Below, piece by piece: positions 1-64,000 of a stretch of 64,000 nucleotides of DNA. This DNA is from Phycisphaerales bacterium (GTDB lineage: Bacteria; Planctomycetota; Phycisphaerae; Phycisphaerales; UBA1924): the NCBI GenBank assembly GCA_029260265.1, contig JAJDDO010000029.1, positions 62,001 through 126,000 of the forward strand. Direction: 5' to 3'. The translations under genes were made by a program, and so were the position numbers. A model generated the notes under the pieces. The model saw nothing but the letters and a program-made list of their open reading frames with translations. It had not been told where the DNA came from and made no database searches. Each line of letters opens with the position of its first letter. Positions within the stretch are counted from its first letter, which is position 1.

Positions 1-136
1 CGGGTGGATAGGGAGAGCGTCGCCCGGGTCGAGCGCCTGGAGTGATGAGTGGGCGGGGTCGAGGCGTTCGGCTCGGGCGGGATTCAGTGGAGTGGGATGG
101 TTCATGAACGGGGGCGGCGGGGCATTTGGTCGTCAA

Positions 137-220
<84 letters not shown>

Positions 221-480
221 AAATGATTGATCCGAGTATACGCGTGGGGCGTGTTCGATAACAGATGGCGGATGATCGCGGTGGATAGAAAGAGTGTATT
301 TGTGCAAATGTCCGTGAACACGGCGGGCGTTGGCGGGGTAGATGTGCAGGCAGGGTGTCCGTTGCATTTTCTATCTTGTTTGACGGTTGCAATCTCCGAA
401 TTGATAGGGAGAATGCGGTATGGTGAGCGGAGATAAGCGGGAAACCGGCGTGATAACTACGAGCAATGAGAGGTCAGGGC

Positions 481-2682
481 ATGACGATGACAACCAGGCA
501 TCCACAGGGCGAAGCGATCGCGGCATCCACACGGTGGCAGGCGCAGAGTGAGAACTCTGAATCCCAGAAGCAGCCGCTTGACAAGATCTTTGGGGCCGAT
601 GTGTTCGATACCCGTTCGATGCGTAAGCGCCTGACGCGTGAAACCTTTGAGGCGCTCGAGCGTGCGATGGATGGGCGTGAGCGGTTATCCGCACAAGACG
701 CTGATGTGGTCGCCAAGGCGATGAAGGATTGGGCGGTCGAGCGCGGGGCGACGCATTTTACGCATTGGTTCCAGCCGATGACGGGCTTGACCGCGGAGAA
801 GCATGATGCTCTGTTGACCCCCGATGGCGAGGGGCATCTGGTCTCGAAGCTCAGCGGGAAGAGCTTGATCCAGGGCGAGCCGGATGCGTCGAGTTTCCCA
901 TCGGGTGGGCTCCGCGCGACCTTCGAGGCCCGTGGGTACACGGCATGGGATGTTTCGAGCCCGGCGTTTTTACTCCGTGGGGCGAACTACGCGACGCTTT
1001 GCATCCCGACCGCGTTTGTATCATGGAATGGTGAGGCGTTGGATAAGAAGACGCCGTTGCTGAGGTCAATCGAGGCATTGAGCACTCAGGCGATGCGGAT
1101 CTTAAAGATCTTTGGAACGGATGAGGGTGTGCGGACTGTCGGGTCGTCTTTGGGTGCTGAGCAGGAGTATTTTCTCGTCGATCGGAACCTGTTCTATGCC
1201 CGCCCGGATTTGGTGAGTTGTGATCGGACACTTTTCGGAGCGACGCCCCCGAAGCATCAGCAGCTTGATGACCATTACTTTGGCTCGATCCCGCCTCGGG
1301 TCTTGTCGTTTATGTCTGAGGCTGAAGAAGAACTTGCCCGGCTCGGGATCCCTGTGCAGACACGGCACAACGAGGTTGCGCCCGGGCAGTACGAGTTTGC
1401 ACCGCTCTTTGAGTCGACGAACATCGCGTGTGACCATCAGGCGTTGACAATGGAGACAATCAAGAGGGTCGCGGGCCGGTACGGATTTGCGGCGATTTTG
1501 CACGAGAAGCCCTTTGCCGGGATGAATGGGTCGGGTAAGCACAACAACTGGTCGTTGTCGACGGACACCGGGGTGAACTTGCTTGATCCGCAGGATGAGA
1601 CGCACACCAATCTGCAGTTTATGACTTTCGTTTGTGCCGTGATGCGCGCGGTGCATTTGCACGGCGATGTGTTGCGTGCGACCATCGCGAGCGCCTCGAA
1701 CGATCATCGGCTTGGGGCCAATGAGGCTCCGCCGGCGATCATCTCGATGTTCCTCGGAGACATGCTCACTGACTTGATTGGGCAGCTTGAAACGGGGACG
1801 CCGAGTCGAACGATCAAGGGCGGAGAGTTGGACCTCGGGGCCAATGCGCTGCCCGCTCTCAAGCGTGATTCCGGGGACCGAAACCGGACGAGCCCGCTCG
1901 CGTTCACGGGCAATAAGTTCGAGTTCCGGGCGGTCGGTTCAGCGGCCTCGGTCGCTTGGCCCAACACCGTGATCAACACGATCGTTTCGGAGAGCTTGGA
2001 TTTCATCGCCGATGAGTTTGAGCGGGTCGGTGGTGAGCATCCATCCGGTGAGGGTCGCGACTTGGCGGTCAAGCAGATTCTCGCCCGCATCATCACGGAG
2101 CACAAGGCGGTGCTGTTTGATGGTGATGGGTACACGGAGGAGTGGGAGGTTGAGGCCGAGAAGCGGGGGCTTCCAAACTTGCGTTCGACCGCGGATGCGT
2201 TGCCTGTTTTGAATGAACCGAAGGTTCGCACGATGTTTGCGAAGTACGGTGTGCTGACAAATGACGAGCTTGAGAGCCGGGTAGAAATTTTCCGCGAGAA
2301 ATATGCGTCCCAGATGCGGATTGAAGCCGAGCAGATGGTCGTGATCGCACGGACCATGATCCTCCCGGCGGTGTGCCAGCATCAACGGAATCTCGCGGAG
2401 ACGGTTGCATCAACCGAGGGCGCTGGGGTTGATTGCCCCGAGTTGCGTGATGAACTCGATGGGTTTGTTGGATTGGTGGGGCAGTTGCGTGAAGCGACCA
2501 TCATATTGACCGAGGCGGGTGTTCCTCCGGGCTTGGATTCGCAGGAAACCTGCCGGTTCTTCCGGGATTCGGTGATCCCGATAATGGACGCGGTCCGGTC
2601 GATCAGTGATCGGCTTGAGGGGCTGGTTGAGGCATCGCTCTGGCCATTACCTACTTATAGTGAGCTTCTGACACTTCGGTGA
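481..2682 (+). CDS. glnN: Type III glutamine synthetase (GSIII, GlnN)
   Basis: This 733-residue protein is the large, type III form of glutamine synthetase, which makes glutamine from glutamate, ammonia and ATP in the cytoplasm. The length matches the family (about 700-730 residues) and is much longer than GSI. Family-typical segments are visible: [20 protein letters not shown] near residue 140, [10 protein letters not shown] near 225, [15 protein letters not shown] near 300 and [18 protein letters not shown] near 345, which supply the ATP, metal and glutamate sites. I chose the ATG at 481 over an in-frame ATG at 466 because an AGAGG-type ribosome binding site (469-473) precedes it at normal spacing. 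The gene stands alone, with about 260 bases upstream that separate it from tRNA-Leu and could hold its promoter. Confidence 0.95.
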
Positions 2683-2719
2683 GCAAGAACTGCGCACCCA
2701 AATGTGGGTAGAGATTTCG

Positions 2720-2737
2720 ATATTGAATCATCAATAT
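2720..2737. repeat. Short perfect inverted repeat between glnN and the chemoreceptor gene
   Basis: ATATTGA and TCAATAT form a perfect 7-bp inverted repeat around a 4-base ATCA loop. No T-run follows, so it looks more like an operator than a terminator. It lies about 150 bases upstream of the chemoreceptor start; any regulatory role is inferred. Confidence 0.3.
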
Positions 2738-2885
2738 ACGCGTTAATTGCGCGAGATTCGGCTTTGGAGGGGTTTCCTCGCGGAGATGGATTCTTGCGCT
2801 TATTCAGAGCGTAGGGCGTCCCGATGTGGATGCGGGCACCGCCTTGGTTCGCCCGCGAATCCACTACCTCACGGGAGCAGACACG

Positions 2886-4685
2886 ATGTCCGACGAGACC
2901 AAATCAAAGAAGTTCGCCTTCGGGCTATCCACCAAGATCATCGCAGCCACCCTGGTTGTGATGGTTGCCGTTGTTGCGGTGAACTATGTCATCTTCCTGA
3001 AGGGATACCGAGAATCTGCCCAGGAGGCGATGGTTTCGCGTGCTGCAGCGTTTACTGCGGTTGCTGACGAAGCAAAGTCGGACGCATCGGAGAAGTTTCT
3101 CAATAAGGAAGTGAATGTGGATGAGATGCTGTCCGAAGCCCATGAGCAGATTGATAACGGCACGCATTATTCAAAGACAAGGTACTTCGCTTCGATCCCT
3201 GTGATTGTGGGCTGGGCCGCCGGCGCGAATGCAGCGGAGAAGGAAGGGCTTGAGTTTAAGGTGGTGTCGCTTGAGGCTCGCAATCCGGACAACGCACCTG
3301 CTGCGGGCGGTTTCCGCGATGAGATGATCAAGGATCTGACCGAGGTCTACAAGCGTGACGGCACGACCCAGATGAGCCGTATCAACGAAGAGACAAACAC
3401 AATGCATTACATGCGTGCTATCTCGCTTGATGAGTCCTGCATGGCCTGTCATGGCGATCCTGCCAAATATGACCAGCGTGATGCGGATGGCGAGTTTGAC
3501 GGTAAGGATGCACTCGGATTCCGGATGGAAAGCTGGACCCCAGGGTACATGCATGGTGCGTACGAGCTTCAGATGCCGTTGAGTATTGTTGACGCGAAGG
3601 TTGCTGGGTTTTTCCAGAGAGGGATGATGTTCACCGTGCCGCTATTGATTGTTGCGGGGCTTGGGCTTGTGTTCTTGCTTCGCGGCATGCTGACAAGGCC
3701 GCTGAATGCAACGATCGCGATGATCAAGGATGTTGCGACTGGCGATGGTGACCTGACCAAGCGGCTTGATCTGAACCGTTCGGATGAGATCGGCAAGCTG
3801 GGGCATTGGTTCGATATGTTCCTGCAGAACCTGCATGGGATTATTTCTCAGATGCGTGATTCGTCGCAGGCTGTCGCGAGTGCGGCGACCGAGATCGCGG
3901 CATCTGCAGACGAGATGGCCGAGGGTCTGCAGACCCAAGAGCAGCAGACTCAGCAGGTCGCTGCGGCGGTAGAAGAACTCAGCCAATCTGTCACCGAGGT
4001 TGCTGCCAAATCTGCGGATGCGACCAAGGCATCTGAGGAGAGCCAGCACTTGGCGGAGGACGGCGGCAAGATTGTGAGTTCGACCATCGAAGAGATGCGT
4101 GGGATCGCGACCGAGGTGCGTGGTTCCGCTGAGACTATCAATGCTCTGGGTGTCCAGAGTGAGAAGATTGGCGAGATCATCGCGGTGATTAACGACATCG
4201 CAGACCAGACGAACCTGCTCGCACTCAACGCGGCGATTGAAGCTGCGCGTGCAGGTGAGCATGGGCGTGGGTTCGCGGTGGTTGCCGACGAGGTTCGTAA
4301 GCTTGCCGAGCGGACCACTACTGCGACCGAAGAGGTGAGCTCGAGCATCATCGGCATCCAGAAGGAAACGACTTCTGCGGTGACCCTGATCGAGGCTGGT
4401 TCTGAGCGAGTTGGTCGCGGTGTGGAGTTGGCGGGCGAAGCTGGATCGGCGCTGACGAGCATTGTGGGTGGTTCGGAGAACCTCCAGTCGATGGTGCAGG
4501 ATATTGCTGCTGCTGCCAATCAGCAGTCGGCGGCGTCCGGCGAGATCGCTCGTGCGGTGGAGGGTATCGATTCGATCACCCGCCAGTCGAGCCAGGGTGC
4601 TTCGCAGTCTGCACAGGCTGCGGGCGACCTTGCGCACCAAGCGGAGCAGTTGCAGGCGCTGGTGAGCAAGTTCAAGCTTGATTGA
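2886..4685 (+). CDS. Methyl-accepting chemotaxis protein with haem-c-type (Tll0287-like/DUF3365) sensor domain
   Basis: This 599-residue inner-membrane chemoreceptor has a first membrane segment at about residues 15-38 and a periplasmic sensor domain containing C185-M-A-C188-H189, a covalent c-type haem attachment motif of the kind seen in Tll0287-like (DUF3365) domains. A second membrane segment lies at about 250-275, followed by a HAMP linker and a cytoplasmic signalling domain with the hairpin tip [19 protein letters not shown]. The start at 2886 is preceded by GGGAG (2873-2877); an upstream in-frame start at 2826 lacks this. No che genes are adjacent, so it is an orphan receptor feeding a chemotaxis-like pathway elsewhere. 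Sensing of redox state or a gas ligand is an inference from the haem motif. Confidence 0.92.
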
Positions 4686-4721
4686 TCTTGTTTGAACACG
4701 GATAATGATTGGATCCACAAG

Positions 4722-4744
4722 CCCCGCACATGCGGGGTTTTTTT
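4722..4744 (+). terminator. Rho-independent terminator of the chemoreceptor gene
   Basis: CCCCGC and GCGGGG form a GC-rich stem with a 4-base ACAT loop, followed directly by seven T residues, 36 bases after the stop codon. Confidence 0.9.
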
Positions 4745-4947
4745 ATTGGGATATTGGTTATTGATATCGGACGGATCAAGGTGGCGTGAGCCTGGTGTAC
4801 CGAGGTTTGAGTCGTTGGCAGAGCATACAGACATCACAGATTCCGGCAGATCCCCGTCTTTTCCTCGCTTACCAGCGGGGAGTTTTCGATGGTGTACATA
4901 GTGGAGGCGGCGTTCATGCGTTGGCTGCATCATTGGAGGCAAGCAAG

Positions 4948-5805
4948 ATGAAACGAGCGAAAAGAACACTCAATGGACTGCTCGGAGCGATAGTGCTCAG
5001 CGCGGGCTTTGCGGTATCAACACCGGCGATCGCCGGCTCCGGCGATGGCGAGGAAACCGTTGATGTGCGGATCAAAATGGCCGACGGGACGGTTGTAATT
5101 CAGAAGGCTCGTCGGAGGAGTGCTCGTGTTGATTCAGGTGTGCTTGGGACTGCGAAAGCGAGACGGCTTCCGGACGGATCGAGGGTGAGTATTGGAGCCG
5201 GCGCCGGCAGCAGCCAGAGCACAAGTGGGGCGCGATCGGCCACCCGTCAGTCGGGGCAGGCTGAGCAAGGCACCGCGGCGCGTCGTGGCGGTGTGGTGAG
5301 CACCTCGAAGCAGCAGGACACACAAGACGCTGGTGCCCAGGGCATAGATCGTGGGATGGATGCCAGCGGCGCAAATGGAGCGGTAGAAAACTCCGCATCT
5401 GAGCAGGACACGCCCAATGTGCCCACCGCGGGGAATCCGCAGTACTCGAGCGATGGAGCATTTGGCGGTCAGACCGTTTCGTTCAAAGACCTCAATATGT
5501 ACGCGACGGTGATCGGCGACACCATTTACCTTGTGGGTGTCGAGATTGCACAAGCGGACCAGAGCTTTGATGTTGTCCGAGGTACCCGGCTGCTTGCGGA
5601 TACTGCGATCCTCGATGAGACTGTTCTCGTTTCAAGATCGGCTGAGGATCGCCATGAGGGGCGGGCGCAGCTCAAGCTCCAGTTTGAGCCCGGCACGGTG
5701 GTGAATCTTGTGATGTACTCGCAGTCCGGCGATGCAGACTCGTGGTCGGGCAAGGGGTTGAGCGAAACGCGCGAGAAACGCACTTGGACCGTTCGAATCC
5801 GTTGA
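4948..5805 (+). CDS. Secreted hypothetical protein with low-complexity middle region
   Basis: I do not recognise this 285-residue protein. It begins with a clear Sec signal peptide (MKRAKRTLNG, then a hydrophobic stretch ending at TPAIA) that would be cleaved near residue 30. A low-complexity region rich in S, G, A, Q and T covers about residues 65-165. The C-terminal 110 residues look like a compact beta-rich domain, with no Cys and no recognisable catalytic motif. The start at 4948 is supported by GGAGG at 4935-4939. It is a monocistron after a strong terminator and ends just before the polysaccharide locus begins, so it may or may not belong to it. Confidence 0.75.
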   Translation: MKRAKRTLNGLLGAIVLSAGFAVSTPAIAGSGDGEETVDVRIKMADGTVVIQKARRRSARVDSGVLGTAKARRLPDGSRVSIGAGAGSSQSTSGARSATRQSGQAEQGTAARRGGVVSTSKQQDTQDAGAQGIDRGMDASGANGAVENSASEQDTPNVPTAGNPQYSSDGAFGGQTVSFKDLNMYATVIGDTIYLVGVEIAQADQSFDVVRGTRLLADTAILDETVLVSRSAEDRHEGRAQLKLQFEPGTVVNLVMYSQSGDADSWSGKGLSETREKRTWTVRIR

Positions 5806-5836
5806 GTTTGATGCGTCTGATTGCCGATGATATGGT

Positions 5837-6622
5837 GTGCAGCAGACTGAGTCTCTATTCCCGATTCTTCAAGAACTCTTGACCCCGCAGGAGGGGCATG
5901 TTCGAGCGTTGGTTGTTCCGAATGATGATCCGCTGGTTGGCGGGTTTTCTTCGTTTTTGAGCAAGCAACAGCGAGCACGATGTCGGCGGTTTTTCCGTGC
6001 AGAAGATCGTCGTGCAGCATCGGTCTGCAAAGGGCTTTGGAGGCTTGGGGCCGGGGTGCTGAGCGAGTGTGAGCCGCGGGGGGTACGGATGGGGCATGAC
6101 TGCTGGAACCGTCCGGTGATCAGCGGCACAACACGCGATGAGATCGATCTGAATGTTTCGAGAACGCTGACGCACTGTGCGCTGGTTGTTGGGCGGGGTG
6201 TCCGTGTGGGGGTTGATATTGAGCAGATTTGCCCGGAGCTGATCTCCCCATCGTTGGTCGAAGCGATCACTGGATCCGGTGATCATGATCGGCGAGAGGC
6301 GCTGGCTGGCGATGCGGCAGCGTTCTTCGATTACTGGACGAAAAAAGAAGCGGTGCTTAAGGGTGATGGGCGGGGGCTCGAGGTAGACCCGCGAGGTGTT
6401 CATGTGCCGTTTGGCTGCGAGCAAAGCCCTGGGGCGTGGGGTGCGTGCTCATGTGAAGAGAAGCCGTGGTTTGTGACCCGGCTGACATGCCCAGATCTTG
6501 TTTGTGGGTGTGTGGGGGCTGATCGTGAGCCTGTTTTGTTTGAACAGGTTGAATGGGCTCGTGTGCAGGATCTCTCTCAAATGCGCGGAACTTGCGCCAG
6601 TGGGGTTGCAAGAAACACCTAG
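5837..6622 (+). CDS. 4'-phosphopantetheinyl transferase (Sfp/HetI type)
   Basis: This 261-residue protein transfers phosphopantetheine from CoA to the conserved serine of carrier proteins. The two signature blocks are visible: VGVDIEQI (Mg2+-binding Asp and Glu) and FFDYWTKKEAVLKGDGRGL (the W-x-x-K-E-A-x-x-K motif). The N-terminal half has the LSKQQRARCRRFF..R..A segment usual in this superfamily. The start is a GTG at 5837 with no strong ribosome binding site, so the exact N-terminus is uncertain. It is the first gene of the polysaccharide/exosortase locus. The only carrier domains in the window belong to the NRPS at 34.4-40.1 kb, which is its probable substrate (inference). It could also serve acyl carrier proteins elsewhere. 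Confidence 0.88.
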   Translation: MQQTESLFPILQELLTPQEGHVRALVVPNDDPLVGGFSSFLSKQQRARCRRFFRAEDRRAASVCKGLWRLGAGVLSECEPRGVRMGHDCWNRPVISGTTRDEIDLNVSRTLTHCALVVGRGVRVGVDIEQICPELISPSLVEAITGSGDHDRREALAGDAAAFFDYWTKKEAVLKGDGRGLEVDPRGVHVPFGCEQSPGAWGACSCEEKPWFVTRLTCPDLVCGCVGADREPVLFEQVEWARVQDLSQMRGTCASGVARNT

Positions 6623-6747
6623 ACTAGCAGCAGACGATACTAACCCATCTGGGTGTATTTGCCGATCGTATAGGGGAGATGCCGATGTATGACTGGATAC
6701 ATCGGGCGATGTAGTGCAGGTTTAAGCCGCCAGGAAGGTCTGGCGGG

Positions 6748-7698
6748 ATGGAGATGGTTCGGGTGCAATCCTCCGTAAAAGGGCATGTTGATCGGGTGGG
6801 TGTGTTGAGCGCGATCGATTCGGTCATGGTGCTGTGTGGTTCTGTGCATACGAGCCCGTTGGCGAGGTCTGTTGGGCGATCTTTGGTTGATCTGCCGTTG
6901 CTCGGAGGCAAGTCCATCGTGCAGCGTCACTATGAGGGTGTGCAGAAGCTTTGGGAAAAACACAAGCTCGATTCGCTGCGGATGCGTCTGATTTATGACA
7001 AAGACGGGCAGGTTCCTGCAGGCGTGCAGAACGCTGAGCCTGGGCGATGTGTTGTTGAGAGAGATCCTTCACCGATTCGAGGTGTCGCAGGGCTGTTGTC
7101 CGACGCGACCGAGGGGATCGAAGATGACCGGTACATCGTGGTGTGTAACGGCGCGGTGGTATTCCTCGAGCCCTTGCATGAGTTGGTTGAGTCCATGGCG
7201 GTAACGGAATCTGATGTGTCGTTTGTTGCATCCTCAGATGGATCGCCGGTGGGGGTTTGGCTGATTCGTTGTGGGCTCTTGCGATCGATCAAGCCGGTTG
7301 GATACATAGATCTCAAGGAGCAGGCGCTTGACATGTGGCGTGATGATCATCGTGTGCGTGTGGTGCAGCGGTATCGTCCATACGCCATGACAACCCGCTC
7401 ATTGAGCGAATATGTCGAGGCGTTGCATGCGATTGCTGGCGGATATACAAGCGGATCATCGCTGGATGAGGATCCGTATCGCGAGGATTGGGAGAGTAGC
7501 TTTCAGGTCGCTGAACCCGGCGCGGATATTGATCCGGAAGCAAGGATGCATGATGCGATCGCGTTAGACGGCTCACGCGTCGGCAAGGGAGCGGTGGTTG
7601 TTCGATCGGTGCTCTGTGATGGGGCGGTGGTCCAGCCCGGAGCGATTGTCGCTGACCAGGTGGTTACAGGTACAATCCGGAAGGGGCGTGTCTCGTGA
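6748..7698 (+). CDS. Nucleotidyltransferase-like protein (degenerate NTP_transferase fold with left-handed beta-helix tail)
   Basis: This 316-residue protein resembles sugar-1-phosphate nucleotidyltransferases in layout. It has an N-terminal Rossmann-like region containing L-x-G-G-K-S-I-V-Q-R-H near residue 53, a central part with a YIVVCNGAVVFLEP block, and a C-terminal hexapeptide-like segment (residues about 270-310: ALDGSRVGKGAVVVRSVLCD). The hallmark G-x-G-T-R-L nucleotide-binding loop near the N-terminus is absent, replaced by CGSVHTSPLARSVG. It may therefore be inactive as a nucleotidyltransferase and work as a scaffold or regulator. ATG 6748 follows AGGAAGG (6732-6738). Its stop overlaps the exosortase start (GTGA), so the two are translationally coupled. 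Confidence 0.65.
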   Translation: MEMVRVQSSVKGHVDRVGVLSAIDSVMVLCGSVHTSPLARSVGRSLVDLPLLGGKSIVQRHYEGVQKLWEKHKLDSLRMRLIYDKDGQVPAGVQNAEPGRCVVERDPSPIRGVAGLLSDATEGIEDDRYIVVCNGAVVFLEPLHELVESMAVTESDVSFVASSDGSPVGVWLIRCGLLRSIKPVGYIDLKEQALDMWRDDHRVRVVQRYRPYAMTTRSLSEYVEALHAIAGGYTSGSSLDEDPYREDWESSFQVAEPGADIDPEARMHDAIALDGSRVGKGAVVVRSVLCDGAVVQPGAIVADQVVTGTIRKGRVS

Positions 7699-8576
7699 GG
7701 GCCCTCAACGCTCGGCATCGGTGGATGCCTCGGCATATTTTCGCGATCGTGTGCCTCGTTGCGGCGGCGATCTTTGCGTCGTTTGATCAATGGGCCGAGA
7801 TCTTTTCCTTTGCTTGGACAGACGAAGAGATGAGCCATATTCTGCTCGTCTTGCCGATCAGTTTTTGGTTGATCTGGATCCGCAGGGTGCGGTTTCGGCG
7901 GTGTCCACCAAGCCCGAACTGGACGGGCGTGTTCATTGTCGTGGCAGGATGGTGTTTGGCGGCATGGAGCTTTCAGCATGCATTTCAGGCGGGGTATCAC
8001 GGCGGTGCTGTAATGATGCTTATTGGTGCGGTGATCAGTGTTGTTGGGATGCAGGTGATCATCAACCAGCTGCCGGGTGTGTTGATACTGTTTTTCTTGG
8101 TGCCGATTCCGGGCAACATTCGGCTTTCGATCGCTGGACCATTGCAGAATGCGACGGCCCGCGTGACAACCTTTACGCTTGAGCTTTTTGGATTCTGGGT
8201 CGAGCGATCCGGAAATCTTGTGGTTATTAATGAGATGCCCGTCGCGGTTGCTGAAGCTTGTAACGGGATGCGGATGGTCTTCGCTTTGGTTCTGGTGGTG
8301 TATGCGTTTGCGTTCACGGTGCCGTTGCGGAACTCGGTGCGGATATTGGTGCTGCTGTTGAGCCCGGCGGCAGCGATTGTTTGTAATGTGTTCCGGTTGG
8401 TGCCGACGGTGCTTTTGTATGGGTTTGCTCCTGAGAAGATTGCGGATGATTTCCACACGATCTCTGGGTGGCTGATGCTCCCGGTGGCTTTTTTGGTTCT
8501 TGTACTTGTGATGCGTGCGTTGCGTTGGGCGCTGGTTCCGACCTACCGGTTTACGCTGGCGTCGCAGTCGATGTAA
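7695..8576 (+). CDS. Exosortase (XrtA-like transmembrane transpeptidase)
   Basis: This 293-residue protein has about eight hydrophobic membrane segments and the exosortase catalytic triad: Cys189 in EACNGMRM (with Arg193), Arg234 in NVFRLVP, and His254 in DDFHTISGW. Exosortases cleave C-terminal PEP-CTERM-type tails and transfer the protein to a surface acceptor. The GTG start at 7695 overlaps the stop of the preceding gene by four bases. Next comes the EpsI-like gene and then chain-length and sugar-transferase genes, which is the classic exosortase/exopolysaccharide arrangement. A probable substrate is encoded at 17787-18485. Confidence 0.93.
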   Translation: MRALNARHRWMPRHIFAIVCLVAAAIFASFDQWAEIFSFAWTDEEMSHILLVLPISFWLIWIRRVRFRRCPPSPNWTGVFIVVAGWCLAAWSFQHAFQAGYHGGAVMMLIGAVISVVGMQVIINQLPGVLILFFLVPIPGNIRLSIAGPLQNATARVTTFTLELFGFWVERSGNLVVINEMPVAVAEACNGMRMVFALVLVVYAFAFTVPLRNSVRILVLLLSPAAAIVCNVFRLVPTVLLYGFAPEKIADDFHTISGWLMLPVAFLVLVLVMRALRWALVPTYRFTLASQSM

Positions 8577-8586
8577 AGGATTTGGC

Positions 8587-9273
8587 ATGATTTCAAGGCT
8601 TGCCATCCCGGTGTCGTTTGTGCTGCTGATTGCGGCGGGGTTGTTGCGTGGCGGGCACGCGGACCCTGCGATCGCCGATGATTATCATGCCGCGATTCTG
8701 GATATCGTTGAACGGATGCCGTTGGAGTTTGACGGTTGGCGAGGGAGCGAGGTGGCGTTGCCACCCGCTGCGATCAACTTGCTGCGTCCGAATGCGATTC
8801 TTGCCCGAGATTACTCAAACATGGATCGTGGGGTTCATGCGAAGCTCTTGGTTGTGCAGTGCCGGATTATTCGTGACATGGCGGGTCATTTTCCGCCGGT
8901 TTGTTACCCCGCTCATGGGTGGGCGTTGGAGCCAGACGAGCAGGGGATGGTCACGGTGAACGGGGAGTTGATGAAGTCGTATGTGTTTACCCGCAATGTG
9001 TGGGATAAAAAGCATACAATCACGGTGTACAACCTGTTTGCTTTGCCGACAGACGAGACGAGTGTATCGATGGATCGTGTGCGTGAAATTGGTTCAGATT
9101 ATCAGTTCCTGCCGTTCGGTGCGGCGCAGGTTCAGGTGGTTTTCGACGAGTCGGTTCCGATCGAGGAACATCAATGGGTGTTAGAACAGATGCTCAAGAT
9201 TGCTCAGCCGATGATTGACGCGGTAACCGATCCGCTGCCTTTTTTAGAGAGGGGCGTTGAGAATGGGAAATGA
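8587..9273 (+). CDS. Exosortase-associated EpsI-like protein (DUF3485)
   Basis: This 228-residue protein starts with a single N-terminal hydrophobic anchor (residues about 5-20) and is otherwise extracytoplasmic. It carries the family signature C-Y-P-A-H-G-W preceded by a conserved upstream Cys (VVQCRIIRDMAGHFPPVCYP). In many bacteria EpsI is fused to or encoded beside the exosortase, as here; its biochemical role is not established. ATG 8587 follows AAGGA. The end of the gene overlaps the start of the next one by 11 bases. Confidence 0.88.
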   Translation: MISRLAIPVSFVLLIAAGLLRGGHADPAIADDYHAAILDIVERMPLEFDGWRGSEVALPPAAINLLRPNAILARDYSNMDRGVHAKLLVVQCRIIRDMAGHFPPVCYPAHGWALEPDEQGMVTVNGELMKSYVFTRNVWDKKHTITVYNLFALPTDETSVSMDRVREIGSDYQFLPFGAAQVQVVFDESVPIEEHQWVLEQMLKIAQPMIDAVTDPLPFLERGVENGK

Positions 9274-11509
9274 TTTTAATGACTGGCAGGGAGATGAATC
9301 GAAGGGGCATGACAACATGCTGCTCGTGGTTCATCGACTCTTGCGTGGGCGATACATCCTGACCTTTACGCTCGCGGGCATACTTGCTGTTCTCGGGGCG
9401 TTGGCGGGGTACATGACGCAAGAGCCGGTCTACCAGAGCTTTGGCGCAATCCATGTGAGCCCACGGATTACGCGCGTGCTGTATGATAACAATCAGAATA
9501 CTTCGCCGAAGGAGTTTTCGGGGCTCGTGTCCTCGCAGGTTGGTTACTTGCAGTCCAACCGTGTGCTGAGTTTGGCGCTTGAATCTGATCGTGTGCGTGC
9601 GCTGCGGGAGGTGTCCGGGCTGTACACGGCTGACATGATCGGCTCGGGGCTGGACATCCGCACAAACAGGAAGATGCCCGAGTTTATCAATGTGACCTAT
9701 GAGCATATCGACCGAGAAGTTGCCAAGGCGGTGGTGCAATCGGTGATTGAATCGTACATGGAACTGTTCGGCGATCGAGAGAATGAGCTCAATCGCCCGG
9801 AGCTGGTCAACACGCTCAACGAGCGGAAGACGGACCTGGAGAAGCAGCGAGAGAGCCTGACAAGCCAAATCCGGGTGATCGCCAACGAGTGGAGCACCGA
9901 TGATATCGGCTTGCTTGTTCGCAATGCGATTGCGAATATCCGCCAGATTGAATCGTCCCAGATTGATTTGCAATCTCAGATTGACCAATACGAGGCCTTT
10001 GCTAGCACCGAGGGTGACGATGAAGATCAGCAAGAGATGTCCGTAGAGCGGGCGGCGCAAATCGACCAAATGATGGCGTCCTTGCTCGACAAACGGATCG
10101 CTTACGAGAATGCAAAGGCTGATCTGGAATCCGCGGGGCTTGGAGAGAAGCATCATGATATGAAGCTTGTGAACTCGGCGATCACGAATGTAAATCGACG
10201 GATCGGCGAACGGATGGAACAGATCCGCAACGGCGAGGCACGGGTTCCTGGGTTTGGGACAGCGGGTGGGTCAACTTCACTTGATGAACTCAAGCTGCGC
10301 CTTGCGAGTGTAGAAGAACGCCTCAAAGCTGCAAGGGCCGCTCAACAGAAGCTTGGGAGCGCTGATCTTGAGATCCGAGACCTGATCGCCAGCCGTGAAC
10401 AGGTCGACGGGAAGATTGCGGAGGTGGACGAACGGCTTGACCAGATCGAAACCGAATCAAGAGTGCAAGAGTTCACTGAGGATTCAAAGCGGATCAGCGT
10501 AGTTGAAAAAGGGGTAACGCCCATGACGCCCTCGGGCGATCGGCGTCGGAAGATGGCTGCACTTGGCTTTGTGGGCGGCGGCGCGATTCCGGTGGTGATT
10601 ATGCTTGGGCTGGGATACATGTCCAAAAGCGTACGGTTTAGTGATGATGTGATCATGGGCGATTCGCAGGGGGTGGTGGGGATGCTTCCGGATCTTGGCG
10701 AATCGTTGGGCGACCAAGAACTGGCCGAGGCGTCCGCGTTTGCGGTGCACCAAATTCGATCGCAGCTTCAGATCAAGTACTGCACCAAGGGGCACGGCAC
10801 GATTTATGAGGTAACAAGCCCGTCGTCCCAGGACGGCAAGACGAGCTTGATTATCGCGATGGGGCTCTCGTTCGCCGAGTCTGGAGACCGGACTTTGCTG
10901 CTCGATCTCGACCTGATCGGTCGGGGGCTGAGCATCCACTTTGGGCATCCAAACGCATCGAGCCTTGTTGAGGCAATGGGCGATCTGCCCTCGCTTTCTT
11001 CGCTTGTGCAGCCGACTGATTTTGATGGTCTGAGTATTTTACCTGCTGGCTTTGGCGACGATGTCCTGATTAGCCGGCTCTCGCCGAATGTCATCGGGCG
11101 GCTGCTTGATGAGCTTCGTACGCAGTTTGACACGGTTCTGGTGGATACGGGCCCGATTCTTGGGAGCATCGAAGCCGGGTTCTTGGCTTCGGAAGCTGAT
11201 GGAGTGATTCTTGTCGTTGGGCGTGGGCAGCTGCGCCCTCTGATTCGGCGTGCGGTCGAGCAGATCAATGGTGTGGGCGGGAAAATTGTGGCCACCATCT
11301 TCAATCGAGCGTCAGGGTATGAGCTGCGTCAGTCAACGGGGACGATGTCGGTGCACTTCTCGCGTCAGGCGGCGCGTCAGGCGGCAGAGGCGGCATCAAG
11401 GACCGGACCTCGGGTTGGACCGGTCGCGGGGACACTCTTCGCAGATCGCATCAAGCAGACCAATGGCAACGAGGACGGTTCGAATAATGATTCGACCCGC
11501 GCGGGGTAA
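9263..11509 (+). CDS. Polysaccharide chain-length determinant fused to BY-kinase-like ATPase (Wzc-like)
   Basis: This 748-residue protein has an N-terminal Wzz part with a first membrane segment at about residues 30-52, a long periplasmic coiled-coil region (about 180-410) and a second membrane segment near 430-450. The cytoplasmic ATPase domain has a Walker A variant SSQDGKTS (Lys526), a Walker A' LLLDLDLIGRG and a Walker B LVDTGPILGS. Proteins of this type set exopolysaccharide chain length and control export. The expected tyrosine-rich C-terminal cluster is missing: the last 40 residues have no Tyr, so autophosphorylation cycling of the usual kind is doubtful. I chose ATG 9263, which has AGAGAGGGG upstream, over a TTG two codons earlier. 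Confidence 0.9.
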   Translation: MGNDFNDWQGDESKGHDNMLLVVHRLLRGRYILTFTLAGILAVLGALAGYMTQEPVYQSFGAIHVSPRITRVLYDNNQNTSPKEFSGLVSSQVGYLQSNRVLSLALESDRVRALREVSGLYTADMIGSGLDIRTNRKMPEFINVTYEHIDREVAKAVVQSVIESYMELFGDRENELNRPELVNTLNERKTDLEKQRESLTSQIRVIANEWSTDDIGLLVRNAIANIRQIESSQIDLQSQIDQYEAFASTEGDDEDQQEMSVERAAQIDQMMASLLDKRIAYENAKADLESAGLGEKHHDMKLVNSAITNVNRRIGERMEQIRNGEARVPGFGTAGGSTSLDELKLRLASVEERLKAARAAQQKLGSADLEIRDLIASREQVDGKIAEVDERLDQIETESRVQEFTEDSKRISVVEKGVTPMTPSGDRRRKMAALGFVGGGAIPVVIMLGLGYMSKSVRFSDDVIMGDSQGVVGMLPDLGESLGDQELAEASAFAVHQIRSQLQIKYCTKGHGTIYEVTSPSSQDGKTSLIIAMGLSFAESGDRTLLLDLDLIGRGLSIHFGHPNASSLVEAMGDLPSLSSLVQPTDFDGLSILPAGFGDDVLISRLSPNVIGRLLDELRTQFDTVLVDTGPILGSIEAGFLASEADGVILVVGRGQLRPLIRRAVEQINGVGGKIVATIFNRASGYELRQSTGTMSVHFSRQAARQAAEAASRTGPRVGPVAGTLFADRIKQTNGNEDGSNNDSTRAG

Positions 11510-11512
11510 GTT

Positions 11513-12937
11513 ATGAGTGCTCTACCGGTAGAAACTCGCGATGAGCACACGCTTTGGGGGTATACGCCCGAGCAGTTGCATTCCCGATTCTGGAAGGCTC
11601 GCGGTATTCAAGTGGTGCCGAACCAGATGCCTGAGTTTGAGGTGGATCGGCGTGCGGAGCTCTATCTGCTCGTTGACCATAAGCACATGGTGATCATGCC
11701 TGTTCGTAAACTCTTGGATGTGCTGTATTGGCTCAAGCCCGATCTGCTTGTGGTCCGCGTAGCGGATCGAAGCGTGAATCAATACCGCGAAGTCGTTGAT
11801 ACACGCCCGGATGGGCACTTTCTCCGGTTTCAAAGGTCTTACGAGGGATCGACGGATCGGCTCGCGCGGGTGGCGGTCACGACGGATCCACTCATCGCAC
11901 GGGACTGGACCTTAATGAGTTCTGACCGATCGGCTTGGGCAAGGCTGCGCCGATTGATCCCCTCGGATCTCCGGTCTGCAATTGCTGTCGACGGGCGAGT
12001 GTATGCAAACACGGTGGACACTGATCGTGCACGATTTGTCCGTGATCTCGCCAAAGCCTGGACGCATCCGGATTCTACGATTGCCCGGCTTCAGCGTGTC
12101 GGCAATGCAAGTTGGCAGGATGCAGATTCACCAAAGTTCGACGCGGCGCGTGTTTCTGGACCGATCTGGATAGGCGCGGGCCGGAGCATACCCGAGGGCA
12201 AGGTAGGGGTCGGTCCCGCGGTGCTCTGGGATGATCCGGAAGTTCGACCTGCGATCTCGGACATTGATTGGCGAGATATCGAGCCGGTGCAACCACGCTC
12301 AGAGCGAAGAATGAAAGAGCCCGCGCCATGGACACAGCGGCCGGCGCGTCGATTTTTTGATATCGTCTTTGCGTTGATTGCCCTTGCGATAACGCTGCCG
12401 CTGTACCCCTTCATAATCGCAGCGATCATCATTGAGGATCGCACCCCGATATTCTTTGGTCACAAGCGTGAGACCACCAACGGCAAAGAGTTCAAGTGCT
12501 GGAAGTTCCGCACGATGTATCGCAACGCCGAGAAGATGAAGGCGGAGCTTCAGGGTGCGAACGAGGCGGACGGGCCTCAGTTTTTCATGGAAAACGATCC
12601 GCGTATCACTCGTGTTGGGCGTGTGCTACGCAAGTTGCAGCTTGATGAGTTACCACAGTTTTTCAATGTGCTCTTCGGGCAGATGTCGGTGGTAGGACCT
12701 CGACCGAGCCCGTTTTCCGAGAATCAATATTGTCCCGGCTGGCGTGAGGCGAGGCTGAGTGTTCGTCCGGGCGTAACGGGGCTGTGGCAGATCCGTAGGA
12801 CCCGTGCAGACGGGGCGGATTTTCAGGAATGGATCCGTTACGACATTGAATATGTTGAGCAGGCGAGCCTGCGGTTAGATTTGTTAATTATCTGGAAGAC
12901 GATTGCGCTGGTTGCCGGCGCCCTTGCTCGCCGTTAG
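11513..12937 (+). CDS. Polyprenyl-phosphate sugar-1-phosphate transferase (initiating, WbaP/PssY type)
   Basis: This 474-residue protein has about 270 residues of an unrecognised N-terminal domain followed by a bacterial sugar transferase domain. The membrane segment FDIVFALIALAITLPLYPF is followed by the conserved FKCWKFRTMYRNAEKM, QLDELPQFFNVLFGQMSVVG and VRPGVTGLWQI blocks. Enzymes of this family start polysaccharide repeat-unit synthesis by moving a sugar-1-phosphate onto undecaprenyl phosphate at the inner membrane. The N-terminal region lacks the five membrane helices of WbaP and seems soluble, which is unusual. It lies three bases after the chain-length gene. Confidence 0.92.
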   Translation: MSALPVETRDEHTLWGYTPEQLHSRFWKARGIQVVPNQMPEFEVDRRAELYLLVDHKHMVIMPVRKLLDVLYWLKPDLLVVRVADRSVNQYREVVDTRPDGHFLRFQRSYEGSTDRLARVAVTTDPLIARDWTLMSSDRSAWARLRRLIPSDLRSAIAVDGRVYANTVDTDRARFVRDLAKAWTHPDSTIARLQRVGNASWQDADSPKFDAARVSGPIWIGAGRSIPEGKVGVGPAVLWDDPEVRPAISDIDWRDIEPVQPRSERRMKEPAPWTQRPARRFFDIVFALIALAITLPLYPFIIAAIIIEDRTPIFFGHKRETTNGKEFKCWKFRTMYRNAEKMKAELQGANEADGPQFFMENDPRITRVGRVLRKLQLDELPQFFNVLFGQMSVVGPRPSPFSENQYCPGWREARLSVRPGVTGLWQIRRTRADGADFQEWIRYDIEYVEQASLRLDLLIIWKTIALVAGALARR

Positions 12938-12954
12938 AGCCCTTAGGAGTTCCT

Positions 12955-15900
12955 ATGCCCATGCGTCCTCGCACATTTCGCCGGCTCGTTCTCTCGCTCG
13001 TCTTTGGTGCGGTGGTGTGCATCGGGTTGATCGGGTACTTTGTTGTTGGCCCGATGCAGCAACGCCGGAGTATCGAAGAACTCCGCACAAATGGGATGAG
13101 TGCATATGAGGCCGGCGATTACGCCACGGCGACCCAGAGCCTTCGGCGGTATCTTCGTGCGACCAAGCCCGCGCCTGCGGCAGAGCTGCTTGCCTATGCC
13201 CGATCACGGGCCAAGGTTGAAGCCGGCGATAGCGGGCACCTGCAGGCTTCGATATCGGCGTATCGCGATTACCTGAATCAGCGCCCGGATGACCAAGAGG
13301 TTTCGATCGAACTGCTCAAGATGTTCAATCGTGATGGGAAGTGGCCGGAGGCGGTTGCTCTTGGCGTCAAGTTGCGTGCTCAGCCTGGGATCGATAAGCG
13401 GGCGGTGTTGGAGGAAGAGTTGTCTGCACGCAAGCGGATTGATCCTGATGACAAGCAGATCGCGGTGCTCTTTGAGGAGTTGCTCTCGCTCGGGTCACCG
13501 AGCTTTGCGACGGTTTGGTCCTACGCACAGTGGCTTGATTCTTCAGAGAGACTGGCTGAGGCCGATGCATTTCTGGAGGAGAGAATCGCTATTGAACCGA
13601 ACTCGATCGGCGCGAAGGTTCTCGGTGAGTTGATCGGTGATCGGTTGCCTGATCCGCGGACCTCGAACCCGATTGAGATCGCCGACAAGGTGACGATACT
13701 GACCTCGATCATTGGATGGAACAACGAGGAGCAGGCATGGGAAGAAGATTTTCCTGCGATTGATTCGATTGACTTGGGGAAGCTTCTCGCACGAGCGTTT
13801 GACCTGATGGGGCGTGGGGATTTGGCGCTGGAGGTTGAAGGCAGGATTGCACTTGAGACTGAAGATCAAGTTGTTCTTGGGTCGTACGCCCGCAGGCTCT
13901 GGTGGGCCAAGAGAATCGATCGATTGCAAGCGATCGAGGTGGCCAACTCGGACTTGCTTGGATTCCAGGTTCTTGCTGCGCAGCTACAGAATGATGCGGA
14001 TGCTGAGGCTCAGATACGGGCGCAACTCAAACAGATCGATACCGATTTCCGGGCGAACGGGTGGACGCAGTTCTTCGAGGCGACCGATCTGATCGAGAAA
14101 GGGGATTTGGTCGCAGCGCGTGGGGTGCTTGCCAAGGCGATGAGCACGAACCCGCTTGAGCCGACCTACCACTTGGTGATGGGCGATCTGTACTCAAGGC
14201 TTGGGCGTGAGACAGATGCGAAAGAAGAATGGCGTGACGCGGACACACTCGCCGAGCATGTGGTCTGGATTGAGCCCACGCTTCGTCTGATTGCCTCGCT
14301 CCAAAGATCTGAGCATCGTTCCGAGGCCGGTGCGGTTGCGCAGATGCTGATGGCTCGTGCGCCGCGTGAGCCGCGGGCGAGGCTTGTGTGGCTAAGCACC
14401 CAGGCGATGATGGCCCGCTCTGGATTATTGAGCGACCAGCAGATTGATTTTGCGATCATCACCGCGAGGCGATTAGCGGAGTACCTCCCCAAAGTTGAGC
14501 GGGATCGATTGTCGGCCAACTTGGTCGTGTTGCTGCTTGTGTCTGGTCAGCAGGAGGAGGGGATCGCGGAGATTCGTCGATTGCTTGATGACTCTGTCGA
14601 GCCGGGGGTGTTCGCGAGCATTATAGAGATCGATCAGTTCTTCGACCTCGGAGTGGTCGAGACAGATGCTGCGGGCTCGGCGGAAGTCGCTGCCAAGAGC
14701 CCCGATGCCTCGTTCGGGTACGCCCACAAGGTCTTTGTGAAAACAGGTGATCTCGAGGAAGCAATGCAGGTGTTCGACACGGGACGCGGCGGAGCAAGCC
14801 CAGTTGAGTACAAGGCGTGGGATCTTACACGCGTGAAGTTCCTCGACACGATCGGAGAAGAATCGGCGAAAGGCGAATGGCTGCGGTTGCTCAACGATGT
14901 GTACCCCGATGATATCGAGCTTCAGTTCGAGGCAATCGACTCGCGTGCTTTGGGGTTGGATATCGGATTTGTGGATCGAACGATTGAAAAGATTCTCGAT
15001 CTCACATCATCCAAAGGGAGATCGGTGCCGATTCGGCTCCGTCTTGCTAGAGCGCGTGCCATTGCGAGCGGCGATGGGATAAACAAGTCAAAGCGAGAAG
15101 AAGCCCTGTCCATCGTGCGTGGGGTGATCGTCTCTGATCCGCAGAATATTCGGGCGCGATTGATGCTCAGCAATATTCTCGATCTTCCTTGCCCGCCTGA
15201 ACTGGTTGGGAATGAACGGTTTACTCGTGATCGGGCGGGCGCAGCGGCGGAGCAGCTGACAATTTCAAGGCTGATTGCGGGACCTGAGGCACGGGATTCT
15301 TTGTTTCGGGTATCCCAGCTGAATATCGATATTGGCGATTCAGACGCTGCACGAGAGAACTTGCTTGAGGCGTATGCCAGAAGTGAAGGTGATGTTGGTG
15401 CTCAGTACAAGATCATACTTGAGATGCGTCGGGCGGGCGAGTTTGAGCTCGCGATCCCGAGGCTGGCCGATCTCATTGGGCAGTCGTCATCGCCGCTGAA
15501 GGGTGATGTACAGATCACACTCGCACGGATTTTGAGCGGGCTCAATCGACGAGCACAGGTGCTTGGGGTGCTCGTGCAAATTGCAGAGTCTGAATCGCTC
15601 ACCGAGTCGCAGTTGATCGATTTGATCACGCTCTTTGTGCAGATAGGGAATCGGGTCGAGGGGGAGCAGGTCCTTGTCAATGCGGGCGCGTACGGGCTCG
15701 ATGAGCAGGCAGCACTGAATGCAAGGATTCAGTTTGCGATCATGACCGGTCAGAGCGGTGATGCAGAGCAGCTCTTGCAATCGATTGTGGATGCAGATGC
15801 TTCAAACATCGATGCGTGGCGGAGCTTGGCAAGATTGATGGGGAAGGATGGGCGCAGTGATGAAGCCAAGGCCATGCTCGAACAAGCGCTTGAACTAAAT

Positions 15901-17397
15901 CCAGAGGACGAGCTCTTGAAGTATGACCTCGCCCTGATGAGTGGCGATGGCGAGAAGATCAATCAAGTTGTTCGAGATTCTTCGCAGTTTGAGAATCCGA
16001 ACGATCGTATCGCGATGCAGAGGATCGTGAGCTTTGAGAAGGCGCGTCAGACGATGTCTCGCGACGAGATTGCTCAAGAGCTTCGCCTGCTTGGTGAATC
16101 ATTCCAGGACATGGTTGCTGTTCAGAACTACATCTATGAGGCGCTGCGAGAAGTCAGCGCCGATGCTGAGAGCATTGGTCGCGGAGCGGAAGCAGCATCG
16201 AGGCGAGTGGGCACCCATGCGGGGCTGCTCGAGACCGCGACCAGAGCGTATGCGGACGCCGGTGACTGGGAATCGGTCAGGCGGACAACGGAAGCATGGC
16301 GCGGCGTTTCGGCAGGATCACCGATCGGAGCGGATGTCTTTGCGGCAAGGGCTTCCTATGAGCTGCGATACTTTGCCGATGCCAAGGAACTTCTCTGGCC
16401 TTACTTTGACCAAGCTGCTGCACGGACAGAAGAACCATTGTTCCGCGAGCTGCTGCTGATTTATGCACAGGCATCAATCGGTCTGGGGGATCCGATGGCG
16501 CAGTTGGCGGCCCAGCTTGAGCCGTTGGCCATCGAGTCAGAGTCGTTCCGCAATGTGGTCTGGCTACAACTCGCCGCGACCTCGCTGCCTGATGTTCAAG
16601 AGGCTTCACGGTGGATCGAGTTCGCCCAGTCCATTGGGGGGTCGACGAACACCGGGCTTGTTGTGCAGGCTTGGCTTGGGCTTGCGGAGCGATCTGAGGC
16701 AGATGCTCTGGAGCTCTTTGGCAAGGCCTTTCAAGTGAGCGACGATTGGATTGCAGCTTCCCCGAATGATTCGGGTGTGCTCTCGCTCGTTGGGCAAGCG
16801 TATCGGCGTGCGGCGGATTCACGCTCGGATTCAGATCCACAACGCACGCCTTGGCTGACCAAGGCGATGGGGTACTTTGATGGCGCAGCGGAGATCGACC
16901 CAGAGAATCTGGGGCATCTCTTCTCAGCGGCCCGCTGTGCAGGGGCGTTGCAGTCTTATCCGGAAGCCATTTCGAGATATCGCGATGTCTTGAGTGCAGG
17001 GAACCCCGGAGGATTGTTCGGAGCAGCGGTCAGAAACAACTTGGCTCAGATGCTCGAGCAGGGGTCAGAATCGGGAGATACTCTAGAAGAGGCGAAGTCA
17101 TTGGCAGAACAGGCAGTCGCTTTCCAGGCTCATCCAGCGTTTTTGGGAACGCTGGGCTGGATCGAGCTGCGAATGGGCAATGGTGCACGAGCAGAAGAGT
17201 TGTTCCGCCAGATTCTCGCTGAGGCACCGGACAATAGAGAAGGGTGGGGCGGGCTGGCTGCATGCTTGTATGGGAGCGATCGGGCTGGCGAAGGCGATCG
17301 GGCTCTTGAGAGATTCAACAGGTTGAAGCCCGCAAATGGACACAATCGGTCCCTTTTGGAACACCTCGCCCGATTTGGGGTCGAAGTCACCGATTGA
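12955..17397 (+). CDS. Very large TPR-repeat protein of the exosortase locus (PrsT-like)
   Basis: This 1480-residue protein has one N-terminal membrane anchor (VLSLVFGAVVCIGLIGYFVV, residues 12-31) and otherwise consists of helical repeats of TPR type. The clearest is AWRSLARLMGKDGRSDEAKA followed by EQALELNPEDELLKYDLALM near residues 960-1000, with another near the C-terminus (REGWGGLAACLYGSDRAGEG). Large TPR proteins next to exosortase genes are known as PrsT-type and are thought to scaffold polysaccharide export or protein sorting; the role here is inferred. AGGAG precedes the ATG by seven bases. It follows the sugar transferase by 17 bases and probably ends the first transcription unit. 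Confidence 0.85.
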   Translation: MPMRPRTFRRLVLSLVFGAVVCIGLIGYFVVGPMQQRRSIEELRTNGMSAYEAGDYATATQSLRRYLRATKPAPAAELLAYARSRAKVEAGDSGHLQASISAYRDYLNQRPDDQEVSIELLKMFNRDGKWPEAVALGVKLRAQPGIDKRAVLEEELSARKRIDPDDKQIAVLFEELLSLGSPSFATVWSYAQWLDSSERLAEADAFLEERIAIEPNSIGAKVLGELIGDRLPDPRTSNPIEIADKVTILTSIIGWNNEEQAWEEDFPAIDSIDLGKLLARAFDLMGRGDLALEVEGRIALETEDQVVLGSYARRLWWAKRIDRLQAIEVANSDLLGFQVLAAQLQNDADAEAQIRAQLKQIDTDFRANGWTQFFEATDLIEKGDLVAARGVLAKAMSTNPLEPTYHLVMGDLYSRLGRETDAKEEWRDADTLAEHVVWIEPTLRLIASLQRSEHRSEAGAVAQMLMARAPREPRARLVWLSTQAMMARSGLLSDQQIDFAIITARRLAEYLPKVERDRLSANLVVLLLVSGQQEEGIAEIRRLLDDSVEPGVFASIIEIDQFFDLGVVETDAAGSAEVAAKSPDASFGYAHKVFVKTGDLEEAMQVFDTGRGGASPVEYKAWDLTRVKFLDTIGEESAKGEWLRLLNDVYPDDIELQFEAIDSRALGLDIGFVDRTIEKILDLTSSKGRSVPIRLRLARARAIASGDGINKSKREEALSIVRGVIVSDPQNIRARLMLSNILDLPCPPELVGNERFTRDRAGAAAEQLTISRLIAGPEARDSLFRVSQLNIDIGDSDAARENLLEAYARSEGDVGAQYKIILEMRRAGEFELAIPRLADLIGQSSSPLKGDVQITLARILSGLNRRAQVLGVLVQIAESESLTESQLIDLITLFVQIGNRVEGEQVLVNAGAYGLDEQAALNARIQFAIMTGQSGDAEQLLQSIVDADASNIDAWRSLARLMGKDGRSDEAKAMLEQALELNPEDELLKYDLALMSGDGEKINQVVRDSSQFENPNDRIAMQRIVSFEKARQTMSRDEIAQELRLLGESFQDMVAVQNYIYEALREVSADAESIGRGAEAASRRVGTHAGLLETATRAYADAGDWESVRRTTEAWRGVSAGSPIGADVFAARASYELRYFADAKELLWPYFDQAAARTEEPLFRELLLIYAQASIGLGDPMAQLAAQLEPLAIESESFRNVVWLQLAATSLPDVQEASRWIEFAQSIGGSTNTGLVVQAWLGLAERSEADALELFGKAFQVSDDWIAASPNDSGVLSLVGQAYRRAADSRSDSDPQRTPWLTKAMGYFDGAAEIDPENLGHLFSAARCAGALQSYPEAISRYRDVLSAGNPGGLFGAAVRNNLAQMLEQGSESGDTLEEAKSLAEQAVAFQAHPAFLGTLGWIELRMGNGARAEELFRQILAEAPDNREGWGGLAACLYGSDRAGEGDRALERFNRLKPANGHNRSLLEHLARFGVEVTD

Positions 17398-17786
17398 ATC
17401 ATGGTCCAATAACGCATGTTTTGCGCCCGATAGAGCGGGATTTTGTTCGCATCGTGTGAAGAAACTGAAAATCAGTAGAAAATTGGTCTGTATGTGGCCC
17501 AATTTTGAGATTCATGCAGCAAACGGGGCTTTTCGTGCTAAACTATACCTGTACCGATCTTTGCCTCTCGGCATTTGGTTCGGCTTCGCGGCATTAGCCT
17601 CATTGAGGCGGTGTTGCGGATAGGGAATGTGGGTGGTTCTTTGCCAGAAATGGCGAAGCCACGATAACTGGAATAAGTATCCCGGCGTGCTGGAGCCGAC
17701 GGGTGTGTGCCATAGGTGTATGTACGCCTTGGCTTGAGTGAAGAAGTGAATCAAGCTTCGTGTAGAAGCTCTGAGAGGGTATTAAA
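17398..17786 (+). promoter_or_regulatory. 389-base non-coding leader upstream of the sorting-tail gene, with strong hairpins
   Basis: No convincing gene is present here. The first part has a weak hairpin (CCCG/CGGG at 17426-17439, then TTTT). Further on are a GCCTC/GAGGC hairpin (17597-17609) and a 12-bp hairpin at 17633-17662 (GTGG, TT bulge, CTTTGCCA, GAAA tetraloop, TGGCGAAG, CCAC). Just before the ribosome binding site GAGAGGG (17773-17779) are two mutually exclusive pairings: GCTTGA (17732-17737) with TCAAGC (17751-17756), and AGCTTC (17754-17759) with GAAGCT (17765-17770). This suggests a structured, possibly regulated 5' leader. No known riboswitch class could be assigned with confidence. 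Confidence 0.4.
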
Positions 17787-18485
17787 ATGAAGAAGAGCAT
17801 GACAAAGATGGCAATGGTCGCCTTGATCGCTGGAACATCCGGCGCAGCATTGGCGAGTGATTTTTCCGCAGAGTTCGTTGGACGCCATGGCGTCATCGGC
17901 GGCGTTACTGTTGACGGTGCAGCACAGAATGCTGGCTCATGGGGCTTCGAGTACACCTCGGCTATCCCAGGCGATGCAGCTGGTCAGTTCGCAACGACTC
18001 GATTCTTCACATTCTGCATCGAGCTTCAGCCAATCTCAGGCGGAGATGTTGCATACGACATCGGTGACATCTCAAGTGCACCAAACCCAGTTTCGTCCAA
18101 CGGCGGCGTGCCTTACGGCGAAGCCGACTCACGCGAAGTTCAGGCTGTTGTCGCTGCTGCGATGCGTCTTGACTGGATCAACTCTGATCTCTCAGCCAAC
18201 ACCGCAACTGACTCACAGCTCGCTGCGATCCAGGGCATGATCTGGTCCGTCCTCTTCGACGGTTCAACCGTTGCTGGTGTCGGCGATGTTGCTACCTGGA
18301 TGTCTGCTCTTGCTGCAGAGACCGCACTCGATCCAACTGCTCGCATCTACCGTATGCGTGCAATGACTTCGATGGACTCGCAGGATCAGCTCTACATCGT
18401 TCCATTGCCACCAGCGGCATTCGCTGGCTTGGCAACCCTCGGTGCGATCGCGGGCGTTGCTCGTATCCGCCGCAACCGTGCATAA
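17787..18485 (+). CDS. Secreted protein with PEP-CTERM-like (V-P-L-P-P) sorting tail; probable exosortase substrate
   Basis: This 232-residue protein has an N-terminal signal peptide (MKKSMTKMAMVALIAGTSGA, cleaved near ALAS). Its C-terminus has the tripartite tail expected for an exosortase substrate: the motif VPLPP, a hydrophobic helix (AAFAGLATLGAIAGVA) and a basic end (RIRRNRA). The middle is rich in small residues and resembles other thin surface PEP-CTERM proteins; no enzyme motif is seen. Codon use differs from its neighbours (many CCA and GCA codons and ATC/TTC preferred), which suggests high expression. It has a good ribosome binding site (GAGAGGG) and its own strong terminator, and is probably transcribed on its own. 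Confidence 0.85.
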   Translation: MKKSMTKMAMVALIAGTSGAALASDFSAEFVGRHGVIGGVTVDGAAQNAGSWGFEYTSAIPGDAAGQFATTRFFTFCIELQPISGGDVAYDIGDISSAPNPVSSNGGVPYGEADSREVQAVVAAAMRLDWINSDLSANTATDSQLAAIQGMIWSVLFDGSTVAGVGDVATWMSALAAETALDPTARIYRMRAMTSMDSQDQLYIVPLPPAAFAGLATLGAIAGVARIRRNRA

Positions 18486-18510
18486 TCGGTTGTATTTCAT
18501 CTGAAACGAG

Positions 18511-18540
18511 ACGGGAGGAGCTTCGGCTTCTCCCGTTTTT
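18511..18540 (+). terminator. Strong terminator with UUCG tetraloop
   Basis: An 11-bp stem (ACGGGAGGAGC with GCTTCTCCCGT, one G-U pair) is closed by a C(TTCG)G tetraloop at 18521-18526 and followed by five T residues (18536-18540). It ends the sorting-tail gene and separates it from the convergent rmlD-like gene. Confidence 0.95.
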
Positions 18541-18542
18541 CG

Positions 18543-19442
18543 TTACGCATCCTCTGCGATGCCCGCTTTGAGCATCTCGTCGATGTTGCGGCGCCAAGAT
18601 ACGAGCGGCCCGCAGAGCGATTCGGTCTCGGTGATGTCAAGCACTGAGTAGGGCGGGCGATGAGCGGGGCGTGGGTAGAGATCGCTCGAGCATGGGTGTA
18701 CGGTACAACTCGGATTGATGTGCTTGGCGATTTGAGATGCGAGATCAAACCAGGTGCATTCGCCGCCATCGGATGCGTGCCATGTTCCGCATGCCCCCTT
18801 TGAATAGAGATTCAGGGAGGTCTGTGCGAGTTGTGGGGCAGAGGTTGGGCGGCCGCGTTGGTCGCTGACGACCTTGAGTTCAGGCTTTGATTTTGCGAGG
18901 GATGCAATGGTGCGGACAAAGTTTTTTCCCCACGGTGCATAAACCCAGCTGGTCCGGATGATGATGTGTGGGCAGCCAGATTCTCTGATCTTGGATTCGC
19001 CGAGGGCTTTGGATCGGCCGTAGGCGTTGGATGGATTGATCGGCGCATCGATCGGATACGGTGTTTCAGCAGTACCATCAAAGACATAATCGGTGCTGTA
19101 GTGGATGAGTGTTGCTCCCACCTGCTTACACCGTTCGGCGATGATTCTGACCGAATGCCCGTTTGCTTGGTCCGCGGACTGCTGGTCCGATTCCGCTCCA
19201 TCGACATCTGTCCACGCTGCCGCATTGATGACGAGGTCGTCTCCGGAGCGGATGCATTGGCCAAGTGCCTCGGGGTTGAGTAGGTCGAACTCTGGGCGGT
19301 GTGCCGTTCGGTAGTTGATGCCGAGGCGGTCAAAGAGTTCACTCCATGAGCGTCCGACCATCCCCGTTGATCCAAGAATGACTGGTTGCTTTGGCCCTGG
19401 GCGGGGGCTACAGATGGACTGGATATCGTGATGTGCGTTCAT
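18543..19442 (-). CDS. rfbD: dTDP-4-dehydrorhamnose reductase-like SDR (RmlD/RfbD)
   Basis: This 299-residue short-chain dehydrogenase has the N-terminal nucleotide-binding motif G-S-T-G-M-V-G, the catalytic block HYSTDYVFDGTAETPY and the Y-G-R-S-K motif (YxxxK), all as in RmlD. It would reduce dTDP-4-keto-rhamnose to dTDP-L-rhamnose, a donor for the polysaccharide. RmlA and RmlB are not in the window. Its ATG overlaps the stop of the upstream cupin gene (ATGA). A related sugar-nucleotide reductase specificity cannot be excluded. Confidence 0.88.
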   Translation of the reverse strand: MNAHHDIQSICSPRPGPKQPVILGSTGMVGRSWSELFDRLGINYRTAHRPEFDLLNPEALGQCIRSGDDLVINAAAWTDVDGAESDQQSADQANGHSVRIIAERCKQVGATLIHYSTDYVFDGTAETPYPIDAPINPSNAYGRSKALGESKIRESGCPHIIIRTSWVYAPWGKNFVRTIASLAKSKPELKVVSDQRGRPTSAPQLAQTSLNLYSKGACGTWHASDGGECTWFDLASQIAKHINPSCTVHPCSSDLYPRPAHRPPYSVLDITETESLCGPLVSWRRNIDEMLKAGIAEDA

Positions 19443-19933
19443 TTATGCTCTACATGCCAAGGGAAACCGGGGAATGCATCGTGTGTTGTGCGTTCTTCAT
19501 CAGGGGCAGACGGGTTGTAGGCATGCGTTACAAAGTAGAGCAGCCCGGCTTGCGTCGGGCCAACAGTCGCTGCGCCATGCCAGAGCGGCGGGGGAATGAT
19601 CACGGTACCCGGGTTTTTCTCGCCGATCACGATGGACCATGCCTGATTGTTCTCTTGGTCATAAACACCGACCTTGAGGTGCCCGAGTAATCCCATCCAG
19701 AAATCGGTCTGCTTGTGATGTCTGTGCCAAGCCTTGACAACGCCGGGGTATTGGACAGAGAAGTTGATCTGCCCTTCGGGGGAGAGGACACCTTGGAGCT
19801 GATTCATAAGTGACCAACCCCGATCGTCAGCGAAGTGGTTGGTGGGCACAAAGACGGGCGTGTTGTTGCTCTTGGCGTACTCGAAGGCTTCGGTGAGTGG
19901 GCAGTTGAGTTTGGTGGGTGATGAGATCTTCAC
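19439..19933 (-). CDS. dTDP-4-dehydrorhamnose 3,5-epimerase-like cupin (RmlC-related)
   Basis: This 164-residue protein has the RmlC-like cupin core with the segments FSVQYPGVVKAWHRHHKQTD, LKVGVYDQ and IPPPLWHGAATVGP. It lies between RmlD-like and ligase genes with 4-base overlaps on both sides, so a role in making a 6-deoxysugar nucleotide is likely. It is slightly shorter than typical RmlC (about 180 residues) and the active-site region differs (WHRHH in place of the usual LHYQ-type block). It could therefore be an isomerase or epimerase of a related nucleotide sugar. Confidence 0.75.
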   Translation of the reverse strand: MKISSPTKLNCPLTEAFEYAKSNNTPVFVPTNHFADDRGWSLMNQLQGVLSPEGQINFSVQYPGVVKAWHRHHKQTDFWMGLLGHLKVGVYDQENNQAWSIVIGEKNPGTVIIPPPLWHGAATVGPTQAGLLYFVTHAYNPSAPDEERTTHDAFPGFPWHVEHK

Positions 19934-21348
19934 GGGTTGGCCTTGGGTTCTGGTGTGTTGGGGGGTGATGAGTTGTTCTGATTCGAACTGATCTTGCGAT
20001 TTGGGGGTCGGTTTTTACGGAGTTCAGCTTGCCACGAGGGGACAAGCACCGCGATGCTAGCAAGCATGCCGAGCCCAACGATATGGAGTGGAGTGACGAA
20101 CGCGTTGAAAAGTGAGTCGAGGGAGTAGATGGTGACGCCGAGCATGATCGCGATGGTCGGTGCCCAGAACGGGCGCGCCATTTCCTTGCCTTTGAGCCTG
20201 AGAATTATGGTGAGCGAGGCCAGCAGATTGAATGCGAGCAAAGAGATCAGCCCGACAAGTCCATTCTTGCCCATTGTGATCATGGTCAGAGAGTCAATGG
20301 CATCGGTTTCCCCCTGCTCATTGATCGGGCGGTATCGGTTGAACCCGCCCCATCCCACAAGAGGACGCTGCATGGCGTGATCGTTGATGATCTGCTCTTG
20401 TTTGAGCCTTGATGAGAAGGAAGAGGCCCGTTCGTCATCGTACACCGCGATGACATCTGCGAGCATTTCTCTTGGGAGCGTGTCGGTCAGGCTCAGGGTG
20501 ATGTAGCCTGCCGGAGCGAGAAGCAAAGCGACGAAGATGAACCGTATTCCGAACGCCCTCACAAGCAGGGCTGCTGATGTTACCCCGGCGAGCAGTATGA
20601 GGGCTCCGAGTGATTTACAGAGCACCGTGGTCACAAAGAGCAGACCCGAGATGCCTGCGAGCCGAAAGCCCATGACCCTCAGGGTGTCTCTGCCGGCAAT
20701 GGTGAGCCAGAGTGCCGCAGCCGAAGCGGTGGACATCCAGAGGCCGACCTCGAGTCCATGACGCATAAAGAGCAGTGGTCGGTATCCGCCGAGGCGCATG
20801 GTCATGATGAACTGCGTGGCGGTGGTGCCGTAGACCATCCGATGCAACTGCGGGCTCATGCGGACTTCCCAAAGCGCAAGCGGTGTCGCGATCAGGCCGG
20901 CGACTACGACCGAGAGTGCCGCGGTGCGGACATCCTTTGGGGACTGGATGAATACCCGCCCGAGGAAGTAGGGGATCCCCCAAGAGACGATGCGGATATA
21001 GAGCTCGGAGAATCCATCGGAGATCCCCAACCCATTGGTGTAGGAAGAGAAGAACGGCACGAGAATCCAGACCGCGATCGGGATATCGAGCAACTTGAAT
21101 CGGAAAGAGGTGATCGCCTTGGCTTCGGAGATGAGGGCACCTAGTAGGGCGGCGTAAACAACAGAATCGATCTTGGAGAATGCGGGGAGCCCGGGGAGGT
21201 TGACGCCGGCGATGGGGGGCAGAAACATCCATCCCACGATAATCGCAGCGAGCACGCCTTTGATCCCCCGTAGGGTGATGACAATCCCCGCGCCGAAGAG
21301 TACATACGCCAACAGCACCGCGGTCGTGAGTGAGTTGCTGCTGTCCAT
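19930..21348 (-). CDS. O-antigen ligase/polymerase-like membrane protein (Wzy/WaaL family)
   Basis: This 472-residue protein has about eleven to twelve hydrophobic segments and a larger extracytoplasmic loop in the second half (RASSFSSRLKQEQIINDHAM, then PLVGWGGFNRYRPINE). The hydrophilic loop with a G-W-G-x-x-x-x-x motif is characteristic of Wzy/WaaL-type proteins. It probably polymerises or ligates the repeat units at the periplasmic face of the membrane. It starts 74 bases after the flippase gene and overlaps the next gene by four bases, so it belongs to the minus-strand operon. Polymerase versus ligase cannot be told from sequence alone. Confidence 0.82.
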   Translation of the reverse strand: MDSSNSLTTAVLLAYVLFGAGIVITLRGIKGVLAAIIVGWMFLPPIAGVNLPGLPAFSKIDSVVYAALLGALISEAKAITSFRFKLLDIPIAVWILVPFFSSYTNGLGISDGFSELYIRIVSWGIPYFLGRVFIQSPKDVRTAALSVVVAGLIATPLALWEVRMSPQLHRMVYGTTATQFIMTMRLGGYRPLLFMRHGLEVGLWMSTASAAALWLTIAGRDTLRVMGFRLAGISGLLFVTTVLCKSLGALILLAGVTSAALLVRAFGIRFIFVALLLAPAGYITLSLTDTLPREMLADVIAVYDDERASSFSSRLKQEQIINDHAMQRPLVGWGGFNRYRPINEQGETDAIDSLTMITMGKNGLVGLISLLAFNLLASLTIILRLKGKEMARPFWAPTIAIMLGVTIYSLDSLFNAFVTPLHIVGLGMLASIAVLVPSWQAELRKNRPPNRKISSNQNNSSPPNTPEPKANP

Positions 21349-21422
21349 ACGGAATCATGCCTTAAAGGGTGAAGGGATCTGGATACGGTATCGGCAGAAT
21401 GCGGTGACCACCTATGGGCAAT

Positions 21423-22757
21423 TTACATCAGGAGAAACCGTATGGCGATCACGATCGCCGATGTGCCATAGGCGAGGGCGTCGATCTTGGGCAGCCATGT
21501 GCCGTGCCTGCGGATTGCCCAGACGAGTAGGGGGTAGCTCGCCCAGTACGAGATCCCCATCCCGACCATAAGGCCAGTGGCAGAGGCCTGGTGGTATCCG
21601 ATCCACATTCCCGCGATCATGAGCAATGCACGGCCAATCTGCAGAATCATGAACCGGAAGGAATCGCCCTTGGCGAGGGTGATCCCGCCGGCGGTGATGA
21701 TGATGACCATGCCGATATTGCCCGCTGCAAGAATTTCGAGCATCCATCCGGCATCCAAATAGGCATCAGGATAGATCTTGATGATGTGGCGTCCGAAGAG
21801 CACCAGAATCCAGAGAGGGGGTAATGAAATCCCCATCAGGATCAGCCGCATTCGTTGTGTCTGTGAGCGCAGGCGTTTGGGGCCTTGATCAATGAGCCGG
21901 GCGTAGATGGGCATCAGCACCCGAGGCGCGAGTTTGAGGACCATCTCGGGGACTGCCCGAGAGAGCATGAACGCGATGGAGTAGATCCCGAACTGGTTTT
22001 TGTCCATGAACTTGCCGAGCATCATCTTGTCGCCTTGGGCGATGAAGAAGGTGATGGCGGTGCTGAGGATAATCCACTTGCCGAATCGGATGAGTTCGTG
22101 GGCTGCAGCCTTGTCCCAGAGTACCCGGTTTCTTCTGCCGGGCATGAAAAGGAATGAGCCGGCCGTGATGAGGATGGCGCTGCAGAAACCGCCCGCGACC
22201 AGCGCCCAGACCGTTGGCGAGTACATCGCCCAGATGAGCATCGCACATGCACCAAGCCCTCGCGAGCCAACCTCGAGGATAGTGAGCCGCTTGAGCAAGA
22301 GGTGGCGGTTTGCGGTCGCCATTTTGGTCGATTTCATCCCCGATATAATCGCGGTCAGCGATGCAACCGGGATGAGGATGAGCAGCTCTGGGCGATCGTA
22401 TTGCTGAGCAACCGGGTAGGTGATGAGACAAGCACAGACCCAGATGAGCACGCCCCGGACAATGTTGATTGTCCACGCGGTGTTGAGAAAGTCAGGGTCG
22501 TCGCCCCGCTCGTCTCTGATCACGCTCTGATTGATCCCGATGTCGGAGAACTTCTGGAGGAGTTCGAGGACCATGTTGACCAATGCCATGAGCCCGAAGG
22601 TCGCCGGGGCGAGGAGCATGGTGAGCAGCCAGTTGCTGCCAAGCCGAATCATCTGGTGGACCGCATACCCACCCAGGGTCCATGCGGAACTGTGGATTGC
22701 TCGTTTTTTGAGCGATCCGGGCTCGGTCATTTGCGGTGGGTGGTCCTCGTTGGGCAT
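21423..22757 (-). CDS. Oligosaccharide flippase (Wzx, MOP superfamily)
   Basis: The protein has about twelve membrane segments and the N-terminal signature of Wzx-like exporters (AIHSSAWTLGGYAVHQMIRLG..W..LLAPATFGLMALV). It would flip lipid-linked repeat units across the inner membrane. Two ATG starts are possible: 22757 (MPNEDH, 444 residues, used here) and 22730 (MTEPGS). The second has GAGGA somewhat far upstream. A longer TTG start at 22817 is unlikely because it overlaps the terminator of the preceding gene. Confidence 0.88.
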   Translation of the reverse strand: MPNEDHPPQMTEPGSLKKRAIHSSAWTLGGYAVHQMIRLGSNWLLTMLLAPATFGLMALVNMVLELLQKFSDIGINQSVIRDERGDDPDFLNTAWTINIVRGVLIWVCACLITYPVAQQYDRPELLILIPVASLTAIISGMKSTKMATANRHLLLKRLTILEVGSRGLGACAMLIWAMYSPTVWALVAGGFCSAILITAGSFLFMPGRRNRVLWDKAAAHELIRFGKWIILSTAITFFIAQGDKMMLGKFMDKNQFGIYSIAFMLSRAVPEMVLKLAPRVLMPIYARLIDQGPKRLRSQTQRMRLILMGISLPPLWILVLFGRHIIKIYPDAYLDAGWMLEILAAGNIGMVIIITAGGITLAKGDSFRFMILQIGRALLMIAGMWIGYHQASATGLMVGMGISYWASYPLLVWAIRRHGTWLPKIDALAYGTSAIVIAIRFLLM

Positions 22758-22784
22758 CTGGAGTTGTATCGGCGATATGGCATG

Positions 22785-22815
22785 AAAAAGCCGCAGCGTT
22801 GAGAGCAACTGCGGC
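22785..22815 (-). terminator. Terminator between the beta-helix gene and the flippase gene
   Basis: On the minus strand a 7-bp stem (GCCGCAG with CTGCGGC) with a 12-base loop is followed by five T residues. It lies 26 bases past the stop of the beta-helix gene, so the flippase gene would need its own promoter or read-through. Confidence 0.75.
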
Positions 22816-22841
22816 AATTTCTTGCATTCTGTCAGGCGGGA

Positions 22842-24485
22842 TTACTCCCCGGTATTGCCGAACGCTCCGCCTGTGGCGAAGGAATCGGAAATGTATCCTT
22901 GGCGGATGAACCGAGCGGCCGCGGCACCGGTGAGGGCGGAATCCCAGCTTGATCTGGACATCGCGCGGGCATGGTCAAGGAAGTCTTGCTCATCCTCATA
23001 CCCAAGCGAATGGGCGTAATCAGCGAGGCTGCGCCCTGCATCTGGGAGTGTTACGGGGTCCATCTCTTCGCCAACGGTGATGGAGTGGTCTTTCCATTGG
23101 TTGAAGCGGAGAGGGGAGCCATCGACAACGAAGAGGTCGTTGCGGTCATGCTCTACGAATGAGGTGTTTGAGAGGAACTGGAGATTCTCAGAGTGATTCA
23201 CTGTCACAACATGAGGGCTGCTGGCCATTGACCAGATGTTGTTCATGACTGCGGAGCCATCTCCGGCTCGGATGGTGCTTTTGAGGCTGTGACCTGATGT
23301 GCCGTTTGTCCAGTTGTGGACGACATTGGACTGGAGTATGAACGCTTCGCCATACCCCGCCAAGATGATTCCGATGTTGTTGATGCCGTCGCCTGAGTTG
23401 AGGATGACATTGTTCTGTACAACGGTGTCTTTAAACCGTTCGACCCAGAGCCCGATGCCTTGGTTGGCGCCGATCATATCGCCGCCGATGATGACATTGC
23501 CCTCGATAGTCCCGGTGGCGTATTGTGCAGGCCAGTCGAGTTCGGTGTATCCGAATCTCATGCCGAGTGAGTTCTGGTAGATGAGGTTGTCTCTGGCGAT
23601 CCCCCCCGAGCGGATCTGCACGCCGGCGCCAGGGCCGTTGGAGGTGATGTTGCCGCTGAACTCGACTCCGGTGACCCCAACCTGGATGTAGACATTCTGA
23701 TTGAACCCGTCACCCTCTGCTGCGGGGACATCGGGGTTGTCACCATTGGCATCGAAGATGTTTTCTTCAACGACGATGCCTTCTACATTTTTAACAAAGA
23801 GCCCTTGGGAGTGGCCTGCGGTCGAGTACGAATCGACAATGACCGATCGGCGGATGCTGACATCTTCAAACACACCCGTGCCCTGGACGATGATGTTGTC
23901 CTTGAAGCCTTCGATGTAGCAATCTTCGATGACGAGCCCTTCGCCGCTGGAGAGCCACCGGATGCCAGATTTGGAGAGGTGTTCGGGTCGGTTGGCGATG
24001 AATCGGATGCCGATGATGGCGACATGATTAACCTCGCGGCCAAACCCGGTCTGGATGCCAAGATCATTGAGCGGGCTGATCGTGGGGCGTTGTTCAGCAT
24101 CGCCGTAGCTTGAGATGACAACAGGTTCGTCGGCGGATTTGCCCGAGAAGTTCCACGAGCCGAAGGATTCATTCCATGTATCGCCGCGTTTGAGCAGCAT
24201 CCAATCATTTGAGGAATCGCTCATCAGTTGCTTGGCTCGTGCCAACGAGCGGACGGGATCAGCCGGTGTTCGCCCTGAGTTCGCGTCGTTGCCTGTGGAA
24301 CTCGAGACAAAGAAGAACTTGGTGTCCTCAGCCGGTACAAGCTGGCTCCATCCGTCTTGTCCGATCGGGAGAGCGCCGAGGGCGGGCGAGGCGAGCCCCG
24401 CTGCACAGACGAGCCCGCAGGCGAGCGAGCATTTGATCGCTCTTGAGGTGGTCGCAAAGTTGGTGATCCGGGTCATGTTCAGCAT
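22842..24485 (-). CDS. Secreted right-handed parallel beta-helix protein
   Basis: This 547-residue protein has a signal peptide (hydrophobic stretch ending at GLASPALGA near residue 37), a segment typical of pectate-lyase-like proteins (FFVSSSTGNDANSGRTPADP) and then many short repeats of the beta-helix type containing V-x-x-N-x-I/V steps (for example VVEENIFDANGDN, VVQNNVILNSGDG, FILQSNVVHNWTN). Such proteins bind, cleave or epimerise acidic polysaccharides, and in this locus it probably acts on the exported polymer. No definite catalytic residues can be assigned. It is divergent from the glycosyltransferase operon and is followed by a terminator. Confidence 0.82.
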   Translation of the reverse strand: MLNMTRITNFATTSRAIKCSLACGLVCAAGLASPALGALPIGQDGWSQLVPAEDTKFFFVSSSTGNDANSGRTPADPVRSLARAKQLMSDSSNDWMLLKRGDTWNESFGSWNFSGKSADEPVVISSYGDAEQRPTISPLNDLGIQTGFGREVNHVAIIGIRFIANRPEHLSKSGIRWLSSGEGLVIEDCYIEGFKDNIIVQGTGVFEDVSIRRSVIVDSYSTAGHSQGLFVKNVEGIVVEENIFDANGDNPDVPAAEGDGFNQNVYIQVGVTGVEFSGNITSNGPGAGVQIRSGGIARDNLIYQNSLGMRFGYTELDWPAQYATGTIEGNVIIGGDMIGANQGIGLWVERFKDTVVQNNVILNSGDGINNIGIILAGYGEAFILQSNVVHNWTNGTSGHSLKSTIRAGDGSAVMNNIWSMASSPHVVTVNHSENLQFLSNTSFVEHDRNDLFVVDGSPLRFNQWKDHSITVGEEMDPVTLPDAGRSLADYAHSLGYEDEQDFLDHARAMSRSSWDSALTGAAAARFIRQGYISDSFATGGAFGNTGE

Positions 24486-24839
24486 GGTGGGGCGTCCTCA
24501 TGGGAGAATAGTGGTCATCCTGTGTATCGACTCTCAAATATGAGAGATCAGGCATCCATCCGTCTTTGGAGCTTTTCTGGATTCCCGAGACGGTTCGGGC
24601 GTTATGACTCCTCTATCTTGCCACGCTTGGTTATTGGGCGTCTGGATCAATCTCAATCCTTCAGAAGGGGCAAGATTGAGGCTGGGGAATACATGCCGGG
24701 GCGTGTTCTTGCCGATATGGGCACAGACGGGTATGCCCGCAGTGAGAGGAGTTGAGTCTGCAATATCACCGCATGAAGTTATCGGTCCTGACGCCCTCCC
24801 GCGGGGGTATTGTATGGGTATGCAATGAAGGGATTTCAG
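24486..24839. other. Divergent intergenic region (354 bases) with an operator-like palindrome
   Basis: This stretch separates the minus-strand beta-helix gene from the plus-strand glycosyltransferase operon and should hold both promoters. A 6-bp inverted repeat CTCTCA-AATA-TGAGAG lies at 24531-24546, close to the beta-helix gene. I see no convincing protein-coding gene and no clear -35/-10 pair. Confidence 0.45.
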
Positions 24840-25958
24840 ATGGGTGATCGACGAATACTCAGGCTCAACTGGATCGAGGGACGGCCAACGCTGTCCGGAG
24901 GGATCAAATCAAATCGGCTGATCGCCGAAGCGATGCAGAGACGCGGGCACGAGGTGACGACATCGTTCCTGACACCTGCGCATCGTTGGCCAAAGCCATG
25001 GCGTGTGCGGACTTTTCTCAAAAGGCTGAAGCGGTCGCTGGCTTCGAATCCGTTTCCGCATCATCTTGAGCGATCCACCGTCAACCTGAATCAGATGCCG
25101 ACGCGAGAGCTTGATTCTCGGCTTGTCCCTGATGCGGATGTGACCTTTGCGAGCTGGTGGCAGGTGTGGGATCAGGTGTCTCGGTGGCCGGCGTCAAAGG
25201 GGCTCAAGGTGCACTATGTTCGGCATCACGAGATTCATGGGGGCGAGCGGTCAGCGGTTGACGCGGCGTATTTAATCCCGGGCCCTCGCGTGGTGATCTC
25301 GTCCTGGCTCGGGTCGGTCATTCGAGACTATGGGCACGATAAAATGATCCGCGTGCCCAATGGGGTTGATTGGGCGCAGTTCGATTCGGACGAGCGTGAA
25401 AAGGCTGCCGAGCCGATCATCGGTATGCTGATGGGGGCGGAGTCGTTTAAGGACACGCCTGCGGGCATCCGTGCGATTCGCATTCTGCAGAAACGGGTGC
25501 CCGGACTCAAGGTGATCGCCTTTGGCAAGCGTCCGCCGTTGGCGGAGTGGGATCTTCCTGAGTGCGTCGAGTATCACCAATCGCCTGCTCAGGATCAGAT
25601 TCCGAAGCTGTATCAGCGTGCGAACTGCTGGGTGATCACTTCGTCGGCGGAGGGGTTTGGGATGCCGGGCATCGAAGCGGCGGCATCGCACTGCCCCCTG
25701 GTCTCTACAAGGTGCGGCGGGCCAGAGGACTTTGTTCGTGAAGGCGAAAACGGCTTCATGATTGATGTTGGCGACAGCGAAGCAATGGCAGATGCGATCG
25801 AGCGTGTGCTTGATCTGGACAAAGATGCCTGGAAAAAGATGAGCCAGGCAAGCTATCGGATCGCGAGAGAGTTTGATTGGGATCGCTCGGCGGAGAAACT
25901 CGAAGCGCAGCTCTATCAATGGCTTGATGAGCAAGAACCAGATGGAGCGCAGGCGTGA
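24840..25958 (+). CDS. Glycosyltransferase, family 4 type
   Basis: This 372-residue GT-B fold enzyme has an N-terminal segment LSGGIKSNRLIAEAMQRRGHEV and the C-terminal donor-binding block EGFGMPGIEAAASHCPLVST (E-x7-E motif), followed by CGGPEDFV. It would add a sugar to the lipid-linked repeat unit on the cytoplasmic side of the membrane. I chose ATG 24840, which has AAGGGA six bases upstream; in-frame starts at 24810 (TTG) and 24825 are alternatives. It opens an eight-gene plus-strand operon and its stop overlaps the next start (GTGA). Confidence 0.88.
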   Translation: MGDRRILRLNWIEGRPTLSGGIKSNRLIAEAMQRRGHEVTTSFLTPAHRWPKPWRVRTFLKRLKRSLASNPFPHHLERSTVNLNQMPTRELDSRLVPDADVTFASWWQVWDQVSRWPASKGLKVHYVRHHEIHGGERSAVDAAYLIPGPRVVISSWLGSVIRDYGHDKMIRVPNGVDWAQFDSDEREKAAEPIIGMLMGAESFKDTPAGIRAIRILQKRVPGLKVIAFGKRPPLAEWDLPECVEYHQSPAQDQIPKLYQRANCWVITSSAEGFGMPGIEAAASHCPLVSTRCGGPEDFVREGENGFMIDVGDSEAMADAIERVLDLDKDAWKKMSQASYRIAREFDWDRSAEKLEAQLYQWLDEQEPDGAQA

Positions 25959-26893
25959 AGGATTCACCGGTATTTCTTGTCGGCGCAGAACGATCGGGCA
26001 CAACCATGCTCCGGCTCATGCTCGATCACCATCCAAGGATCGCATGGCTCAATGAGTTTGAGTACGCTGTAGACATGGTGGGCCAGGATGGCGGATACCC
26101 CGATGTTGCGGAGTATGTGCAGTGGCTTGGGCAGCATCGGATCTTTCGAGCGACCGGATTCGAGGCGGATTCAACGCTTGGATATGAGCAGTTGATTGAT
26201 GGGTTTCTTGCGCAGCGAAAGACCAACACCGGCAAGCCGATCGCGGGCGCGACGGTTCATCGTGACTTTGATCGGTTGTTGAAACTCTATCCGGAAGCTC
26301 GGTTTATCCATTTGGTGCGTGATCCGCGTGATGTGTCGCCATCGGTGATCAAGATGGGTTGGGCGGGCAATGTGTACACGGCGTGCACGCCTTGGATCGA
26401 GGCCGAGCAATGCTGGGATCGTGTGGAGGCGTTGACCTCCGATGAGCGATGGATTCAGATTCGCTATGAAGATCTGCTCGAGAACCCGCAGCAGCAACTC
26501 TCGCGTGCGTGCGAGTTGATCGGTGTTGAGTTCGATCCCGCGATGCTCGGATTTCATGAGGACACAAGTTACCGTCCGCCGGATAGCTCGGCCTCCCAAC
26601 GATGGAAAAAGACGCTGAGCAAGAAGCAGGTTCGATTGATCGAGTCTCGGTGCGGTGAGACCCTCATAAAACGCGGGTATGAAGGTGTACACGATCGAGC
26701 TCGCGGTCCGGGCGCAGCGGGGCGTTTGTACTTGTCGGCGCAGAATCGGGCTTGGCGTATGAAGGCAAGGATTGATCGGTTTGGGTTTGGGCTCTGGATG
26801 CGTGCGATCGTGGCCAAGCGTTTCTCGCCGAACGGGATGTATCCACGGGTGAAAGCACGAATGGATGAGATCACGAAGAGCAGACTCCAATGA
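25955..26893 (+). CDS. Sulfotransferase (PAPS-dependent), first copy
   Basis: This 312-residue protein has the 5'-phosphosulfate-binding loop G-A-E-R-S-G-T-T-M-L-R at residues about 8-18 and the 3'-phosphate-binding block LVRDPRDVSPSVIKMG in the first half. These define the sulfotransferase family, which transfers sulfate from PAPS to a sugar hydroxyl or amine. It sits between two glycosyltransferase genes with overlaps on both sides (GTGA and ATGA), so it very probably sulfates a residue of the same polysaccharide. The acceptor is unknown. Confidence 0.88.
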   Translation: MKDSPVFLVGAERSGTTMLRLMLDHHPRIAWLNEFEYAVDMVGQDGGYPDVAEYVQWLGQHRIFRATGFEADSTLGYEQLIDGFLAQRKTNTGKPIAGATVHRDFDRLLKLYPEARFIHLVRDPRDVSPSVIKMGWAGNVYTACTPWIEAEQCWDRVEALTSDERWIQIRYEDLLENPQQQLSRACELIGVEFDPAMLGFHEDTSYRPPDSSASQRWKKTLSKKQVRLIESRCGETLIKRGYEGVHDRARGPGAAGRLYLSAQNRAWRMKARIDRFGFGLWMRAIVAKRFSPNGMYPRVKARMDEITKSRLQ

Positions 26894-27855
26894 GCGAAAC
26901 TGGGCGGTTACAACTCGCGGTTGTGGTGCTCAACTACCGGACGCCGGGGCTGGTTGTCGATTGCCTCAAGACACTCGAAGATGAGATCGCGGGCAAGGAT
27001 GGGCGTGAGGTCGTGGTGGTTGACAACTGCTCTGGCGATGATTCTGCTGACCAGATCGAGCGTGCGATTGATGTGAGCAGTTGGGGTTCATGGGCGAGGG
27101 TTGTGCGGTCGGCAGTCAATGGCGGATTCGCTGCGGGGAATAATGTGGGGATCGGTGCGAGCAACGCTGAGCGGTATGTATTGCTCAACTCGGACACGCA
27201 TGTCCGCCCAGGCGCGATTGATGAGATGATGAGGACGCTCGATGAGCATGAGGATGTGCATATGCTCGGTGCCCGGCTTGAATGGCCCGATGGGAAACAT
27301 CAGGTGAGCACCTTTCGGTACCGGACACCGGTTACCGAGCTGATATCTGGTTCGCAGCTTGGAACGCTCGGGCGGGCTTTGCCGCGGCATGTGGTTGCCC
27401 GCGAGATGCACGAGTTTACAAAGGGGATCGGCTGGGTGAGCTTTGCGTGTGTGATGCTTCGCCGCGAGGTGATCGAGCAGGTTGGGATGCTTGATGAGCG
27501 ATACTTCATGTACTTTGAGGACATGGCGTACTGTCGGCGGGCAACGGCGTGTGGATTCATAATCGGGTATCAGCCCGAGGCGCATGTTGTTCATCTCCGC
27601 GGGGGGTCATCGCCGGTCAAAGAGCAAACGCTTGCGAAGAAGCGGCGTCCAAACTATTTTTATGCGGCGAGGGCTCACTATTTTCGTGACTTCTATGGCA
27701 TGAGCGGTTTTGTCGCGGCGAATTTGCTCTGGACGCTTGGGTGGGTGCTCGGATCGCTGCGTGGGCGTAGCGGGGCCGTTCAAGGGCAGTTTCATGATAT
27801 ATGGTGCTCGCCCAAGCACACTGTTGAGATCGGGGGTGGTCATGGCGGAGCGTGA
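26890..27855 (+). CDS. Glycosyltransferase family 2 (rhamnosyltransferase-like)
   Basis: This 321-residue GT-A enzyme has VVVLNYRTPGLVVDCLKTLE at the N-terminus, the VVVDNCSGDDS nucleotide-binding block, the N-S-D-T-H metal-site motif (residues about 98-102) and a C-terminal hydrophobic segment near 275-295. The NYR..G..V..CL pattern is common in rhamnosyltransferase-like members; donor sugar is not proven. It starts by an ATGA overlap and its last 14 bases overlap the second sulfotransferase gene. Confidence 0.88.
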   Translation: MSETGRLQLAVVVLNYRTPGLVVDCLKTLEDEIAGKDGREVVVVDNCSGDDSADQIERAIDVSSWGSWARVVRSAVNGGFAAGNNVGIGASNAERYVLLNSDTHVRPGAIDEMMRTLDEHEDVHMLGARLEWPDGKHQVSTFRYRTPVTELISGSQLGTLGRALPRHVVAREMHEFTKGIGWVSFACVMLRREVIEQVGMLDERYFMYFEDMAYCRRATACGFIIGYQPEAHVVHLRGGSSPVKEQTLAKKRRPNYFYAARAHYFRDFYGMSGFVAANLLWTLGWVLGSLRGRSGAVQGQFHDIWCSPKHTVEIGGGHGGA

Positions 27856-28741
27856 CACTTCGATGCCGGACTTTGTGGTGATCGGCGCTATGAAATGCGC
27901 GACGAGTTCGCTGCACGATCAGCTTGATCGGCAGGATGGGATCTCGATGTCGGATCCGAAGGAGCCAAACTATTTTAGCGATGGGCCAAACTTCGCCAAG
28001 GGTATCGATTGGTATCGCTCGTTGTTTTCATCGATGCCGATCGGTGATCTCAAGGGTGAATCGAGCACGCACCTGACCAAGTATCCGGTTCATCCGGATG
28101 CAGCCGAGCGGATGCATGAATCGTTGCCGAATGCGAAGCTTCTCTATGTCATGCGTGATCCGATCAAGCGGCTGGTCTCTCAGTACATCCATGAATGGTC
28201 GCAGAGCACGATCAGCGGCGATATCAACCAGGCGATCCGTGAACATGCCAGGTTGATTTCGTACAGTTCGTACGCGATGCAACTGGACAAATACACTCGG
28301 TTTTATTCGCGCGGGCAGATACTCCCGGTTTTCTTTGAGCGGTTGATGAGTGAGCCACAGGCAGAGTTTGAGAGGATCTGTCGATTTGTCGGCTTCGATG
28401 GGACGCCTGTTTGGGAGATTGAGGCGCAGGCACAGAATGCATCGGGGCAGCGGCAGCGGCGATCGGCGGGGCTCAACTCCGTTCTTGGTATTCCGGTCGT
28501 GCAACGCTTGCGGCGAACGCTCTTGCCGGAGGGGCTGCGGGACCGGATCAAATCTCGATGGACGATGAAGGAGCGGCCAAAGCTGAACGCCGAATCGTTG
28601 GAATACCTGTACGGGGAACTTGATCCGGATATGAAACTGCTCGGAGAGATGCTCGGCAGGACGATTTCATGCGAACACTTTGCTGATTCGGTCACGGCGG
28701 GCTCAAGCCCGGAGTGGACCAATGTGGAGGCACGGCAATGA
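27842..28741 (+). CDS. Sulfotransferase (PAPS-dependent), second copy
   Basis: This 299-residue protein has the PAPS-binding loop FVVIGAMKCATSSLHDQL near its N-terminus and the 3'-phosphate block YVMRDPIKRLVSQYIHEW, like heparan-sulfate-type sulfotransferases. It is not closely similar to the copy at 25955 and so probably acts at a different position. I chose ATG 27842 (MAERDTS), which places the PAPS loop at the expected N-terminal position. The overlap with the preceding gene and the ATGA overlap with the next show it is in the operon. Confidence 0.87.
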   Translation: MAERDTSMPDFVVIGAMKCATSSLHDQLDRQDGISMSDPKEPNYFSDGPNFAKGIDWYRSLFSSMPIGDLKGESSTHLTKYPVHPDAAERMHESLPNAKLLYVMRDPIKRLVSQYIHEWSQSTISGDINQAIREHARLISYSSYAMQLDKYTRFYSRGQILPVFFERLMSEPQAEFERICRFVGFDGTPVWEIEAQAQNASGQRQRRSAGLNSVLGIPVVQRLRRTLLPEGLRDRIKSRWTMKERPKLNAESLEYLYGELDPDMKLLGEMLGRTISCEHFADSVTAGSSPEWTNVEARQ

Positions 28742-29748
28742 GTTTGGATGTAGGCGTGATCGTCATCGGGCGAAATGAGGGCGAGCGCCTTCGGCGTTGC
28801 ATTGAGTCTTCGCTTCGGTCCACTGATCGGGTGGTGTATGTGGATTCTGGTTCGACAGACGGATCGGTTGAATACGCCGAGTCCGTGGGTGTGGAGGTGG
28901 TGGATCTTGATACTTCTATCCCGTTTACAGCAGCGAGGGCACGAAACGAGGGGGTGGCGAGGCTGCTGGCGAGATGGGACGCGGTGGGCTTGGTCCACAT
29001 GATTGATGGGGATTGCACCTTTGCGGATGGTTGGATCGAGGCGGCGGTTGCGTTTTTGCAAGAGCATCCGCGTGCGGGTGTAGTGTGTGGACGCCGGCGA
29101 GAACGATTTCCTGAAGCGAGCAAGTACAATCGGCTCTGTGATCTGGAATGGGACACACCGATCGGCGAGGCAAAGTCCTGTGGGGGCGATGCGTTGTTTC
29201 GTGTAGAAGCATTCAACCAGGCGGGGGGGTACCGCTCGTCACTGATTGCTGGTGAGGAGCCCGAGTTGTGTGTGCGGATTCGTGGAAACGGGTGGACGGT
29301 GCATCGGATCGATCATGAGATGACGCTTCACGATGCGGCGATGACTCGGTTCTCGCAGTTCTGGCAGCGTGCCAAGCGTGCAGGGCATGCATACGCCGAG
29401 GGTGCAGCGTTGCATGGAGCCGGTGTGGATCGGCATGGGGTGAAGCAGACACGATCTGCGATCGTCTGGGGGCTTGGACTTCCGATTCTTGGATTGGCAC
29501 TCGGGTGGTGGACCTTTGGCCTTTCAATCATTGCGGTCTGTGGTTTGTTGTTCATGCAGGGATTCAGGATTCGTTCTTATGCCATCAAGCAAGGGCGATC
29601 GAAGAGCGATTCTGGGCTGCTTGCCGCATTCACAATGATGGCCAAGCCCGCCCAGGCGTTCGGGGCCATCTTGTATTGGCGGCGGAGACTTTTGAAACAG
29701 CAGGCGACGCTGATTGAGTACAAGGGCGGGGGAGATGAGGATGGATGA
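28738..29748 (+). CDS. Glycosyltransferase family 2 with C-terminal membrane segments
   Basis: This 336-residue GT-A enzyme has GVIVIGRNEGERLRRCIES, the V-D-S-G-S-T-D-G block (nucleotide binding), the IDGDCTF motif (DxD-like) and ARARNEG. Two hydrophobic segments lie at about residues 245-285, so the protein is probably membrane-associated. The start at 28738 overlaps the sulfotransferase stop (ATGA) and follows GGAGG. It would extend the repeat unit; donor and linkage are unknown. Confidence 0.87.
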   Translation: MSLDVGVIVIGRNEGERLRRCIESSLRSTDRVVYVDSGSTDGSVEYAESVGVEVVDLDTSIPFTAARARNEGVARLLARWDAVGLVHMIDGDCTFADGWIEAAVAFLQEHPRAGVVCGRRRERFPEASKYNRLCDLEWDTPIGEAKSCGGDALFRVEAFNQAGGYRSSLIAGEEPELCVRIRGNGWTVHRIDHEMTLHDAAMTRFSQFWQRAKRAGHAYAEGAALHGAGVDRHGVKQTRSAIVWGLGLPILGLALGWWTFGLSIIAVCGLLFMQGFRIRSYAIKQGRSKSDSGLLAAFTMMAKPAQAFGAILYWRRRLLKQQATLIEYKGGGDEDG

Positions 29749-31000
29749 AAGCGCAAGGATACTGTACATGTCCGGGACGCTGCCCGTTCGCTCGGAGACC
29801 TTTGTGTATCGAGAGATTCTGGCGCTCCGCTCGCTTGGGCTCGATGTGCGCACCGCTTCGGTGCATGCTCCGGTGCATGGGCTTGATGAGGGTGTGCTTG
29901 ACGAGATGGCAGCGAAGACAATCGAGATCTATTCTTCGGGCAAGCTGCAAGTCGGGCTTGATTCGCTTGGCGAGTTGTGCTCGCGTCCGGTGCGCACGAT
30001 CGGAACCGTTTGGCGTGTAGGTATGGATGCATTGTTTTCACGCGATGTGCTCTTGAAACGGCGTCCAAAGGTGCTCTGGCAGGGATTTGCAGGCTTAGCA
30101 CTTGCTCGCCGAGCTCGGCAGGTTGGGATCACACACATTCATGCGCACATGGCCCATGTGCCGACCACGATCGCGATGTATGCCTCGCGCCAGCTTGGTG
30201 TCTCGTTTAGTTTCACAGGACATGCGATTGATTTGTTTCCGAATCGCACGATGCTCGCCGAGAAGCTGCACCGGGCGGCGTTTGTGAACTGCATCAGCCA
30301 CTGGCATCGGCGATTCTATCAATCTATACATCAACGCGACGATGAAGAGTATCCGATCGTGCGGTGCGGAGTTGATACTGGTAAGTATCCGACAACCCCG
30401 GCGCCGGGCGGCGACGAGCTCGCCGTGTTCTCGGTTGGGCGGCTGGTTGAGAAGAAGGGATTCGATGTCCTTATTGATGCTGCGAGGATTCTTGCGGAAG
30501 CAGGAGAAACATCCATGAGGGTGACGATCGCGGGAGGAGGGCCGGAGGACGAGCGGCTCAAAGAAATGGTCGAGGCGTTGCCCAAAGATGCTAAGGTCGA
30601 GCTCATCGGCGAGATCGACAACGATATGGTGATGGAGATGATGAACAATGCCGATGTGTTCGCATTGCCCTGCCGTGTTGCCCGATCAGGTGATCGCGAC
30701 GGGATTCCGGTGGTGCTCATGGAGGCGATGGCACGCGGAAGGTGTGTAATCTCTGGGGGGCTTGAGACGATTGCGGAGCTGATCGAGGATGGCGTAAGCG
30801 GGGTGATGATCCCGCCGGGGGATCTTGATCATCTGGTCGATTCGTTGAAGAAGCTGGGCAACGATCGGGGGATGGTCGATGATCTAGGCAGGGCGGCAAG
30901 GCGGAGGATCGAGGACGAGTTCGACCTTCATATCAACGCCAAGCGGATTATTCAGACCATGCTTGCACACGGAGTCTTGAAGCAATGGGATCAGCAATGA
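29741..31000 (+). CDS. Glycosyltransferase, family 4 (colanic-acid-type)
   Basis: This 419-residue GT-B enzyme has an N-terminal LPVRSETFVYREILALRSLG segment typical of WcaL/AmsK-like exopolysaccharide transferases, a central acceptor part with HIHAHMAHVPTTIAM and a C-terminal donor-binding block (GIPVVLMEAMARGRCVIS). ATG 29741 follows GGGGGAG by six bases and overlaps the upstream stop by eight bases. ATG 29735 is an alternative start. It ends with an ATGA overlap with the next glycosyltransferase. Confidence 0.87.
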   Translation: MDESARILYMSGTLPVRSETFVYREILALRSLGLDVRTASVHAPVHGLDEGVLDEMAAKTIEIYSSGKLQVGLDSLGELCSRPVRTIGTVWRVGMDALFSRDVLLKRRPKVLWQGFAGLALARRARQVGITHIHAHMAHVPTTIAMYASRQLGVSFSFTGHAIDLFPNRTMLAEKLHRAAFVNCISHWHRRFYQSIHQRDDEEYPIVRCGVDTGKYPTTPAPGGDELAVFSVGRLVEKKGFDVLIDAARILAEAGETSMRVTIAGGGPEDERLKEMVEALPKDAKVELIGEIDNDMVMEMMNNADVFALPCRVARSGDRDGIPVVLMEAMARGRCVISGGLETIAELIEDGVSGVMIPPGDLDHLVDSLKKLGNDRGMVDDLGRAARRRIEDEFDLHINAKRIIQTMLAHGVLKQWDQQ

Positions 31001-32007
31001 GTACAGATACGCAATCAGCATGTGCAAGGCCTTCGCGCCGGTATCTGGTGGTGACACCTTGCCGCAATGAAGAGGAGTACATTCAGACCACGATCGACAC
31101 GATGGCAGCGCAATCGGTGCTTCCAGCATGCTGGGTGATTGTGGATGATGGTTCGACGGATAGGACACCGGAGATTTTGCGCCAGGCTACGGAGACGTAC
31201 CCGTGGATTCATGTCGTCGAGCGAGCGGATCGAGGGGAGCGTGCGGTCGGCCCGGGTGTGATCCAGGCCTTCAACGACGGGGTGGCGAGTGTTGACCTCC
31301 ATGATTTTGATTATGTGTGTAAGCTCGACGGTGACCTCGGGCTGCCCGAGCGTTATTTCGAGGTGCTGATGGAGCACATGGAGAGCAATCCGTTGATCGG
31401 CAATATGTCCGGCAAGACCTACATCCCGACCGAAGCGGGCAAATGGGTATCAGAACGGATGGGCGATGAGAACGCGATCGGGGCATCAAAGTTTTACCGG
31501 GTGGAGTGTTTCCGAGACATCGGCGGTTTTGTTCCGCGGGCGAGTTGGGATGGGATCGACGGGCACACATGCCGAATGATGGGTTGGATCGCGGGTTCGT
31601 TGGATCTCGAAGAGATCAGGCTCAAGCACTATCGGCCGCAGGGTTCGAGTCAGCATGGGATTTGGACCGGGCGCAAGCGGTGGGGGCGTGGGAAGTATTT
31701 CATGGGCTCGTCGCTGCTGTATGTGTTCGCCGTATCGGTTTTTCGTATGGGTGAGCGGCCGTTTGTGATCGGCGGGCTTGGCATTCTGTGGGGGTACCTC
31801 CATGCGTTGATCACACGCGCGGAGCGGTATGACAACCCCGCGTATCTCCGGTATTTCCGTCGCTATGAGATGAGTTCGCTTTTTCGTGGAAAGCGGAAGA
31901 CCCTCGCGCGTGCGAACGAGCAGATTTTGGCCGATGCCCAAGCAACGGATGATCCTCGTTTTGTGAAAGATGATGGGTGTGCATGCGCGGAAAGCAAGGT
32001 CGCATGA
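30997..32007 (+). CDS. Glycosyltransferase family 2
   Basis: This 336-residue GT-A enzyme has VVTPCRNEEEYIQTTIDTM, the V-D-D-G-S-T-D-R-T nucleotide block and the C-K-L-D-G-D-L metal motif, which fit a processive or single-addition transferase. One or two hydrophobic stretches near residues 240-265 (YVFAVSVFRMGERPFVIGGL) suggest membrane association. ATG 30997 overlaps the preceding stop (ATGA); an upstream in-frame ATG at 30985 is less likely. Confidence 0.85.
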   Translation: MSTDTQSACARPSRRYLVVTPCRNEEEYIQTTIDTMAAQSVLPACWVIVDDGSTDRTPEILRQATETYPWIHVVERADRGERAVGPGVIQAFNDGVASVDLHDFDYVCKLDGDLGLPERYFEVLMEHMESNPLIGNMSGKTYIPTEAGKWVSERMGDENAIGASKFYRVECFRDIGGFVPRASWDGIDGHTCRMMGWIAGSLDLEEIRLKHYRPQGSSQHGIWTGRKRWGRGKYFMGSSLLYVFAVSVFRMGERPFVIGGLGILWGYLHALITRAERYDNPAYLRYFRRYEMSSLFRGKRKTLARANEQILADAQATDDPRFVKDDGCACAESKVA

Positions 32008-32480
32008 GCGGGGAATCTGTGAAATCGAATCGTCTCAAGAAGGTGCTCGCGGTCTCTTCTGGGGGCGGGCATTGGATTGAACTGATGAGGATCGTGCCCG
32101 CATTTGAGGGGTGCAGGGTCACCTATGTCACTGTTGAGACCAGCTATCGATCGCAGGTTGAGGGAGCCCGGTTCAGGGTGGTGCTGGATGCAACACGCTG
32201 GAACAAGGTCAAACTGGCATTGATGCTCCTGCAGATGATCTGGGTGTTGGCCAGCGAGCGCCCGGATGTGGTGATCTCTACCGGAGCAGCTCCTGGGTAC
32301 TTTGCGGTTCGGCTTGGGAAGATGTTTGGTGCACGGACAGTTTGGGTGGATTCGATGGCCAATATTGATGAACTCTCAAGCTCGGGTCAACGGATCGGCA
32401 AGCATGCGGATTTGTGGCTGACACAGTGGGAGCATCTCGCGGAGCCGAATGGACCGATGTACCGGGGGGGTGTGCTTTGA
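32004..32480 (+). CDS. Alg14-like glycosyltransferase subunit (PssD/EpsF type)
   Basis: This 158-residue protein carries the acceptor-side signature SSGGGHWIELMR at the N-terminus and PDVVISTGAAPGYFAVRLGK in the middle, as in Alg14/PssD/CpsF. It lacks the donor-binding half, which is supplied by the next gene, so the two make one GT28-type enzyme at the membrane. The start overlaps the preceding stop (ATGA). Related pairs add glucuronic acid, galactose or GlcNAc to lipid-linked sugars; the sugar here is not known. Confidence 0.88.
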   Translation: MSGESVKSNRLKKVLAVSSGGGHWIELMRIVPAFEGCRVTYVTVETSYRSQVEGARFRVVLDATRWNKVKLALMLLQMIWVLASERPDVVISTGAAPGYFAVRLGKMFGARTVWVDSMANIDELSSSGQRIGKHADLWLTQWEHLAEPNGPMYRGGVL

Positions 32481-32968
32481 TCTTTGTGACCGTTGGGCAT
32501 CAGATGGCGTTCGACCGATTGATCCGTGCGGTCGATCAGTGGGCCGGCGAGCGTGGGCGTGATGATGTGATCGCCCAAATCGGAGAGACGGAATATCAAC
32601 CCAAGCATCTGGAGTTCCATGAGCAGCTTGATCCTGAGCGGTTTCGGGCACTGGTCGCGAAGGCCGACGCGGTGATCGCGCATGCTGGGACCGGGACGAT
32701 TTTTACAGCCCTTGAGCTTGGGACCCCGATCCTGGTGATGCCGAGGCGGGGGGATCTGATGGAAACCCGGAATGATCATCAGATCGCGACCGCCAAGAGA
32801 TTCGAGGCGCTCGGCAAGGTGGATGTAGCGATGGATGAGGTTCAACTCGCAGAAAGGCTCGATCGGTTGGGAGATCTGGAAACGCACGAGGTAATCAGCA
32901 CAAACGCATCCGCGGAGTTGATTGAGGCCCTGAGGGGCTTCATCCACGGCGAGAATGAGCCGAAATAG
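32477..32968 (+). CDS. Alg13-like glycosyltransferase subunit (PssE/EpsE type)
   Basis: This 163-residue protein is the donor-binding half of the split GT28 enzyme. It has the N-terminal I-F-V-T-V-G-H-Q-M-A-F-D-R-L block and A-H-A-G-T-G-T-I-F-T followed by PILVMPRRGDLMETRNDHQ, as in Alg13/PssE. The start is the TTG at 32477 with a 4-base overlap (TTGA) with the previous gene and a G-rich ribosome binding site; this places IFVTVG at the expected N-terminus. It closes the coupled operon. Confidence 0.88.
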   Translation: MIFVTVGHQMAFDRLIRAVDQWAGERGRDDVIAQIGETEYQPKHLEFHEQLDPERFRALVAKADAVIAHAGTGTIFTALELGTPILVMPRRGDLMETRNDHQIATAKRFEALGKVDVAMDEVQLAERLDRLGDLETHEVISTNASAELIEALRGFIHGENEPK

Positions 32969-33052
32969 GTGACAAGAATGAACACATTCCCCGGCGGCAG
33001 CGTACGCTATCGGACGGGATTGAGTGAAATTGGTAGCTGAAGGAAAGAACAG

Positions 33053-34408
33053 ATGACGCACACGATGGCAGATCACGCAGCGGCACTTCAAGAGAAAATT
33101 AGCAACAAATCCGCAATCGTAGGGGTTGTTGGGCTCGGGTATGTAGGGCTCCCGCTCGCGGATGCTCTGCACACTGGGGGGCTTGGCATCCTTGGATTTG
33201 ATGTTGATCCCTCCAAGATCGAGATGATCGCCAAGGGCGAGAGTTACCTCAAGCATCTGGGCGCGGATATGACCGAGAGGCTTGGGGCGTCGGGCAAGTT
33301 TGATGCAACGACTGACTTCAGTCGGCTCGATGAGCCGGATGTGATTCTGGTGTGTGTCCCGACCCCGGTTGGGCCGCATCTTGAACCAGATTTGTCGTAT
33401 GTGATCCAGACCGCTCAAGACATCGGTGCGCGTTTGCGCCCCGGGCAGCTGGTTGTGCTTGAATCAACAACTTACCCGGGCACCACCGAGCAGGATTTTC
33501 TTCCCGCGATGTTGAAGGCAGCAGAAGAGAACGGGCGTGGAACCTTTGAGGTCGGCAAGGATGTGTTTGTCGCGTTCTCACCCGAGCGCGAAGATCCGGG
33601 GCGAAAGTCTCATACGACCACCACGATTCCGAAGTTAGTCGGAGGGGTCGGGGAGGCATCAACGGAGTTGGCAGCATCCGTGTACGAGTTGGGTGTGGAC
33701 TCGGTGGTCAAGGTCAGCACCGCCCAGGTTGCGGAGGCGGCCAAGATCCTCGAGAATGTATTCCGTGCGATCAACATCGCGATGGTGAATGAACTCAAGA
33801 TTGTCTTTGATGCGATGGATATCGATGTATGGGAGGTCATCCAGGCCGCGTCAACCAAACCCTTCGGGTTTATGCCGTTCTATCCCGGCCCTGGGCTCGG
33901 TGGACACTGCATCCCTATCGACCCGTTCTATCTGACATGGAAGGCGCGTGAGCATGGGCATGTGACCCGGTTTATTGAGCTTGCGGGCGAGATCAATCGC
34001 GGGATGCCTGAGTTCGTGGTTTCTAAGGTTGCTGAGGCGCTCAACGATGACGAAAAATCCATCAAGGGTTCGAACATCATGGTTGTCGGGCTTGCTTATA
34101 AACCGAATGTTGATGACACCCGCGAGACGCCTGCAGCAGAAATTATCGAGCTGCTTGCTGGGCGTGGAGCGAGGGTCAGCTATCACGATCCGCATGTGCC
34201 GAGCTTCCCTTCCATGAGGAACTACGATTTCTCGATGGACTCGGTGGCGCTCGACCAATCTACGCTCGAAGCGGCGGACTGTGTTGTGATTGTGACCGAT
34301 CATGCGATCACCGATTGGGAATCAATCGGGAAACACGCATCGCTTGTTGTCGATACACGCAACGCCATGGCTGGATCAGAGCACAACGCTCGAATCGTCA
34401 AAGCCTAA
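33053..34408 (+). CDS. UDP-N-acetyl-D-hexosamine 6-dehydrogenase (WbpA-like)
   Basis: This 451-residue protein belongs to the UDP-glucose/GDP-mannose dehydrogenase family. It has the N-terminal Rossmann motif VVGLGYVGLPLADAL, the ESTTYPGTTEQDF block characteristic of WbpA-type UDP-GlcNAc dehydrogenases, the catalytic Cys in GPGLGGHCIPIDPFY and the C-terminal VVGLAYKPNVDDTRETPA segment. It makes an N-acetylhexosaminuronic acid nucleotide for the polymer. AAGGA precedes the ATG. It is followed after 15 bases by the NRPS gene, so the two may be co-transcribed. Confidence 0.92.
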   Translation: MTHTMADHAAALQEKISNKSAIVGVVGLGYVGLPLADALHTGGLGILGFDVDPSKIEMIAKGESYLKHLGADMTERLGASGKFDATTDFSRLDEPDVILVCVPTPVGPHLEPDLSYVIQTAQDIGARLRPGQLVVLESTTYPGTTEQDFLPAMLKAAEENGRGTFEVGKDVFVAFSPEREDPGRKSHTTTTIPKLVGGVGEASTELAASVYELGVDSVVKVSTAQVAEAAKILENVFRAINIAMVNELKIVFDAMDIDVWEVIQAASTKPFGFMPFYPGPGLGGHCIPIDPFYLTWKAREHGHVTRFIELAGEINRGMPEFVVSKVAEALNDDEKSIKGSNIMVVGLAYKPNVDDTRETPAAEIIELLAGRGARVSYHDPHVPSFPSMRNYDFSMDSVALDQSTLEAADCVVIVTDHAITDWESIGKHASLVVDTRNAMAGSEHNARIVKA

Positions 34409-34423
34409 GGGCGAACGAGGAGA

Positions 34424-37400
34424 GTGCGGGGGATCGGATTGGTTGATTCAATGCTCAACCCGATGCGTGTGCACGAGGTCTTCGAGTCGATCGTTGCGCA
34501 ATATCCGGAGAAAACTGCGGTTGTCTGTGGCGGAGATCGGATCAGTTATCGCGATCTCAACTCACGAGCCAATCAGCTTGCGCATCATCTCCTCGATCTG
34601 GGTCTGGAGCGAGAAGGCTTTGTTGCGCTCGCGATGCCGAAGTCATGTGACTTGATCGTGGCGATGTTGGGTATTTTAAAGGCCGGCGGTGCCTATGTGC
34701 CGCTCGGCGAGAACTTCCCCATTGCCAAACTCCGAGAAATCATTCATGATGCAGGCTGCACGATCGCGGTCGGTCAACGCGGGCATCTGGACGAGCTTTG
34801 GACGGCGCATGAAACGCTTGTTCTGCTCGACGATGCCTCCGCGTGCGAAGAATCAAATCCGGTAACACATGGCGATCCGCGAGATCTTGCGTATGTGCTC
34901 TATACATCCGGGTCGACCGGTGAGCCAAAGGGTGTGCAGGTCGAGCACGCGGGCGTTGTGCGGCTGGTGGTTGGGCAGGACTATATGCCATTTGATGCCG
35001 AGACCAATCACTTCTTTATGGGGCCAATTTCCTTTGATCTTTCTACCCTCGGGATTTACGGGCCGGTTCTCAACGGGTCGACCATGGTCATCGTTGCTGA
35101 CTTGATCCCGGACGCTGCTCAGTTGGAAGAGTTGATCCGCCGGGAGGATGTGCGTGCTGGCATGGTGATCTTTGGGCTGTTCGCATCATTGATAGAGGCG
35201 CGGCCGAAGATGTTTGAGACGATGTCGACGGTGGTCGTAGGTGGTGAAGCGGTAACCGCATCGGTGATGCGGCGGGCGATGGATGCGATGCCGAACACCC
35301 GATTTGTGAATGGTTATGGCCCCACCGAGGCGACGGTTTTATCGACCACCTACCAGATCGAATCAATCGGGATCGATGCACCGGCGACGATACCGATCGG
35401 AAAACCCTTGGCGGGCATGACACATGTTGTGGTGGATTCAGAGTTGATGCCTGTCGAGCAAGGGGAGCTTGGTGAGTTGTGCATGATCGGTGTAGGGCTT
35501 GCTCGCGGGTACCTTAATCGCGAAGAGCTCACACGCGAAAAGTTCCCAACCATCGATGTGGGAAATGATCATCGCGTGCGTGTCTACCGGACCGGGGATC
35601 GGGTCTATGAGCTGCCAAGCGGGGATATTGTGTTCGATGGACGGATTGATCAGCAGGTCAAGATTCGTGGATTCCGAATCGAGTTGGGTGCGATTGAGGC
35701 GGCGATAGAGAGGCTTTCTGCGGTGCACTCCGCAGCGGTTATCGCTGTAGGCGACGGTGCATCCGCGATTCTTGTTGCGTGCGTGGTTGGCGAGTATGGT
35801 GATGAATCTTCGGTCCTGGATGCTCTCGATGGGCAGCTTACTGAATACATGATGCCTGATCGGGTGATGCTCATGGATTCGTTTGAGGTGACCGCAAATG
35901 GGAAAATAGATAAGAGTGCGCTCGTCGAACGGGTTTCCCGCGAGTTGAATACCAAGCAGCGCTCAGCGTACTGCTCTCCACATACTTCTACTGAAAAAAC
36001 ACTATGCTCACTCTGGGAACAGCTGCTCGGGCATGAGCGGGTTGGTGTAGATGATTCGTTTATTGGGCTTGGCGGGCACAGCCTGCGTGCGGTGGTGCTG
36101 TGTTCTCGTGTGCGAGATCAGTTGGGTGTTGAGCTGCCCGTTTCTGTGGTTTTTTCAAATCCTAGCGTCCGTCAACTCGGCGTTTGGATTGATAACGCGG
36201 TCTCGACAGGGGTGGCGATCGAGACTATTGAAGCTGTTGATCGGAAAGGATTCTTGCCGACCTCCTATCACCAAGAGCGGTTATGGATGCACGACAAAAT
36301 CCATCCGTTTGATCCGAGCTACAACATTTCAATGCGTCTGCACTTTGCTGGTGATCTTGATGAGCAAGCGATGCAGAATGCGTGGCGTGCACTTCACCAG
36401 AGGCATGAAATCTTGCGGACACGCATTTTGGGTTCAGAGCAGGTTGTTCTCGGCATGGATGAGTTCGAACCCGCATTTAGATTGGAGGACGCGGTCGGCG
36501 AGCAAGAGATGGACGCTGCTCAGCGGCGTGAGTTCTCACGAGTGTTTGATCTCGAATCGGTGCCACTCGCGAGGATCTGTGTGTACAAGATGCGTTCGGG
36601 TAGGGCCGTACTCGCGATTACAATCCACCACATTATTTCTGACGCGTGGTCGTGCGAGATTCTTCGGCGAGAGCTTGAAGAGTTCTACGCGGCAGAGATT
36701 CAAGGGCGTGAGCCAATATTGGACAAGTTGAGTGTGCAGTATGCAGACTACGCTCACTGGCAGCGTCGTCGTGCGGAGACAGATGAGTACAAAGAGAAGC
36801 TTGGATACTGGACGGAAAAACTCAGGGACGCACGCTCGACTGATCTTCCCGCGGATTCTGTGCGATCAAGCCAGATTCAGAACGCTGGCGATCGGGTTCA
36901 GATGGACCTGCCTGAAAAACTCGTTGCCGATATCCGTCGGCTTGCTTGCGAGCGTTCGGTAACGACAAACGCCGTTCTGCTTGGCGCGTTCAACGCATGG
37001 CTCCATAGGCTGGTTGGCGACAAGGATGTGGTAATCGGGATGCCAATTGCCAATAGAGAACACTCATCGCTTGAAGGGCTGATCGGATTCTTTATGGATA
37101 CCGTGCCGCTGAGGACTCCGGTTGCAGACTGTGACACTTTCGGCGATGTGGTAACGCATACCGCTCAGGAGCTGTGGGAGTCTGTTGACCGGTGCGAGGT
37201 CGCGTTTCAGCATCAGATTGAAGCGATCGGAGGGCACGCGGAAGCGGGGCGGAACCCGGTCTTTGAAATCTTCTTTAACTACATCGCGTTGCAGCTTCGT
37301 GGAGCAGGTGGCAAGTACCTCTCGTTCGATGAACAAGAGATCGATAACAAGACGGCCAAGTTTGATCTGACCTGCTACATCTTTGATGATGAGAAAGCGA

Positions 37401-40129
37401 TGTCGGTGGTGTTCAACTATCGGGTTGCCTTGTTTGAGCAGAGTACGATGGAGCGGTACCTGGCTCAGTTTGTAGCCCTGCTCACTGCTGCGATCGGTCG
37501 GGCGGATGCGCGGGTATCGAGCCTCAGGATTCTTTCAAATGAGGAAGACCAAACATGGGACTCTGTTCGCAGAGGAAAGCAGGTTGAGGAGTTGCCGGGC
37601 GAGCATATTCTCGCGGCGGTTGACCGGACGGCACGCCGGTACCCGGATGCGGTTGCGGTGGCATCTGTTCTTGGTGAGCTGAGCTACGCGGAGATGGTTC
37701 GATGGAGCCATGGTGCGTGCGAGCAGCTCCGATCGCTCGGCGTGAAGCCCGGGGATCGGGTTGCAATCGCAATCGAGGACCATCGCCTGATGGCGGCTGC
37801 GGTGCTTGGGGTGCTGAGAGCAGGTGCGATCTATGTGCCGATCGAGCTTGGTTGGCCAGCGGCTCGGATTGAGCAGGTGCTGGCGCTCTCGTCAGCAGGG
37901 TTTGTAATCAGTGAACAACAGAGTTGGGCGGGGGCCGCATCGGTTTCCCCTGATGATTGGTCTCTATTGGATGGAGCCGGTGAAGACGGCGCGGCGATAT
38001 GCCCAAACGCCCCCGTGTACATGATCTTCACATCCGGTTCGACCGGTGTGCCCAAGGGCGTGGTGCAGACTCATCGAGGTGTGGTCGAGCACAACACGGT
38101 GTTCGCGGATTCGCTGGGGCTCAGATCCGATGATCGGGTCCTCATGCTCAGCTCGCCTGCGTTTGATGCCGCTCCAATGGATATGTATGCGGCATGGTTT
38201 GTTGGCGCGGCATGGTGCCCGTTTGATTTGCAACGGCACGATGACACAGAACTTGCCGAGTTTGTGAGCACGCAAGGCGTCAGTATTTTTCATTCTGCAC
38301 CATCGGTGCTTCGCTGGTTCGCGGGGTGTGAACCCGATTCCGGACTGCTCGAGTCCGTGCGAACAGTGGTTATGGGCGGCGAACCTGCCTTTGGGAATGA
38401 CGCTCGATGGGTGCAGCAAACATTCCCGCAATGCAGGGTGCTAATCAATGGGCTGGGTATGACGGAGTCATCTGTTACGCTGCAGCATCACATCGATCTT
38501 CGAGGCCAAAGAACCGAAGCGAGTTCTGCTCTGCCGATCGGGCAGCCCACGAAGGGTGTACGCGTGCGACTCGTGGATAAAGACGGTGCGGAGACCGCGT
38601 TGTTTGGTGAGATCGAGATTGAGAGCTCTCGTATAGCGGCGGGGTATTGGGACGCAGAACGGCGCGAAGTCGTCGCAATAGGAGAAGCGACAGCAGATGG
38701 GCGTGTAGAGTTGCGAACGGGTGATCTGGCGGTCATGCGTGCCGACGGGATGCTTGTCCATCGCGGGCGTGTTGATCAGCAGGTACAGGTGCACGGCTGT
38801 CGCGTTGAGCCTGGTGAGGCTCAATCGGCGGTTGGATCGCTCGATGCGGTGCGTGAGGCTGCCGTGATCGCGGTAGAGGACGAAGCCGGCGGGCATAAAC
38901 TTTGCGCATTTGTTGTGCTTGAGCAGGAGTGTACAGCAGATGTGAGTGAGTTGCGCTCTCAGCTTGGGCAACTTGTTCCAGGGTACATGGTTCCGGCAAT
39001 GTGGGCGTTGGTCTCAGAGATCCCTCGGATTGCAGGCGGGAAAGTTGATGTTTCGCTGATGAGGCAGTTCATCGAGGAACAAAATAGCGCCGCCGAGGGC
39101 GAGCACGCCAAGCCGATTGGCGAGATTTCCCAAGGAATCGTGGAGGTGTATCAAGAGATATTGGGGACCGATCAAATTCATGGTGCATCCGATTTTTTCC
39201 TCATGGGAGGCACATCACTTCGGGCGATCCGGGCGTTCGCCTTGCTCCGCGAGCGGTATGTAACTCGGCTGCCCGTTTCGGTGATGTTTCAGTCTCCAAC
39301 ACCAAACGCCCTTGCAGCATTGATTGAGGCTGAGCGTTCTGACGAGCAAAGTGAAAATCTCTTTATCGTCATGAGGGAAGGCAAGGGCGATCGTACGGCG
39401 TATTTGCTTCCCGGTGTTGGCGGGCACCCGCTCGGATTTGGTTCACTGCTCAAACAGTTCAGCGATGATCGACGGTACATCGGTGTTCAGCTGCCCGGTG
39501 TAGATGGATCGCGCAAGATGTTCGAGAATATGCATGACCTCGCGAGCCACATCATTGACCAGATGGACCTCAACGAGAAGGCGCGATCCCCAGACATCAT
39601 TGGTTACAGCTTCGGTGGAGCGCTGGCGATGGAGATTGCCTACCAACTCCAAGAGAAGGGATATGCACCGGGGCAGGTTTTGCTGCTTGATTCGCATCTC
39701 ATGCGGGGGCTGCCGCGAAAGCTATTGCTGGGGAGGCTGATCGAGCATCTTCGTTCACTTGTTCGGACCGATGGCCAGGGCGGGCTCGGGTACCTCATCG
39801 AGAAGATCCGCGGTGCGAGCAATGGGAAAGGCGAGCAGCCCAACAGGCCGGTGTCCATGAACCCTGATATTGATTTGGTCACCAATCACAACCGCCGGAT
39901 GGTCATGAATCATGTGCCCCGCGGCATCTACCGCGGACCGGTTGAGCTCATCCGTGCTAGTCAGCCGGAGTGGCTCCGGTTTCACCGGGACGATGGGGTG
40001 AATGGGTGGGCAAAGTGGGCCGCGTCAAGCCAAATACGGGTGCATGATGTTGGAGGTAGGCATCTTGATCTGCTCGAGCCAGAGTCTGCTCAGTTGGTTG
40101 CTGATCAAGTTTTATCTAGCATTCGATGA
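34424..40129 (+). CDS. Dimodular non-ribosomal peptide synthetase, A-PCP-C-A-PCP-TE
   Basis: This 1901-residue enzyme has a first adenylation domain (about residues 10-510, core LYTSGSTGEPKG near 157 and NGYGPTEAT), a carrier domain with phosphopantetheine Ser553 (LGGHSL), a condensation domain (about 600-1030) with H735-H736-x-x-x-D740 (IHHIISDAW), a second adenylation domain (about 1070-1545, IFTSGSTGVPKG near 1201, with the unusual NGLGMTE where YGPTE is usual), a second carrier with Ser1598 (MGGTSL) and a thioesterase with Ser1729 (GYSFGG) and a candidate His1880. It should release a two-residue product. Hand alignment to GrsA-PheA gives D-L-L-F-V-G-G-V-L for the first pocket and D-A-M-H-V-G-G-V-T for the second; neither is an exact code known to me. 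The start is probably GTG 34424 (GAGGAG upstream, closely spaced), or ATG 34451. Confidence 0.93.
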   Translation: MRGIGLVDSMLNPMRVHEVFESIVAQYPEKTAVVCGGDRISYRDLNSRANQLAHHLLDLGLEREGFVALAMPKSCDLIVAMLGILKAGGAYVPLGENFPIAKLREIIHDAGCTIAVGQRGHLDELWTAHETLVLLDDASACEESNPVTHGDPRDLAYVLYTSGSTGEPKGVQVEHAGVVRLVVGQDYMPFDAETNHFFMGPISFDLSTLGIYGPVLNGSTMVIVADLIPDAAQLEELIRREDVRAGMVIFGLFASLIEARPKMFETMSTVVVGGEAVTASVMRRAMDAMPNTRFVNGYGPTEATVLSTTYQIESIGIDAPATIPIGKPLAGMTHVVVDSELMPVEQGELGELCMIGVGLARGYLNREELTREKFPTIDVGNDHRVRVYRTGDRVYELPSGDIVFDGRIDQQVKIRGFRIELGAIEAAIERLSAVHSAAVIAVGDGASAILVACVVGEYGDESSVLDALDGQLTEYMMPDRVMLMDSFEVTANGKIDKSALVERVSRELNTKQRSAYCSPHTSTEKTLCSLWEQLLGHERVGVDDSFIGLGGHSLRAVVLCSRVRDQLGVELPVSVVFSNPSVRQLGVWIDNAVSTGVAIETIEAVDRKGFLPTSYHQERLWMHDKIHPFDPSYNISMRLHFAGDLDEQAMQNAWRALHQRHEILRTRILGSEQVVLGMDEFEPAFRLEDAVGEQEMDAAQRREFSRVFDLESVPLARICVYKMRSGRAVLAITIHHIISDAWSCEILRRELEEFYAAEIQGREPILDKLSVQYADYAHWQRRRAETDEYKEKLGYWTEKLRDARSTDLPADSVRSSQIQNAGDRVQMDLPEKLVADIRRLACERSVTTNAVLLGAFNAWLHRLVGDKDVVIGMPIANREHSSLEGLIGFFMDTVPLRTPVADCDTFGDVVTHTAQELWESVDRCEVAFQHQIEAIGGHAEAGRNPVFEIFFNYIALQLRGAGGKYLSFDEQEIDNKTAKFDLTCYIFDDEKAMSVVFNYRVALFEQSTMERYLAQFVALLTAAIGRADARVSSLRILSNEEDQTWDSVRRGKQVEELPGEHILAAVDRTARRYPDAVAVASVLGELSYAEMVRWSHGACEQLRSLGVKPGDRVAIAIEDHRLMAAAVLGVLRAGAIYVPIELGWPAARIEQVLALSSAGFVISEQQSWAGAASVSPDDWSLLDGAGEDGAAICPNAPVYMIFTSGSTGVPKGVVQTHRGVVEHNTVFADSLGLRSDDRVLMLSSPAFDAAPMDMYAAWFVGAAWCPFDLQRHDDTELAEFVSTQGVSIFHSAPSVLRWFAGCEPDSGLLESVRTVVMGGEPAFGNDARWVQQTFPQCRVLINGLGMTESSVTLQHHIDLRGQRTEASSALPIGQPTKGVRVRLVDKDGAETALFGEIEIESSRIAAGYWDAERREVVAIGEATADGRVELRTGDLAVMRADGMLVHRGRVDQQVQVHGCRVEPGEAQSAVGSLDAVREAAVIAVEDEAGGHKLCAFVVLEQECTADVSELRSQLGQLVPGYMVPAMWALVSEIPRIAGGKVDVSLMRQFIEEQNSAAEGEHAKPIGEISQGIVEVYQEILGTDQIHGASDFFLMGGTSLRAIRAFALLRERYVTRLPVSVMFQSPTPNALAALIEAERSDEQSENLFIVMREGKGDRTAYLLPGVGGHPLGFGSLLKQFSDDRRYIGVQLPGVDGSRKMFENMHDLASHIIDQMDLNEKARSPDIIGYSFGGALAMEIAYQLQEKGYAPGQVLLLDSHLMRGLPRKLLLGRLIEHLRSLVRTDGQGGLGYLIEKIRGASNGKGEQPNRPVSMNPDIDLVTNHNRRMVMNHVPRGIYRGPVELIRASQPEWLRFHRDDGVNGWAKWAASSQIRVHDVGGRHLDLLEPESAQLVADQVLSSIR

Positions 40130-40172
40130 CTCTGAGGCGGTCTTGTTGAGATCTGCCCAGAATTGCTCCTTC

Positions 40173-40196
40173 ATTCATTGCAGAAAAACAATGAAT
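40173..40196. promoter_or_regulatory. Inverted repeat upstream of preA (possible operator)
   Basis: ATTCATTG and CAATGAAT form a perfect 8-bp inverted repeat around an 8-base loop, 66 bases before the preA start and about 45 bases after the NRPS stop. No T-run follows it on the plus strand. Part of it (ATTGCAGA..AAAC) recurs upstream of mmsA at 48159-48172, so a shared regulator of pyrimidine catabolism is possible. Confidence 0.4.
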
Positions 40197-40262
40197 CTGT
40201 TACCATTCCTCTTTCCAGGATGCACAGGGGTGCGTCTCAGGTGAAAGTGTCAAGGAGTTGTG

Positions 40263-41408
40263 ATGGCAGATCTCAGTGTCATGGTTGACGGTTTGAAGCT
40301 CCCGAATCCCTTCGTGATTGGTTCGGGGCCACCCGGAACCAACGCGAATGTGATCGGCAAAGCCTTTGACGAGAACTGGGGCGGGGTCATCTGTAAGACG
40401 GTCAGCCTCGATGCATCCAAGGTGGTCAATGTTGCCCCCCGTTATGCGAGGATGCGTGCTCAAGGATCGAAGGAAGTCATCGGGTGGCAGAATATCGAGC
40501 TGATTTCCGACCGTTCATTTGAGACATGGGAAGATGAGTTCAAGAAGATCAAAGACAAGTACCCCGATCGCATCCTCATCGCATCCGTCATGGAAGAATG
40601 CAACAAGGATGCATGGGTAGAGCTCATCGAGCGATGCCAGGACTGTGGTGTTGATGCATTTGAGTTGAACTTCTCGTGCCCGCATGGGATGCCCGAACGA
40701 AAAATGGGTGCAGCAATGGGGCAAGACCCTGAGTTGCTCGAAGAGGTCTGCGGCTGGGTTCACGGCGCGGCCAAGATCCCGGTGTGGGCCAAGATGACAC
40801 CAAACATAACACACATCGTTGACCCCGCCCGAGCGTCGCTCCGAGGCGGAGCGACAGGCATCGCTGCAATCAACACGATACTGAGTGTTATGGGTGTCAA
40901 TCTTGAGACACTACGCCCGGAGCCGACGGTTGAAGGCTATTCGGTGCCCGGCGGGTATTCATGCAAGGCTGTACGCCCGATTGCGTTGCGGATGGTGATG
41001 GAACTAGCACAGATGATGTACGGCGATGGCACGAACAAAGGCGAGTTTGCAGACCGTTCACTGTCCGCAATTGGTGGGGTTGAGTCCGGTGATGACGCGG
41101 CTCAGTTTATTCTCCTCGGCGCTTCGACTGTTCAGGTCTGTACGGGCGTGATGATTCATGGGTACAAGCTCGCCGGGCGGATGTGCGAAGAGCTCAGCGC
41201 TTTTATGGACAAGCATGGATTTGAATCCATTGAAGAGTTCCGCGGACATTCTCTGAAGTACTTCACATCGCACGCGGATCTTGTTCAGCGCCAAGCCGAG
41301 GCGAAGGCCGAGAAGAAAGCGTCGCGAGCGGGGATGGTCACCAAAGACACGGCCTGGGAAGGGGACAAGTTTGTCGAGCAATCCAACAAACTTGTCTCAA
41401 ACGACTAG
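40263..41408 (+). CDS. preA: Dihydropyrimidine dehydrogenase, PreA-type flavoprotein subunit without iron-sulfur domain
   Basis: This 381-residue protein is the FMN-binding TIM-barrel part that reduces uracil and thymine to the dihydropyrimidines. The family blocks are present: PFVIGSGPPGTN at the N-terminus, ICKTVSLDASKV, the active-site Cys139 in ELNFSCPHGM and AGTVQV-like ASTVQVCTGVM near the C-terminus. E. coli PreA is about 410 residues and ends in 4Fe-4S motifs; here no CxxCxxC motif occurs and the protein ends in a charged tail. No PreT (the NAD-binding partner) is in the window. AAGGAG precedes ATG 40263. It converges with hydA. Confidence 0.9.
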   Translation: MADLSVMVDGLKLPNPFVIGSGPPGTNANVIGKAFDENWGGVICKTVSLDASKVVNVAPRYARMRAQGSKEVIGWQNIELISDRSFETWEDEFKKIKDKYPDRILIASVMEECNKDAWVELIERCQDCGVDAFELNFSCPHGMPERKMGAAMGQDPELLEEVCGWVHGAAKIPVWAKMTPNITHIVDPARASLRGGATGIAAINTILSVMGVNLETLRPEPTVEGYSVPGGYSCKAVRPIALRMVMELAQMMYGDGTNKGEFADRSLSAIGGVESGDDAAQFILLGASTVQVCTGVMIHGYKLAGRMCEELSAFMDKHGFESIEEFRGHSLKYFTSHADLVQRQAEAKAEKKASRAGMVTKDTAWEGDKFVEQSNKLVSND

Positions 41409-41425
41409 CCTCAGCCGGATCCGTT

Positions 41426-42820
41426 TTAGTAGTGATTGGGCTCGCGTTTGAGGAGTTTTCCTCTGCCGACGGTACCAACAAACTCACCATCGCGGGCTTG
41501 GATCTGACCTCGAACGGTGACGATGGATGCCCGCCCAGTGAGTTCAAAATCATCGAATGCGTTGTAATCAACCCGTGAGTAACTGGTGTCAACGCCGGGC
41601 GTGTGCTTGTGCTTTGGGTCATAGACCACAAGGTCTGCATCTGCACCGACGCGGATGGCGCCCTTGCGGGGGTAGAGCCCGAAAAGTTGCGCCGCCTTGG
41701 TGCTGCATGCTTTGACCATGGTGTTGAGGCTGATTTTACTCGTAAGCACGCCGAATGTGTGGATGAGGTCGATACGCTCTTGAACCGATGGGATGCCATT
41801 GGGGATTTTGGTGAAGGCGTCTTTGCCCATATCCTTTTGTCCGATGAAGTTGAACGGTGCGTGGTCGGTGCCAATGGTGGAGATCACGCCAGAGTTGAGA
41901 GCGCCCCAGAGTGTTTGCTGGTTCGATTTTTCTCGGAGGGGTGGTGACATGACATACTTTGCGCCATCAAAGCTCGGTTTTTGGGCGTAGGTTTCGTCGA
42001 GAGTTAGGTGCGGAGCGACCGCTTCGACCCAGATGTTAACGCCTCGGAGTTGAGCAGCGACGGCGGCCTGGACCGCGGCGGCGCACGAAGTATGTACCGC
42101 ATACACATGAGCGCCGGTAAGTTCGGCGAACGCTGCGAGGTGATTCACCCCTTCTGCTTCGATGCAGACCGGGCGCGAGGGCTCGTGCCATTCTGGTCCG
42201 GTTTTCCCTTGAGCGAGAAGTTTGCTTTGCATCGCATCGATCGCGTCCGCATTTTCGCAGTGCGCGGTGGTGATGACACCGAGATCTTTGGCCATAGCGA
42301 GCAGGTCAAAGAGATCGGCATCGTTGAGGTTGAGTGCGCCCTTGTAGGCAAGGAAGACCTTGAACGAGGCGATTCCGTGCTCGTTGACGATTTGTGTAAG
42401 CTGCTGGCGGGCGAGTTCGTCGAATCGAACAACGGCCATATGGAAGGTGTAATCAACCGCCGACAACTGGGCGGCCATGTTGTTCCACTCGTGAAATGCA
42501 GTCATCGGCTCATCGTTCGGGCCTGGGCAGATCATTTCGATCAGCGTCGTTGTGCCGCCGGCGAGCGCAGCCTTGGACGCAGATTCATGATCGTCGATAG
42601 CGTTCGATCCCATGAATGGCAGATGGATATGAACATGCGGGTCGATGAATCCAGGAAAAACATACTTCCCTGATGCATCGATAACCTCGGTGTCCTTCGG
42701 CAAAGTTGACGCATCGATTGACGCTTCCACTTGTGTAATGCATTCATCTTGGCAGTAGATGTCCGCGTGGTAGTCATCTGTTGCGGTGATGATTCGCCCG
42801 TTCTTAATCAGCAGTGGCAT
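41426..42820 (-). CDS. hydA: Dihydropyrimidinase
   Basis: This 464-residue cyclic amidohydrolase opens dihydrouracil and dihydrothymine to the N-carbamoyl beta-amino acids. It has the metal-binding F-I-D-P-H-V-H-I-H motif, the carboxylated-lysine region SFKVFLAYKG, ITTAHCEN, the conserved HTSCA and the G-T-D-H-A-P-F motif. Length matches dihydropyrimidinase (about 460-480). It is the last gene of the minus-strand pyrimidine operon, 9 bases after the aminotransferase gene. AAGGA precedes the ATG. Confidence 0.92.
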   Translation of the reverse strand: MPLLIKNGRIITATDDYHADIYCQDECITQVEASIDASTLPKDTEVIDASGKYVFPGFIDPHVHIHLPFMGSNAIDDHESASKAALAGGTTTLIEMICPGPNDEPMTAFHEWNNMAAQLSAVDYTFHMAVVRFDELARQQLTQIVNEHGIASFKVFLAYKGALNLNDADLFDLLAMAKDLGVITTAHCENADAIDAMQSKLLAQGKTGPEWHEPSRPVCIEAEGVNHLAAFAELTGAHVYAVHTSCAAAVQAAVAAQLRGVNIWVEAVAPHLTLDETYAQKPSFDGAKYVMSPPLREKSNQQTLWGALNSGVISTIGTDHAPFNFIGQKDMGKDAFTKIPNGIPSVQERIDLIHTFGVLTSKISLNTMVKACSTKAAQLFGLYPRKGAIRVGADADLVVYDPKHKHTPGVDTSYSRVDYNAFDDFELTGRASIVTVRGQIQARDGEFVGTVGRGKLLKREPNHY

Positions 42821-42829
42821 GTTGAGTCC

Positions 42830-44191
42830 TTACTTCGCGGCTTCGGTAAACGCGATATCCAGCACCCGGATCATGAATTCTACATCTTCGCGTGTGATGC
42901 ACATTGGGGGCTTGATCCTCAGTACATTTCCGTACAATCCACCCTTGCCGATCAGCAGGCCGAGATTCTTTGCACGCTCGAAAACATCTGCACACATCGC
43001 AGAAGCAGGGGCCTTGGTTATTCGGTCTTCAACGAGTTCGACACCGAGCATCAATCCCTTTCCTCGCACATCGCCGATGGCGTTGTGACGGGACTGGAGA
43101 TCACGGAGTCCGTCCATGAGGTAGCCGCCGATATCATGTGCTCGTTGCTGAATGTTCTCGTTGAGGATAATGTCGAGGGTTGCATCGCATTGGGCCATGG
43201 AAACAGGATTTCCACCGAAGGTGTTGAAATGCAGTCTTTGGGCCATTGATTGGGCGATGTCGGCACGCGTAACAACCGCGCCGCACGGTGCTCCGTTGCC
43301 CATTCCTTTGGCCATGGTGACGATGTCGGGCGTGACGCCTTGGTTTTCAAAGCCCCAGAACTTGGTGCCGGTGCGGCCGAAGCCGGTCTGGACTTCATCG
43401 GAGATGCACAGCCCGCCCGCGGCCCGTACAGACTTGTATACATGCTTCAAATACCCATCGGGGAGTTCGACAGTGCCCCCGACACCTTGTATCGGTTCGG
43501 CTATAAATGCGGCGACCTGTCCGGTTGTTGAGAAGCGAATGACTTCGTCAACATCTGCAGCGTACTTTGCTCCGGCATCTGAATCATCGTAACCAAATGG
43601 ACCACGATACATGTCGGGGCATTTGGCATGGTGGACTCCGAAACCTTGTGGTACGGGTGATTTCCATGTATTTAGTGCAGTCAGGCCCATCGCGGATGGG
43701 GACATGCCGTGGTAGGCGTTACGGAGAGCAAGAATGTCGTAGTTTCCTGTGAAGGCGCGGGCCATGAGAAGGGCGAGGTCATTGGATTCTGATCCGGAGT
43801 TGGTGAAGTAGCAGACCGAGAGTCCGGAGGCTTTGGGAAAAGTCGATGCGAGTTTCTTTGCGTACTGAGCAATGTTCGGATGGAGGTAGATCGTGGTGGT
43901 ATGCTGGAAGCGTTCGTTTTGTTCCCGGATGGCCTCGATGACCTTGGGGTGGCAATGCCCGACCGACACGGTCACAATTCCGGCGAACCCGTCGAGGTAC
44001 CGCTTGCCGGTTTCATCGAAGAGGTACTGCATCGAGCCCTCCACGATCATCACTGGGTCTTTGTAATACATCAGGATCGCGGGGGAGAGGAACTCTTGGC
44101 GCATCGCAAGGGTTTCATCGCGTGACGGACCCGTGTAGGGAGCCGGCGTGTGATCGTAGCTGGGAAGTGGGGGAGCGGTTTGGATGGTCAT
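42830..44191 (-). CDS. Class III aminotransferase (AGXT2-like; beta-alanine/beta-aminoisobutyrate)
   Basis: This 453-residue PLP enzyme resembles alanine-glyoxylate aminotransferase 2. It has the class III blocks CYFTNSGSESNDLALLMAR, ISDEVQTGFGRTG and the cofactor lysine in VTMAKGMGNG. In this operon it most likely transaminates beta-alanine and beta-aminoisobutyrate, products of pyrimidine degradation, to malonate and methylmalonate semialdehyde. I chose ATG 44191 (MTIQTAPP) because AAGGA lies at good spacing upstream; an in-frame start at 44212 overlaps the permease end. Confidence 0.9.
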   Translation of the reverse strand: MTIQTAPPLPSYDHTPAPYTGPSRDETLAMRQEFLSPAILMYYKDPVMIVEGSMQYLFDETGKRYLDGFAGIVTVSVGHCHPKVIEAIREQNERFQHTTTIYLHPNIAQYAKKLASTFPKASGLSVCYFTNSGSESNDLALLMARAFTGNYDILALRNAYHGMSPSAMGLTALNTWKSPVPQGFGVHHAKCPDMYRGPFGYDDSDAGAKYAADVDEVIRFSTTGQVAAFIAEPIQGVGGTVELPDGYLKHVYKSVRAAGGLCISDEVQTGFGRTGTKFWGFENQGVTPDIVTMAKGMGNGAPCGAVVTRADIAQSMAQRLHFNTFGGNPVSMAQCDATLDIILNENIQQRAHDIGGYLMDGLRDLQSRHNAIGDVRGKGLMLGVELVEDRITKAPASAMCADVFERAKNLGLLIGKGGLYGNVLRIKPPMCITREDVEFMIRVLDIAFTEAAK

Positions 44192-44215
44192 GATCGTTTC
44201 CTTGACTAACACTGA

Positions 44216-45664
44216 TTAGGTTTGATTATGAGAGTCCGTTTTTGATTTCATCAATACCCAGTACAGCAGAACTGAAACGAGCACACCAACGAACCAGGCG
44301 TAGGTGTAGATTCGATCGAAGTAGCTTGGGAATATTGATTTGTGAGATGCGGCGTTGATGAAGCCGGGGATATTGGGGAGGATGGCGATGCCGAGCGTAA
44401 TCATTGCACGCCAGTTGATGCCCTTGTATGGCCCCTCAGCGTGATAGAGTTCGTCGGTGTCGATCTTGGTTTTGCGGATGATGAAGTAGTCACAGAGCAT
44501 GATCCCGACGATGGGGCCGAGCAAGGCAGAGTATCCGATCAGCCAGGTGAAGATGTAGGCGCTCATGTCCTCGACTAGCCGCCAAGGCATGATGAGCACG
44601 CCGATAGCACAGGTTGCCAAGGCTCCGATGCGGAAACTGATACGCTTCGGCGAGATGTTGGAGAATCCATTGGCTGGGGAAACCACATTGGCCGCAAGGT
44701 TGGTCGAGAGCGTTGCGATCAGCAAGGCAACCATCGAGATGACCACGACAGCAGGCGATCCCATCTCTTTCACGAGTACAACCGGATCCCAAATAGCTTT
44801 TCCAAAGATGACCAGGGACGCGCCGGTCACAATCACACTAATGAAACAGAACAAGGTCATTGTCGGGGGTAAGCCGAGCAACTGCCCGGTGATCTGGCTT
44901 TTCTGAGACTTGCTGTATCGGGTGAAGTCCGGAATGTTGAGGCTCAGCGTTGCCCAGAACCCAACCATGGCGGTGAGTTGGGGAAAAAAGACCTTCCAGA
45001 ATCCTGAGCCTTCAGCAAAGTTTGTTTTGGAACTAAACAAGTCTCGTGGGTGTTCAACTTTGAGCAGCGCCCAGATGAGCAACGAGATACCGGAGAGAAC
45101 GAGGAACGGGGCCGCCCATGATTCAAGGACCTTAATGGATTCGATTCCTCGGATGATGATGAGGACATGCACCAGCCAGAACGCTGCAAAGCTGCAGAAC
45201 TGGATCCCGGTGATTCCAAGGATTGGAAGCGTATGCGTGTCCTTCACCGGGTCGAACAACCCGAGCACGCCAAAGATCGCGTACAACGCGGCCCCGCCGA
45301 TCCAGCATTGGATACCGAACCAGCCGCACGCGACCAGCGAGCGTGCTACGGACGGCACATGAGCTCCGTTGATCCCAAAGCTCGCGCGGGCGAGCACGGG
45401 AAAGGGCACGCCGAGTTTGGTACCCGCGTGTCCATTGAGGATCATCGGGATCAGCACGACCAGATTGCCCGCCAGTACGGTCAATGTTGCCTGCCACCAG
45501 TTCATCCCAAGATCAATCATCCCGCCTGCAAGCATGTAGGTGGGGATGCACACGACCATTCCAACCCAGAGCGCGGAGATATTCCACGCGCTCCAGGTTC
45601 GCTCGTCGGCGGTCACCGGCGCCAGGTCGGCGTTGGTCAACGGGTTGGATGAGTTGCTTTCCAA
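44216..45664 (-). CDS. NCS1-family nucleobase:cation symporter (uracil/thymine/allantoin-type permease)
   Basis: This 482-residue protein has about twelve membrane segments and NCS1 signatures: the N-terminal WSAWNISALWVGMVVCIPTY block, a GMNWWQA segment and a NLAANVVSPANGFSNISPK block. It would import pyrimidines to feed the surrounding pathway. The start is a TTG at 45664 (L-E-S-N-S-S) directly after the stop of the upstream gene; no ATG occurs before the conserved N-terminal block. Substrate choice among NCS1 types cannot be read from sequence, but the operon points to uracil or thymine. Confidence 0.9.
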   Translation of the reverse strand: MESNSSNPLTNADLAPVTADERTWSAWNISALWVGMVVCIPTYMLAGGMIDLGMNWWQATLTVLAGNLVVLIPMILNGHAGTKLGVPFPVLARASFGINGAHVPSVARSLVACGWFGIQCWIGGAALYAIFGVLGLFDPVKDTHTLPILGITGIQFCSFAAFWLVHVLIIIRGIESIKVLESWAAPFLVLSGISLLIWALLKVEHPRDLFSSKTNFAEGSGFWKVFFPQLTAMVGFWATLSLNIPDFTRYSKSQKSQITGQLLGLPPTMTLFCFISVIVTGASLVIFGKAIWDPVVLVKEMGSPAVVVISMVALLIATLSTNLAANVVSPANGFSNISPKRISFRIGALATCAIGVLIMPWRLVEDMSAYIFTWLIGYSALLGPIVGIMLCDYFIIRKTKIDTDELYHAEGPYKGINWRAMITLGIAILPNIPGFINAASHKSIFPSYFDRIYTYAWFVGVLVSVLLYWVLMKSKTDSHNQT

Positions 45665-45665
45665 A

Positions 45666-46535
45666 TCAGATCTCGGTTAGTTTGTCATAGCTCTCGGGTC
45701 GGCGATCTCGGAAAAACTGCCAAGTATCGCGGACCTCGCGGATCATATCGAGATCGAGATCTGCGATCACCACCTCGTCGTCGTCGCGAGAACCCTCGAC
45801 CATGATCTGTCCGCGAGGATTGCAGAAGTAGGACTGCCCGTAGAACTTGCCGATGTTCCATGGCGATTCGGTACCCACACGATTGATGGCGCCGACAAAG
45901 TACTGATTCGCGACCGCGTGCGCGGGTTGTTCGAGTTTCCAGAGGTACTCGCTGAGCCCCGCAACGGTTGCCGAGGGATTGAAAAGGATCTCCGCACCGT
46001 TGAGCCCGAGCATGCGTGCGCCTTCGGGGAAGTGGCGGTCGTAGCAGATATACACACCGATTTTGCCATAGGTGGTATCAAAGACGGGGTACCCGCCGTT
46101 GCCGGGTTTGAAGTAAAACTTTTCCCAGAATCCGGGCTGGCAGTGTGGGATGTGGTGCTTGCGGTACTTGCCGAGGTAGTTGCCGTTCTCATCGATGACC
46201 GCCGCGGTGTTGTAGTACACGCCGGTCATGTCCACCTCATAGATAGGCACGACCATAACCATTTTGTGTTTCTTAGCGAGTTTCTGCATGAGTTTGACGG
46301 TCGGACCGTCGGGGATCTGCTCAGCGATCTCATACCATCGGATGTCTTGCTCCGCGCAGAAATAGGGGCCGTAGAAGATCTCTTGAAGGCAGCACACATT
46401 GGCTCCCTTTTCCGCGGCTTGTTCGATCAGCGTGATGTGTTTTTCGATCATCGCTTCTTTTATTGCACCGAGATCGTCTGAGTCGGGCAGGGCGTTTGCG
46501 GCTTGGATGATTGCTGCGCGTGTCACTCTTGGCAT
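45666..46535 (-). CDS. Beta-ureidopropionase (N-carbamoyl-beta-alanine amidohydrolase), nitrilase family
   Basis: This 289-residue enzyme hydrolyses N-carbamoyl-beta-alanine to beta-alanine, CO2 and ammonia. The nitrilase triad is visible: Glu in CCLQEIFYGPYF, Lys in YRKHHIPHC and Cys in YICYDRHFPEGAR. I chose ATG 46535 (MPRVTRAA), which gives the usual family length; a longer reading frame to 46685 overlaps mmsA and has no conserved content. The gene follows mmsA by 53 bases and ends one base before the permease start. An N-carbamoyl-putrescine or D-amino acid amidase could look similar, but the neighbourhood favours ureidopropionase. Confidence 0.9.
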   Translation of the reverse strand: MPRVTRAAIIQAANALPDSDDLGAIKEAMIEKHITLIEQAAEKGANVCCLQEIFYGPYFCAEQDIRWYEIAEQIPDGPTVKLMQKLAKKHKMVMVVPIYEVDMTGVYYNTAAVIDENGNYLGKYRKHHIPHCQPGFWEKFYFKPGNGGYPVFDTTYGKIGVYICYDRHFPEGARMLGLNGAEILFNPSATVAGLSEYLWKLEQPAHAVANQYFVGAINRVGTESPWNIGKFYGQSYFCNPRGQIMVEGSRDDDEVVIADLDLDMIREVRDTWQFFRDRRPESYDKLTEI

Positions 46536-46588
46536 TTGATGTGTCTTTCTTGCAGAACTGAAAAATGTGAGAGAAGGAGCGGGGGTGT

Positions 46589-48085
46589 TTAGATCCAGCG
46601 TCGGACGGTGACGCGTGATTTGGTGAAGAACCGCACGCCGTCTTCCCCGTTGGTATGTAGATCGCCATAGAACGATTTTTTCCATCCGGAAAACGGGAAG
46701 GCGGCCATTGGAGCGGGGACGCCGACATTGATACCGATCATTCCAGCATTCACGGTGGTCTCAAATCGGTGGGCGGCGTGCCCCGAGTCCGTGAACATCA
46801 CGGACATGTTGCCGTATTCAGATTTATTGACCTCCGCGACCGCAGCATCGAGGTCCGGAGCCCGCATGATCGAGAGCACCGGGCCGAAGATTTCCTCGGA
46901 AACGATGGACATGTTCGAGGTGGTGTTGTCAAAGATGGTTGGGCCGACAAAGCACCCGGCGTTTGGCATCGAGCATTCCCGTCCGTCGAGGAGTAGATCG
47001 GCACCGGCACTGACCCCGGCTTCGATGTAGCCAAGCACGCGGTCCTTGGCGGCCTGGTCTTGCAGTGGTCCCATATTCGTATTCTTGTCGCATCCGCGTC
47101 CAACGCCGACGGCTTTGGCTTTTACAACCAAACCAGGGATAAGCCAGCCCGCGGCATCACCAACGGCAATCACGACTGAACCAGCAAGGCACCGCTGCCC
47201 GGTGTTGCCAAACGCCGAGCCAAACACGCCATCAATCGCGGCTTCTTTGTTCGCGTCGGGCATGATGATCGAGAAGTTCTTAGCACCGCACATGCATTGC
47301 ACACGCTTGGCGTGGGCGCACCCGGTGGAGTAGATGTACTCGCCGGCTTTGGTCGAACCGACGAACGAGACTGCCCGGACATCATCGTGCTTGATAAGAT
47401 GGTTGACGACATCTGGGCCGCCGTGCACAAGGTTGAGTACCCCTTCAGGGAATCCTGCTTCGTGAGCCAGTTCAATCGCACGGATGGTGGATGAGGGGTC
47501 GCGTTCAGAGGGTTTAAGTACGAAGGTGTTTCCGCTGGCGACCGCCATCGGCCACATCCAAAGCGGGACCATCATCGGGAAGTTGAATGGCGTGATTCCC
47601 ACACAGACACCAAGGGGCAAGCGATCGACAGAGGAGTCGATCCCGACGCCCCCGTCGTCTTGGGTTCTGCAGAACGAGGACGAGACCGCGATGCGGGGAA
47701 GTGTCCTGCCCATCATAAGGATCGGTGCACCGCAGGCATGCTCGATGCAATCGATGCCGCGTCGGACCGAACCAACTGCTTCTGCGGTGGTCTTGCCGTG
47801 CTCTTGGACGATGATCTCGGCAAGTTCATCGACATGGGCTTCGAGAAGAACCTTATATTTGAAGAGGTGCTGAATCCGATCACCGACCGGGGTCTTTGAC
47901 CATGCCGGGTACGCCGCCGCTGCCGCCTGAACGGCCTTCTCCGCCATTCCAACATCGTCCATGGGCACCGATGCGATCGGATCGCCTGTCCCAGGATTGG
48001 TATTTAGACGGAAGGTGCACTTGGCGGAGTGGACGGCTTTGCCCGCAATAATATGGGGGAGTACGGGTGCGGCTTGATCGCTCAT
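46589..48085 (-). CDS. mmsA: CoA-acylating methylmalonate/malonate semialdehyde dehydrogenase
   Basis: This 498-residue aldehyde dehydrogenase has the MmsA-specific features: VCVGITPFNFPMMVPLWMWP, NTFVLKPSERDP and the catalytic Cys in FGNTGQRCLAGS. It converts malonate semialdehyde to acetyl-CoA and methylmalonate semialdehyde to propionyl-CoA with NAD and CoA. It is the first gene of the minus-strand pyrimidine operon, so the products of the aminotransferase flow into it. It is divergent from the carboxypeptidase gene at 48306. Confidence 0.93.
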   Translation of the reverse strand: MSDQAAPVLPHIIAGKAVHSAKCTFRLNTNPGTGDPIASVPMDDVGMAEKAVQAAAAAYPAWSKTPVGDRIQHLFKYKVLLEAHVDELAEIIVQEHGKTTAEAVGSVRRGIDCIEHACGAPILMMGRTLPRIAVSSSFCRTQDDGGVGIDSSVDRLPLGVCVGITPFNFPMMVPLWMWPMAVASGNTFVLKPSERDPSSTIRAIELAHEAGFPEGVLNLVHGGPDVVNHLIKHDDVRAVSFVGSTKAGEYIYSTGCAHAKRVQCMCGAKNFSIIMPDANKEAAIDGVFGSAFGNTGQRCLAGSVVIAVGDAAGWLIPGLVVKAKAVGVGRGCDKNTNMGPLQDQAAKDRVLGYIEAGVSAGADLLLDGRECSMPNAGCFVGPTIFDNTTSNMSIVSEEIFGPVLSIMRAPDLDAAVAEVNKSEYGNMSVMFTDSGHAAHRFETTVNAGMIGINVGVPAPMAAFPFSGWKKSFYGDLHTNGEDGVRFFTKSRVTVRRWI

Positions 48086-48158
48086 TCTTCAGATATCCTT
48101 TTCATTCAAAGAGATGCAGAATCGTCCAGGCACGGCTCGAACGATTGCAATCGGCATT

Positions 48159-48172
48159 ATTGCAGATAAAAC
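48159..48172 (-). promoter_or_regulatory. Motif upstream of mmsA shared with preA (ATTGCAGATAAAAC)
   Basis: The sequence ATTGCAGATAAAAC lies 74 bases upstream of the mmsA start; the region upstream of preA has ATTGCAGAAAAAC at 40177-40189. A perfect palindrome GATTGCAATC (48143-48152) and a 9-bp inverted repeat (TGCAGAATC at 48114-48122 with GATTCTGCA at 48175-48183) are in the same 220-base divergent spacer. A common regulator is only a suggestion. Confidence 0.3.
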
Positions 48173-48305
48173 CTGATTCTGCAAGCCTCCATGTGCCCAG
48201 ATCAAGGTTTTCTGGGGAATGCAACTCGCCTACTCGTTTGTGGTAGCATGATCTGTCGGCGTTCATGCCGAACGGTCTCAGAAGAGTTACAGCCAAAGGA
48301 ACCGA

Positions 48306-50225
48306 ATGCTCAATTACCATAGCCTCGCCCGCGTCCTCGCGATCGGGTTCGCCTCCAGTTCGCCATCCATCGCAGCCGTCAATCAGCGTGATGATGCAGT
48401 TCAAGACCATTCGCAGTCCGCGCGAGCCCTCGCCGGTGCATATGAACTTGCTGAGTTAGCCCAGATCGGGACGAGCCTTGAGGGGAGGGCGATTGAGTTG
48501 CTCACACTCGCGGGCAAGGGCGCCGCTCCAGAATCAAAGCCCGCTTTGCTTATCACCGCGGGCATCGATGCCCAGCACCTCGTTGGAACATCGACCGCTC
48601 TCGGCGTGGCGCAACGAGTTCTCCAAGAGCATCCAGAGGTACTCGAGCAGATGACCATCTATGTGATTCCATTGGTGAATCCAGACGGCGTCTTCCGGAA
48701 TCAGCAGCGATTAACCATGGGACATGCCGGCAACGCAAGAAACATTGATCAGGACCGCGATCGAATGAGCGATGAGGACGGAGCAGAAGACCTCAACGGC
48801 GACGGATACATCACCATGATGCGTCGGCTGAATCCACCGATTCAAGAGGCCCCAACACATATGGTGGATCCCGATGACCCGAGACTCAACGCTGAACCCA
48901 AAGCCGACAAGGGCGAGCGTGCGAGCTTCACGCTGTATTCTGAGGGGATCGATAACGATGGCGACGGCATGATCAATGAGGATGGATTCGATGCCGTTGA
49001 TCTCAACGGCAACTTCATGCACCGATGGGACGAGTATGCGGTCGATTCGGGTAAGTACCAGTTGTCCGAGCCTGAATCGGCGGCATTGGCAGCGTTTGTA
49101 CTCGGGCATCGCAATATTGTTATGAGCATGAGCTATGGCCTCAGCGACAATCTCATCAACACACCAGATACCAAGGGGAAAGACGCGAGCGGGCGAGCCC
49201 CAAAGGGGATCGATGCCGCCGATGCGGATCTCTATAAACGCGTTGCCCAACTTTACAAAGATGCCACTGGGCAGAACTCTGTCCCAAAGAGCACCGACGA
49301 GGGGTCCTTCCACGGGTGGCTCTACGCCCAGCAGGGAATCCCGAGTTTTACATCCGTTGTTTGGGTCCGTCCTGATCTTGAAGATGACACCCCGGAAACG
49401 GATGGGGAGGACAATTCGGACGCAGCGGACAAAGCCGATGAGCCGGCAAATGATGGGCTTCATCCATCCGGAGTTGGTGATATCAGCCAAGAGACCATCG
49501 ACGAGTTGATCGAGGCCTATGAAGCAGAGACCGGTGAAGCGGTCGACGAATCGATGATGGCGATGGTGACACCAGAGATGATCGAGGGCTTTGCAGCGCA
49601 GGCGGGGGTGCAGGTACGCCGCATAGTTGAACCGGCACCAGAATCGGATGATTCGACAAAAGAATCGAAACCAAAGAAGCAGCCCAAGACCGAGGATGCA
49701 AAGTGGCTCGCATACTTTGATGCATCCGGTGTGCAGGGGTTCGTCGATTGGGAGGCGTTTGAGCATCCGACGCTCGGACCAGTCGAGATTGGTGGATTCG
49801 TTCCACTTTCACGGATAAACCCGCCTGACGATCAACTCGACCGGCTTGTTGACGAGCAGGCAGCCTTTGTGCTTGAACTTATTGATGCCCGCCCAATGAT
49901 CGAGTTTGCAGGGCCACAAGTCACCAAGATCTCGGATGGTTTGTACGAAGTTCGTCTCGCGATTTCCAATGATGGGCAGATGCCCACAACCACTGCATTT
50001 TCAGAGTCGAAGCGCACGATCCGCCCGATGGTGGTTCGCATGTCTGCAGAAGTTGATCACATTCTCAGCGGGCAACGAATCTCGCGTGTTTGGGGCATCG
50101 GGGCCAACGGGGATCGGTCAGAACATCATTGGATTATTCGTACATCAGATATAGAACGAGAAACGATCGAGATTCTCGACCCGCGATACGGGAACCGCAC
50201 ACTGAAGCTTGGAGACTTGAAATGA
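48306..50225 (+). CDS. Secreted M14-family carboxypeptidase-like protein lacking all catalytic residues (pseudoenzyme)
   Basis: This 639-residue protein has a signal peptide (residues 1-23) and the fold of an M14 zinc carboxypeptidase, aligned clearly with the next gene. Its active-site residues are replaced: the zinc motif HxxE reads A89-Q-H-L92, the Arg of NRN is Gly235, the third zinc ligand His is Gly278 (SYG) and the catalytic Glu is Val351 (FTSVVW). Acidic segments resembling calcium-binding repeats occur at DQDRDRMSDEDG.DLNGDG and DNDGDGMINEDGFD. An insertion rich in D and E covers about residues 355-385. It probably binds peptides or helps the active paralogue. ATG 48306 follows AAAGGAA. 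It overlaps the next gene by four bases. Confidence 0.85.
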   Translation: MLNYHSLARVLAIGFASSSPSIAAVNQRDDAVQDHSQSARALAGAYELAELAQIGTSLEGRAIELLTLAGKGAAPESKPALLITAGIDAQHLVGTSTALGVAQRVLQEHPEVLEQMTIYVIPLVNPDGVFRNQQRLTMGHAGNARNIDQDRDRMSDEDGAEDLNGDGYITMMRRLNPPIQEAPTHMVDPDDPRLNAEPKADKGERASFTLYSEGIDNDGDGMINEDGFDAVDLNGNFMHRWDEYAVDSGKYQLSEPESAALAAFVLGHRNIVMSMSYGLSDNLINTPDTKGKDASGRAPKGIDAADADLYKRVAQLYKDATGQNSVPKSTDEGSFHGWLYAQQGIPSFTSVVWVRPDLEDDTPETDGEDNSDAADKADEPANDGLHPSGVGDISQETIDELIEAYEAETGEAVDESMMAMVTPEMIEGFAAQAGVQVRRIVEPAPESDDSTKESKPKKQPKTEDAKWLAYFDASGVQGFVDWEAFEHPTLGPVEIGGFVPLSRINPPDDQLDRLVDEQAAFVLELIDARPMIEFAGPQVTKISDGLYEVRLAISNDGQMPTTTAFSESKRTIRPMVVRMSAEVDHILSGQRISRVWGIGANGDRSEHHWIIRTSDIERETIEILDPRYGNRTLKLGDLK

Positions 50226-51997
50226 ACACTTCATCAAAGCAACTTCGTACGATTTTGATTTCTTCAGCGGTAGCCGCTGGAGGTGTTTGCTCCTCAAACG
50301 CGATCGCTCAGCAGCAGGTGCCTTCCAAGGTTGACATCTCATGGAATCGGTTTTATGACTATGACGAGGTGACCACGATTGTGCACGATCTGGTCGATGC
50401 GTATCCGGCTCTGCTCTCGCTGGAGTCCATCGGCAAAAGCGAGCAAGGGCGTGATTTGTGGGCGATTACTCTCAACAACCCGCAGACGGGACCAGCGGAC
50501 ACCAAGCCCGCGATGTACATCGATGGGAATGTCCATGGCAATGAAATCCAGGCCACAGAAACGGTGCTGTACTCGATCTGGTACCTCACGAAATCGTACG
50601 GCGAAGTTGATCAGCTCACCGAGCTGATGGACCGTGTGGCGTTCTACTTTGTTCCATCACAAAACCCCGACGGGCGGGCGGAATGGTTCGCAAACCCGAA
50701 TACGCCCAACTCGGCCCGGACCGGGCAGCGTCCGACCGACAACGATGCCGATGGACTCTTTGATGAAGACCCGCCCGACGACCTCGACGGCGATGGGCAC
50801 ATCACCCAGATGTGGAAGATAGACCCCAACGGGAGATACCGCAGGAACGAGGTTGATCCACGCATCATCGAGCGCGCACCCGAAGGCGTCGCGGGGACGC
50901 TCACTCGGCTTGGCTCAGAGGGCATTGATAACGATGGCGATGGGCGGATGAACGAGGATGGACCGGGCGGGTACGACATGAACCGCAACTGGCCGAGCGA
51001 TTGGCAGCCCAACTACATCCAGTTTGGCGCGGGTGAGCATCCCTTCGATCGACCGGAGACAAGAGCTGTTGGACAGTTTGTGCTCAACCATCCGAATATC
51101 GCTGCGGGACAGAGTTACCACAACGCAGGCGGGATGTTGCTGAGAGGACCCGGTGCATCCTATAGCGAGAACCTGTATTCGCGTTCAGACAAGCGCGTAT
51201 ACGACAAGCTTGGCAATGCGGGTGAAGACCTCTTGCCGTTCTACAACTACATGGTGATTCATGCGGACCTCTACACCGTGCACGGTGGATTCGTCAACTG
51301 GCTCGCTGAGGGGCTTGGAATCACAAGCTTTACGAACGAGCTCTGGACAGAGGCACGCAAGCTCCCCGATCCTGGTCGCTCGTTTACCGAAACGGAGCGG
51401 ATGCATTGGCAAGATCGCATGCTCTTCGGGCAAACATTCACCGATTACACCGAGTTCAATCACCCAACCCATGGCCCGGTGTTGATTGGCGGGGGAACAA
51501 AGTATTCTTCGCGGGTGACCCCTCCATTCATGCTCGAAGAAGGGTGCCATCGAAACTTCGCGTTCACGATGTTCCATGCTTCGAGTATGCCCGAGTTATC
51601 ATTCCGTTGGGCTTCGATTAAGCAGATTGAAAACCAGCTCTGGGAGATCACCATCGAGATCGAAAATACCAACATCATCCCGACAAGGATGGGGCTCGCG
51701 GCCAGAAAACAGATCGGGCTTCCCGATTTGCTCGAGCTGCGTGGTCCAGAAACGGTGCTTTCGGGCACACTGTCTGATCGGTACGATCTGACAATCAGCC
51801 CTGTCGAGCATCGACCGGAGCGGATCCTCGTTGAAAGCGGCATCGGTGCGGAGAGTACAAGCACCTTCCGGTTCTTGGTCACAGGGTCCGAAGGGGATCG
51901 GGTCGATATTCGCTACACAGCGGAAAAGGCGAAGAACATTGCAGCGGCCTTCACCCTCCATCAAGCTGAGTCCGTGTCCTTCTCGTATGAGGAGTAA
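50222..51997 (+). CDS. Secreted M14-family zinc carboxypeptidase (active-site intact)
   Basis: This 591-residue protein has a signal peptide (cleavage near IAQQQ) and a complete M14 site: zinc ligands H105-G-N-E108, substrate-binding R255 in MNRNWP, third ligand H300 in SYHNAGG and catalytic Glu373 in FTNELW. Between the first and later ligands lie two acidic, D-N-D-x-D-G-type calcium-binding-like repeats (TDNDADGLFDEDPPDDLDGD and DNDGDGRMNEDG). A beta-rich C-terminal part follows the peptidase domain. It would trim C-terminal amino acids from extracytoplasmic peptides. ATG 50222 overlaps the preceding stop (ATGA) and follows TTGGAGA. Confidence 0.92.
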   Translation: MNTSSKQLRTILISSAVAAGGVCSSNAIAQQQVPSKVDISWNRFYDYDEVTTIVHDLVDAYPALLSLESIGKSEQGRDLWAITLNNPQTGPADTKPAMYIDGNVHGNEIQATETVLYSIWYLTKSYGEVDQLTELMDRVAFYFVPSQNPDGRAEWFANPNTPNSARTGQRPTDNDADGLFDEDPPDDLDGDGHITQMWKIDPNGRYRRNEVDPRIIERAPEGVAGTLTRLGSEGIDNDGDGRMNEDGPGGYDMNRNWPSDWQPNYIQFGAGEHPFDRPETRAVGQFVLNHPNIAAGQSYHNAGGMLLRGPGASYSENLYSRSDKRVYDKLGNAGEDLLPFYNYMVIHADLYTVHGGFVNWLAEGLGITSFTNELWTEARKLPDPGRSFTETERMHWQDRMLFGQTFTDYTEFNHPTHGPVLIGGGTKYSSRVTPPFMLEEGCHRNFAFTMFHASSMPELSFRWASIKQIENQLWEITIEIENTNIIPTRMGLAARKQIGLPDLLELRGPETVLSGTLSDRYDLTISPVEHRPERILVESGIGAESTSTFRFLVTGSEGDRVDIRYTAEKAKNIAAAFTLHQAESVSFSYEE

Positions 51998-52225
51998 AGC
52001 ACCTGAGATGGCGGGGTATCCAAGGTTTCTGACCGATGCCGTCAAGCCATAGTCCAGCTAAACTCAGGTAAGATTCGGCAGGACTGCCAGGAGGCGCGGA
52101 TGGGGGTCCGATGACGAAATTGGCCGCAGACTTTGGTTTTCACGGAGAGCTTTGGAATGCGGACGAGGGCATTTTGAGCGGTTGGAGTCGTTTTTTGGTA
52201 AAAATTACGACTCGCTGAATGGGGT

Positions 52226-52261
52226 CAAAAAATGCCAAAGCCTCGTCATAAACGAGGCTTT
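52226..52261 (-). terminator. Terminator of tRNA-Arg (minus strand)
   Basis: On the minus strand AAAGCCTCG and CGAGGCTTT form a 9-bp stem with a 7-base loop, followed by GGCATTTTTT, starting five bases past the tRNA 3' end. Confidence 0.85.
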
Positions 52262-52265
52262 GAAG

Positions 52266-52339
52266 CACGCGCGGAAGGATTCGAACCCTCAACCTCCTGA
52301 TCCGTAGTCAGGTGCTCTATCCAGTTGAGCTACGCACGC
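52266..52339 (-). tRNA. tRNA-Arg (ACG anticodon)
   Basis: On the minus strand a 74-base cloverleaf is visible: acceptor GCGTGCG with CGCGCGT (two G-U pairs), D-arm AGCTCAACTGGATAGAGC, anticodon loop CTACGGA (ACG) on a 5-bp stem CCTGA/TCAGG, variable loop AGGTT and T-arm GAGGGTTCGAATCCTTC. The discriminator is G and the CCA is not encoded. Confidence 0.93.
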
Positions 52340-52494
52340 ATCAGCCCGGCAATCCGGGTCTGGTATACGATAGGCATCTCGATCCAGAGGGCAAGTTCAA
52401 TCGCCAAGAGAGTTGATTTCTTGCCCGAGAGGGCAACAATATACACCCGCAGCGGCGTCTCCGCTGGGCTTTCATTGACGATACCAGGTACCAC

Positions 52495-52764
52495 ATGGCT
52501 CATTCCAACTCTGCAAAGAAACGCGTCCGTCAAAACATCACCGCCCGTGCTCGTAATCGCTGGCGCATGCGCAATATGCGTGACGCGATGAAGAGCTTCG
52601 AGACGGCACTCGACACCGGCACCAATGCCGAGGCGACTGCGGCATTCCGCACGGTCTCCGCAGTAATCGACCGAACTGCCCAGGCAGGGGTGATTCACTC
52701 CAACCAGGCATCACGCCGCAAGAGCAGAATGAATGTTAAGCTCAAGGCGAAGGTCACGGGCTAA
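52495..52764 (+). CDS. rpsT: 30S ribosomal protein S20
   Basis: This 89-residue, very basic protein matches S20: it begins MAHSNSAKKRVRQNITARAR and contains the conserved I-H-x-N-x-A-S-R-R-K-S-R segment near the C-terminus (residues about 70-80). S20 binds 16S rRNA early in 30S assembly. It is a single-gene unit with its own terminator. An AGG lies seven bases before the ATG. Confidence 0.95.
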   Translation: MAHSNSAKKRVRQNITARARNRWRMRNMRDAMKSFETALDTGTNAEATAAFRTVSAVIDRTAQAGVIHSNQASRRKSRMNVKLKAKVTG

Positions 52765-52794
52765 GCACTTCAACAGTGCGAATAAATAATTCAG

Positions 52795-52823
52795 AACCCG
52801 TCCAGTTTGGTGGACGGGTTTTT
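52795..52823 (+). terminator. Terminator of rpsT
   Basis: AACCCGTCCA and TGGACGGGTT form a 10-bp stem with a 6-base loop, followed by T residues, 31 bases after the rpsT stop codon. Confidence 0.95.
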
Positions 52824-52897
52824 GTATAGGCGGGCAATCACTCGGCTGCGATGGAACATGCCGATTACAGATGCAATGATCTGTGCAGCGAGGGACA

Positions 52898-53761
52898 ATG
52901 AGTTCGAAGCAACCATCACAACCTGTGGTCCTGCCAACGCAGGTCGCCCATGCCTGGGGCGAAGATCAACGGGGATATTTTTCGCTTTCGATGCGTCCGC
53001 TTCATATCTTGGTATTTTTGCTTCCAATCATTTTGTACTACGAGATTGGTTTGCTTGGGTGGGTTGGTACTCGCGGAACCGCATCGCTTACATCTCACGA
53101 GTTGCTCAGTCGGTTCTTTGAAGTCTTTGGAGTGCTCGGATTGCACCTGCCAGCGATTGCCCTTGTCGTCACACTCTTGCTGCAGCATGTGCTCACCCGC
53201 GACAAATGGCGTATTCGCCCAATGGTTCTGTTTGCGATGATTGCAGAATCTGCGTTTCTTACCGGGCCTCTCATTATCCTTTGGATGGTTCTCAACTCTG
53301 GTGGAGCAAGTGGGGGGGGGACTGAGCAGGGGGCAGCGCTCGCGGCGGTTCAAGGGGGCGCCGAGGCAGCGGTCGCGCAGGCCTCGGTGTTTTCATCCGA
53401 GTTTCAGAACCGATTGATGATTGCGATGGGGGCGGGGCTCTATGAGGAGATGCTTTTTCGGCTGGTGCTGATTACCATGATTCACTTTGTGATCACCGAT
53501 GTGCTTGGGTTTAAGGACAAGGCAGGAAAGATGGCTGCGGTCCTCGGGGCTGCGATTGCGTTTCTCTGGATCCATGACCAGATCCGGCTCAGTACGGGCG
53601 GGATTGATCTCCGGCTAGCGGCATTCATCCTGGTCTCTGGTGTCTATCTTGGAGTGCTGTTTCTTGTCCGCGGGTTTGGAGTTGCGGTGGGTGTGCACCT
53701 GATGTGGGACCTGCTCGCCTTTGTCATCCTCCCCGGATTTCGGGATATGAACGCCTCATAG
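52898..53761 (+). CDS. CPBP-family intramembrane glutamic protease (CAAX/Abi type)
   Basis: This 287-residue membrane protein has about seven hydrophobic segments and the CPBP (Abi) motifs: E-E-M-L-F-R (EExxxR), F-L-W-I-H and the C-terminal G-V-H-L-M-W-D. These form the site of intramembrane Glu proteases such as Rce1. A G- and A-rich loop (GGASGGGTEQGAALAAVQGG) lies at about residues 135-155. The start at 52898 (MSSKQPS) follows GAGGGA closely; a GTG at 52883 is an alternative. Substrate unknown; it stands alone after the rpsT terminator. Confidence 0.85.
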   Translation: MSSKQPSQPVVLPTQVAHAWGEDQRGYFSLSMRPLHILVFLLPIILYYEIGLLGWVGTRGTASLTSHELLSRFFEVFGVLGLHLPAIALVVTLLLQHVLTRDKWRIRPMVLFAMIAESAFLTGPLIILWMVLNSGGASGGGTEQGAALAAVQGGAEAAVAQASVFSSEFQNRLMIAMGAGLYEEMLFRLVLITMIHFVITDVLGFKDKAGKMAAVLGAAIAFLWIHDQIRLSTGGIDLRLAAFILVSGVYLGVLFLVRGFGVAVGVHLMWDLLAFVILPGFRDMNAS

Positions 53762-53861
53762 GCCTGTGTTGAATCGACAAATTATTTGTGAATACCGCGT
53801 GCAAAATCTGGATGAAGTGATACAGTGCGCATGAAGCATTCGCTTTCGATGGAGATCAGCA

Positions 53862-54170
53862 ATGTCAGGTCTTGGATACGCGCTCGACGGGCTGTATTCG
53901 GCCGGGTGGTGGCCCGGTGATGGCGATGGGTGCATCCAGAGCGAAGATGGGCGATGGATGCCTGAGCACACCCTGATCATTGAGCAGTTCTCGCAAGCTG
54001 GGTTTCAAATCAGGGTCTCTGGGAACACCATGAATGAGCGATGCCGGGTTGAGTGGGCTCGATGGGGAGGTATCCGCGGATCCTCAGTAGGACGCAACCG
54101 AACAGAAGCGTTGCTGATCGGTTACGCCGAGCTGATTCGTATGAATAGCTCGATGTTCACAGCGAGTTGA
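53862..54170 (+). CDS. Small hypothetical protein (102 residues)
   Basis: I do not recognise this protein. It is soluble, has W- and G-rich N-terminal residues (LYSAGWWPGDGDGC) and no signal peptide or membrane segment. GGAGA at good spacing supports the ATG at 53862, and the codon use is like its neighbours. It lies alone between the CPBP protease and tRNA-Glu. Confidence 0.65.
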   Translation: MSGLGYALDGLYSAGWWPGDGDGCIQSEDGRWMPEHTLIIEQFSQAGFQIRVSGNTMNERCRVEWARWGGIRGSSVGRNRTEALLIGYAELIRMNSSMFTAS

Positions 54171-54211
54171 CGCTTGGGCTTCATGGCATACACTTTGATT
54201 CGGTCAAAGAC

Positions 54212-54286
54212 GGCCCCATCGTCTAGCCTGGTCCAGGACACCAGGTTCTCATCCTGGGAACGCGGGTTCAAATCCCGCTGGGGTCA
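54212..54286 (+). tRNA. tRNA-Glu (CUC anticodon)
   Basis: A 75-base cloverleaf is visible: acceptor GGCCCCA with TGGGGTC, the tRNA-Glu-like TCGTCTAG D-arm start, the anticodon stem CCAGG/CCTGG with loop TTCTCAT (CTC) and T-arm GCGGGTTCAAATCCCGC. The discriminator is A. No CCA is encoded. Confidence 0.92.
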
Positions 54287-54294
54287 CTTCATTG

Positions 54295-54324
54295 AAAGCC
54301 TTGGGCATCATGCCGAAGGCTTTT
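54295..54324 (+). terminator. Hairpin terminator after tRNA-Glu
   Basis: AAAGCCTT and AAGGCTTT pair over 8 bp and, inside a G-G mismatch, GGCA and TGCC pair over a TCA loop; four T residues then follow. It starts nine bases after the tRNA end. Confidence 0.7.
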
Positions 54325-54449
54325 CTAGTAGATCATCGGAAACAGTTCTCGTCGTCCGAGTCTGCATGACCTTGGCATGAGTGCGAGTTTTACATAAGAT
54401 ATATTATCGGACATTGGGCATACTGTCTCGCCATCGGTTTCAGCCATCG

Positions 54450-55352
54450 CTAATGGGCATGGAGAAGCATTGTGTGCTCACCTGTCTCGAACATGATCTG
54501 TGAGCCTGGATTCAAGAACCCGTCTTCGAGTCCTTGGATGTGGCTCGCACATTCGCCATCCACTTGAACGGGGCAATCGTTGTCGAGTACGCGGAGAGTC
54601 ATCTTCGTGCTCTTCAGGGTGCTTGTAGGCTTTGAAGATCGGCGAACACGCATTCGACCGAACTGGAAGGCGCAGTGAACGGAAGTCCGGGCTGGAATGA
54701 ATCTGGCGACGAGATCAGGGGCAGACGGATCGGCACTGTGGCAGGGATTCACACGCATCGGATAGGCGGGCATATTGGAAACAATCGCGATGCCGGGAGA
54801 GCCCATTTCTCTCACTTCACCTGCTGAGTTTTCAATGGATACGCGGGCGGGCCTTGGGGACGCGATTTCTGCGAGAATCGGCGAGGTGTATGCTCGGTAT
54901 CCCCCGCTGGTACCTCTCGAAGACTCAAACCGATGAATAACCGAAGCATCTATACCCAAACTGAGCATCATCGCAAACTTGGTGCCGTTGGCGGTTGGGA
55001 TATAGACTGTTCTGGGTGGATGATCCAGTTCAAGATTTGCGACCGCTCGAGCAGGGGAGTTTGACATCCGGAACTGCTTGGCGATGATGTTCGCGGTGCC
55101 CGTTGCAAAGTGATAGGCTGGGATCTGGAGCGTGCAAAGGGTGGTGAGTTGGTGGTGCATGGTGCCGTCACCTCCGATGACAACAACCCGGTCGCAACCC
55201 CCCACCGTATCTAGTATTTTTTCTTGGGGCTCGAACACATCGAGAGCGGCAACCTGATGCCCACGATCATCGAGCAACCGGGCCAGTTGTTTGACCGCTG
55301 CCCGCGATTTGGCTCGTCCTGAACGGGGGTTAGAGAGCAAAGCGATGCGCAT
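54450..55352 (-). CDS. Diacylglycerol kinase-family lipid kinase (DAGKc)
   Basis: This 300-residue protein has the DAGK catalytic domain features: N-terminal LSNPRSGRAKSR, the G-G-D-G-T motif (VVVIGGDGTMHH, near residue 80) and the G-T-A-N-x-x-A motif (FATGTANIIAKQF). It would phosphorylate a lipid such as diacylglycerol or another long-chain alcohol. It is divergent from the methionine aminopeptidase gene; the 87 bases between the two starts should hold both promoters. Confidence 0.85.
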   Translation of the reverse strand: MRIALLSNPRSGRAKSRAAVKQLARLLDDRGHQVAALDVFEPQEKILDTVGGCDRVVVIGGDGTMHHQLTTLCTLQIPAYHFATGTANIIAKQFRMSNSPARAVANLELDHPPRTVYIPTANGTKFAMMLSLGIDASVIHRFESSRGTSGGYRAYTSPILAEIASPRPARVSIENSAGEVREMGSPGIAIVSNMPAYPMRVNPCHSADPSAPDLVARFIPARTSVHCAFQFGRMRVRRSSKPTSTLKSTKMTLRVLDNDCPVQVDGECASHIQGLEDGFLNPGSQIMFETGEHTMLLHAH

Positions 55353-55439
55353 GGTGACAATCCTATGCCGGTCATATACGCGTCACGATGTATTGAGGCG
55401 TGCACAGGCAGGGACGGAGCGACCCCCCTACTATTCGAG

Positions 55440-56261
55440 ATGCGTATTGCAATCAAATCCAAGACTGATATTGACGCCGCATATGCTGCGGCTCAGAAGG
55501 TTGTTGAGGTCCATCATCGACTCAGCGATTATCTTGCCCACGGTCAAACCCTCGCAGATATTGATGGCTTTGTGCTGCGAACGCTGCGGGATTTGGGGTG
55601 TGTTTCCTGTTTTCATAAGTATCGCCCTGGGAATTTGCCTCCGTTCCCTTCGCAGGCGTGCCTGAGTGTCAATGCATGCGTCGTTCATGGCACCGCCGGT
55701 TACATGACCGAGCCGATGAAACAGGGCGATATCCTGAAGATTGATATTGGCGTGAAGTACAAAGGATGGATCGGCGACGCTGCATGGACCTATGTGTTCG
55801 GTGAGATGAATGAGGAAACCAAGAAGCTTACGGACTCGGGCAAAGAGTCGCTCCTCGAGGGGATCAAAGAACTCCGCCCTGGGAACACATACATGGATTG
55901 GGCTCGGCGTGTGCAAGATATTGTTGAGAACAAGTATGGCTTCTTCATGATCCGCGGGCTTGGTGGTCACGGGTATGGGCGCAAGTTGCATGCACCGCCT
56001 TGGATATCGAATGTCATCCCGAGCTACCCGGGCGAGTGGCCGGACGGGTTCAAGCCGTGCGAGCCAGGAACGCTTGTTGCGGTAGAGCCGATGATTGGTG
56101 TCGGTACCGGAGAGATCTTCCAGAAGCATAAGGATTGGCCAATCTACACCAAGGATCGTTCGATGTCGGTGCACTACGAACAAGATGTGCTGATTACAGA
56201 GGGCGAGCCTCGGGTGATGACCAAGGGGCTCGAAACGGTAAAGGATGTGATTACACAATGA
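55440..56261 (+). CDS. map: Methionine aminopeptidase, type I
   Basis: This 273-residue enzyme removes the N-terminal Met from new proteins. The five metal ligands can be seen: D and D in KIDIGVKYKGWIGDAAWTY, H in GLGGHGYGRKLH, E in VAVEPMIGVG and E in HYEQDVLI; the substrate-binding His is in ACVVHG. I chose ATG 55440 (MRIAIKSK) over ATG 55365, which lies only 13 bases from the start of the divergent kinase gene and would leave no room for promoters. It overlaps trpA by four bases. Confidence 0.92.
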   Translation: MRIAIKSKTDIDAAYAAAQKVVEVHHRLSDYLAHGQTLADIDGFVLRTLRDLGCVSCFHKYRPGNLPPFPSQACLSVNACVVHGTAGYMTEPMKQGDILKIDIGVKYKGWIGDAAWTYVFGEMNEETKKLTDSGKESLLEGIKELRPGNTYMDWARRVQDIVENKYGFFMIRGLGGHGYGRKLHAPPWISNVIPSYPGEWPDGFKPCEPGTLVAVEPMIGVGTGEIFQKHKDWPIYTKDRSMSVHYEQDVLITEGEPRVMTKGLETVKDVITQ

Positions 56262-57076
56262 ATCGAATCGACGCTGCATTTAAGAAATCCAAAGAGTCAG
56301 GGCGAGGTGCGTTGCTTCCTTTTGTCTGCGCGGGGAGCCCTGAGCTCGATTCATTACCACAGCTGTTGATCGCGTTGCAAAGCGCGGGAGCATCTATTGT
56401 TGAGATCGGATTCCCGTACTCTGATCCGGTTGCGGATGGCCCGGTCATCGCAGCAGCAATGCACGACGCGATCGATCGAGGAATCACTCCCGAAATGATC
56501 TTTGAGCAGGTGTCATCTGTACGCGATCAGTTGGAGTTAGGCATCGTGGCGATGGTTTCAGTGAGCATCGTGATCGCCACGGGTGGACCCGAGCAGTTCG
56601 CAAAGCGGGCGAGAGAAGCGGGCCTCGATGGATGCATCTTCCCGGATGCGCCTCTGGAAGAGTCTCAGCGGCTCATCCGGGCGTGCAAAGATCATGGTTT
56701 AACCACCACACTATTGATCTCCCCCACAACGCCTATCGAACGGGCCAAAGAAATTGCCCGCTCATGCACTGGGTTCGTGTACCTACTCTCACGGGCGGGG
56801 ATCACCGGCGAGCAGAGCGACGGGCCGAGCGATATCGCCGAGCGTGTGCGCGTCATACGAAGTGTAACCGGCACACCAATCGCATGCGGATTTGGGATCT
56901 CCACACCTGATCATGTCGCAAAGGTGCTCAGGCACGCGGACGGCGCGATTGTTGGCAGTGCACTCGTTCGAAGGATACTCGAAGCTTCTGCACATGCAAA
57001 GACCCCCGAACAGGAATGCGAAGAGTTTGTCACCGAACTCGCGGTCGGCTCGGTCTCAATGGATGACATTGTCTAA
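56258..57076 (+). CDS. trpA: Tryptophan synthase alpha chain
   Basis: This 272-residue protein is the TIM-barrel alpha subunit that splits indole-3-glycerol phosphate. The conserved LPFVCAGSPE (in place of the usual TAGDP), IVEIGFPYSDPVADGP (catalytic Glu and Asp region), FPDAPLEESQRL, SPTTPIERAKEIA and GFVYLLSRAGITG blocks are present. ATG 56258 overlaps the map stop (ATGA). trpB and other trp genes are not in the window; the pairing with map is unusual. Confidence 0.93.
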   Translation: MNRIDAAFKKSKESGRGALLPFVCAGSPELDSLPQLLIALQSAGASIVEIGFPYSDPVADGPVIAAAMHDAIDRGITPEMIFEQVSSVRDQLELGIVAMVSVSIVIATGGPEQFAKRAREAGLDGCIFPDAPLEESQRLIRACKDHGLTTTLLISPTTPIERAKEIARSCTGFVYLLSRAGITGEQSDGPSDIAERVRVIRSVTGTPIACGFGISTPDHVAKVLRHADGAIVGSALVRRILEASAHAKTPEQECEEFVTELAVGSVSMDDIV

Positions 57077-57085
57077 CTCGCCGAG

Positions 57086-59062
57086 TTAATCAACCCTGAA
57101 TCGAGTAACGAGAGATTGAAGCTCTTCGGCGCTTGTCGAGAGCATCGCAGAAGCAGTAGCAGATTCGCGGACTCCTTCACTCGATCGTTCGATCAGCCCG
57201 CTGATGTTCTCTATGTTCTCGCTGATCGAGCTGCATGCGGCGGATTGTTCGTCTGTTGCTGCCGCAATCCCGGAGATTTCAGTATTGACCGCGGCGTTGG
57301 CGTCGAGAATCGAGCTGAGCGATTCCCCCGCCTCCTTTGCGAATGAAACACCCGTTGCCATCTCAGATTGGCAGCTCTTGATTGAGTTGACTGCTTGTTT
57401 AGTCTCGCTTTGTATTTCGTTGATTGATTCAGAGACCTCTGAGGTTGCAGATGTTGTTCGCTCTGCAAGCTTTCGGACTTCGTCAGCGACCACCGCGAAC
57501 CCACGCCCGTGCTCGCCGGCTCGAGCGGCTTCGATGGCGGCATTGAGCGCGAGCAGGTTCGTCTGGTCGGCGATGTCGTTGATGGTGTTAATGATCTCGC
57601 CGATCTGGATGCTTCTTTCGCCGAGGTCGCCGACGGTCCGGGCAGACTTGTTGACGAGTTCTTCGACACTTTGGATCCCAGAGACGGTGAGCCCCACGAC
57701 CTCCGCTCCGGATTGGGCTTGATCACCCGAGTTGCTCGCGAGCGATTCGGCGTGTGCGCTCTTGCTCGCAACCTCGATAATTGAAGCGTTCATCTGCTCA
57801 ACCGCGGCTGACACCTGGTTGAGATTTGATGATTGCTCGTCGATCCCTGCAGAGATCTCTTCAGCATTGGCGGAGACCTCTGTCGCGGCTGATGCGACAT
57901 CGTGAGAAGAGCTGATCACATCACGGATGAGTGATGCGAGTGAGGCGGTCATCCGGTTCGCAGAGATCGCGATCTGCCCAATTTCATCTTTTCGCGAATC
58001 CTGCAATCGATGGGTAAGGTCGCCGTCGGCAATCTTATTGAGCGCGCTCACCGCTTCTCTGATTGGAGTGATGATAAGACGGAGCATCAAGAATCCGCCG
58101 AACGCGGTAACCGAGATCACAGCCAAACCAGCGATGCCGATTATGAACATGTAGGCGCGAGATGTGCTTTGAAGCATGGATGCTCGTTCCAGAATCATGT
58201 CCGAGAGGGAATCCTCGACCTGTTTGAGCTGGTTGATCCGTGCGGAGGAGACCTCGAACCATGACTCGGGTGATTCTCCAAAGCTTCCCTCTGTAGCTTT
58301 AGCCAATGCGGTATCACGGTACTTGCTGACCTCAGCAAAGGATGGGTGAATCGAGGCTTCTGTGAAATGAGACTGAGCTGCATCAGAGCTGACCGAGAGG
58401 AATGAATCCATGTAGTTGTCCTGGGCTCCGATGAGGAACACGAGTTTGGTATGCATACCCGGGCCGAATCGATCGAGGGCGAATGTGTTGGACAGCACAG
58501 CTCGCTCGATTCCGGCGCGTTCTTTGGACTTCAGGAAGTTGGCGTATCCAGAGAGTTCACGGGCGAGTTGATCGTCATTCGTGTGTGAGGATGCCATCGC
58601 GATTAGATCAAGGAACATCGCGTTCATCGAGGTGTAGTATCCGATTGCATCTTTGGTGGAAATGGTCTTTGCTGAAACGCTGGAGCGGATCGAACTGCGT
58701 TGTGCAGCCATATCGATCGCACTGCGAAGCATCGTGGAGTATTCGGTTGGGAACTCTGCGCTCGAAGTCTCATTGAAGAATGTCTGGAGAGATGCGAGCA
58801 TTTCATCCGCGAGTTGCCTCTGCTTGGGGAGTTCTTTGCTGAACTTGGTCCCGTTGCTTCCGAGAAATCCCGCGGTGTAACCCCGCTCTTTCTGGCATTC
58901 ATGGACAAATGCGCTCATGTGGGTCGCGGCTTCAGTGAGATCGGAGGTTAACGAGTGGGCACGATAATCTCCGCGCGCGTCTACGAATACACTCGTGCTA
59001 AAGTAGAGAAACGCGAGGGTTGGCAGAAGCAAGAGGGTGACAAGTTTGGTGCGGATCGACAT
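57086..59062 (-). CDS. Methyl-accepting chemotaxis protein with NIT-type sensor domain
   Basis: This 658-residue chemoreceptor has a membrane segment at about residues 8-27, a long periplasmic helical domain with the N-terminal block [14 protein letters not shown] (typical of nitrate/nitrite-sensing NIT domains), a second membrane segment at about 310-335, a HAMP linker and the signalling hairpin [20 protein letters not shown] chose ATG 59062 (MSIRTKLVT), which follows GGAG by eight bases; the longer frame to 59167 has no support. It is convergent with trpA, nine bases apart. The ligand is inferred from the domain type. Confidence 0.9.
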
Positions 59063-59280
59063 GAGCAAAACTCCATTGCGCGACAATACCGATAGGTTTG
59101 TCGTGTATTGGTGCATTCGGATGAATTGCCAGTAGGCTGAAGGCGGTTGGCCGCATTGATAAAACAAGCTGTCCAGACTCGTTCAAGCCCTCCAAAGTGG
59201 ACGAAGCGAAACAACCCATTGAGGGTGTGTTTGTGATTTATCGGTCTTGCGAGTTCGATTCGTAGCTCGGAAACTACCAG

Positions 59281-60468
59281 TCAGCAGCACGCTTTGCTGT
59301 TTTTCAAGGCTGCGGCGATGGCTTGATCGAGATCTGCGATCAGATCGTCCACATCTTCGATGCCCACGCTGAGCCGAACGAGATTGTCATCAATCCCGAG
59401 TGCTTCCCGTTGGTCAGCGGGGACCGAGGCGTGGGTCATGATCGCGGGATGCTCGATGAGTGATTCGACGCCACCGAGTGATTCAGCACACGCGAACAGC
59501 TTGGTGTTTTCAAGCATCGTGCGAGACTCACCGATGCCTCCTCGGAGGTACATCGTGATCATGCCTCCGAACCCGGGCATCTGTTCCTTCGCAAGTTTGT
59601 GCTGCGGGTGTGATTCAAGCCCTGGATAAATCACTTTCTCAACCCCGCTGTGCTTGTTGAGGTGCTGGGCGACCTTCATAGCATTCTCACAATGGCGTTG
59701 CATGCGCACATGAAGGGTTTTGGTCGAGCGGAGTAGCAGGAAGCATTCCATGATCCCCGGTACAGCGCCCTCTGAGAGTTGGATGAACTTGAGTTTTTCG
59801 TGCAGGGCGTCACAGTTGGTGAGCAATGCGCCGCCGATGGAATCAGAGTGCCCGCCGATGTATTTGGTCGTGGAATGACAGACGATGTCCGCTCCCAAAG
59901 CGAGCGGGTTTTGAAGATAAGGCGTCGCGAAGGTGTTGTCGACAGCGAGTATGGTGTTGTTCGCTTTCGCAATCTCCCCCACCGCTTTGATATCGGTGAT
60001 TTTGAGCGTTGGATTGGTCGGCGTTTCAAGCCAGATCAGCTTGACACGCTCGTCCATGGCTTCGCGGACTGCATCAAGGTTGGTCATATCCACGAGTGTC
60101 GTTTCAATTCCAAGTTGAGCAAACACACGGTGAAAGAGTCTGTTTGTGCCGCCATAAACATCATCGCCGAGCAGCACACGATCCCCTGCACTGAGAAGGT
60201 GCAACACCGCGCCGGTGGCCGCGACGCCCGATGCGAAGCAGAGCCCGTGCTTGGCACCCTCAAGATTGGCTAGGTTGGCTTCGAGGGCCGCTCTGGTGGG
60301 GTTGGCAGCGCGTGAGTAATCGTATTCACCGACGATCTTTCCCGGTGATTTCTGAACGAATGTCGAGGTCTGGTAGATCGGTGTCATAATCGCGCCTGTT
60401 GAAGGGTCCGGGGCTTGCCCGGCGTGAATGGCGCGTGTCGCGAAGTTGTGCGAGTCATTTACATTCAT
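59281..60468 (-). CDS. Cystathionine gamma-synthase/gamma-lyase (Cys/Met metabolism PLP enzyme)
   Basis: This 395-residue PLP enzyme has the family signatures: YDYSRAANPTR, the D-x-Y-G-G block (DDVYGGTNRLFH) and the cofactor Lys in HSTTKYIGGHSD. Located directly after cystathionine beta-synthase (36 bases), it most likely works as a gamma-lyase in reverse transsulfuration (homocysteine to cysteine). Gamma-synthase activity cannot be excluded from sequence. Two adjacent Cys end the protein (SKACC). Confidence 0.9.
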   Translation of the reverse strand: MNVNDSHNFATRAIHAGQAPDPSTGAIMTPIYQTSTFVQKSPGKIVGEYDYSRAANPTRAALEANLANLEGAKHGLCFASGVAATGAVLHLLSAGDRVLLGDDVYGGTNRLFHRVFAQLGIETTLVDMTNLDAVREAMDERVKLIWLETPTNPTLKITDIKAVGEIAKANNTILAVDNTFATPYLQNPLALGADIVCHSTTKYIGGHSDSIGGALLTNCDALHEKLKFIQLSEGAVPGIMECFLLLRSTKTLHVRMQRHCENAMKVAQHLNKHSGVEKVIYPGLESHPQHKLAKEQMPGFGGMITMYLRGGIGESRTMLENTKLFACAESLGGVESLIEHPAIMTHASVPADQREALGIDDNLVRLSVGIEDVDDLIADLDQAIAAALKNSKACC

Positions 60469-60504
60469 GATAAATCTTTCTTTTGCCTGCCGTTGATGAC
60501 TGGG

Positions 60505-61914
60505 TTACTTGGTGTGCTTGCTGAGATGTTCGATGAGGTCAATCTGCGAGATCACGCCAAGAATCTTATTGCCCTCGAACGCGAGCGCAACTTGGTCGGC
60601 GCCGAACACGCCGTAGAGCTCTTCTATCCGCGATTTCGGATGCAGCAACCCCCCCAGCGGGTTGGCGATTGTTGACGATGGTGTTGTACTCGTTGCTGAA
60701 CCATCCTGCAATGCCCGGAGGATATCAACCTCGTGCACGATGCATGTTGGGCTGCCTGACTCATCGGTCAGCGGTATCTGCGAGATGCCATTGGCCCGCA
60801 TCGACTGGATCACCTCGGCGAGTGATGATGAATCCGCGAGCGTAATGACCGGGCTGGTGCGGTCGATCAGGTCCTCGATCAGACCGAGCCCCTTCTCAGG
60901 CTCGAAGAACCCGTGCATCTTCATCCATTCATCGGAGAGGTACTTGGTGACATAGCGTGAGCCAGAATCAGGACAGATGGCGATGACCTTGGCCCCTTTG
61001 CCGAGCTTTTTCGCGATCTCGCAAGCGATATGAACCATGCCGCCGGATGAACCGCCCGCGAAAATTCCTTCCTCACGAACGAGCCGGCGCGCGGTGGTAA
61101 AACATTCGTAATCATTCACCTGGTACATCTCGTCGACGACTGTTGGATCGAATGCTTCACACTTGATGTCCTCGCCAAGCCCTTCGACCTTGTAGACATA
61201 TGGCGTTGGGAGGGTGCCCGTCTTGAAGAAGTGGTAGTGAACTGAACCAAGCGGGTCGACGCCGATGATTTTGGTGTCTGCACCCATCTTCTTGAAGTAT
61301 CTCCCGATACCGGAGACGGTGCCGCCGGTGCCGGTGCCGATGACAATCGCGTCAACCTTACCGCCATCGGTTTGTTCGTAGAGTTCCTTCCCCGTGAGCA
61401 CTTCATGGGCTTCGATATTCCATTGGGAATGGTACTGGTCCATATAAAACGAGTTGGGGGTCTCGTCTGCGACTCGTTTGGCGACATTGACATAGTGATC
61501 GGGTGAGTCGCCGGGCACATCCGTTGGGGTGATGATGACCTGTGCGCCAAACGCCCGCAGACCATCGATCTTCTCCTGGCTCATTTTATCCGGCATGGTG
61601 AATACCGATTTGTAGCCCTTGGCGGCAGCCGTCATGGCGGCGCCCATGCCCGTATTGCCAGATGTATTCTCGACAATGGTGCCTCCGGGTTTCAGGAGAC
61701 CTTCCTCTTCAGCCTTGGCGATGATGAACGAAGCCATGCGGTCCTTAATCGACCCTGCCGGGTTCATGAACTCACACTTGGCGTACACATCGGCGGCGTC
61801 AGGATCCGCGATCTTGTTAAGCCGAACGAGCGGCGTATTCCCGATCGCTTCGAGGATTGAGTTGTAGGTGCGAGGGCACTTTGTGCATGGGGTGTGATCT
61901 TTGGTCATGGTCAT
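60505..61914 (-). CDS. Cystathionine beta-synthase with C-terminal CBS-domain pair
   Basis: This 469-residue enzyme has the PLP-dependent core of the cysteine synthase family (I-G-N-T-P-L-V-R-L, the cofactor Lys in NPAGSIKDRMA, TSGNTGMG and GTGTGGTVSGIGRYFK) and two C-terminal CBS repeats (about residues 335-465), giving the same layout as eukaryotic CBS. It condenses serine and homocysteine to cystathionine. A C-x-x-C pair (CTKC) lies at the N-terminus. ATG 61914 is chosen over a GTG at 61935; neither has a strong ribosome binding site. It is upstream of the gamma-lyase in the same unit. Confidence 0.92.
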   Translation of the reverse strand: MTMTKDHTPCTKCPRTYNSILEAIGNTPLVRLNKIADPDAADVYAKCEFMNPAGSIKDRMASFIIAKAEEEGLLKPGGTIVENTSGNTGMGAAMTAAAKGYKSVFTMPDKMSQEKIDGLRAFGAQVIITPTDVPGDSPDHYVNVAKRVADETPNSFYMDQYHSQWNIEAHEVLTGKELYEQTDGGKVDAIVIGTGTGGTVSGIGRYFKKMGADTKIIGVDPLGSVHYHFFKTGTLPTPYVYKVEGLGEDIKCEAFDPTVVDEMYQVNDYECFTTARRLVREEGIFAGGSSGGMVHIACEIAKKLGKGAKVIAICPDSGSRYVTKYLSDEWMKMHGFFEPEKGLGLIEDLIDRTSPVITLADSSSLAEVIQSMRANGISQIPLTDESGSPTCIVHEVDILRALQDGSATSTTPSSTIANPLGGLLHPKSRIEELYGVFGADQVALAFEGNKILGVISQIDLIEHLSKHTK

Positions 61915-61992
61915 GGAAGATTGTAGAGGAGTCACCAGCCCAAGGCCGGTGGAGATCGACGGGATCTTCGGATTGTGCTACGATCAGCGTAC

Positions 61993-62065
61993 GGCCCCGT
62001 AGCTCAGCGGTTAGAGCTGGCGACTCATAATCGCTCGGTCCCCGGTTCGAATCCGGGCGGGGCTA
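61993..62065 (+). tRNA. tRNA with CAU anticodon, most like tRNA-Ile2 (lysidine type)
   Basis: A 73-base cloverleaf is visible: acceptor GGCCCCG with CGGGGCT, D-arm AGCTCAGCGGTTAGAGCT, anticodon stem GGCGA/TCGCT with loop CTCATAA (CAT) and T-arm CCCGGTTCGAATCCGGG. The anticodon arm (GGCGACTCATAATCGCT) and the GG start match tRNA-Ile2 of E. coli much better than elongator or initiator Met, so it is probably decoded as Ile(AUA) after TilS modification. The discriminator is A and the CCA is not encoded. Confidence 0.85.
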
Positions 62066-62251
62066 TTTCGTAAAGTGTCATGCTGTTTCGCTTTACATCC
62101 TCCGCCACCCTCCTGCTTCATTTCGTCGAGTTCCCCACGATGCTTTGAACTCAATGAGCCATTTATCAGTGAGCAAGTAACACATCCGGCATCATGAGGA
62201 CTCTGGCAATCGCACCTTGAAACAGAGACATCAGCCTGGAGCATGAGTTGC

Positions 62252-63319
62252 CTAAGGGCTGTTTTGCCAGAGCGTCGCGATCCGCACCACCGCCTCAGCG
62301 ATCATGCTGTCGTCAAGATCCAGATGCGTCACAAATCTTAAAGCTGACCTGCTTTCGGCATAGCACAGCACGCCGATTTCGGCGAGTTTGCTTTCCCACA
62401 CAAACGCATCGCCGACTTCCTTTATCGCACCGTCGCTGAGTGCGGCGTAGATCAAGTTCGTCTCGACACCCGATGGATCAAAGTCAAACATCGCCAACTC
62501 GGCAAGACCATGTGCCATCTTGTTCGCCCTCTCGTGATCCACTTGAAGCCGATCAAGGTGGTGATCGAGGGCATACATTCCAGCCGCAGCCAGAATCCCA
62601 GCCTGCCTCATGCCTCCTCCGATCATCTTGCGTTTGTGACGAGCGAGTTCAATCGTCTGTATATCGCCCGCGAGCACCGATCCGACAGGACACCCCAGCC
62701 CCTTGCTCAGACATGCAGAGATCGTATCGGTGTTCTCGGCGAGCTCTCGACAAGATACGCCTTGCGCTACCGAGGCGTTCCAAACTCGGGCACCGTCTGT
62801 ATGGACCCGCAGCCCAGCTTCCTTTGCATAGACGCATGTTTCGCGGAGTATGGCGAGCGGCCAGACGATTCCACCGCCGCGGTTGTGGGTGTTCTCGATC
62901 GTAAGTAGTTTCGGCTTTGGAAAGTGAATATCCAACGGACGGATCGCATCCTTGAGTGACTTGGCAGACACGATCCCACGCTTGATCGAGTCGGCGTCCT
63001 CGGCGAACTTCACACTGCAACCGGCGACCGCAGCATACCCACCGCCTTCATAATAGAAAACATGATTCTCCTTATGCGTGAGGATCTCATCGCCAGGAGA
63101 AGTCTGAGCCAATATCGCAAGCAGATTCGCCATGGTTCCCGATGGCACAAACAAGGCTGCCTCTTTGCCGAACATCTCGGCCACACGCTCTTCGAGCGCG
63201 ATAACGGTCGGATCGGCCCGCATGACATCATCGCCGACCTCCGCTTCCGCTATCACCTTCCGCATGGCTTGAGTTGGACGGGTGACCGTATCTGATCGCA
63301 GATCGATTGGTTGATTCAC
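62252..63319 (-). CDS. ltaE: Low-specificity L-threonine aldolase
   Basis: This 355-residue PLP enzyme cleaves L-threonine (and allo-threonine) to glycine and acetaldehyde. It has the N-terminal D-L-R-S-D-T-V-T-x-P-T block, VGDDVMRADPTV, LLTIENTHNRGGG, VHTDGARVWNA and the cofactor Lys in CLSKGLGCPVGS. The length fits the family. It stands alone; nothing is seen between it and the tRNA (186 bases). Confidence 0.93.
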   Translation of the reverse strand: MNQPIDLRSDTVTRPTQAMRKVIAEAEVGDDVMRADPTVIALEERVAEMFGKEAALFVPSGTMANLLAILAQTSPGDEILTHKENHVFYYEGGGYAAVAGCSVKFAEDADSIKRGIVSAKSLKDAIRPLDIHFPKPKLLTIENTHNRGGGIVWPLAILRETCVYAKEAGLRVHTDGARVWNASVAQGVSCRELAENTDTISACLSKGLGCPVGSVLAGDIQTIELARHKRKMIGGGMRQAGILAAAGMYALDHHLDRLQVDHERANKMAHGLAELAMFDFDPSGVETNLIYAALSDGAIKEVGDAFVWESKLAEIGVLCYAESRSALRFVTHLDLDDSMIAEAVVRIATLWQNSP

Positions 63320-63692
63320 AGCATCGCCCTCAGCCTCAGTTCAAATCGGTCCCGGATCATCGCCGATTGCAGATCCTATCTCCAATCTGAAATCCAGGCA
63401 ATGTCATGCCCCATAGCAATCCACACCAATGAACCTGTTCACATTATCAGCCGCATGGCCAGTACAGAACCTATTCCACAGAGTCATCGAAGGAGCATTG
63501 CATGTTAAGTGCCCAGACGAAAATCAAGTCCATTATGCGGTCTGTCGACCGATCTAACCAACATCCAAATCACAAGGTCAACGAGAGTCAAAAATGCATC
63601 TCCCGTAGACTCCCAGCGGTGTATGAGATAAAGAAATTTAATGCAGATCGAGCGGTCGCCTCTTAAAGATCAGCGATCTTTTTACATTGAGA
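63320..63692. other. Intergenic region (373 bases) without a convincing gene
   Basis: No coding region with a ribosome binding site or family resemblance is seen. It should contain the promoter of the threonine aldolase gene (near 63320-63400). A hairpin AAAGATC-AGC-GATCTTT lies at 63665-63681, just after the stop of the truncated minus-strand gene, and may help end it, although the T-run on the minus strand is weak. Confidence 0.45.
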
Positions 63693-64000
63693 TCACTCGC
63701 CACAGCCTGTATTGAAGAGTGTGATGTACATGAACACATCTTGAAGGTTCAGCACGCCGAACGGCTTGGCAAGGTCTGCGGCGGGGTCTTGGGAGTTGTA
63801 GATTTTGAGGTAGGCAAAGAGGTCTTGCAGGTTGAGCACGCCGTCGCCGGTCAAATCTGCGGGGCCGAATGGGTTCGGTGCGTTCGGGCTTGGATCGAAG
63901 AATCCGAGGCAATCAGATCCGTCCGGGGATCGGCCCTCTGAAACATCGGTTGTTTGAGAGCCGTAGGTGACAGCGTCAATCTGGGCAAGCTGATTGCTAA
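63693..64000 (-). CDS. C-terminal part of a secreted protein: lamin-tail-like end plus GC-type dockerin-like repeat (truncated by the window)
   Basis: Only the last 102 residues are present; the 5' part lies beyond the window edge. The first part (IDAVTYGSQTTDVSEGR, then PDGSDCLGFF..PSPNAPN) looks like the end of a lamin-tail domain. It is followed by a double calcium-binding-like motif (LTGDGVLNLQDLFAYL and FGVLNLQDVFMYITL) and the final NTGCGE, as in GC-type dockerin-ended proteins of Phycisphaerae. The protein is most likely exported and attached to the cell surface or a surface complex. Confidence 0.85.
   Translation of the reverse strand, partial: SNQLAQIDAVTYGSQTTDVSEGRSPDGSDCLGFFDPSPNAPNPFGPADLTGDGVLNLQDLFAYLKIYNSQDPAADLAKPFGVLNLQDVFMYITLFNTGCGE

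Follow-up and report, generated by a model that had tools for sequence, protein, structure and literature searches.

An optional nonribosomal peptide synthetase and phosphopantetheinyl transferase in an exosortase-polysaccharide locus of Phycisphaerales

Why should a bacterium keep a nonribosomal peptide synthetase (NRPS) and a 4'-phosphopantetheinyl transferase (PPTase) at the two ends of a locus whose other genes point to a surface polysaccharide and an exosortase-processed protein? We addressed this question for a 64,000-nucleotide stretch of DNA from a Phycisphaerales bacterium (the window), which spans positions 62001-126000 of contig 22 in a draft genome assembly of 2.9 Mb that comprises 41 contigs. 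An earlier note on this DNA had described an uninterrupted locus at 5837-40129 that combines exosortase, sulfation and an NRPS. Profile searches of the window with Pfam and NCBIfam recovered each part named there, the Wzy-like protein by its sequence character. One conserved gene between the PPTase and the exosortase (6748-7698) had been omitted. The stretch is uninterrupted in that it holds no foreign gene. However, it consists of three strand blocks (plus at 5837-18485, minus at 18543-24485 and plus at 24810-40129) and therefore cannot be a single transcription unit.

The first plus-strand block begins with the PPTase (5837..6622, 261 aa). Its left neighbour is a conserved hypothetical gene (4786..5805, plus strand) with no Pfam match and a homologue at this place in all 15 compared loci. 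The PPTase is of the Sfp type, with PF01648 (35.1 bits) in a protein of the ~230-260 aa class, distinct from AcpS; the only other PPTase match in the genome is AcpS-like and lies elsewhere. The omitted gene follows (6748..7698). Its product has a nucleotidyltransferase-like C-terminus, weak sub-cut-off profile matches and no assigned function. All 15 compared loci have this gene upstream of the exosortase, and it also neighbours more distant exosortases. Next come the exosortase (7695..8576), an EpsI-like DUF3485 protein (8515..9273; PF11984 over cut-off, TIGR02914 below), a Wzc-like chain-length/BY-kinase protein (9257..11509; PF13614 29.8 bits, TIGR01007 below cut-off), an initiating polyprenyl-phosphate sugar transferase (11513..12937; PF02397 209.3 bits, TIGR03025 below cut-off), a PrsT-like TPR protein (12955..17397; TPR matches, TIGR02917 66.3 bits, cut-off 312) and a secreted-looking protein (17787..18485) with a sorting tail made of VPLPPAA, a hydrophobic stretch and RIRR.

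The minus-strand block encodes RmlD, a dTDP-4-dehydrorhamnose reductase (18543..19442; TIGR01214 over cut-off), a small RmlC-like protein (19439..19933; PF14667 31.2 bits, cupin-like by eye), a Wzy-like membrane protein (19930..21348), a Wzx flippase (21423..22817; PF13440 167.8 bits) and a right-handed beta-helix protein (22842..24485; PF13229 29.4 bits). The Wzy-like protein gave no match to Pfam or NCBIfam profiles; it was assigned by its membrane-rich sequence, judged by eye, and its position, and it has homologues in 8 of 15 loci.

The second plus-strand block holds a glycosyltransferase (24810..25958; PF00534 75.5 bits), a sulfotransferase (25955..26893; PF13469 106.6 bits), a glycosyltransferase (26890..27855; PF00535 48.1 bits), a second sulfotransferase (27710..28741; PF00685 and PF13469), three more glycosyltransferases (28714..29748, PF00535 64.1 bits; 29714..31000, PF00534 117.6 bits; 30985..32007, PF00535 58.9 bits), an Alg14/PssD-like subunit (31977..32480; PF08660 36.6 bits, NF041549 below cut-off), an Alg13/PssE-like subunit (32414..32968; PF04101 47.2 bits, NF041548 below cut-off), a nucleotide-sugar dehydrogenase of UDP-HexNAc type (33053..34408) and the NRPS (34424..40129). 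The dehydrogenase scores 401.8 bits with TIGR03026, over cut-off; its best equivalog, UDP-ManNAc dehydrogenase, stays below cut-off. The loops GAERSGTT and GAMKCATSS of the first and second sulfotransferase are presumably PAPS-loop-like motifs. The second sulfotransferase probably starts further in, as several relatives align only from residue ~51. With an initiating transferase, Wzx, Wzc, glycosyltransferases and the Wzy-like protein, these genes make up a Wzx/Wzy polysaccharide locus, and the two sulfotransferase genes indicate that the polysaccharide is probably sulfated. The locus thus offers a candidate sulfated polymer outside cyanobacteria. The synechan xss cluster of Synechocystis is likewise a Wzx/Wzy cluster with two sulfotransferases, but it is cyanobacterial and the main text of its description does not mention an exosortase (PMC8205485); it was all that a literature search on exosortase, sulfotransferase and exopolysaccharide returned.

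The NRPS (1901 aa) is dimodular, with the order A1-T1-C-A2-T2-TE assigned from domain profiles and catalytic motifs. The motifs of the A, T, C and TE domains are intact in every ortholog covering them. The protein contains the only condensation-domain match in the window's genome and two of its four AMP-binding matches. Its best-scoring NRPS equivalog is AusA (NF047350), at 797 bits against a cut-off of 2500, and searches of solved structures returned generic NRPS relatives. TIGR03098, an acyl-CoA ligase, is also an AMP-forming enzyme and is tied by name to exosortase A; the window enzyme differs in that two modules, with C and TE domains, are fused into one NRPS, and it scores 331 bits where the cut-off is 592.

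How firmly are the NRPS and PPTase tied to the rest of the locus? Across loci, the order runs from the 4786 gene through an optional PPTase to the 6748 gene, exosortase, EpsI-like, Wzc-like, sugar transferase and TPR genes. One or two tailed proteins, RmlD/RmlC, Wzy and/or Wzx, glycosyltransferases with sulfotransferases, the dehydrogenase, an optional NRPS and a beta-eliminating-lyase gene follow. We take the last to be threonine-aldolase-like. It lies directly behind the NRPS, the dehydrogenase or an A-T-TE enzyme in eight relatives; in the window (lyase gene at 62252-63319) a pyrimidine/hydantoin-degradation-like cassette and other genes intervene at 40260-61935, and genome G155 shares the first gene of this cassette.

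A window-type exosortase is present in 12 of 21 genus genomes (window included), the other 11 at 66-72% identity to it; the same search gave 12 further matches at only 26-30%. Seven genus genomes encode a full-length NRPS (G000, G151, G155, G158, G159, G165 and, counted across contigs because it is split, G160). A second, Sfp-type PPTase lies beside the exosortase in six of these seven and in none of the 14 genomes without the NRPS. The exception, G155, has no PPTase match at all and is a 61% complete assembly. Eight of the 14 have no window-type exosortase, and six (G092, G113, G152, G153, G162 and G167) keep the locus without full-length NRPS or second PPTase; in G113 and G167 the contig breaks off short of the NRPS site, and their lack of an NRPS is taken from the whole-genome search. 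In all six, the gap between the 4786 and 6748 homologues is 397-542 bp and holds no recognised PPTase, and the lyase gene comes straight after the dehydrogenase in G092, G153 and G162. Where the NRPS is present, its longest frame starts 0-44 bp past the dehydrogenase stop on the same strand in all seven loci with both ends on one contig, though true starts may be somewhat further in; the NRPS of G160 also lies directly behind the dehydrogenase and then runs off its contig. The PPTase and NRPS are 23-29 kb apart where one contig carries both.

The sister genus g27 extends this pattern and also bends it. G122 carries both genes, with an NRPS that has no A2 (A-T-C-T-TE). G264 has the PPTase, and its contig stops short of the NRPS site. 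G265 has the PPTase and, in place of the NRPS, an inverted A-T-TE enzyme at the NRPS site. A similar A-T-TE enzyme occupies this site in G152 of the main genus without a second PPTase, which counts against a strict NRPS-PPTase rule. This A-T-TE family (847-885 aa; L074:3215-5755, L061:7258-9900, L069:9074-11683 and L070:8552-11206) has, by eye, no Asp at the first pocket position; two members are inverted at the NRPS site and two lie elsewhere. In total, seven loci have both PPTase and NRPS, one has the PPTase with another carrier enzyme (G265), six have neither and none has the NRPS alone (Fisher p 0.0047 with kinship ignored; G264 and G155 are left out because in each of them one of the two sites lies outside the contig). 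Some locus PPTases match PF01648 near its threshold (E 7e-5 to 2e-4), so a very divergent PPTase elsewhere in a genome could be missed.

Kinship was taken into account with a tree inferred from five proteins of the locus (18 rows), in which g27 falls outside the genus, G000 and G160 separate next and the remainder follows. On this tree, two changes account for the presence of the PPTase and three for that of the NRPS, G265 supplying the third; gain and loss are not distinguishable. Two independent PPTase/NRPS contrasts result, both concordant; because there are only two, a sign test cannot reach significance. Outside A1, the NRPS groups as the locus tree does, and PPTase pairwise identities, an identity comparison alone, follow the same pairs. 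The pair therefore has the look of an inherited unit, with at least two joint absences. The gene-order comparison that the earlier note had proposed thus found NRPS and PPTase at fixed sites, jointly present or absent, and with operon-like spacing to the dehydrogenase, all of which supports a functional link. We consider it very probable that the two genes are an optional, mostly vertically inherited module functionally linked to the locus.

The earlier note had also held that the NRPS and PPTase would be chance neighbours if close relatives kept the locus without them. Read literally, six relatives do just that; however, the two genes are missing together and are otherwise inherited. That they merely landed beside the locus and persist by hitch-hiking is very unlikely. 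The six relatives, the limit of two independent contrasts and the degradation cassette next to the window's NRPS, which indicates that the area tolerates insertions, all speak for such an accident, but several facts stand against them: two genera carry the genes at the same two sites, descent is mostly vertical, both genes are missing together although their sites lie 23-29 kb apart, and the NRPS follows the dehydrogenase by 0-44 bp. An inactive relic is hardly credible. Divergence has been fast, with identities to the window of ~40% for the NRPS and ~30% for the PPTase against ~67% for the exosortase, yet the catalytic motifs are kept, frames of ~1,900 codons are open in six genomes and an adenylation pocket appears to have been exchanged, as described below.

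Does protein sorting at this locus depend on the NRPS? The exosortase belongs to the EpsH family, with PF09721 (166.7 bits) and TIGR04178 over cut-off and with Cys, Arg and His motifs. EACNG[M/L]R occurs in 25 of 25 exosortase sequences listed and FHxxxG in 22 of 25; the Arg motif of the window protein, NVFR, was read by eye only. The protein scores 129 bits with the exosortase A (XrtA) model TIGR03109, below the cut-off of 208, and a plasmid search with it gave only matches below 60% identity. The VPLP(P/T)A tail, hydrophobic stretch and basic end are found in all 20 tailed-protein homologues listed, preceded by QDQL in 19 and by QDLL in G122. One or two copies with the same VPLP tail lie near the exosortase in 14 of 14 loci covering the place. 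TIGR03370 (VPLPA-CTERM tail) gave nine weak matches in the window's genome, none over cut-off and none at the locus protein. The regular presence of such a tailed protein near the exosortase suggests that the two are a dedicated enzyme-substrate pair. The tail is unchanged in loci with and without the NRPS; thus sorting in the latter does not need it.

The locus resembles the PEP-CTERM/EpsH (XrtA) loci in its exosortase, EpsI-like protein, Wzc-like protein, sugar-phosphate transferase, PrsT-like TPR protein, tailed substrate and polysaccharide genes (PMC1569441). Unlike these, it falls below the XrtA, PrsT, TyrKin and ChnLen cut-offs, has a VPLP tail, has no TIGR03019 protein and includes an NRPS and Sfp-type PPTase. 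The FemAB-like TIGR03019 protein is absent from the window's genome and has matches, below cut-off, in 1 of 21 genus genomes. We considered whether a FemAB protein replaces the NRPS where the latter is missing and rejected the idea for the genus, since TIGR03019 would then be expected in NRPS-less genus genomes and the one matching genome bears the NRPS. This search covered the 21 genus genomes; sister-genus loci do hold FemAB/GNAT-type genes.

Such genes, and others of amino-acid chemistry, lie in the variable parts of related loci. G122 (L054:1359-5257) encodes a polysaccharide deacetylase (PF01522), a FemAB/GNAT-type protein (PF13480), with a second copy assigned by homology to the first, and an ATP-grasp protein. 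In G264 (L072:6858-8842) there are a FemAB/GNAT-type protein, over cut-off with PF02388, and a further GNAT, with homologues in G265. G165 encodes an AsnB-like protein (L039:5604-7454; PF00733, 24.0 bits against a cut-off of 21) to which G160 has a homologue, and it also carries an extra sulfotransferase. A deacetylase, a FemAB-related transferase and an AsnB-like amidotransferase make up the Wbp/Vim linking-sugar kit, which has been noted beside exosortases (PMC7468200). Such amino-acid-transfer genes in sister loci make attachment of a peptide to a sugar more plausible. Profile searches of the window locus found no deacetylase, FemAB-like or AsnB-like gene.

Could the NRPS instead provide a linking sugar with its aminoacyl or dipeptidyl part, the sugar then serving as acceptor for the protein that the exosortase cleaves? 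In the type IX system, an amide bond connects the C-terminus of the cargo with Ser or Gly borne by a HexNAc-derived uronic acid. The authors of that account, who describe the exosortase acceptor as unidentified, suggest that it may be a similar amino-acid-modified sugar (PMC7468200). The window locus shares with the Wbp/Vim pathway of P. gingivalis and T. forsythia (same source) a UDP-HexNAc dehydrogenase and amino-acid chemistry, which there serve a sortase-linked glycan. It differs in having an NRPS and not the deacetylase, FemAB-like and AsnB-like genes, and its tie to the sorted protein is hypothetical. Neither a VimA-type amino acid transferase nor a VimE-type deacetylase was among the genes of the window locus; G122 has proteins resembling both at the level of family, and G264 has one of the FemAB kind alone. 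An NRPS directly behind the dehydrogenase, and sister loci with VimE-like (deacetylase), VimA-like (FemAB/GNAT) and WbpS-like (AsnB) genes, a likeness by family only, would suit this reading. It is nevertheless improbable, as the exosortase is kept in six relatives without the NRPS and the tailed protein in five of five showing the place; the six also have no TIGR03019 match, and sorting there needs neither NRPS nor TIGR03019. More generally, a glycan operon that includes a peptide assembly line whose first pocket is exchangeable, together with aminoacyl-transfer genes in sister loci, offers a concrete and testable candidate source of chemistry for the exosortase acceptor.

What might the NRPS make? 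Pocket letters were read by alignment at positions that we take from the gramicidin synthetase convention. The A2 pocket is DAMH[V/I]GG[V/L]x in all seven orthologs having A2. The A1 pocket falls into several types: DLLM (DLLMVGGVL in G000, DLLMLGAVL in G155, DLLMLGA in the G160 fragment), DVLCAGAML (G165, G159), DAIWMGSAL (G151, G158) and DLICGCAAL (G122). We know of no exact match to a known substrate code for either pocket and assign no substrates. Within a type, the A1 core is more conserved than C, A2 and TE (76% identity for G000-G155, 71% for G151-G158, 53% for G165-G159), and between types in near relatives it is less conserved (G159-G158 45%, against 58% for TE). At residues 181-300, G159 is 70 and 63% identical to G165 but 35 and 48% to G158, whereas over most of C, A2 and TE it is nearer to G158. 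The break in A1 lies around residues 181-360. The A1 core rejects the group G159+G151+G158 (AU p 0.0079), while T1+C+T2+TE supports it (99/100) and rejects G165+G159 (AU p 0.0002), the AU groups having been chosen after the identities were seen. Since the groupings conflict, A1 appears to have swapped its pocket part as a subdomain. A constant second pocket beside a first pocket that is lineage-variable and apparently exchanged seems to be a new observation. From the domain order and pockets we infer that the product is a dipeptide whose first residue varies by lineage and whose second is fixed. For G122, which has no A2, our guess is that A1 may load both carriers.

The pockets can be compared with the glycan genes. 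The core glycosyltransferases, one sulfotransferase and the dehydrogenase occur with and without the NRPS in loci covering them. Loci of one glycan set have the Alg14/Alg13 pair and Wzy (G000, G160, G165, G159, G162, G122, G264, G265); in the other, a WecG/TagA-type glycosyltransferase replaces the pair (G151, G158, G152, G092, G153, G167; one member scanned). DLLM and DVLC pockets are confined to loci of the first set and DAIW pockets to those of the second, in few independent cases. This match is in keeping with a peptide-glycan link. That pocket and glycan genes moved together in a single transfer is unsupported, because the glycan genes of G159 are not consistently nearest those of G165.

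We therefore weigh an explanation in which the NRPS-PPTase module most likely decorates the glycan with its dipeptide. The PPTase would arm both carrier domains, A1 would load the lineage-variable amino acid and A2 the constant one, C would join them and TE would release or transfer the dipeptide. The dipeptide would become bound, through an ester or an amide, to a sugar that the operon itself produces, and would vary the surface polymer in the manner of a serotype determinant. Joining it to a uronic acid carboxyl would need another ligase, because the NRPS activates the peptide's own carboxyl. We give this reading, with its predicted activity, dipeptide and attachment, a probability of about 0.43. 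It would be a case of an NRPS serving a cell-surface structure instead of secondary metabolism. Several findings count against it: six relatives keep core glycan genes without the NRPS; G265 has the PPTase without the NRPS and G152 the A-T-TE enzyme without a second PPTase; there are two independent events only; and profile searches recognised no deacetylase, sugar aminotransferase or acyltransferase in the window locus.

The main rival, a rather unlikely one in our view, is that the NRPS makes a diffusible small molecule, such as a free dipeptide or diketopiperazine acting as signal or antagonist, that is merely co-expressed with the biofilm polymer. The earlier note, too, had named a signal among its options. 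Aureusimine would be the model: AusA is a dimodular A-T-C-A-T NRPS with its own PPTase, named AusB in NCBIfam, and the best-scoring equivalog here. NRPS and PPTase are self-contained, with a TE, and pocket exchange is known among peptide natural products. AusA, however, ends in a reductase where the window enzyme has its TE, no dedicated exporter, regulator or resistance gene was recognised in the scanned locus, and the NRPS sits directly behind the dehydrogenase in every locus showing the place. A planctomycete in which a PEP-CTERM gene lies within a proposed N-acyl tyrosine gene cluster favours a diffusible product (PMC7293339); such exosortase-linked N-acyl amino acid synthases resemble the present case in placing genes for amino-acid-derived small molecules beside PEP-CTERM genes, but the enzyme is a different one.

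Decoration of the glycan and acceptance of the sorted protein could also coincide, the peptide being both a species-variable group of the sulfated glycan and the amine-bearing acceptor to which the exosortase joins the tailed protein. We regard this double role as quite improbable; were it true, exchange of the A1 pocket would be a natural way of switching surface identity.

Is this arrangement found elsewhere? The earlier note knew of no description of the combination, and our literature searches, within the papers covered, agree: they found none of exosortase, polysaccharide genes and NRPS/PPTase, nothing on exosortase, NRPS and phosphopantetheinyl transferase together, and, for exosortase and nonribosomal peptide in Planctomycetes, only the N-acyl tyrosine work (PMC7293339). 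In two further papers that mention both an exosortase and a nonribosomal peptide synthetase, the exosortase appears just in the title of a reference. In a survey of 163 genomes of the family, an exosortase was matched in 72 (E <= 1e-40) and an NRPS in 30 (E <= 1e-60); the close NRPS group consisted of the seven genus genomes and G122 only. A sample of 151 genomes of the order gave NRPS-like matches in 53 and an exosortase in all 151. A check of the neighbours of 30 NRPS-type loci of the order met the dehydrogenase only next to those of the window and G122; it is a weak control, because the flanks were measured as 1.5 kb from the match and in many cases do not reach past the gene itself. Two chemoreceptors flank the region in the window, at 2826-4685 and 57086-59167, with Tll0287-like and NIT sensor domains.

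Beyond the clade, among the matches listed, other NRPSs were found by eye within ~25 kb of an exosortase only in G125, G253 and G254. In G254 (L088-L089) and G253 (L090), which belong to a different genus of this family, a PPTase adjoins an NRPS of the order A-T-C-T close to the exosortase; in G254 the two lie between the sugar transferase and a TPR gene. G125 has an A-A-T-TE protein ~21 kb from the exosortase, where the PPTase model found no PPTase. These are different NRPSs and possible recurrences of such an enzyme near an exosortase.
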